Assembly: GCA_002710495.1 (NCBI GenBank)
Contig: PAKE01000055.1
Span: 1 to 21,511, forward strand
Reading direction: 5' to 3'
Origin: Flavobacteriales bacterium
GTDB lineage: Bacteria; Bacteroidota; Bacteroidia; Flavobacteriales; BACL11
Length of the DNA: 21,511 nucleotides
In this document: positions 1 to 21,511 of the stretch, one piece after another
Numbering within the stretch: the first letter of the stretch is position 1
Layout: the number at the start of each line of letters is the position of its first letter
The notes under the pieces: generated by a model
The model's input: the letters and a program-made list of their open reading frames with translations, nothing else
What the model was told of the DNA's origin: nothing
Database searches by the model: none
Position numbers and translations under genes: made by a program

Positions 1-4
1 CCAT

Positions 5-89
5 CCTGCTTTGGGAGCAGGGGGTCGCAGGTTCGAATCCTGCCACCTCGACATTGAATTAAGAAAGCCTCTTTTATAGAGGCTTTTTT
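5..89 (+). repeat. tRNA-Pro(UGG) 3'-part + terminator repeat, copy 1
   Basis: Positions 5-51 form the anticodon arm (CCTGC, loop TTTGGGA with anticodon TGG, GCAGG), variable loop GGGTC, T arm (GCAGG-TTCGAAT-CCTGC), 3' acceptor strand CACCTCG and discriminator A. No CCA follows. A terminator hairpin follows at 64-89. The bases just before it (CCAT) do not fit a D-stem and recur before copies 4 and 6. This copy is therefore probably a displaced fragment and not the end of the functional tRNA, although the missing upstream sequence leaves some doubt. Confidence 0.85.
64..89 (+). terminator. rho-independent terminator of repeat copy 1
   Basis: AAAGCCTC / GAGGCTTT stem with a short TTTTATA loop and a run of six T. 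The same hairpin follows every tRNA fragment in the array. Confidence 0.85.
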
Positions 90-117
90 GTTTTAATTAA
101 GATAGTTAAATTTATAT

Positions 118-600
118 ATGATATTTGATATAATCTCTTTAACTAAATGGCTAGATGAGCTAGCAGTTATCAGTTTTGGACTCATTGGTGGCGTATACTT
201 TGCGTTTTCTTTTTTCGTTATGCAATCATTAAATAACATCAATTCTTTAAATGCTATTCGCACAATGAATTCAATTAACACTGTAATATTAAAATCACCG
301 TTTATGTTACTTTTCTTTTTTTCTACTTTTATTGCATTTATACTTTTTTTAGAAAATTTTATATTTTATAAAGTTTTATCATACGAAGGTTTTGCAAGTT
401 TGATTTTTCTTACTGGTATGTTTTTGTGCACCGCTATTAAGAATGTTCCACTAAATAATAAATTAGCTAATTTTAAATTTAATGACCCATTAAGTGATTC
501 AGGAATTGAGTGGGAAAATTATTGTACAAATTGGCTTAAGTGGAACCATATTCGGACAATTTCGTGTTTTCTATCTATGATTTTACTAGTTTTTAAATGA
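118..600 (+). CDS. DUF1772-family membrane protein
   Basis: 160 aa with about four hydrophobic segments (roughly residues 14-36, 58-80, 86-108, 142-159). Family-like motifs are GGVYFAFSFFVM near residue 24, a central N-VPLNN and, near the C-terminus, W-x2-Y-x4-WLKWNHIRT. These match DUF1772 (anthrone-oxygenase-like integral membrane proteins), whose function is mostly unknown. The start lies 28 nt after the terminator of repeat copy 1, and the stop is 16 nt before repeat copy 2, so this is a complete single-gene cassette of about 0.6 kb. There is no clear Shine-Dalgarno; TTTATAT directly precedes the ATG. Family call is fairly firm; role unknown. Confidence 0.8.
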   Translation: MIFDIISLTKWLDELAVISFGLIGGVYFAFSFFVMQSLNNINSLNAIRTMNSINTVILKSPFMLLFFFSTFIAFILFLENFIFYKVLSYEGFASLIFLTGMFLCTAIKNVPLNNKLANFKFNDPLSDSGIEWENYCTNWLKWNHIRTISCFLSMILLVFK

Positions 601-616
601 TACAGAAAATATTTCA

Positions 617-701
617 CCTGCTTTGGGAGCAGGGGGTCGCAGGTTCGAATCCTGCCACCTCGACATTGAATTAAGAAAGCCTCTTTTATAGAGGCTTTTT
701 T
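617..701 (+). repeat. tRNA-Pro(UGG) 3'-part + terminator repeat, copy 2
   Basis: The tRNA part at 617-663 is identical to copy 1 over all 47 nt, and identity continues through the spacer into the terminator. The left flank (TTTCA) is unrelated to that of copy 1. The next gene is on the minus strand, and the promoter-like block TTTTGTARATT is absent here. Confidence 0.9.
676..701. terminator. terminator of repeat copy 2, possibly bidirectional
   Basis: Perfect AAAGCCTC/GAGGCTTT hairpin with T6. On the minus strand the hairpin is followed by CTTTCTTAATT, so it may also end the minus-strand gene whose stop codon is at 717. Confidence 0.8.
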
Positions 702-716
702 GTTATTATGTAAGGT

Positions 717-1733
717 CTATATTTTTATAGCAGTTGTAATACTCTCAGCTGTATCAAGAACTGTTTTTTTTATATCAATAGGTTTCCAATTGAATGTAGT
801 CATTGTAGATTTAACATCAGCATTATAAGTTTTACCAATAACTCCTAGCATACTTCTGGCTTCTCTATCGAAGTTACTTAAAAAATTTAATAAAAAGTTT
901 GGAGCTTGCATTGTGCTAACTTTATTATAACCATTAGACTTTAATATTTGAGCTAATTCTTGAAATTTATATGGCTTTTCAGTTGTAACAATAAATCTTT
1001 TTCCATTTGCTTTTTTATTTTCTAGTGCCAAAACGTGAATTTTAGCAATATCTCTAACATCTGACATATTAAGAGCAGCTTTAGGGACCATTGGCATTTT
1101 GCCCTCCATCATTTTTTTAAATAAAATCATTGAAGCTCCATCTAAATTTCCAGAAAGTGTTGGCCCAAAAACTGGACCTGGGTTAATTACAACTAGTTCC
1201 ATTTTTGAATCATTTTTTTGATTTCCAATAAATTCCCACGCATTTTTTTCAGCTAGAGTTTTACTTTTCATATATGCACTTACATTTTTAGCTTTAACAT
1301 TTGTCCATGATTTATGATTTATATCGATAGATTTATTAGCATCTCCCATCATTGAAACCAGTGATGATGTAATAACGATACGTTTGACTCCTGCTTTTTT
1401 AGCTGATTTCAAGGCTCTATTAGTTCCCTCAATTGCTGGCTTTATATATAGGTTTTCGTCTTTAGGTTCATAATTAATGTATGGAGATGCTACATGAAGA
1501 ACATATTGGCATCCTTCCATTGCTTTGTCCCATCCCTCATCCTCAAGAAGATCAAGTTCACAAAACTCTAAATTATCTTTTGGATTAGTTTCTTTTTTAA
1601 TAGCTTCAGTTGTTATTTTAGATTTAGATAAATCTCTTAAAGAACCTCTCACTGAATATCCACTTTTTAATAATTCTGCTGCGCAATGATTACCTATATA
1701 ACCAGAAATCCCAGTAACTAATACTTTTTTCAT
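717..1733 (-). CDS. NAD(P)-dependent extended SDR (dihydroflavonol-reductase-like)
   Basis: 338 aa from the ATG at 1733, chosen because AAAAAAAGG lies 5 nt upstream; a GTG at 1739 would add two residues. The N-terminal Rossmann motif GISGYIG (residues 8-14), the TSS strand (about 122-124) and the catalytic pair Y154-x3-K158 (YMKSK) are all present. The length fits the extended SDR family of dihydroflavonol-4-reductase / aldehyde-reductase-like enzymes; the substrate cannot be told. The gene runs opposite to the repeats and ends 15 nt from the terminator of copy 2. A paralogous 3' fragment lies at 19947-20196, with roughly 80-90% residue identity by eye. Confidence 0.85.
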   Translation of the reverse strand: MKKVLVTGISGYIGNHCAAELLKSGYSVRGSLRDLSKSKITTEAIKKETNPKDNLEFCELDLLEDEGWDKAMEGCQYVLHVASPYINYEPKDENLYIKPAIEGTNRALKSAKKAGVKRIVITSSLVSMMGDANKSIDINHKSWTNVKAKNVSAYMKSKTLAEKNAWEFIGNQKNDSKMELVVINPGPVFGPTLSGNLDGASMILFKKMMEGKMPMVPKAALNMSDVRDIAKIHVLALENKKANGKRFIVTTEKPYKFQELAQILKSNGYNKVSTMQAPNFLLNFLSNFDREARSMLGVIGKTYNADVKSTMTTFNWKPIDIKKTVLDTAESITTAIKI

Positions 1734-1891
1734 AAACACCTTTTTTTAATTAAAAACATTTAGAAATTTAATTAATAAAACGATATTGCAAATGTAATAA
1801 ATTGTAATTATTTATTTTGTAAATATAAAATATCCTGCTTTGGGAGCAGGGGGTCGCAGGTTCGAATCCTGCCACCTCGACAATAAATTAG

Positions 1892-1916
1892 ACGCCTCTT
1901 TTATAGAGGCTTTTTT
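1892..1916 (+). terminator. terminator of repeat copy 3
   Basis: GCCTC-TTTTATA-GAGGC stem with T6. One A-to-C change at the stem base compared with copies 1 and 2. Confidence 0.8.
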
Positions 1917-1928
1917 ATTTTGTAAATT
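1916..1928 (+). promoter_or_regulatory. conserved promoter-like block of the repeat
   Basis: TATTTTGTAAATT sits directly after the terminator and 5 nt before the ATG. Nearly the same block recurs at 3423, 4052, 5806, 6197, 11770 and 13568, each time just upstream of a plus-strand gene. It resembles the Bacteroidota -7 element TAnnTTTG and would give a very short leader. Assignment as a promoter is inference. Confidence 0.4.
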
Positions 1929-1933
1929 CTGCT

Positions 1934-2644
1934 ATGATTAAATATAGTTTAATAATTATTTATGCATTACTAATGACAAGCTGCTCAACAATAAAAAATC
2001 CTGATGTAAGTGTTTATGGTGCACTATTTGAAATGATGCACCAAGGTAATCTTACAGCTAGGATTGATTTAAATAGTTTTGAGAATGAAAAACATATTTA
2101 TGGTCTTGGTGCTTTAACAGATTTAAAAGGTGAAATATTAATTATAGATAGTGTGCCGTATATTTCTAAAGAAAATGTAGATGGAAGCATTGAAATTTCT
2201 AATAGTTTTAATCATGAAGCTGCCTTATTTGTGGAATCAAAGGTAGAAAAATGGGATTCAACTCAATTGCCTAAAAATATTAGAAGTGTTTCTGATCTTG
2301 AAAGTTTTCTAGAATTAATTGCAGAAGAATATTCATTAGATATTGAACAACCTTTTCCCTTTTTGATCGAAGGTCTCATTCCAAGTGTAGATTGGCATAT
2401 TATTAATTGGCCTGAGGGTGATACAGAGCATAGTCATGAAAAACATGTAAATTCAGGACTTTCAGGGATATTAAAGGATACTCCAATTCAAATATTAGGT
2501 TTCTATTCAAAACATCATCAGGCTATATTTACTCACCATACGACGTATCTTCATATGCATTTATTAACAAATGATAGTAATATAGCAGGACATATTGATG
2601 ATATTATGTTTAATGGAAATCAAGTATTATATTTACCTAAATAA
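1934..2644 (+). CDS. acetolactate-decarboxylase-like lipoprotein
   Basis: 236 aa. An N-terminal lipoprotein signal ends at LLMTSC (Cys17), so the product is exported and lipid-anchored. Residues 25-235 resemble alpha-acetolactate decarboxylase: GLGALTDLKGEILIIDSVPY (57-76, candidate Glu67) and HMH-x10-H (His207, His209, His220), the same spacing as the family zinc ligands. In classical enzymes a loop after the EG motif carries a catalytic Arg; here that loop reads SVDWHIINWP with no Arg. It may therefore act on another substrate or be inactive as a decarboxylase. It forms a single-gene cassette, starting 5 nt after the promoter-like block and ending 9 nt before repeat copy 4. Confidence 0.75.
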   Translation: MIKYSLIIIYALLMTSCSTIKNPDVSVYGALFEMMHQGNLTARIDLNSFENEKHIYGLGALTDLKGEILIIDSVPYISKENVDGSIEISNSFNHEAALFVESKVEKWDSTQLPKNIRSVSDLESFLELIAEEYSLDIEQPFPFLIEGLIPSVDWHIINWPEGDTEHSHEKHVNSGLSGILKDTPIQILGFYSKHHQAIFTHHTTYLHMHLLTNDSNIAGHIDDIMFNGNQVLYLPK

Positions 2645-2653
2645 CCAATCCAT

Positions 2654-2735
2654 CCTGCTTTGGGAGCAGGGGGTCGCAGGTTCGAATCCTGCCACCTCGA
2701 CATTGAATTAGAAAGCCTCTTTTATAGAGGCTTTT
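2654..2735 (+). repeat. tRNA-Pro(UGG) 3'-part + terminator repeat, copy 4
   Basis: The tRNA part at 2654-2700 is again identical over 47 nt. The left flank AATCCAT matches that of copy 6, and CCAT is also seen before copy 1. The terminator is at 2712-2735. The following gene is on the minus strand and its stop codon overlaps the T-run. Confidence 0.9.
2712..2735. terminator. terminator of repeat copy 4, overlaps the end of a minus-strand gene
   Basis: AAAGCCTC/GAGGCTTT hairpin. The T-run is only four T, and its last two bases are part of the stop codon (2734-2736) of the minus-strand methyltransferase gene. Confidence 0.75.
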
Positions 2736-3285
2736 AGTTATAGCAAGTATAAATAAATGCTGGTAAATAGTATCTAGGTGTGAATTGTATATCAATATTA
2801 CTGTAGTAACTCTTTAATCTTTTATCCAATAATTTTGAATATTGTAGTTGAATTAGCTTTCCACTTTTTCCTAATATCTCTACAGAGATTGATAAAATTT
2901 TGTGTGTTTTTTCTTTTGGTAATGTTAATAATGGAACTGAAGATACAATATAATCAACCTTTTCTATTTTAAATTCTTTTAAATATAATTTCATTTTTTC
3001 AGCAGATTCATTTATTAAAATCATTTTTTCATTATTTATTTGTTGAAGTTCTTGATAGAATTTTTTATTTGTTTCAAAACAAATCAGTTGTGAATCAGAG
3101 CTCATTTTTTCTAAGAGCTTTTTTGTAATCGCACCACTTCCAGTCCCTAATTCTAAGATTGTAAGCTTTTCCCCAAAGTTGATGGGCGCAATCATTTTTG
3201 CAACAACAAATTTTGAACTTGGGAATATAGTTCCAACTTCTTTTATATTTTTTAATGATTCTTTAATGAATTGAATTTTTTTCAT
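2734..3285 (-). CDS. phospholipid N-methyltransferase-like SAM enzyme
   Basis: 183 aa, soluble class I methyltransferase. GTIFPSSKFVV (residues 18-28) is the typical pre-domain motif of PmtA-like phospholipid methyltransferases, followed by motif I LELGTGSGAIT (about 45-55), an acidic residue after strand 2 (CFETN) and VSSVPLLTLP in place of motif IV. The closest relatives have the KsgA/rRNA dimethylase-like fold and methylate phosphatidylethanolamine; another lipid or small substrate is possible. The gene is antisense to the repeat array, and its stop lies inside the terminator of copy 4, so little DNA separates the coding region from the cassette boundary. Confidence 0.75.
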   Translation of the reverse strand: MKKIQFIKESLKNIKEVGTIFPSSKFVVAKMIAPINFGEKLTILELGTGSGAITKKLLEKMSSDSQLICFETNKKFYQELQQINNEKMILINESAEKMKLYLKEFKIEKVDYIVSSVPLLTLPKEKTHKILSISVEILGKSGKLIQLQYSKLLDKRLKSYYSNIDIQFTPRYYLPAFIYTCYN

Positions 3286-3339
3286 ATAGATAAAATTAAT
3301 AACTATAATTCATACTATCTATAATAATTATAATTTCAC

Positions 3340-3435
3340 CCTGCTTTGGGAGCAGGGGGTCGCAGGTTCGAATCCTGCCACCTCGACAGAAGATTAGAAA
3401 GCTTCTTTTATAGAGGCTTTTTTATTTTGTAGATT
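3340..3435 (+). repeat. tRNA-Pro(UGG) 3'-part + terminator + promoter-like repeat, copy 5
   Basis: The tRNA part at 3340-3386 is identical to copies 1-4, while the adjoining spacer (CAGAAGATT) differs. The terminator at 3398-3423 has one C-to-T change that keeps a G-T pair. The block TATTTTGTAGATT follows at 3423-3435. Confidence 0.9.
3398..3423 (+). terminator. terminator of repeat copy 5
   Basis: AAGCTTC-TTTTATA-GAGGCTT stem with one G-T wobble pair and T6. Confidence 0.8.
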
Positions 3436-3461
3436 ATGCTAGAATTTAAAGGAATAGTATA

Positions 3462-3944
3462 ATGAGCCAAATCTTAATTAATCAATCAGTTGCAATATTA
3501 TGCGATGGTAATAATATTGAAAAAAGTATTCATAATATTTCAAAAAATAAAAATGCTATGATTAACTTTGATACCCTAATTCCTAAACTGCTAAATGGAA
3601 GAGGTTTAAATAGAATGATATATTTTAGAGAGGGAAAATCTATATCATCAAAATTTGCAGATAGATTGCATGAGAATTTTTATGGTTCCGTAATCCCTTG
3701 TCATAAATCTGCAGATATCCCCTTAACAATTAAAGCTACTCAATTAGCTTCTAAAGTTGATACAATAATTATTATGTCAGGAGATTCTGATTATGTTGAA
3801 CTTGTTACACATTTAAAAGGAGAAGGAGTAAGAGTTGAAATTGCAGCAGTAAAAGAAACAACAGCTAAAATTCTAATTGATAAATCAGATTATATGCATG
3901 AGATAACAAGTAATGATTGGTTCGTATATAAAGCACCAAGATAA
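3462..3944 (+). CDS. NYN-domain (LabA/DUF88-like) protein
   Basis: 160 aa, essentially a single NYN domain of the PIN-like nuclease fold. Conserved acidic positions are visible: LCDGNN (Asp15, Asn17/18), ADIPLTI (Asp85) and IIMSGDSDYVEL (Asp108, Asp110), followed by a strand-rich end. NYN proteins are predicted metal-dependent RNases; the target is unknown. The acidic set is complete, so activity is plausible. The start is preceded by AAAGGAATAGTATA after the promoter-like block of copy 5, and the stop is 23 nt before copy 6. It is a single-gene cassette with no nuclease partner or antitoxin next to it. Confidence 0.85.
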   Translation: MSQILINQSVAILCDGNNIEKSIHNISKNKNAMINFDTLIPKLLNGRGLNRMIYFREGKSISSKFADRLHENFYGSVIPCHKSADIPLTIKATQLASKVDTIIIMSGDSDYVELVTHLKGEGVRVEIAAVKETTAKILIDKSDYMHEITSNDWFVYKAPR

Positions 3945-3967
3945 GATATTAATTTTAATTAATCCAT

Positions 3968-4067
3968 CCTGCTTTGGGAGCAGGGGGTCGCAGGTTTGAA
4001 TCCTAACACCTCGACATTAGATTAGAAAGCCTCTTTTAAAGGGGCTTTTTTGTTTTGTAGATTATAA
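3968..4067 (+). repeat. tRNA-Pro 3'-part repeat, copy 6 (slightly decayed)
   Basis: The tRNA part at 3968-4014 has three changes from the intact form (T-loop C to T and two at the end of the T stem, CCTGC to CCTAA). The anticodon arm is intact. The terminator at 4026-4051 keeps pairing through a G-T pair, and GTTTTGTAGATTATAA follows. Confidence 0.9.
4026..4051 (+). terminator. terminator of repeat copy 6
   Basis: AAGCCTC-TTTTAAA-GGGGCTT stem followed by T6. Confidence 0.75.
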
Positions 4068-4089
4068 CATAATCAATATGGAGATTTTT

Positions 4090-4593
4090 ATGAATATGAA
4101 ATATTCTTTTATAATTGGTATGTTTTTACTTTTTATATTTTCTTGTGATAGTAGTAACCCAGTAGGAGTTCAATGCGGTGAAGGCTTAACAGAAGTTGAT
4201 GGTCAATGCTTTGATGATTGTAATGTCCTAGATGGGGATGGTTCTTCTTGTTCTTGTGATGATGTTGTGTGTACGCCATCAAGTAGTTGTGTGACAAGTT
4301 CTTGTGTTGAAGGTTCATGTGTTGAATCAGATTTAGCAAATGGAGAGCCATGTAGTGATGGAAATGCTTGCACATTAGGTGATTTCTGCGATCAAGGGAC
4401 ATGTTTAGGAATGGATATATCATGTGATGATGGAAATCCTTGTTCCGAAGATAGTTGTAATATTACAGTGGGATGTATATATGACTATACATCATACAAT
4501 GGAATGACCTGTGATGATGGAGATGCCTGCACATCTACTGATGCTTGCAATGAAGGAGCGTGTAGCGGATCTGTTATAACTGACTGCCCTTAA
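4090..4593 (+). CDS. Cys-rich lipoprotein with CTDC-type repeats
   Basis: 167 aa from the ATG at 4090, chosen because GGAG lies 6 nt upstream (4080-4083); the ATG at 4078 would add four residues. A lipoprotein signal ends at LFIFSC, so it is exported and lipid-anchored. The rest is Asp/Ser/Cys-rich with about 22 cysteines. It holds repeated C-x-DGN/D-x-C-T/S modules (GNACTLGDFCDQGTC, GNPCSEDSC, GDACTSTDACNEGAC) that resemble the Dictyostelium CTDC repeat seen in many bacterial surface proteins. These form disulfide-bonded extracellular modules, probably for adhesion or structure. It is a single-gene cassette between copies 6 and 7; no enzyme domain is seen. Confidence 0.75.
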   Translation: MNMKYSFIIGMFLLFIFSCDSSNPVGVQCGEGLTEVDGQCFDDCNVLDGDGSSCSCDDVVCTPSSSCVTSSCVEGSCVESDLANGEPCSDGNACTLGDFCDQGTCLGMDISCDDGNPCSEDSCNITVGCIYDYTSYNGMTCDDGDACTSTDACNEGACSGSVITDCP

Positions 4594-4624
4594 AATTTAA
4601 GGATAAAAAAACTATTAACATTTC

Positions 4625-4708
4625 CCTACTTTGGGAATGGGAGGTCGTAGGTTAGAATCTTGCCACATCGACGGCAAATTAGGAAGCCTCTTTTATAAAG
4701 ATTTTTTT
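4625..4708 (+). repeat. tRNA-Pro 3'-part repeat, copy 7 (decayed)
   Basis: The tRNA part at 4625-4671 aligns end to end without gaps but has about ten substitutions. The anticodon loop TTTGGGA is intact. The T-stem changes (GTAGG/CTTGC) all keep Watson-Crick or wobble pairing. The anticodon stem shows a G-to-A with C-to-T pair (4628/4638), although its innermost pair is lost. The terminator remnant at 4683-4708 has lost most of its 3' arm. Confidence 0.85.
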
Positions 4709-4725
4709 ATAGTTAAATTGAAGTT

Positions 4726-5739
4726 ATGAAAAAGATTCTTTTTTGTTTTATTATTATGTCAAATATTTTCATGTATGAGGCTTCTCATGTTCTTATACTT
4801 AGTCCATATAGCACAATAGACTCTCAATATCTAGATGAAGGAGATATTAGTACTATTAATATGTTATTTATTAATGGCTTAGAACAGTACATAGATAATA
4901 CCCAATCTTCTAGCATTTCTTGTGATAATAATCAATGTGCCTTAGAAGAACTTTCTAAAACTAACAAAAAGGAAGTGGTATATACTCGATTACAAAAATT
5001 AGGAAGCAAAATAATCTTCTTAGCTTCTATCCTAGATGAAAACAAATCTTTTAATAGTAAGGCGACAGCAATGAATGTTGAGGATATGGAGCAGGTATGT
5101 CTGAGACTTTCAAAATCAATTGCATTGAGACAAACTTTAGATGAATCTGCTGATATTGAAAATATTACAGAGCAGGATCAAGAGGAGTCTGCTCGTAGAA
5201 CAAGTCTAGGAAGATTTGGTGCTTCTTTAGGATATTTATTCCCGTTTGGTGATTTAACATACGGCATTACTAACTGGGATGGAACTTCTACAGATAGAGA
5301 GTATTCCCAGTTATTTAAATTTAATATTAATTATTACAATGAGTTCAAAAATAATACAGCTTTATTATTCGAATTTGGTTCGGCACCTCCCGTTGTATCT
5401 TTTATAGATTTAAATTTTCTTAAGTTTACGAATAAAGTAGATACATCACCATTTTATGGTTCAGGAATAGGTTTTTATATGGTAACAAAAAATAATAATT
5501 ATTTTACAGATGATAGATATGATAGTGGAATGTCTTTAAATCTTCAGGGAGGCGTGCTTTTATATAGAACTTATGATTTGAATGTATTGCTTAGAGTTAA
5601 GTATATCTATATTCTAAACGATGATAAAAATAATGGTATAACATTTGATATTGGAATGCAATGGAAAAGGAAAGAAAGAAAACATACCAAAACTATAAAT
5701 AGATATCCTCTCTTAGAAAGAATCTTTGATAGAGATTAA
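4726..5739 (+). CDS. exported protein with predicted outer-membrane beta-barrel domain
   Basis: 337 aa, not recognised as a named family. A Sec signal peptide covers about residues 1-20. Residues 20-140 form a mixed region with a possible small disulfide (CDNNQC) and a segment like periplasmic domains of barrel-associated proteins. From about residue 155 there are alternating amphipathic strands (GRFGASLGYLFPFG, FKFNINYYNEF, PFYGSGIGFYMV, GMSLNLQGGVLLY, LNVLLRVKYIYIL, ITFDIGMQW), typical of an eight- to ten-stranded barrel, and then a basic tail. It sits alone between repeat copies 7 and 8. Location in the outer membrane is inference; function unknown. Confidence 0.65.
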   Translation: MKKILFCFIIMSNIFMYEASHVLILSPYSTIDSQYLDEGDISTINMLFINGLEQYIDNTQSSSISCDNNQCALEELSKTNKKEVVYTRLQKLGSKIIFLASILDENKSFNSKATAMNVEDMEQVCLRLSKSIALRQTLDESADIENITEQDQEESARRTSLGRFGASLGYLFPFGDLTYGITNWDGTSTDREYSQLFKFNINYYNEFKNNTALLFEFGSAPPVVSFIDLNFLKFTNKVDTSPFYGSGIGFYMVTKNNNYFTDDRYDSGMSLNLQGGVLLYRTYDLNVLLRVKYIYILNDDKNNGITFDIGMQWKRKERKHTKTINRYPLLERIFDRD

Positions 5740-5759
5740 GTCGAATAGCTAATAGTTCT

Positions 5760-5819
5760 TCTGCTTTAAAATAAAATTAGAAAGCCTCTTTTATGGAGAT
5801 TTTTTGTTTTGTGAATTTT
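5760..5819 (+). repeat. cassette repeat remnant, copy 8 (tRNA part mostly deleted)
   Basis: Only TCTGCTTT (5760-5767) remains of the tRNA part. It is followed by AAATTAG, the terminator (AAAGCCTC...TATGGAGATTTTTT, 5781-5805) and the promoter-like GTTTTGTGAATT at 5806-5817. The terminator and promoter parts are easily recognised; the tRNA remnant alone would not be. Confidence 0.6.
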
Positions 5820-5849
5820 AATTGAAAATTATTGAAAGGATTGCTTCAA

Positions 5850-6065
5850 ATGGAAGTTAATGAATCTACATTGTTAGAAATAACTAATATTATTTGGGCC
5901 CAACCAAATAAGACAAAAAAAGAGTTACCTAAAAGTCTGAAATTAGAATGGCAAAGTAAGAATTGGAGTCATATTCAAGTTTCGGACTGGCTAAGTAAAT
6001 ATTTTAATGTTAAAGTTGATACCCTGAATATTAAAGAACTAGGTAATAAAGCTAGTAGTGGCTGA
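5850..6065 (+). CDS. small hypothetical protein
   Basis: 71 aa from the ATG at 5850, with GAAAGGA 9 nt upstream; a TTG at 5832 would add six residues but has no clear ribosome site. It is soluble, lysine- and tryptophan-rich (IIWAQPNKTKKELP, LEWQSKNWSHIQVSDWL), with probable helices at about 8-18 and 40-52, and no cysteines or signal. I do not recognise a family; the last third could be a small helical DNA/RNA-contact region but that is a guess. It is the whole content of the shortest cassette, between repeat copies 8 and 9 (about 0.36 kb). Confidence 0.55.
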   Translation: MEVNESTLLEITNIIWAQPNKTKKELPKSLKLEWQSKNWSHIQVSDWLSKYFNVKVDTLNIKELGNKASSG

Positions 6066-6115
6066 GGCGGTTGTTGCTAGTAGTTTGCTAGTTTATTAGA
6101 ATTTTTTAATAGTAT

Positions 6116-6209
6116 ACTGCTTTGGGAGCGGGTTCAATAGGTTCAAATTCTGCAACCTCTACAGAATTAAGAAAGCCTCTTTTATAGAGGCTTTCTTATT
6201 TTGTAAATT
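6116..6209 (+). repeat. tRNA-Pro 3'-part + terminator + promoter-like repeat, copy 9 (decayed)
   Basis: The tRNA part at about 6116-6161 keeps CTGCTTTGGGAGC and a recognisable T-loop (GGTTCAAAT) but has many changes and probably a 1-nt deletion. The terminator at 6172-6194 is perfect. TATTTTGTAAATT at 6197-6209 runs straight into the next ATG. Confidence 0.8.
6172..6194 (+). terminator. terminator of repeat copy 9
   Basis: AAAGCCTC/GAGGCTTT stem intact; the T-run is interrupted by C (TTTCTTATT). Confidence 0.7.
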
Positions 6210-7784
6210 ATGAAAATGAAAAAAATTCTTATAATAATATTATTAACTCAATTATATAGTGATATTCCAGATAGAAGAATTATTGCTGAGTGGGAGCATG
6301 CACTTGGAACAATGATAAGTTGGCCTTTAGGAATTCCTTCAGATTTAGTAATTGAATTAGCAAATGAAGATATCCTATATGTTTTGGTAGAAACAAATAA
6401 TCAACAGAACCTAGCTACTATCAATTTTAATAATTGGGGAGTAAATTCTGATAATGTAGTATTTATTAATACAGACACCTATAGCTATTGGACAAGAGAT
6501 CATGGCCCTCAGTTTGTTATTGGAGAAGATTATTGGAAAGTAGTTAACCAATATTTTAATGGCTATCCTGAAGAAGATGGTTGTCAAGAAAATTTATTAT
6601 TTGATAACAATAACAATATTACAGGAAGACCTTTGCCTGCTGAGTTAAGAGGTTGGGAAGAGGATGATGATACAAGTATAGATTTTGCAAATCAGATGAA
6701 TTGGGATATTCTAGAGTTGCCGCTATATTTCACAGGAGGTAATTTTATGACTGATGGATATGGAATGGGCTTTTCAACTCAATTAATGGTTAATGAAAAT
6801 AATATAAGTAATAATGAATTTAAACAAATTGTAAGAGATGAATTGCATTTATTAGATTATCACATTTTTGAGAACCCAAATGCATCAAGTATTCAGCATA
6901 TAGATTGTTTGGCAAAATTAGTTAATTCGGAAACAATTATTATTAAACAAGTACCAGAATCTAGTCCTGAATATGAATGTATTGAAGATTTCGCACAATC
7001 ATTTTATGAATTAAATACTTTTTATAATAGACCATTCAAAATACATCGTATTTATTGCCCTGAGATAAATGGTGGTGCCTGGGAGCTTAATTCAGTGGCA
7101 GCATATACTAATTCTCTTATACTAAATAACAAAGTTTTAGTACCACAGTATGGAATCACTTCTGATGAAAATGCATTGAATATATACCAAGAAGCAATGC
7201 CTGGTTATGAAATAATAGGATTTAATAACGATACTGGAAACCCATGGTATGGAGAAGATGCACTCCACTGCAGAACTATGGGAATATTTGATCCTAATAT
7301 GATTCACTTATCTCATAAATCAGTAAGAACGGAAGAGCTTAATGTTAATGAATCTATTAATGTTGAAGTTGATATTGTTGATTATAGTAACTCTAATTTA
7401 GGGTTGCAGTCAGTTATTTTAAACTGGAAATATAGCGCAGAAGATGGGCCTTTCAATCAGATTAGTTTAGAAAATGAATCAGACAATATATATACAGGTG
7501 AATTTCCTAGTTTGAATTCTAATTCGTTAATAGAGTATTTTATTATAGCAATAAATTTTGAGGGTAATACAGCTTCACATCCTAATGCAGGATGGCATAC
7601 TTTTAATACTTTAGAATTTATATTAGGTGATATCAATGGTGATAATTCAATTAACATACAGGATATAGTTTTAGTTGTCAATTTAGTTCTAAATAACGAA
7701 TATAATAATTTAGCTGATTTAAATTTAGATAGTATTGTAAATGTACTAGATGTAATTCAGCTATTAAACATAGTTTTAGAGTAA
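6210..7784 (+). CDS. secreted agmatine/peptidylarginine-deiminase-family protein with dockerin-like domain
   Basis: 524 aa. A short signal peptide (about 1-17) precedes a guanidino-group-modifying domain (about 20-365). Visible motifs are RRIIAEWEH (22-30), WTRDHGP (94-100), GGNF (176-179), HID (230-232), GGAWELNS (288-295) and ALHCRT with candidate nucleophile Cys354. The order and spacing match the family of bacterial peptidylarginine deiminase (Cys, His, Asp, Asn set), so deimination of arginine residues or agmatine is likely. Residues about 385-470 look like a beta-sandwich linker. Residues 473-524 are a dockerin-like module with two D-x-N-x-D-like loops, GDINGDNSINIQD and LNLDSIVNVLD. 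The start abuts the promoter-like block; it forms a single-gene cassette. Confidence 0.85.
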   Translation: MKMKKILIIILLTQLYSDIPDRRIIAEWEHALGTMISWPLGIPSDLVIELANEDILYVLVETNNQQNLATINFNNWGVNSDNVVFINTDTYSYWTRDHGPQFVIGEDYWKVVNQYFNGYPEEDGCQENLLFDNNNNITGRPLPAELRGWEEDDDTSIDFANQMNWDILELPLYFTGGNFMTDGYGMGFSTQLMVNENNISNNEFKQIVRDELHLLDYHIFENPNASSIQHIDCLAKLVNSETIIIKQVPESSPEYECIEDFAQSFYELNTFYNRPFKIHRIYCPEINGGAWELNSVAAYTNSLILNNKVLVPQYGITSDENALNIYQEAMPGYEIIGFNNDTGNPWYGEDALHCRTMGIFDPNMIHLSHKSVRTEELNVNESINVEVDIVDYSNSNLGLQSVILNWKYSAEDGPFNQISLENESDNIYTGEFPSLNSNSLIEYFIIAINFEGNTASHPNAGWHTFNTLEFILGDINGDNSINIQDIVLVVNLVLNNEYNNLADLNLDSIVNVLDVIQLLNIVLE

Positions 7785-7792
7785 AGCAACAT

Positions 7793-7885
7793 TCTACTTT
7801 GGGAGTAGTAAAATCGCGTATTTACTCTCCTCCTACCAATTTAACAATAAATTAGAAAGCCTCTTTTCTGGAGGTTTGTTTTTTT
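7793..7885 (+). repeat. tRNA-Pro 3'-part repeat, copy 10 (strongly decayed)
   Basis: CTAC-TTTGGGA-GTAG (7794-7808) is recognisable as the anticodon arm with a compensated G-C to A-T pair. The T arm is hardly recognisable. AATAAATTAG and the terminator AAGCCTCTTTTCTGGAGGTTTG follow (7856-7885). No TTTTGTARATT block is present; the next operon has its own control region. Confidence 0.7.
7856..7885 (+). terminator. terminator of repeat copy 10
   Basis: CCTC-TTTTCTG-GAGG core stem extended by G-T and A-T pairs, then TTTGTTTTTTT. Confidence 0.65.
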
Positions 7886-7906
7886 ATTTTAAATAATTTG
7901 TTTTAT

Positions 7907-7920
7907 TGGGTAATAACCCA
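7907..7920. promoter_or_regulatory. operator 1 upstream of tetR-alkB operon
   Basis: Perfect 14-bp inverted repeat TGGGT-AATA-ACCCA. A second copy lies 21 bp downstream, centre to centre. Likely binding site of the adjacent TetR-family regulator. Confidence 0.7.
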
Positions 7921-7927
7921 GTATATT

Positions 7928-7941
7928 TGGGTAATCACCTA
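7928..7941. promoter_or_regulatory. operator 2 upstream of tetR-alkB operon
   Basis: TGGGT-AATC-ACCTA, the same element with one arm change. It lies 18 bp before the tetR ATG, two helical turns from operator 1, so both sites face the same side of the DNA. Confidence 0.65.
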
Positions 7942-7959
7942 ATAAAAGTTTGATATATT

Positions 7960-8574
7960 ATGAAAACTAAAGAAAAAATAATTAAAGAAAGTTTAAATCT
8001 TTTTAATGAGAATACCTTTGAGTTATCAACAACTAATTTAATAGCAAAAAAATCAGATGTTCTCGAGGGTTCTTTATGGTATCATTTTAATACTAAGCCT
8101 GATATAGTTTCTGTTCATTTAGGTATGTTTATAGATTTATATGATGAGCATAAAAATCTTACTACAAAAAATAATCCAACTATATTTATTCAAGGATTAT
8201 TTGCTATTTATGGAATTATTTGGGATTATAGATATTTATTTAGAGATTCATTTGAAAAAATCATAGATAAAAAGCCAAGCTTATCTGAAAAAATTATTGA
8301 TATTAATAGTTCTATAGATCAGTGGGTCAAAGAATTTGTAATGCATGCACAAAAAATAGGTATTTTAATTATTGATGAGTCAGATGTTGAAAGTATTACA
8401 GAAATTTCTCTTATTATAGGAAGATGTTGGTTTGATTTTTCAAAAAAAAGATACCCAGATAAATCAAATATGTTTTTGAAAAAAAAGGGAATTAATTTAT
8501 TGATTAAAAGTTTTTATCCATATTTAACTAAGGAATCAAAGAGTCTAATAGATTCAATGTACGATTCAAATTAG
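7960..8574 (+). CDS. TetR-family transcriptional regulator
   Basis: 204 aa. The N-terminal helix-turn-helix (about residues 3-50: KIIKESLNLFNE, TTNLIAKKSDVLEGSLWYHF, KPDIV) is typical of TetR/AcrR proteins, with SLWYHF as the recognition-helix signature. The all-helical C-terminal part is variable and would bind the effector. It is the first gene of an operon with alkane monooxygenase and aldehyde dehydrogenase, so an alkane, fatty aldehyde or fatty acid-derived effector is likely. Two TGGGT-N4-ACCYA palindromes just upstream suggest autoregulation of the operon. The start is preceded by TTTGATATATT with no strong ribosome site. Confidence 0.85.
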   Translation: MKTKEKIIKESLNLFNENTFELSTTNLIAKKSDVLEGSLWYHFNTKPDIVSVHLGMFIDLYDEHKNLTTKNNPTIFIQGLFAIYGIIWDYRYLFRDSFEKIIDKKPSLSEKIIDINSSIDQWVKEFVMHAQKIGILIIDESDVESITEISLIIGRCWFDFSKKRYPDKSNMFLKKKGINLLIKSFYPYLTKESKSLIDSMYDSN

Positions 8575-8611
8575 TCTAAAAAATATGATTTATTTAAAGA
8601 AATGATTTAAA

Positions 8612-9736
8612 ATGATAAAATATATTAAATACTACTTTCCTATAATTATAGCAATTACGTTTATAAGCTTAACTTTGAAGGGAAGTTATTTCCCTATACT
8701 TTTTTTCATATTATTTTCATCAACCTTTATTATTGGAGACTACAAAATAAAACCCGATAGTAAGATACAGTCATTTTCGTACCCATTTTTTCTAGATCTA
8801 TCCATCTACTTAGCATTACCAATACTGGCTGTTTTAACCTTTTTTGCTATTTCAATATTTAGTAATAATCTACCATTGTGGTATATATCAGTATTCAAAG
8901 ATTTTCTTAATATTGACTTCATTCATATGCAGCAATCATTTAATATTTTTGATAAAATTTCGATAATTATGACTGTATTTTTAATAAGTGGACCAATGGG
9001 TATTACTGGAGGTCATGAGTTGGTGCATAGAAAAAAAAATAAATTTGATTTGTTTGTTGGAAACTGGTTGCTTGCTTTTTCTTTTGATTGCAATTTTGCA
9101 ATTGAACACGTGTATGGTCACCATAAAAATGTATGTTTACCTGAAGATCCAGCTTCTGCAAAGAGGGGAGAGAATATATATATATTCATTTTAAAAGGAA
9201 TCATAAACGAACATTTATCAGGTTGGGAAATAGAACTAAATAGATTAAGAAGAAAAAAAATTAGTTTTTTTACATTTCAAAATCAAATTCTCATAGGTTA
9301 TTTTAGAAGTGTTCTTATTTCTTTATTAAGCTTTTGGCTTTTTGGATTTGTTGGAATGCTCACTTTTTTCTTGATTGCTTTTTTATCTAAGTCATTACTA
9401 GAAGTTATAAATTACATTGAGCATTATGGATTAGTTAGAGAACGAGGTAAGCCAGTAAGAATGAGGCATTCCTGGAATTCAAATCATTTTTTTAGTAGTA
9501 TTTATTTATACAATGTTACAAGGCACTCTGATCATCATAGAAATTCAAATTTAAAGTTTTGGGAGCTTAGTCCTTTAGATAAAGATGCTCCAGTTTTGCC
9601 ATATGGTTATTTAACGATGTTATATTTAGCAGTTTTTACTCCATATATATTTAAGAATGTAATGAAAAAAGAATTAGATAATTGGGATCAAAATTATGCT
9701 AATGATTTTGAAAGAAATTTAATTAATAATTTATAA
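8612..9736 (+). CDS. alkB: alkane 1-monooxygenase (AlkB-type)
   Basis: 374 aa, integral membrane diiron hydroxylase that would convert alkanes (or a related terminal methyl substrate) to 1-alkanols. All family boxes are present: HELVHRK (135-141), EHVYGHH (165-171), NYIEHYG (267-273) and RHSDHHRN (304-311). About six hydrophobic segments are present (10-22, 28-42, 62-83, 117-130, 226-247, 250-265). The length is slightly short of the usual ~400 aa. No rubredoxin or rubredoxin reductase gene lies in the window, so electrons must come from elsewhere. It is 37 nt downstream of tetR and 19 nt upstream of the aldehyde dehydrogenase gene. Confidence 0.9.
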   Translation: MIKYIKYYFPIIIAITFISLTLKGSYFPILFFILFSSTFIIGDYKIKPDSKIQSFSYPFFLDLSIYLALPILAVLTFFAISIFSNNLPLWYISVFKDFLNIDFIHMQQSFNIFDKISIIMTVFLISGPMGITGGHELVHRKKNKFDLFVGNWLLAFSFDCNFAIEHVYGHHKNVCLPEDPASAKRGENIYIFILKGIINEHLSGWEIELNRLRRKKISFFTFQNQILIGYFRSVLISLLSFWLFGFVGMLTFFLIAFLSKSLLEVINYIEHYGLVRERGKPVRMRHSWNSNHFFSSIYLYNVTRHSDHHRNSNLKFWELSPLDKDAPVLPYGYLTMLYLAVFTPYIFKNVMKKELDNWDQNYANDFERNLINNL

Positions 9737-9738
9737 AT

Positions 9739-9747
9739 AGGAGGTGA
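9739..9747 (+). promoter_or_regulatory. unusually strong ribosome binding site of the aldehyde dehydrogenase gene
   Basis: AGGAGGTGA, nearly full anti-16S complementarity, 8 nt before the ATG at 9756. Most genes in this window have weak sites or almost no leader, so this stands out. Confidence 0.75.
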
Positions 9748-9755
9748 ATTAAGGA

Positions 9756-11231
9756 ATGCCTATAAATATAGAGAACAATCAAATTACAATATTAAATCCA
9801 ACTAATTTAAATGAAGTTGGTAAGGTCGAAGTATCTAATAAGCAAGATGTTGATACTGCTCTTAAAATAGCTCAAGAATATAAAAAATGGTCTTCTTTAT
9901 CTTTAAAGAAGAGGTGTGCTGTCATACATAAGTTTAGAAAAATTGTATTCAAAAATAGTGAGCTATTAAAGAAAACAATAAAGGATGAAACAGGAAAAAA
10001 AGATTTTGTTGTTTTTACAGAACTTTTATCATTTCTTGATCATTCAAAAACAATGGCTAAAATTGCACAATCTTCTTTAAAGAAAAGTAGTAGAAACCCA
10101 GGTCTTTTATTTAAAAATAAAAAAGCTTACGTTCAATATGAGCCCTTAGGCGTGGCTGGCATTATTTCACCGTGGAATTTTCCTTTAGCAACTCCAATGA
10201 AAGGAACTATTGAGGCTTTACTTGCTGGAAATAATGTTATTCTAAAACCATCTGAATATACACCGTTGACTTCTCTTTTTATGAAAAAAATATGGGATGA
10301 ACATACTGGATATAATAATGCATTTCAAGTTGTAAACGGTGCTGGAAATATTGGTTCAATATTAGTTGAATCTCCGCTAACTGATGTTATTAGTTTTACT
10401 GGAAGTACAAAAGTTGGACTTAAAATTGCTGAGACTTGTTCTTCGAGATTAAAACCATGTATTTTAGAATTAGGTGGTAAAGATCCAATGATAATTTTAA
10501 AAGATGCTTCTATAAAAAGATCAGTAGAATCAGCATTACACGCTGGTTTATTTAATGCGGGACAAACATGTATTTCTACAGAAGAAATTTTTGTTGAAGA
10601 TGATATAGTAGATGAATTTAAAACTAAACTATCTTTAAGAATTAAAGACATTAAATCAGGAGGTAGTGATAGTGATGATATAGGACCTATTATTACTGAT
10701 GATACTAAACAAAAAATTAATGAACATATTAATGAAGTAAAAGATACTTGTGATATTATTTCTGGTATAAATAATGGAGGTGATAAATTTATAGCTCCTA
10801 CTATTGTAGTTGATCCTCCAGATTCATCAAGGTTAGTTAATGAGGAAACATTTGGTCCAGTTATGACAATTAGACCCTTTAAGAGTGAAGATGAATTAAT
10901 TGAAAAAATTCATAAAACAGGCTACGGTCTTTCATCGAGTATATTTGGTTCCAATAGAAAAAGAGTTAATAGGATTATTAAAAGAATGAAAACAGGAAAT
11001 GTTAATGTTAATGACGTTATGACAAGTTATGCTATCGTAACTCTTCCATTTGGTGGTGAGGGTCTTAGTGGTTTAGGAAAACAACATGGTGTAGAAGGAT
11101 TACGTTCTTTTTGTAGAGTAAAAAGTATTGTGGTTAATAGATTTAATTTCATTGATGAACCCACTTGGTTGGGACGCCCTAAAATTGTTGAAAAAGCACT
11201 TGAAAAGCTTGCTAAATTATTATTTAGATAG
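9756..11231 (+). CDS. NAD(P)-dependent aldehyde dehydrogenase
   Basis: 491 aa, full-length ALDH superfamily enzyme. Visible motifs are SPWNFP (138-143), KPSE (164-167), FTGSTKVG (214-221, cofactor loop), ELGGKD with general base Glu238, GQTCIS with nucleophile Cys272, EETFGPV (363-369) and the C-terminal PFGGEGLSGLG. It oxidises aldehydes to acids. Behind alkB it most likely handles the fatty aldehyde made after the alcohol step, though no alcohol dehydrogenase is encoded here. The start was chosen by the strong AGGAGGTGA. The C-terminal tail (GRPKIVEKALEKLAKLLF) is amphipathic and might touch the membrane. Confidence 0.92.
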   Translation: MPINIENNQITILNPTNLNEVGKVEVSNKQDVDTALKIAQEYKKWSSLSLKKRCAVIHKFRKIVFKNSELLKKTIKDETGKKDFVVFTELLSFLDHSKTMAKIAQSSLKKSSRNPGLLFKNKKAYVQYEPLGVAGIISPWNFPLATPMKGTIEALLAGNNVILKPSEYTPLTSLFMKKIWDEHTGYNNAFQVVNGAGNIGSILVESPLTDVISFTGSTKVGLKIAETCSSRLKPCILELGGKDPMIILKDASIKRSVESALHAGLFNAGQTCISTEEIFVEDDIVDEFKTKLSLRIKDIKSGGSDSDDIGPIITDDTKQKINEHINEVKDTCDIISGINNGGDKFIAPTIVVDPPDSSRLVNEETFGPVMTIRPFKSEDELIEKIHKTGYGLSSSIFGSNRKRVNRIIKRMKTGNVNVNDVMTSYAIVTLPFGGEGLSGLGKQHGVEGLRSFCRVKSIVVNRFNFIDEPTWLGRPKIVEKALEKLAKLLFR

Positions 11232-11263
11232 TTTTTTAAATTAAGGAATGGAGTAATTAAGAA

Positions 11264-11677
11264 ATGGAAAAAAAATTAATATTATTACCAGCTATTGCTA
11301 TGATTATTTTAACATTATATTTATATATTAGAAATTATTTAGATAATAGAAAAGCAATAATAAATAAGTCTATAAAATTTAGTTATTTGAAAACATATAC
11401 AGGAGAAGTCCCTAATTATGTAGCTGTTTCAAGGCAGACACTTAAGAATCAATTTGAACTTCCAATTTTCTTTTATTTTTTAATATCTATTATTTTAGTT
11501 TTTGATAAAGTTTCCCGATTAGACCTTATCCTTGCTTGGATATTTGTAGCATCTAGATATTTACATTGTTATACCAGATTAAGTGCTAACTATATTCCGC
11601 ATAGAGCTATAGTTTTTACATCAGGAATGCTTGTATTAATAGTTTGGTGGATTATTTTTTTATATAATATTTTATAA
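11264..11677 (+). CDS. MAPEG-family membrane protein
   Basis: 137 aa with four hydrophobic segments (about 5-22, 66-82, 87-100, 116-136). The region FELPIFFYFLISI...LDLILAWIFVASRYLHCY matches the MAPEG domain (membrane-associated eicosanoid/glutathione-metabolism type), including RY-x-HC-x2-RLSANY-x-PHR at about residues 100-116. Bacterial members are small membrane proteins of mostly unknown substrate. It is 32 nt downstream of the aldehyde dehydrogenase and has a ribosome site in AAGGAATGGAG, so it is probably the last gene of the tetR-alkB operon. The stop is 10 nt before repeat copy 11. Confidence 0.8.
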   Translation: MEKKLILLPAIAMIILTLYLYIRNYLDNRKAIINKSIKFSYLKTYTGEVPNYVAVSRQTLKNQFELPIFFYFLISIILVFDKVSRLDLILAWIFVASRYLHCYTRLSANYIPHRAIVFTSGMLVLIVWWIIFLYNIL

Positions 11678-11687
11678 TTAACAGCAT

Positions 11688-11788
11688 CCTATTTTGGAAT
11701 CTGATACCGTAGGTTTAAACCATGTTATTTCAATAATAAATTATAAAGCCTCTTTTTTAGAGCCTTTTTTATTTTGTAAATTTATAAT
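11688..11788 (+). repeat. tRNA-Pro 3'-part + terminator + promoter-like repeat, copy 11 (strongly decayed)
   Basis: CCTATTTTGGAATCTGATACCGTAGGTTTAAACC keeps scattered matches to the anticodon and T arms. Then come AATAATAAATTATA, the terminator (11745-11770) and TATTTTGTAAATTTATAAT running into the ATG at 11789. Confidence 0.65.
11745..11770 (+). terminator. terminator of repeat copy 11
   Basis: AAAGCCTCT...AGAGCCTTTTTT; the stem is damaged by a G-to-C change in the 3' arm but the T6 run is intact. Confidence 0.55.
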
Positions 11789-12016
11789 ATGAATACTTTC
11801 TATATAGAAATAGTTGGCTGGGTAGGTTTTCTATTTATTACTTCTGGATACTATTTGAATGCAAAAAAGCATTCATTCTGTTTTTACATATGGGGTATAG
11901 GTAATATTTTATTTATATTGTATGCTATTTTGATTAATTCTAATCCTATGTTGTTAATGAGTATTTTTACATTAGGTATGAATATTTATGGTCATTTGCA
12001 ATGGAACAAAAATTAA
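11789..12016 (+). CDS. small three-helix membrane protein (YgjV/PnuC-like)
   Basis: 75 aa with three hydrophobic helices (about 6-24, 30-48, 51-68). The pattern GWVGFLFITSGYYLNAKK ... WGIGNILFILYAILI ... MNIYGHLQW resembles the YgjV-type inner membrane family and half-size PnuC-like transporter units. This is a resemblance only. The ATG abuts the TATAAT of repeat copy 11, so the leader must be extremely short or absent. The adenosine deaminase gene begins 6 nt after its stop, so the two are surely co-transcribed; a link to nucleoside handling is possible. Confidence 0.6.
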   Translation: MNTFYIEIVGWVGFLFITSGYYLNAKKHSFCFYIWGIGNILFILYAILINSNPMLLMSIFTLGMNIYGHLQWNKN

Positions 12017-12022
12017 TATATA

Positions 12023-13078
12023 ATGAAATTTAATCCAGAGATAATAAAGAAACTTCCAAAAGCAGAATTGCATTGTCATTTAGATGGTTCTTTGCGTATT
12101 AAAACGATTATTGAATTAGCAGAAAATCAAGGAGTAGAACTACCTTCAAAAAATGAAGATGATTTGTTGAAAATTCTATCTGTTGGGCCTTTAGATAAAT
12201 CATTAGAAGATTATATAAAAAAATTTGATATTACTTTATCTGTATTGCAGACACCAAAAAGTTTAGAACGTGCTGCATTTGAATTAGCTATGGATTGTCA
12301 TGATGATGGAGTTCGCTATTTAGAAGTACGTTATTCTCCTGTTCTTCATACTAAAAAAGGAATGAATTTATCTGAAACAGTAGATTCAGTAAAGAAAGGA
12401 CTAGCGCAAGCATTTAGTGAATGTGGAATATTAACGGGTATTATCATTTGTGGTATACGACATATTTCTCCTACTCATTCTTTAGAGTTAGCTAATTTAT
12501 CTGTGGAGTACAAAAATAGAGGTGTTATTGGTTTTGATTTAGCTGGTGCAGAAGAAAATTTTCCTGCAAAAAAACATAAGGAAGCTTTTTACTTAATTCT
12601 CAATAATAACATCAATACAACCCTTCATGCAGGAGAAGTATTTGGTCCTAAAAGTATTCATCAAGCAATTCATATATGTGGAGCTCATAGGATTGGACAT
12701 GGAACAAGAGCAATCGAAGATTTAGATTTGTTAAATTATATTAATGATCATCGTATTCCATTGGAAATATGTTTGACTTCTAATATTAATACAAAATCTG
12801 TTCCAAGTATATCCGCACATCCATTTAAGAGATATATAGACGAAAAAATTAGAGTTACATTAAATACTGATAATCGTTTAATATCTAATACAAATCTATC
12901 AAACGAATATGAAATTGCAATTAATAATTTCAATTTAAATGAAAGTGAAGTTAGAACTATTATTATTAATGGATTTAAAAGTACCTTTCAACCTCACAAC
13001 GAACGAAGAAAACTGATTAGAAAAATAGTTAATGAATTGGAAGATGAATTTAATTTTTCTCAACATTTAATAATTTGA
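12023..13078 (+). CDS. add: adenosine deaminase
   Basis: 351 aa, cytosolic zinc metallohydrolase of the purine salvage pathway (adenosine or deoxyadenosine to inosine). All metal and catalytic positions are present: HCH at 17-19 in ELHCHLDGSL, HAGE with His202 and Glu205, RIGHGTR with His226, and LNTDNRLIS with Asp283. The NTDNR form is that of many bacterial true adenosine deaminases; adenine deaminases usually read differently, so adenosine is the likely substrate. It follows the small membrane protein by 6 nt. The length is normal and no disruption is seen. Confidence 0.92.
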   Translation: MKFNPEIIKKLPKAELHCHLDGSLRIKTIIELAENQGVELPSKNEDDLLKILSVGPLDKSLEDYIKKFDITLSVLQTPKSLERAAFELAMDCHDDGVRYLEVRYSPVLHTKKGMNLSETVDSVKKGLAQAFSECGILTGIIICGIRHISPTHSLELANLSVEYKNRGVIGFDLAGAEENFPAKKHKEAFYLILNNNINTTLHAGEVFGPKSIHQAIHICGAHRIGHGTRAIEDLDLLNYINDHRIPLEICLTSNINTKSVPSISAHPFKRYIDEKIRVTLNTDNRLISNTNLSNEYEIAINNFNLNESEVRTIIINGFKSTFQPHNERRKLIRKIVNELEDEFNFSQHLII

Positions 13079-13189
13079 TATTACATTAAATTATAAATGT
13101 TCTTGATATCATATCGCTTGTAAATATAATTTAACTAACTAATCAACTTGCTTTTAAAGCACAGAAATAAATAAAAGGAAACTATAATC

Positions 13190-13480
13190 ATGCTTATATC
13201 ACCAGATGAAATTAACAAGTCTTTATCTAATTATGGTTGGAAATATAATAATAACAAAATAACTAAATCTTACTCTTTCAATGCTTATATAAATGGTATA
13301 GATTTTGTTAATAGAATTGCAGAATTAGCTGAGAAAAATAATCATCATCCTGATATATATATAGGTTGGTGCAACGTAGATATATCCATTACCTCTAACG
13401 ATATGGGAGGCGTTACAACTAACTGTGTTAATTTAGGTATGGGGATTGATAATATTTTTGAACAGATAGAGCAAAAATAA
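13190..13480 (+). CDS. pterin-4a-carbinolamine dehydratase-like protein
   Basis: 96 aa, the full length of the family that recycles the pterin cofactor of aromatic amino-acid hydroxylases (and acts as a cofactor in other settings). The core motif HHPD (52-55) and the following W-x2-V-x-I-x-I strand are present. The position that normally holds the third active-site His (T-H-D-x-GG) is Asn70 here (TSNDMGGVT). The enzyme may therefore be weak or have another role. AAAAGGAAA lies upstream of the ATG. No phenylalanine hydroxylase gene is nearby. A separate promoter in the 111-nt gap after the adenosine deaminase gene is possible. Confidence 0.8.
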   Translation: MLISPDEINKSLSNYGWKYNNNKITKSYSFNAYINGIDFVNRIAELAEKNNHHPDIYIGWCNVDISITSNDMGGVTTNCVNLGMGIDNIFEQIEQK

Positions 13481-13499
13481 CAGTAATTGTTTTGATGTA

Positions 13500-13585
13500 T
13501 CGAATCAGATACTAGCCTACTTAAATCAATGTTAAATTTAAGAAAGCCTCTTTTGTAGAGGCTTTTTTCTTTTGTAAATTATAAT
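13500..13585 (+). repeat. cassette repeat, copy 12 (tRNA part nearly gone)
   Basis: Only TCGAATC (13500-13506, T-loop-like) hints at the tRNA part. The terminator (13543-13568) is perfect. CTTTTGTAAATTATAAT runs directly into the ATG at 13586. This is the last clear unit in the array. Confidence 0.65.
13543..13568 (+). terminator. terminator of repeat copy 12
   Basis: AAAGCCTC-TTTTGTA-GAGGCTTTTTT, fully paired stem and T6. Confidence 0.8.
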
Positions 13586-14902
13586 ATGAGATATGTATAT
13601 ATAGTAACAACATTAATTTTCACTTTCATTTATAGTCATAGTACTGATTATAGTTATGATTTTATAGAAGCTTCTAATTATCGAACATTAGGTGATATAA
13701 ATGAAGATGGAGCTATTAATATTCAAGATGTGGTTTTATTAATTAATTTAATTTTAAGTAATGAACACAATGATTTGGCAGATTTAAATAATGATAATAT
13801 TTCAAATGTTCTTGATGTAGTGCAAATTATAAATGTTATTTTATATGGTCAAGAATATCAAGAATGTTTAGAGTTAGATTATTCTACAGAAGGTATCTTA
13901 ACTAATTTAAGTGAACAGATTTTCAATGATGATGAATCGGTCAATACTTTTAGTATTTACTCTTGGACATCTGATGAATCAGATAGAATATTATCTGGTA
14001 ATGGAATCCCTAATCATGAAGTAGGCACCTTCCCAAATCCAAATTGTCCAAGTGCTATATCTGAACAAAGTATAAATCATACTTTTTCACTTTTTCCTGA
14101 AATAGTCTCTGACAATGGACAAGCAATAGGTGGTCCTGGTGGAGTAATTGCTTATGCTTTAAATAGTGTAAAGTTTGATCCAGGTACTGCTGGAAGATGT
14201 GATGATGATGGAGTTTGTAGCTTAGCTCAAGGTCAAGGGCAATGGAATATAGAAGCACTGGGACATGAAACCTTTGATTTTGGAGACGATATGAATCATG
14301 CACATGTTCAACCCACGGGTCAATATCATTACCATGGTATTCCTGATCTTTTAATAGATTTTTTAAATCAAGGTGAAGATATGACTCTTGTAGGTTGGGC
14401 CTCAGATGGTTTCCCAGTTTATGCTCAATATGGATACTCTGAAGCATGTGATGCATCAAGTGAAATTATATCGCTTCAACCAAGTTGGAAACTTAAAGAT
14501 GAACCTGATGCAGGTCGCCCTGAATTTTTAACTCAATTATCAGGAGGTCCAGGTGGTGGCCAGACTAATCTTGATATTCCAATTTCAATGGGAGCTTTTA
14601 CTCAAGATTTTGAATATATTCAAAATTATGGTGATTTAGATGAGTGTAATGGACGGGTTGGGGTTACACCTGAATTTCCTGATGGCATTTATTATTATAT
14701 GGTTACCAATGAATTTCCATTCTTTTCAAGATGTTTAAAAGGAGATTTTTCATCAAATAATAATGGTGGCACTGGAGGAGGAACTGGAGGAGGTGGTAAT
14801 ATCCCTAGTTGTGATAATGTCCCCCAAGGAATGCCTTGTTGTGGAGATGGTATTTGTGGTGGACCTGAAAATTCCAATAATTGTCCTATTGATTGCAACT
14901 AA
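13586..14902 (+). CDS. secreted YHYH-domain protein with N-terminal dockerin-like module
   Basis: 438 aa. A signal peptide (about 1-17) is followed by a dockerin-like module at about 36-86 (GDINEDGAINIQD and LNNDNISNVLD, the two metal loops). The YHYH domain then spans about 110-385, with GQYHYHGIPD (245-254) and WASDGFPVYA (271-280). A Gly/Thr-rich linker (about 400-413) leads to a Cys-rich end (PCCGDGICGGPENSNNC). YHYH proteins are exported and of unknown biochemical role. The dockerin is at the N-terminus here, whereas the other two in this window are C-terminal. The ATG abuts the promoter-like block of copy 12, leaving nearly no leader. Confidence 0.8.
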   Translation: MRYVYIVTTLIFTFIYSHSTDYSYDFIEASNYRTLGDINEDGAINIQDVVLLINLILSNEHNDLADLNNDNISNVLDVVQIINVILYGQEYQECLELDYSTEGILTNLSEQIFNDDESVNTFSIYSWTSDESDRILSGNGIPNHEVGTFPNPNCPSAISEQSINHTFSLFPEIVSDNGQAIGGPGGVIAYALNSVKFDPGTAGRCDDDGVCSLAQGQGQWNIEALGHETFDFGDDMNHAHVQPTGQYHYHGIPDLLIDFLNQGEDMTLVGWASDGFPVYAQYGYSEACDASSEIISLQPSWKLKDEPDAGRPEFLTQLSGGPGGGQTNLDIPISMGAFTQDFEYIQNYGDLDECNGRVGVTPEFPDGIYYYMVTNEFPFFSRCLKGDFSSNNNGGTGGGTGGGGNIPSCDNVPQGMPCCGDGICGGPENSNNCPIDCN

Positions 14903-15014
14903 CATTGAGATATACCTTAAAATATAATTACTCTGAAATTTCTATACATTCTATTATGAAATCTTCTAATGATTTTAAAATAGTTTCCTGCAATTAACTA
15001 ATGGGTTTTAAGCT

Positions 15015-15572
15015 ATGAAAGCAATTGAAAATATTTTATCAAGAAATTCAATATCTAAGTTAGGTAATCCACATCCTACTTCAGAAGAAATGGATTTAAT
15101 ATATAAAGCAGCTCTCAGAGCTCCAGATCATGCTTGGTTACGACCTTCAGAATTCATAGAAATAACTGGAAGTGGTTTAGATAAACTATCAAATATTTTT
15201 CAGCAATATGCAATTGAAAATATTGAAGATATTAATGAACAAAAAATAACTAAGTACAAAAATGCTCCATATAGAGCTCCCATGATTATAGTTCTTATTT
15301 CAAATATAAAGAAACATAATAGAGTCCCTGATATTGAGCAACTTTTATCTACGGCTGCTGCCGCTCAAAATATTTTACTTGCAATACATGCATTAAATTA
15401 TGGTGCCATTTGGAGAACAGGACTTTTTGCACTGAACGATAAGATTGGAAAGTATTTTAATCTAAATAAAAATCAAAAAATTCTAGGTTATTTATACGTA
15501 GGAAAACCAACAACAAAATTTAAAAAAATACCTGAAATTGATATTGAAAAATATATTACTAGGTGGAAATAA
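15015..15572 (+). CDS. nitroreductase-family protein (YdjA-like)
   Basis: 185 aa, FMN-dependent nitroreductase fold of the short, YdjA-like branch. Typical features are SRNSISKLGNPHPTSEE at the N-terminus, RAPDHAWLRPSEFI (about 35-48, where the family has RAPDH...L-P-x-F), the central AAAAQNILLAIHALNYGAIWRTG, and LGYLYVGKP near the end. The physiological substrate of this branch is unknown. No repeat unit precedes it; the 112-nt gap upstream shows no clear terminator. The next gene starts 9 nt after its stop, which suggests co-transcription. Confidence 0.85.
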   Translation: MKAIENILSRNSISKLGNPHPTSEEMDLIYKAALRAPDHAWLRPSEFIEITGSGLDKLSNIFQQYAIENIEDINEQKITKYKNAPYRAPMIIVLISNIKKHNRVPDIEQLLSTAAAAQNILLAIHALNYGAIWRTGLFALNDKIGKYFNLNKNQKILGYLYVGKPTTKFKKIPEIDIEKYITRWK

Positions 15573-15581
15573 AATTTAATT

Positions 15582-17159
15582 ATGAAAATAGCATTAATAT
15601 TAATTATAAGTTTAAATTCGTTTTTATTTTCAGAAAATCCAATAGATAATTATCTCATAGGAAACAACAGTTTAACTATTATTGGCAATTTTGATGATGG
15701 AATAGAAAAACCTCGAGATTTAGACTTTCATCCAACAATTAATAATCAACTATGGGTTTTGAATCAAGGTGAAGATGTTTATGTTAATAATAGCGAAAAT
15801 ATTTTTAGTATATGTATCCCTGAAAATTCAGAACTTATATTTACAATTTATGACTCGCATGCTGATGGTATTTGCTGTGAAAGTGGCGAAGGATCATATA
15901 TAGTATCTGCATGCGAAAATGTTTATGCATCAGGAGGTGATTTTGAAAATAGTGAGTCTACTTCTTTTAACGTAGGTAGTAATTGCAGTAATTCTTGTTT
16001 ATATGGAGAGTTAGAATTAAATATTACAATAAATACTGATGATTGGGCAAAGGAAACATCCTGGATTTTAACTGGAGTTAATCCCGAAATAGTATATGCC
16101 AGGCGTTTAGAACCTGGAGGAAGTACAGTAATTTTTCAAGACGCTGGATTAAATAGTCAATCTTCAGAGTACAGAAAAGATTCATATTCTCGACATTTTA
16201 TGCATACAGCCAGTTCCTTATCTTTCGATAATCAAGGTTTCTTTGCAAATACTTTGGAATGCCAAGATGCTAATAATAATAGTAATGGTTTTTTTTCAGG
16301 TCCAACTTTATGGGATTCAGATCTTTCTCTCTATGCTGAAGTTAATCAAGATGGTCCTTTGTTGGGAAGCCATTTAGATATGATTCATCAAAGTCCTTAT
16401 TCAATGGGTATCGAATATGCTGGTATTGGAAATGTTTATTGGGTTTTTGATGGATACCATTCATCTGTTGTTAGATATGATTTTGCTACTCCGCATGAAT
16501 TTGGAGGTCATGACCATTCAGATGGAAAAGTTTGGAGGTATGATGAGGTTGATATTAGTAGACAAGAGGGTGTTCCAAGTCATTTGGTTTTAGATGATGC
16601 TTTTGGTTTTTTATATATTGCTGATACTGGTAATCAAAGAATTCTAAAGTTTAATGTTAATTCTGGTAATTATAGCTATGATTTAAGTCCATATGGAGAA
16701 TCTTTGGCAGAATATTATATGATGGAAAATGCTGATTGGGAAGTATATATTAGTCAAGATCTAGAAAAACCCTCTGGAATTGATATTTATAATGATCGTT
16801 TAGTTGTTAGTGATTACGGCTCAGGTAATATTATTATATATGATATTTCAATTGATCCTCCAATTGAATTAGGACGAATTAATACCGGTAATGAAAATAG
16901 TATCATGGGTATTAAAATTGATTCTAATCAAAAAATATGGTATGTTAATTATAATGATAATAACGTTGTTCGTATTGATTACAGTTTAATTAATGGAGAT
17001 ATTAATATTGATGGCAATATTAATGTTGTAGATGTTGTAGCATTGGTAAATTATATTTTAAATACTGAAAGTAGTGAGTTTATGGGCGTTGATATAAATA
17101 ACGATGGAAATATAAATATAACTGATGTTGTTCAGCTTATAAACATTATTTTAAATTAA
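15582..17159 (+). CDS. secreted NHL/beta-propeller-type protein with C-terminal dockerin-like domain
   Basis: 525 aa. A signal peptide covers about 1-17. Residues 30-60 (EKPRDLDFHPTINNQLWVLNQ) and about 330-470 carry NHL-like blades (VLDDAFGFLYIADTGNQRILKF, KPSGIDIYNDRLVVSDYGSGNIIIYD), so a propeller is likely. A Cys-rich insert at about 80-145 (ADGICCESGEGSYIVSAC) interrupts the first blade. Residues about 473-525 are a dockerin-like module (NGDINIDGNINVVD and DINNDGNINITD) with good calcium-loop residues. It is probably a cell-surface or secreted protein; no enzymatic residues are evident. A terminator-like hairpin follows at 17165. Confidence 0.75.
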   Translation: MKIALILIISLNSFLFSENPIDNYLIGNNSLTIIGNFDDGIEKPRDLDFHPTINNQLWVLNQGEDVYVNNSENIFSICIPENSELIFTIYDSHADGICCESGEGSYIVSACENVYASGGDFENSESTSFNVGSNCSNSCLYGELELNITINTDDWAKETSWILTGVNPEIVYARRLEPGGSTVIFQDAGLNSQSSEYRKDSYSRHFMHTASSLSFDNQGFFANTLECQDANNNSNGFFSGPTLWDSDLSLYAEVNQDGPLLGSHLDMIHQSPYSMGIEYAGIGNVYWVFDGYHSSVVRYDFATPHEFGGHDHSDGKVWRYDEVDISRQEGVPSHLVLDDAFGFLYIADTGNQRILKFNVNSGNYSYDLSPYGESLAEYYMMENADWEVYISQDLEKPSGIDIYNDRLVVSDYGSGNIIIYDISIDPPIELGRINTGNENSIMGIKIDSNQKIWYVNYNDNNVVRIDYSLINGDINIDGNINVVDVVALVNYILNTESSEFMGVDINNDGNINITDVVQLINIILN

Positions 17160-17164
17160 TTTAT

Positions 17165-17190
17165 ACTGTCTTCGAATGAACAGTTTTTTT
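17165..17190 (+). terminator. rho-independent terminator after the NHL-type gene
   Basis: ACTGT / ACAGT stem around a loop containing TTCGAA, followed by seven T. It is unrelated in sequence to the array terminators. Confidence 0.55.
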
Positions 17191-17221
17191 CTAAACACAC
17201 TATCAATTTGACTTAAAATTA

Positions 17222-18274
17222 TTATAAAGATTGTTTAGTCTCAATTTGAGTTAAAAAATTTGTTACTTCAGATTTATTATCCTCAAAAATACACCTATTC
17301 TTTTTTGCTTCTAATTGATAGTCATACATCGGATCGTAATAGTTTACTAATAATTCTTTTATCCATTCTTCATGAGTAGTTTTATGCGAATCAACTAGAA
17401 TATTTTGAATTTTCAAACTTATCTTATTATAAAGCATTAGGCCTAAACGTCTTCGTATTTTGACTAGTGATGATTGCAGTGATTTGTTCAAATCTTTTTT
17501 TGATAATCCATTTTTTAGAGGAGTATATACATATTCATTAGCTATGTTTATAATACGTTCTTCTATAGGTCGATTAATTATAATTATTTTAGATTCCTTC
17601 ATTTTTCCATACCACACCTTAGGAAGAATAATTTTTCCTATTCTTTGTGACTCATCCTCAAGAAATAATATGTTACTGGTATGTTTTATATATTCTGAAG
17701 CTAAATTATTTTCAAAATTTATAGGAGTAGGTTGATCTTTAAGTAAAGCTCCAAATGCAGATCCTCTATGCATAGCGTAATGTTCTAAATCAATTGATGA
17801 CTTAAGTTTTTTAAGAATCTTAGTTTTTCCTACACCAGTACGTCCAGCCAGAATTATCCATTTTTTTTGATCACTCTTTACTGAATCAAGAATTTCAATA
17901 GCTGTATTTCTTAGAGCTTTATAACCACCTTCTATAATTGGAACATTTATTCCTTCATCATTAAGCCATGATTTTGCAATTTGTGATCTTTTTCCACCCC
18001 TCATACAGTAGAGATGGGTATTTGGATTTTTATTAATAAATTTTTTCCATAACTGAACTTTAATATTTCGTTCATTCTTAAGTAGATTAAATCCTAGCTT
18101 TTCAGCTTCTCGGGTCCCTGCATTTTTATATTTAATTCCTACTTGAGATCTTTGATCGTTATTTAAAATAGGTATATTAATACTTGAAGGAAAAGCTCCT
18201 TTACTAAATTCAATAGGAGCTCTTAAATCAATTAATGGAATACTATTTTTAATAATGTTTATTTTATCATTCAT
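17222..18274 (-). CDS. selU: tRNA 2-selenouridine synthase
   Basis: 350 aa. An N-terminal rhodanese domain (about 8-125) has LIDLRAPIEF, QVGIKYK and LYCMRGGKRS with catalytic Cys90. The P-loop domain has AGRTGVGKT (143-151). Both parts and their order match SelU/MnmH, which replaces sulfur with selenium at U34 of tRNAs for Lys, Glu and Gln, via a geranylated intermediate. The length is close to the usual ~360 aa. The selenophosphate synthase gene (selD) is not in this window. The gene converges on the NHL-type gene and is divergent from the DUF2061 gene. Confidence 0.92.
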   Translation of the reverse strand: MNDKINIIKNSIPLIDLRAPIEFSKGAFPSSINIPILNNDQRSQVGIKYKNAGTREAEKLGFNLLKNERNIKVQLWKKFINKNPNTHLYCMRGGKRSQIAKSWLNDEGINVPIIEGGYKALRNTAIEILDSVKSDQKKWIILAGRTGVGKTKILKKLKSSIDLEHYAMHRGSAFGALLKDQPTPINFENNLASEYIKHTSNILFLEDESQRIGKIILPKVWYGKMKESKIIIINRPIEERIINIANEYVYTPLKNGLSKKDLNKSLQSSLVKIRRRLGLMLYNKISLKIQNILVDSHKTTHEEWIKELLVNYYDPMYDYQLEAKKNRCIFEDNKSEVTNFLTQIETKQSL

Positions 18275-18414
18275 ATTGCAGTTATTATATAGAATATAAT
18301 ATATAATATTATAAATAGATAACCTTGGTTTAGTATGATATTGTCCGTTGTACCTTTATATATTTTTTTTGATTTTTAGGAAGTATCTTTTTTAGTTTAT
18401 TTTAAATTTTTAAA

Positions 18415-18443
18415 TTGACTTCGATATTTAATATCAATTAAAT
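18415..18443 (+). promoter_or_regulatory. possible promoter with 13-bp palindrome before the DUF2061 gene
   Basis: TTGACT (18415-18420) and TTAAAT (18438-18443) are spaced 17 bp, as for a sigma70-type promoter. The perfect palindrome GATATT-T-AATATC (18423-18435) lies between them, where a repressor would block transcription. In DNA this AT-rich, chance matches are common. Confidence 0.35.
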
Positions 18444-18467
18444 ATGTTTAATAAATAAAAGGCTATA

Positions 18468-18701
18468 ATGACAATAATTAATACTATAAAAACAAAAATG
18501 AGTGACAGTCTATTATTGACAATCATATATACCTTAGGACATTTTATTATTGCAGTTTTATGTGTCACAGTAATAACAGGTGCATCATTAGAACTCGCAA
18601 CTCTTGATGCTTTAATTGAGCCTATAATAAATTCATTTTGGTTCTATGCTCTTCATAAAATGTATACAAATTATAAATTAAGAAAAAAAAATCTTAAATG
18701 A
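18468..18701 (+). CDS. DUF2061-family membrane protein
   Basis: 77 aa with two hydrophobic helices (about 16-40 and 45-65). The pattern SLLLTIIYTLGHFIIAVLCVTVITG ... ATLDALIEPIINSFWFYALHKMY matches DUF2061, a short membrane domain sometimes fused to adenylylsulfate kinase but usually free-standing, function unknown. The basic C-terminal tail (KLRKKNLK) suggests it ends in the cytoplasm. AAAAGG precedes the ATG by 6 nt. It is divergent from selU with a 193-nt gap. Confidence 0.75.
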   Translation: MTIINTIKTKMSDSLLLTIIYTLGHFIIAVLCVTVITGASLELATLDALIEPIINSFWFYALHKMYTNYKLRKKNLK

Positions 18702-18744
18702 TTTTATATCTTATAGCTACAGATCCATATACAACCACTCATAA

Positions 18745-18788
18745 AATTAAAAAGCTGCTCTATAGATTTATTTTATTTTTTAAATTAG
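18745..18788 (+). repeat. possible terminator/promoter remnant of the cassette repeat
   Basis: ATTAAAAAGCTGCTC-TATAGATTTA-TTTTATTTTTTAAATT aligns with the terminator-promoter part of the array unit (ATTAGAAAGCCTC...TATAGAGGC...TTATTTTGTAAATT), with gaps. There is no tRNA part. It lies before the 52-aa gene. Weak on its own. Confidence 0.3.
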
Positions 18789-18827
18789 TAAATAATTAAA
18801 ATTATAATAAATAAAAATTAATATTAG

Positions 18828-18986
18828 ATGCTTTCCAGGTTAATACTATTAAAGAATAAAAAATGTTGTGGAGAAGGTTGTCTTATGTGCCCTTATAAGC
18901 CGAAGCATTTTAAGGATTCAAGAATTATTAGAAAAGAAGTAATAGATCTTTGTAATAAAGAAGAAATTGATATTATAAATAATTAA
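18828..18986 (+). CDS. small DUF5522-like protein with Cys cluster
   Basis: 52 aa. The segment KKCCGEGCLMCPYKP (residues 11-25) matches the CCG-x-GC-x2-CPY core of the short DUF5522-type proteins, in which the cysteines probably bind metal. The family is usually 50-60 aa, so the length fits despite the small size. The rest is basic and helical (FKDSRIIRKEVIDLCNKEEID). The ATG at 18828 is the only one giving a full core with normal spacing; there is no strong ribosome site. It ends 33 nt before the convergent Fur-family gene. Function unknown. Confidence 0.65.
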   Translation: MLSRLILLKNKKCCGEGCLMCPYKPKHFKDSRIIRKEVIDLCNKEEIDIINN

Positions 18987-19019
18987 GTATTTTTTTGGAT
19001 TAAAAAATAATAATAATTG

Positions 19020-19403
19020 CTAAGATAAACAGTTTTTACATTGACCAATTAATAAGTGTTCTGAAGTTTTTATTGTATAATTGGGAATCGATGGAATAAT
19101 TATATCAATTGGAATACACGAAGAGGTCCCGCAGTCTTCACAAAGAAAGTGAGGGTGTGAATTTAATATTTTTTTTGAGTTAGAGTTTTTTCCCCCTTTC
19201 GCATATCTTTTAAGTCCATCTTTACCAACAAAAGAGTGTAAAATACTAGATTTTTCTAATCTTTCTAAAACTCGATATACGGTTGTTTTGTTCATTTTTT
19301 TATTAAACTTATTTATTAATTCAACAATAGATATAGCATCTTTATTGTCATTAAAAGCGCTTAATATTAGTCTAACCGATTTTGTTTTTCTTATTATACT
19401 CAT
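19020..19403 (-). CDS. Fur-family metalloregulator
   Basis: 127 aa. A winged-helix DNA-binding half (about 1-75, with NKTTVYRVLERLEKSSIL as recognition region) is followed by the dimer/metal half: HPHFLCEDCG and a C-terminal GQCKNC give the two Cys-x2-Cys pairs of the structural zinc site. The lack of the long His-rich loop and the short length argue for a Zur- or general Fur-like regulator; the metal cannot be decided. It is divergent from the MerC-domain gene, with an inverted repeat (19411-19425) only 7 bp upstream of its ATG, which suggests control of itself and possibly of the divergent gene. Confidence 0.85.
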   Translation of the reverse strand: MSIIRKTKSVRLILSAFNDNKDAISIVELINKFNKKMNKTTVYRVLERLEKSSILHSFVGKDGLKRYAKGGKNSNSKKILNSHPHFLCEDCGTSSCIPIDIIIPSIPNYTIKTSEHLLIGQCKNCLS

Positions 19404-19410
19404 ATCTTAT

Positions 19411-19425
19411 TGCAATTTAGTTGCA
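19411..19425. promoter_or_regulatory. inverted repeat between the Fur-family and MerC genes
   Basis: TGCAA-TTTAG-TTGCA, a 15-bp palindrome 7 bp upstream of the Fur-family start codon. A half site TGCAA recurs at 19498-19502, nearer the MerC-domain gene. Likely operator of the regulator. Confidence 0.55.
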
Positions 19426-19546
19426 TTTATATAAACATTTATAGTAGTTTTTAAAAGTAGTTTAAAGTCTAATTTAACTAAAGTCATGAATTTTTTATGC
19501 AATTATATCTTAAAATTTATCAAAAACGTGTAAGAGTAATGAACAA

Positions 19547-19954
19547 ATGAATACGAATTTATCATTACAAAAGCCTGATACTATTGGAGCATTGTCTAGT
19601 GGTTTATGTATGATTCATTGCCTTGCTACTCCAATATTTTTTATTGCATCTGCCTGCTCCTCTAGCTGTTGTAGCTCTGCACCATTATGGTGGCAATGGT
19701 TAGACTATTTTTTCTTGGTTGTTTCCTTTATTGCAATAAGATATTCAACCGTATCGACTAATTCTATTTTAGTCAAGATTGGATTATGGTCTAGTTGGAT
19801 TGGATTATTTATTTGCATTATAAATGCAAAATTTGGATGGTTTTATTTATCTCCGAATATAAAATTTATTCCTGCTTTTTCAATTATAGGTTTTCATTTA
19901 TATAATCTTAAATACTGCAAATGTAATAATGACAATTGTTGTGTTGCTAAATAA
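19547..19954 (+). CDS. MerC-domain membrane protein
   Basis: 135 aa with four hydrophobic segments (about 14-33, 47-64, 74-92, 104-118). GLCMIHCLATPIF near the N-terminus carries the Cys-x3-His-Cys motif of the MerC domain. A cluster ASACSSSCCSS follows, and the C-terminus ends with YCKCNNDNCC, so metal binding is likely. MerC takes up mercuric ions in mer operons. Stand-alone MerC-domain proteins next to Fur-family regulators, as here, are more likely tied to zinc or other metal homeostasis. No merA or merR is present. The 3' end overlaps the SDR gene fragment tail to tail. Confidence 0.8.
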   Translation: MNTNLSLQKPDTIGALSSGLCMIHCLATPIFFIASACSSSCCSSAPLWWQWLDYFFLVVSFIAIRYSTVSTNSILVKIGLWSSWIGLFICIINAKFGWFYLSPNIKFIPAFSIIGFHLYNLKYCKCNNDNCCVAK

Positions 19955-20210
19955 GTTTATTTATCGATTCAGCTGTATCTAAAATTGTTTTTTTAATGTG
20001 GATAGGTTCCCAATTAAAAGTATTCATTGTTGAGCTAACGTCTGCATTATAAGTTTTTCCTATAACTCCTCGCATACTTCTAGCTTCTCTATCAAAGTTA
20101 CCTAAAAATTTTAATAAAAAGTTTGGAGCTTGGATAGTACTTACTTTGTTATAACCATTAGATTTTAATATTTGAGCTAATTCTTGAAATTTATATTCCA
20201 AAAATACCAA
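19947..20210 (-). pseudogene. 3' fragment of an SDR reductase gene (paralogue of 717-1733)
   Basis: The translated 87 aa match the C-terminal quarter of the SDR protein encoded at 717-1733 (from KFQELAQILKSNGYNKV on), with about ten differences in nearly 80 residues. DNA similarity runs from about 19970 to 20196 and then stops abruptly; the first five residues (MVFLE) come from unrelated sequence. Rossmann motif and catalytic Tyr-Lys are missing, so it cannot be an active reductase. Divergence is too high for a recent copying event within this stretch, so the two genes were probably paralogues or acquired separately. The end overlaps the MerC-domain gene by 8 bp. Confidence 0.8.
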
Positions 20211-20300
20211 AATTTATAGGTTATAATATTTTAGAATCTATTAATAATAATTAACTTAAAGTTTATTTAATAAAAATCTCTTGATTTATTATTTATTTAT

Positions 20301-20343
20301 GAAACTCCCTTTTATAGATTCCTTTTTATTTGTAGATTAAAAT
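20301..20343 (+). repeat. cassette repeat remnant, copy 13 (terminator and promoter part only)
   Basis: GAAACTCCCTTTTATAGATTCCTTTTTATT-TGTAGATTAAAAT aligns base for base with the terminator-promoter part of the unit (GAAAGCCTCTTTTATAGAGGC...TATTTTGTAGATTATAAT) and runs into the ATG at 20344. The hairpin is destroyed and no tRNA part is left. Confidence 0.6.
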
Positions 20344-21511
20344 AATGAATAAATATCTCATAATAATTTTATTTTTAGGCAATTTATTATTTGCAACCAA
20401 TTATAATCACGTGAGGAATAGAAATGGAAATGATACTAATTCACGCATCAATTATATAGAGCGTAATACTTATCGTGATGAAGATGAACTTCTACAGTTT
20501 ATTGAATCAACCATGCAAACCCATCTTATACCTGGAATATCAATTTCAGTTGTTAAAGACAATAATATTGTTTGGGAAAAACAATTTGGTTATGCAAATA
20601 TTGAAAATGATATACTGGTCGATGAAAATACGATGTTTATATTATCTTCCATTTCAAAAACAGTTACAGCAACTGCATTAATGCAATTATATGAAAATGG
20701 TTTGTTTGATCTTGATGATAATATTAATGATTATTTAAACTTTGATATAATTCATCCTGATTTCCCATTGGCTACTATAACTTTTAAAATGCTTTTAAAT
20801 CATGTTTCAGGGATAAGAGATAATTGGAGCGTAATGCCATATTATGATGGTGACTCTCAAATAGGATTGGATTATTATCTTAATCAATATTTTTCTCTTG
20901 AAGGTGATTTTTATGATAATAATTTAAATTTTACTAATACAATGCCTGGGACAAGTTACACTTACTCAAACATTGGTGCTGCATTAATAGGATTATTAGT
21001 AGAGAAAATATCAAATCAATCATTTGATGATTACTGCAATGAAAATATATTTGAACCCCTTTCTATGAATAATGCATTTTGGTTTTTATCTGAAATTAAT
21101 AATATTAATCAAGTTGCTTCTCCATATCAATTAGCTGCAGGATCAGGTGATTCATGTTTTGAAATTGGTTGTGGTATATACGATGAAAGCAATCCTTGTT
21201 TTTGTGATGCAGCTTGTACTGAATTTGAAGATTGTTGTTATGATTACGAAGATATTTGTGGAGAAAATGGTACTGGTAGCAGTTTAGGAAGTTTAACAGA
21301 AGAAGATCATTATGGATACTCCGATTATCCTTCAGGACAGCTCAGAATAACATCAAATAATTTAGCTAAATTTATGAGTGCATACATGAATGATGGAGTT
21401 TATAATGGTATAAGAATTTTAAATTCTGATACAATTGAATTAATGAAGACAATTCATAATCCACTCTCAAATTCAATGCAAGGTTTGATGTGGTATTATA
21501 AAAATTCAAAC
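20344..21511 (+). CDS. secreted beta-lactamase-family serine hydrolase with somatomedin-B-like insert (partial)
   Basis: At least 389 aa; the reading frame is open to the window end, so the C-terminus is missing. A signal peptide covers about 1-17. The penicillin-binding-protein/class C beta-lactamase-type domain starts near residue 46. It has the nucleophile motif S102-I-S-K105, then the Y207-S-N209 motif; the third box (HxG/KTG) would lie beyond the window. Residues about 271-305 hold eight cysteines in the order C-x4-C-x8-C-x-CD-x2-C-x5-CC-DY-x3-C, as in somatomedin B domains, inserted between the YxN motif and the rest of the hydrolase. It may act as an esterase or peptidase. The start abuts repeat remnant 13. 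Confidence 0.8.

Follow-up and report, generated by a model that had tools for sequence, protein, structure and literature searches.

Stacked small gene cassettes at a Neomarinimicrobiota tRNA-Pro(UGG) gene and their possible mobilisation in trans

We describe a cassette array built on 3' parts of a tRNA-Pro(UGG) gene in a 21,511-nt stretch of DNA (the window, meaning the whole stretch that was analysed) and arrays of the same kind, holding other cassettes, behind the intact tRNA gene of Neomarinimicrobiota genomes. The reading that we favor, and which the sequences lead us to regard as reasonably probable, is that very small mobile cassettes, which would lack an integrase of their own and would be mobilised in trans by a phage-type integrase, are piling up here in a growing stack.

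Layout of the array in the window

A nucleotide profile detected 12 units on the same strand (E 8e-27 to 3e-6), at the unit starts given below. The original prediction had placed 12 units in one orientation, and the profile starts agree with its positions within about 30 nt for 12 of 12; all are present, with the qualification that two of them, those at 5754 and 13527, have nearly lost the tRNA part and retain mainly the terminator. A badly decayed thirteenth unit, recognised by eye and aligned with an intact unit of genome G397, lies at about 13147-13165, so that the last three-gene interval divides into 2+1.

5..89, + strand: unit 1, tRNA-Pro 3' part and terminator hairpin (90.9 bits)
118..600, + strand: cassette 1 gene, anthrone oxygenase-like (PF08592)
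617..701, + strand: unit 2 (90.9 bits; terminator fold z -5.33)
717..1733, - strand: cassette 2 gene, NAD-dependent epimerase/3beta-HSD-like
1834..1917, + strand: unit 3 (86.5 bits)
1934..2644, + strand: cassette 3 gene, alpha-acetolactate decarboxylase-like
2654..2735, + strand: unit 4 (91.1 bits)
2734..3285, - strand: cassette 4 gene, methyltransferase (RrnaAD-like)
3340..3423, + strand: unit 5 (90.4 bits)
3462..3944, + strand: cassette 5 gene, NYN-domain protein
3968..4051, + strand: unit 6 (83.6 bits)
4078..4593, + strand: cassette 6 gene, cysteine-rich protein
4625..4708, + strand: unit 7 (66.7 bits)
4726..5739, + strand: cassette 7 gene, no Pfam family
5754..5805, + strand: unit 8, decayed, mainly terminator (25.2 bits)
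5850..6065, + strand: cassette 8 gene, 71 aa, relatives in the G397 and G412 arrays
6117..6197, + strand: unit 9 (58.9 bits)
6210..7784, + strand: cassette 9 gene, PAD_porph family, C-terminal dockerin-like stretch
7794..7881, + strand: unit 10, decayed (39.7 bits)
7960..11677, + strand: interval 10, four genes (TetR, FA_desaturase, aldehyde dehydrogenase, MAPEG)
11688..11770, + strand: unit 11, decayed (38.7 bits)
11789..13078, + strand: NMN-transporter-like and adenosine deaminase genes
13147..13165, + strand: remnant of a further unit, anticodon arm part (by eye and alignment)
13190..13480, + strand: pterin-4a-carbinolamine dehydratase gene
13527..13568, + strand: unit 12, decayed, terminator left (25.0 bits; fold z -4.60)
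13586..18274: distal genes without clear units (YHYH and dockerin, nitroreductase, dockerin protein, and a rhodanese protein that we take to be MnmH-like)
19947..20210, - strand: truncated second copy of the cassette 2 gene (87% DNA identity over 228 nt)
20294..20368, + strand: possible decayed terminator unit (repeat family D3, 60%)
20345..21511, + strand: serine hydrolase (PF00144), cut by the contig end

Nine of the 11 intervals contain a single gene, another contains four and the remaining one three; the single-gene intervals measure 0.36-1.7 kb and genes lie on both strands, as had been predicted. Same-strand stop codons stand about 9-51 nt from the next unit, again the short gap that was expected. 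Units flank cassettes on both sides, and Pfam searches of 24 of the 26 listed window ORFs returned no recombinase, transfer or conjugation family, in keeping with the claim that no cassette carries an integrase. This supports the general picture of an integron-like layout in which cassettes are arrayed on tRNA-Pro(UGG) 3' fragments. Ten proteins run through PADLOC for a defence role gave only weak partial matches, to the methyltransferase (mad2) and NYN proteins. ARAGORN found no complete tRNA gene in the window, Rfam recognised one fragment (604-655) as tRNA, and the contig is cut at both ends, its left end falling inside a unit. Five exact copies of a 31-nt core occur in the window.

The predicted promoter-like block stands in so far as ATTTTGTAAATT is conserved after many units; behind it there is no clearly conserved -10 element. 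Terminator stems keep 6.35 of 7 pairs in 23 decayed units versus 6.38 in 32 intact ones, a comparison that is biased because decayed units are detected via their terminator.

Arrays and cassette exchange in relatives

The contig is most likely Neomarinimicrobiota (SAR406) DNA misbinned in another MAG. Among the matches listed for the window's own assembly, all repeats lie on this contig, and outside it that assembly has no match to the tRNA part. Tetranucleotide correlations with the window do not discriminate between the two hosts; they were 0.32-0.45 for two contigs of its own bin, 0.61-0.72 for seven Neomarinimicrobiota stretches and 0.56-0.70 for stretches of five genomes of the bin's own family. 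Given the probable misbinning, the intact tRNA had to be looked for in Neomarinimicrobiota, and it is there, rather than in the window, that the predicted tRNA-Pro(UGG) gene was found: it heads arrays in G400, G397, G408 and G415, where it carries a cassette-type terminator and is followed by further units. In G418 and G420 the tRNA also has a cassette-type terminator. In the genomes checked, the repeats kept to one or two contigs each instead of being spread all over the genome; matches lie on two contigs in G397 (12 of 13) and G400 (7 of 8), the exceptions being weak.

Upstream of the tRNA, G400, G397 and G408 are syntenic (80-91% amino acid identity for the four nearest shared genes), and the first cassettes behind the tRNA are unrelated among these three genomes. 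The expectation of different cassettes at the same locus in relatives was thereby borne out, and proximal gene order is unconserved rather than fixed across genomes. At their far ends the arrays of G400 and G397 share five collinear genes (72-97% amino acid identity), and the last 161 nt of the window match the start of G400:C24 at 158 of 161 positions. Some cassette genes have relatives away from tRNA-Pro units. One of these, a relative of the cassette 3 gene at 94.4% DNA identity, stands behind tRNA-Arg(UCU) in G414.

We had considered tRNA-Pro genes with other terminators as candidate empty sites and dropped them, the stretches downstream being short or without a cassette match. When nine such downstream stretches were compared, one was the G398 cassette stretch, G415 matched G413, G395 and G399 shared 89 nt, and the rest had no match elsewhere. 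Because of these short or unmatched stretches and an integrase fragment in G401 (see below), we make no claim of empty sites. The impression, gained by eye, that a G398 cassette continues like the DNA behind the G395 tRNA was unsupported by blastn. A number of contigs, for example in G395, G396, G410, G418 and G419, end just behind the tRNA.

Whole cassettes have been exchanged. The interior of the epimerase cassette (cassette 2) is identical at 1088 of 1089 positions (N excluded) between the window and cassette 2 of G400:C4, and neither of its neighbours has a blastn match in the fetched G400:C4 stretch; a 1.2-kb unit is shared by two genomes in which its neighbours differ. The left arms change over exactly at CCTGC, and linker variants travel with the downstream gene, which places the exchange points inside the shared unit, most likely in its tRNA part. 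The NMN-transporter-like and adenosine deaminase pair (1154 of 1286 DNA positions identical between the window and G397) is second in G397, where its unit is intact; in the window it is eleventh and its unit is decayed.

Unit decay increases with distance from the tRNA end, both in the window (rho -0.90, permutation p 0.0004) and in G397:C27 (rho -0.92, p 0.0008); G398 is not monotonic (71, 62.5, 82, 27.6 and 28 bits; p 0.16). This decay suggests that new cassettes enter at the tRNA, and growth of the array at one end is supported by the gradient together with the variable proximal versus collinear distal ends. The left arm before CCTGC is also conserved, with 4.88 bits over 11 positions in 26 junctions, compared with a control mean of 1.09 and maximum of 2.47 in 5000 draws that were not matched for stop-codon distance; part of this conservation comes from dockerin gene ends standing there.

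Candidate recombinase and rival readings

A plausible scenario is that each cassette consists of the tRNA 3' part from the anticodon arm on, the terminator, usually one gene and a short left arm, and that a tyrosine recombinase links it to the tRNA gene through a crossover within the anticodon arm, probably in the 7-nt loop between CCTGC and GCAGG. The 3' half of the incoming cassette would restore a whole tRNA with its terminator, and the displaced old 3' half would move downstream to become the next unit; with old halves pushed downstream, new cassettes would enter at the tRNA end and old ones would decay at the far end. Such cassettes would presumably pass through circular intermediates and may still be mobile today. 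The recombinase would not be cassette-encoded, and the best candidate is a phage-type integrase of the kind found on phage contig L097, acting in trans.

We searched 23 genomes of the family for PF00589, nine of which have a strong array (non-tRNA units of at least 50 bits). In these nine, contigs with a strong unit gave no match, and six of them have just two PF00589 matches, both of Xer size and score. Three such proteins (two from G400, one from G397) matched XerD/XerC models best, slightly below the equivalog cut-offs, and scored 132-138 bits versus the 265 needed for an integron integrase. There are 15 lower-scoring PF00589 matches in the family; the surroundings of 12 were fetched and none lies beside a tRNA-Pro unit, the nearest being an integrase of G395:C8 that is 6.5 kb from a decayed tRNA-Pro unit and adjoins a tRNA-Arg fragment. 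For serine recombinases the search covered the Pfam-scanned proteins. As MAGs are incomplete, an integrase residing in these genomes might have escaped detection.

On phage contig L097, an integrase gene is preceded at about 120 nt by 44 nt of the same tRNA end, and G401 has a truncated relative of this integrase 174 nt behind an intact tRNA-Pro gene (91.5% identity to P0001 over 153 aa, with DNA collinear with L097). Together these indicate that such elements use this site. By tblastn, the L097 integrase and seven relatives matched in G401 and G395:C8 and gave nothing in array loci L140-L164 and L166. The left arm of L097 is unlike cassette left arms, and its integrase may for that reason fail to recognise cassettes. 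Among the viral contigs (Viral_contigs), only L097 matched the tRNA-end patterns and its integrase matched just L097 itself; none has an exact copy of the 39-nt cassette terminator block, which leaves phage carriage of cassettes unsupported.

We consider it unlikely that ordinary tRNA-Pro islands or prophages, each with its own integrase, inserted serially and then lost nearly everything, so that single-gene units never moved as such. There is precedent for CIMEs forming by decay and then accretion (PMC5704250) and for islands without an integration module, these being 15 of 31 Dehalococcoides ssrA islands (PMC3146451), and the truncated integrase of G401 is what this history would leave behind a tRNA-Pro gene. 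Nevertheless, the least decayed units are already single-gene, the array loci yielded no L097-type integrase, and the epimerase cassette recurs whole among different neighbours. We give even less credit to homologous recombination, in which RecA would act on the repeats of about 90 nt to exchange, drop or acquire cassettes with imported DNA and no site-specific recombinase would be needed. It accounts neither for entry at the tRNA end nor for the decay gradient, nor for the left arm that precedes the anticodon stem; in its favor, exchange points within shared units fit equally well, exact core copies are at hand in the window, and the MAPEG, desaturase and aldehyde dehydrogenase genes are ordered differently in the window and G397.

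Phages that use dif rely on host XerC/XerD, and two Xer-like proteins are the sole PF00589 matches in six strong-array genomes. That these host proteins are the recombinase nonetheless strikes us as highly improbable, as the same two occur in family genomes without a detected array, for example G406 and G411.

If a phage-type integrase does act in trans, as we favor, gene capture in arrays would not be confined to integrons and an essential tRNA gene could act as a gene bank. Because repeat decay increases with distance, the relative ages of gene gains could then be read off each array in this widespread group of uncultured ocean bacteria. A testable enzyme can be named, encoded by the phage integrase gene that adjoins exactly the tRNA-Pro end of the cassette joints. 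The contigs that stop directly after the tRNA make it probable that short-read assemblies under-count such gene banks. We also entertain, with more doubt than belief, a tRNA-based integron in which the tRNA-Pro gene would be the growth point, the 3' half and terminator the recombination site, and a phage-borne tyrosine integrase would act in trans. Each capture would then repair the tRNA while the cassette's own terminator insulates the new gene, so that a streamlined bacterium could bank dozens of single genes, ordered by age, without a recombinase of its own. On this reading tRNA-Arg(UCU), behind which G414 has the cassette 3 relative, may serve in a similar way.

Comparison with known systems

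Integrons are ordered arrays of mostly single-gene cassettes that grow from one end and have intI and attC. The present arrays share the ordered, mostly single-gene layout and, judging from sequence, growth at one end; unlike integrons, they have no intI found with them, genes lie on both strands and the growth point would be a tRNA gene; the repeat, a tRNA part with a terminator, seems distinct from attC. Coleman reportedly found in 2006 a tRNA-Pro repeat 13 times in an island of Prochlorococcus MIT9312, and the tycheposons of Hackl (2023) are said to be tRNA-anchored mobile cargo in streamlined marine bacteria. Tycheposons are given as 4-200 kb with a tyrosine recombinase (PMC10872708). Our arrays likewise have a tRNA gene at the border (intact tRNA-Pro(UGG) in G400, G397, G408 and G415); in contrast, the cassettes are minimal and strong-unit contigs of nine genomes lack a PF00589 match.

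A literature search by title and abstract, mostly outside subscription papers, returned no arrays of this kind in Marinimicrobia. The original prediction that no system of this form had been described overlooks the tandem accretion of integrase-less islands (PMC3146451, PMC2764846, PMC10872708, PMC7771536). Dehalococcoides ssrA islands stand in tandem behind one RNA gene, each ending in its 3' fragment, with a conserved motif, not alignable to the RNA gene, immediately before the repeat and a region past the last repeat that is syntenic across strains; the repeat is 20 nt, a serine recombinase module occurs in 16 of 31 islands, and the vcr islands measure about 12 kb (PMC3146451, PMC2764846). 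Tandem units with an RNA-gene 3' fragment, an upstream motif, islands without an integration module and a syntenic far region are common to both, whereas here 9 of 11 intervals consist of one gene (0.36-1.7 kb), none with a recombinase, and each unit has a terminator. CIMEs are described as integrase-less decayed ICEs or IMEs that keep att sites and are stacked at one gene end (PMC5704250). The flanking att-like units and the lack of integration or transfer genes in scanned ORFs are similar, but in our arrays two genomes share one and the same small cassette as a module. In Methylopumilus fGI-2 the final 20 nt of tRNA-Lys are repeated (PMC10872708), Actinomarinales have cassettes at tRNAs (PMC7771536), and the available parts of both papers describe no recombinase for such a unit. 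The likeness extends to small cassettes that are marked by tRNA fragments and sit at tRNA genes in streamlined bacteria of aquatic habitats and, as in additive flexible genomic islands, to one locus with different small cassettes in relatives and target fragments; the tRNA half with terminator and the decay gradient set our arrays apart from these islands as described there. Stacked islands with tRNA or tmRNA fragments are known; our arrays, in which units hold single genes and bring a terminator with them, are an extreme and integron-like variant.

Unit structure and probable recombination joint

A search profile that was derived from seven units of the window and refined over three rounds found 12 units there, all on one strand and at the places given in the original prediction; the best E-value was 8e-27 and chance is no concern. 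When complete, a unit measures about 85 nt. It is composed of the tRNA-Pro(UGG) anticodon arm (CCTGC-TTTGGGA-GCAGG), the variable and T arms and an acceptor 3' strand that ends in CGACA. A short linker joins these to the terminator, AAAGCCTC-TTTTATA-GAGGCTTTTTT, for which unit 2 gave a fold z of -5.33. As in the original prediction, nine of the 11 intervals have exactly one gene; one other contains four genes and the last contains three, divided by a unit remnant at about 13147. Pfam searches with 24 of the 26 window ORFs agreed with the prediction that functions are unrelated and that no integrase is present, as no recombinase was found among these ORFs or among six array genes of three compared genomes (G400, G397 and G408). 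A dockerin-like domain closes many array genes (window 6210-7784, 13586-14902 and 15582-17159; array loci L140:2550-3248 and L143:14515-16011), and the same dockerin gene end reappears directly left of some units, even where there is no open frame (window about 13110-13147).

To the left of CCTGC the tRNA gene has GTTAGCGCA and the units instead have AT-rich left arms, which end in AATCCAT at 6 of 26 junctions and in AACAGCAT at 2 of 26. Across 11 positions the left arms reach 4.88 bits, in part owing to dockerin gene ends; 5000 draws of intergenic sequence averaged 1.09 bits and never exceeded 2.47. The anticodon loop is a site that tyrosine integrases use. A foreign left arm joined to a whole tRNA 3' part is the mark of integration, with a putative crossover in the anticodon arm.

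Probable origin of the contig and proposed growth of the array

Contig C53, which the window covers in full, belongs to a MAG with 81.6% completeness and 2.5% contamination, and a unit search of the 51 other genomes of the MAG's family found no array. Intact tRNA-Pro is present in 27 fetched loci of this family, adjoining tRNA-Ser(GCU) in 25, and ends in GCTACCCCGAC in all 19 stretches examined, compared to GCCACCTCGAC in the window. It is an ordinary tRNA-Pro hotspot (loci L015, L016, L018, L019, L021, L022, L024, L029). The region behind it often codes for a tyrosine integrase at about 24-33% to that of viral contig L097 and relatives, and seven contigs stop within about 600 nt of the tRNA-Pro 3' end. 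When genome contigs were scanned for the 31-nt repeat core, nine of 12 stretches were from Neomarinimicrobiota, two from Bacteroidetes/Bacteroidia and one was labelled Dehalococcoidia. At its far end the window agrees with the beginning of G400:C24, a contig of SAT2619's genome (Neomarinimicrobiota), at 158 of 161 nt; other genomes of G400's family reach 67-81% over the gene at the window's end. The whole window contig therefore most probably comes from a Neomarinimicrobiota genome close to G400 and was misbinned into a MAG whose own relatives resemble Flavobacteriales. In tetranucleotide use the window correlated to a similar degree with seven Neomarinimicrobiota stretches (0.61-0.72) and with stretches from five genomes of the MAG's family (0.56-0.70). 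The Dehalococcoidia-labelled contig (RS420; L109/L151) ends in the same unit, is itself an array end and is therefore probably misbinned too.

Within G400's family the unit was matched in 19 of 23 genomes at E <= 0.001, the match in several being the tRNA itself only. Among fetched regions, at least one non-tRNA unit of at least 50 bits occurs in nine of the 23 (G396, G397, G400, G408, G409, G412, G413, G414, G415) and also in G398, from another family of the order. In the checks that the original prediction proposed, an intact tRNA-Pro(UGG) was found to head an array in G400, G397, G408 and G415, and one locus carries different cassettes: upstream of tRNA-Pro, G400, G397 and G408 are syntenic (four nearest shared genes 80-91% at the amino acid level), and their first cassettes behind it are mutually unrelated. 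At greater distance from the tRNA the contigs of these first two genomes, G400 and G397, become collinear (genes of 370, about 575, 604, 505 and 383 aa in one shared order, 72-97% identical); C1 and C27 of G397 are likely parts of one array, and likewise C4 and C24 of G400. Unit score declines with distance from the tRNA-proximal end in the window (rho -0.90, p 0.0004) and G397:C27 (rho -0.92, p 0.0008), for both of which the proximal end was taken from unit orientation, and in G400:C4 (rho -1.00, 4 units, p 0.043); the trend in G398 was not significant (rho -0.60, p 0.16). Together with a tRNA side that stays constant and a far end that is collinear, the decay gradient points to insertion of new cassettes at the tRNA.

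Two side observations concern array content. Desaturase, aldehyde dehydrogenase and MAPEG genes are grouped in window 8612-11677 and in L143:9124-12211, in differing order. At array locus L146:4392-4829 (G396:C139), units whose fragments look like parts of different tRNAs (with a CAT-type anticodon, as judged by eye) adjoin units of the tRNA-Pro type.

Cassettes as modules and a possible second stack

One cassette could be followed between two arrays by alignment:

Window 617-1834 = G400:C4 2541-1323: epimerase cassette

Between its two units, 1088 of 1089 comparable bases are identical (N excluded), and blastn found neither of the window cassettes flanking it in the part of G400:C4 that was fetched. 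The left arms change exactly at CCTGC and small linker variants track the downstream gene, which places the exchange points inside the unit that both arrays share and, to judge from few markers, most likely within the tRNA portion of that unit. Should the window and G400 come from a single species, the difference would be cassette turnover within that species. A second, truncated copy of the epimerase gene is at window 19947-20210 (87% over 228 nt). An adenosine deaminase pair (1154/1286) lies at the eleventh, decayed unit of the window and at the second, intact unit of G397. The NYN gene of cassette 5 has relatives in stretches of G413:C16 and G414:C34 that have no tRNA-Pro units, so cassette genes occur elsewhere too.

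In G414, a 94.4% relative of the acetolactate decarboxylase-like gene (cassette 3) comes immediately after an intact tRNA-Arg(UCU) and that tRNA's own terminator; homology begins within the gene's 5' end. A further tRNA-Arg unit is cut by the start of G414:C34, and three matches to this unit occur in G395, one possibly the gene itself; stacking may thus extend beyond tRNA-Pro. In this smaller stack (L228:6175-6997 in G414:C13; G414:C34:1-49; L232:775-857 in G395:C8) a tRNA 3' part and terminator precede the gene related to cassette 3. The G395 fragment adjoins an integrase interrupted by the contig end, and a decayed tRNA-Pro unit lies 6.5 kb on.

Candidate recombinase and standing against known systems

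Matches to PF00589, the tyrosine recombinase family, were found in all 23 genomes of G400's family. Of the nine genomes with strong arrays, six (G397, G400, G408, G409, G412, G414) yielded just two matches each, both with the size and score expected of Xer proteins, and XerD/XerC were the best models for the three Xer-like proteins tested; strong-unit contigs in the nine genomes gave no match. L097 is the sole viral contig with the repeat. It has 44 nt of it, and the gene for a 351-aa integrase (E 1.5e-43 to a PHROG integrase) lies about 120 nt downstream. In G401, a Neomarinimicrobiota genome, a terminator comes after the intact tRNA-Pro and then a truncated relative of the L097 integrase, the DNA being collinear with L097 up to and into the integrase gene. 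The repeat in L097 and the arrangement in G401 show that L097-type elements have integrated at tRNA-Pro, and such elements could move the cassettes.

With regard to the integron likeness originally noted, the array works in the manner of an integron, yet no intI was found with it. The closest published systems are islands that lack an integrase and stand in tandem at RNA genes (PMC3146451, PMC2764846), CIME accretion (PMC5704250) and the cassettes at tRNAs in additive islands (PMC10872708, PMC7771536). The array is a new, extreme variant. Most of its units carry a single gene, each intact unit includes a terminator, polarity is clear, no recombinase was found in cis, and a phage integrase fits the site.
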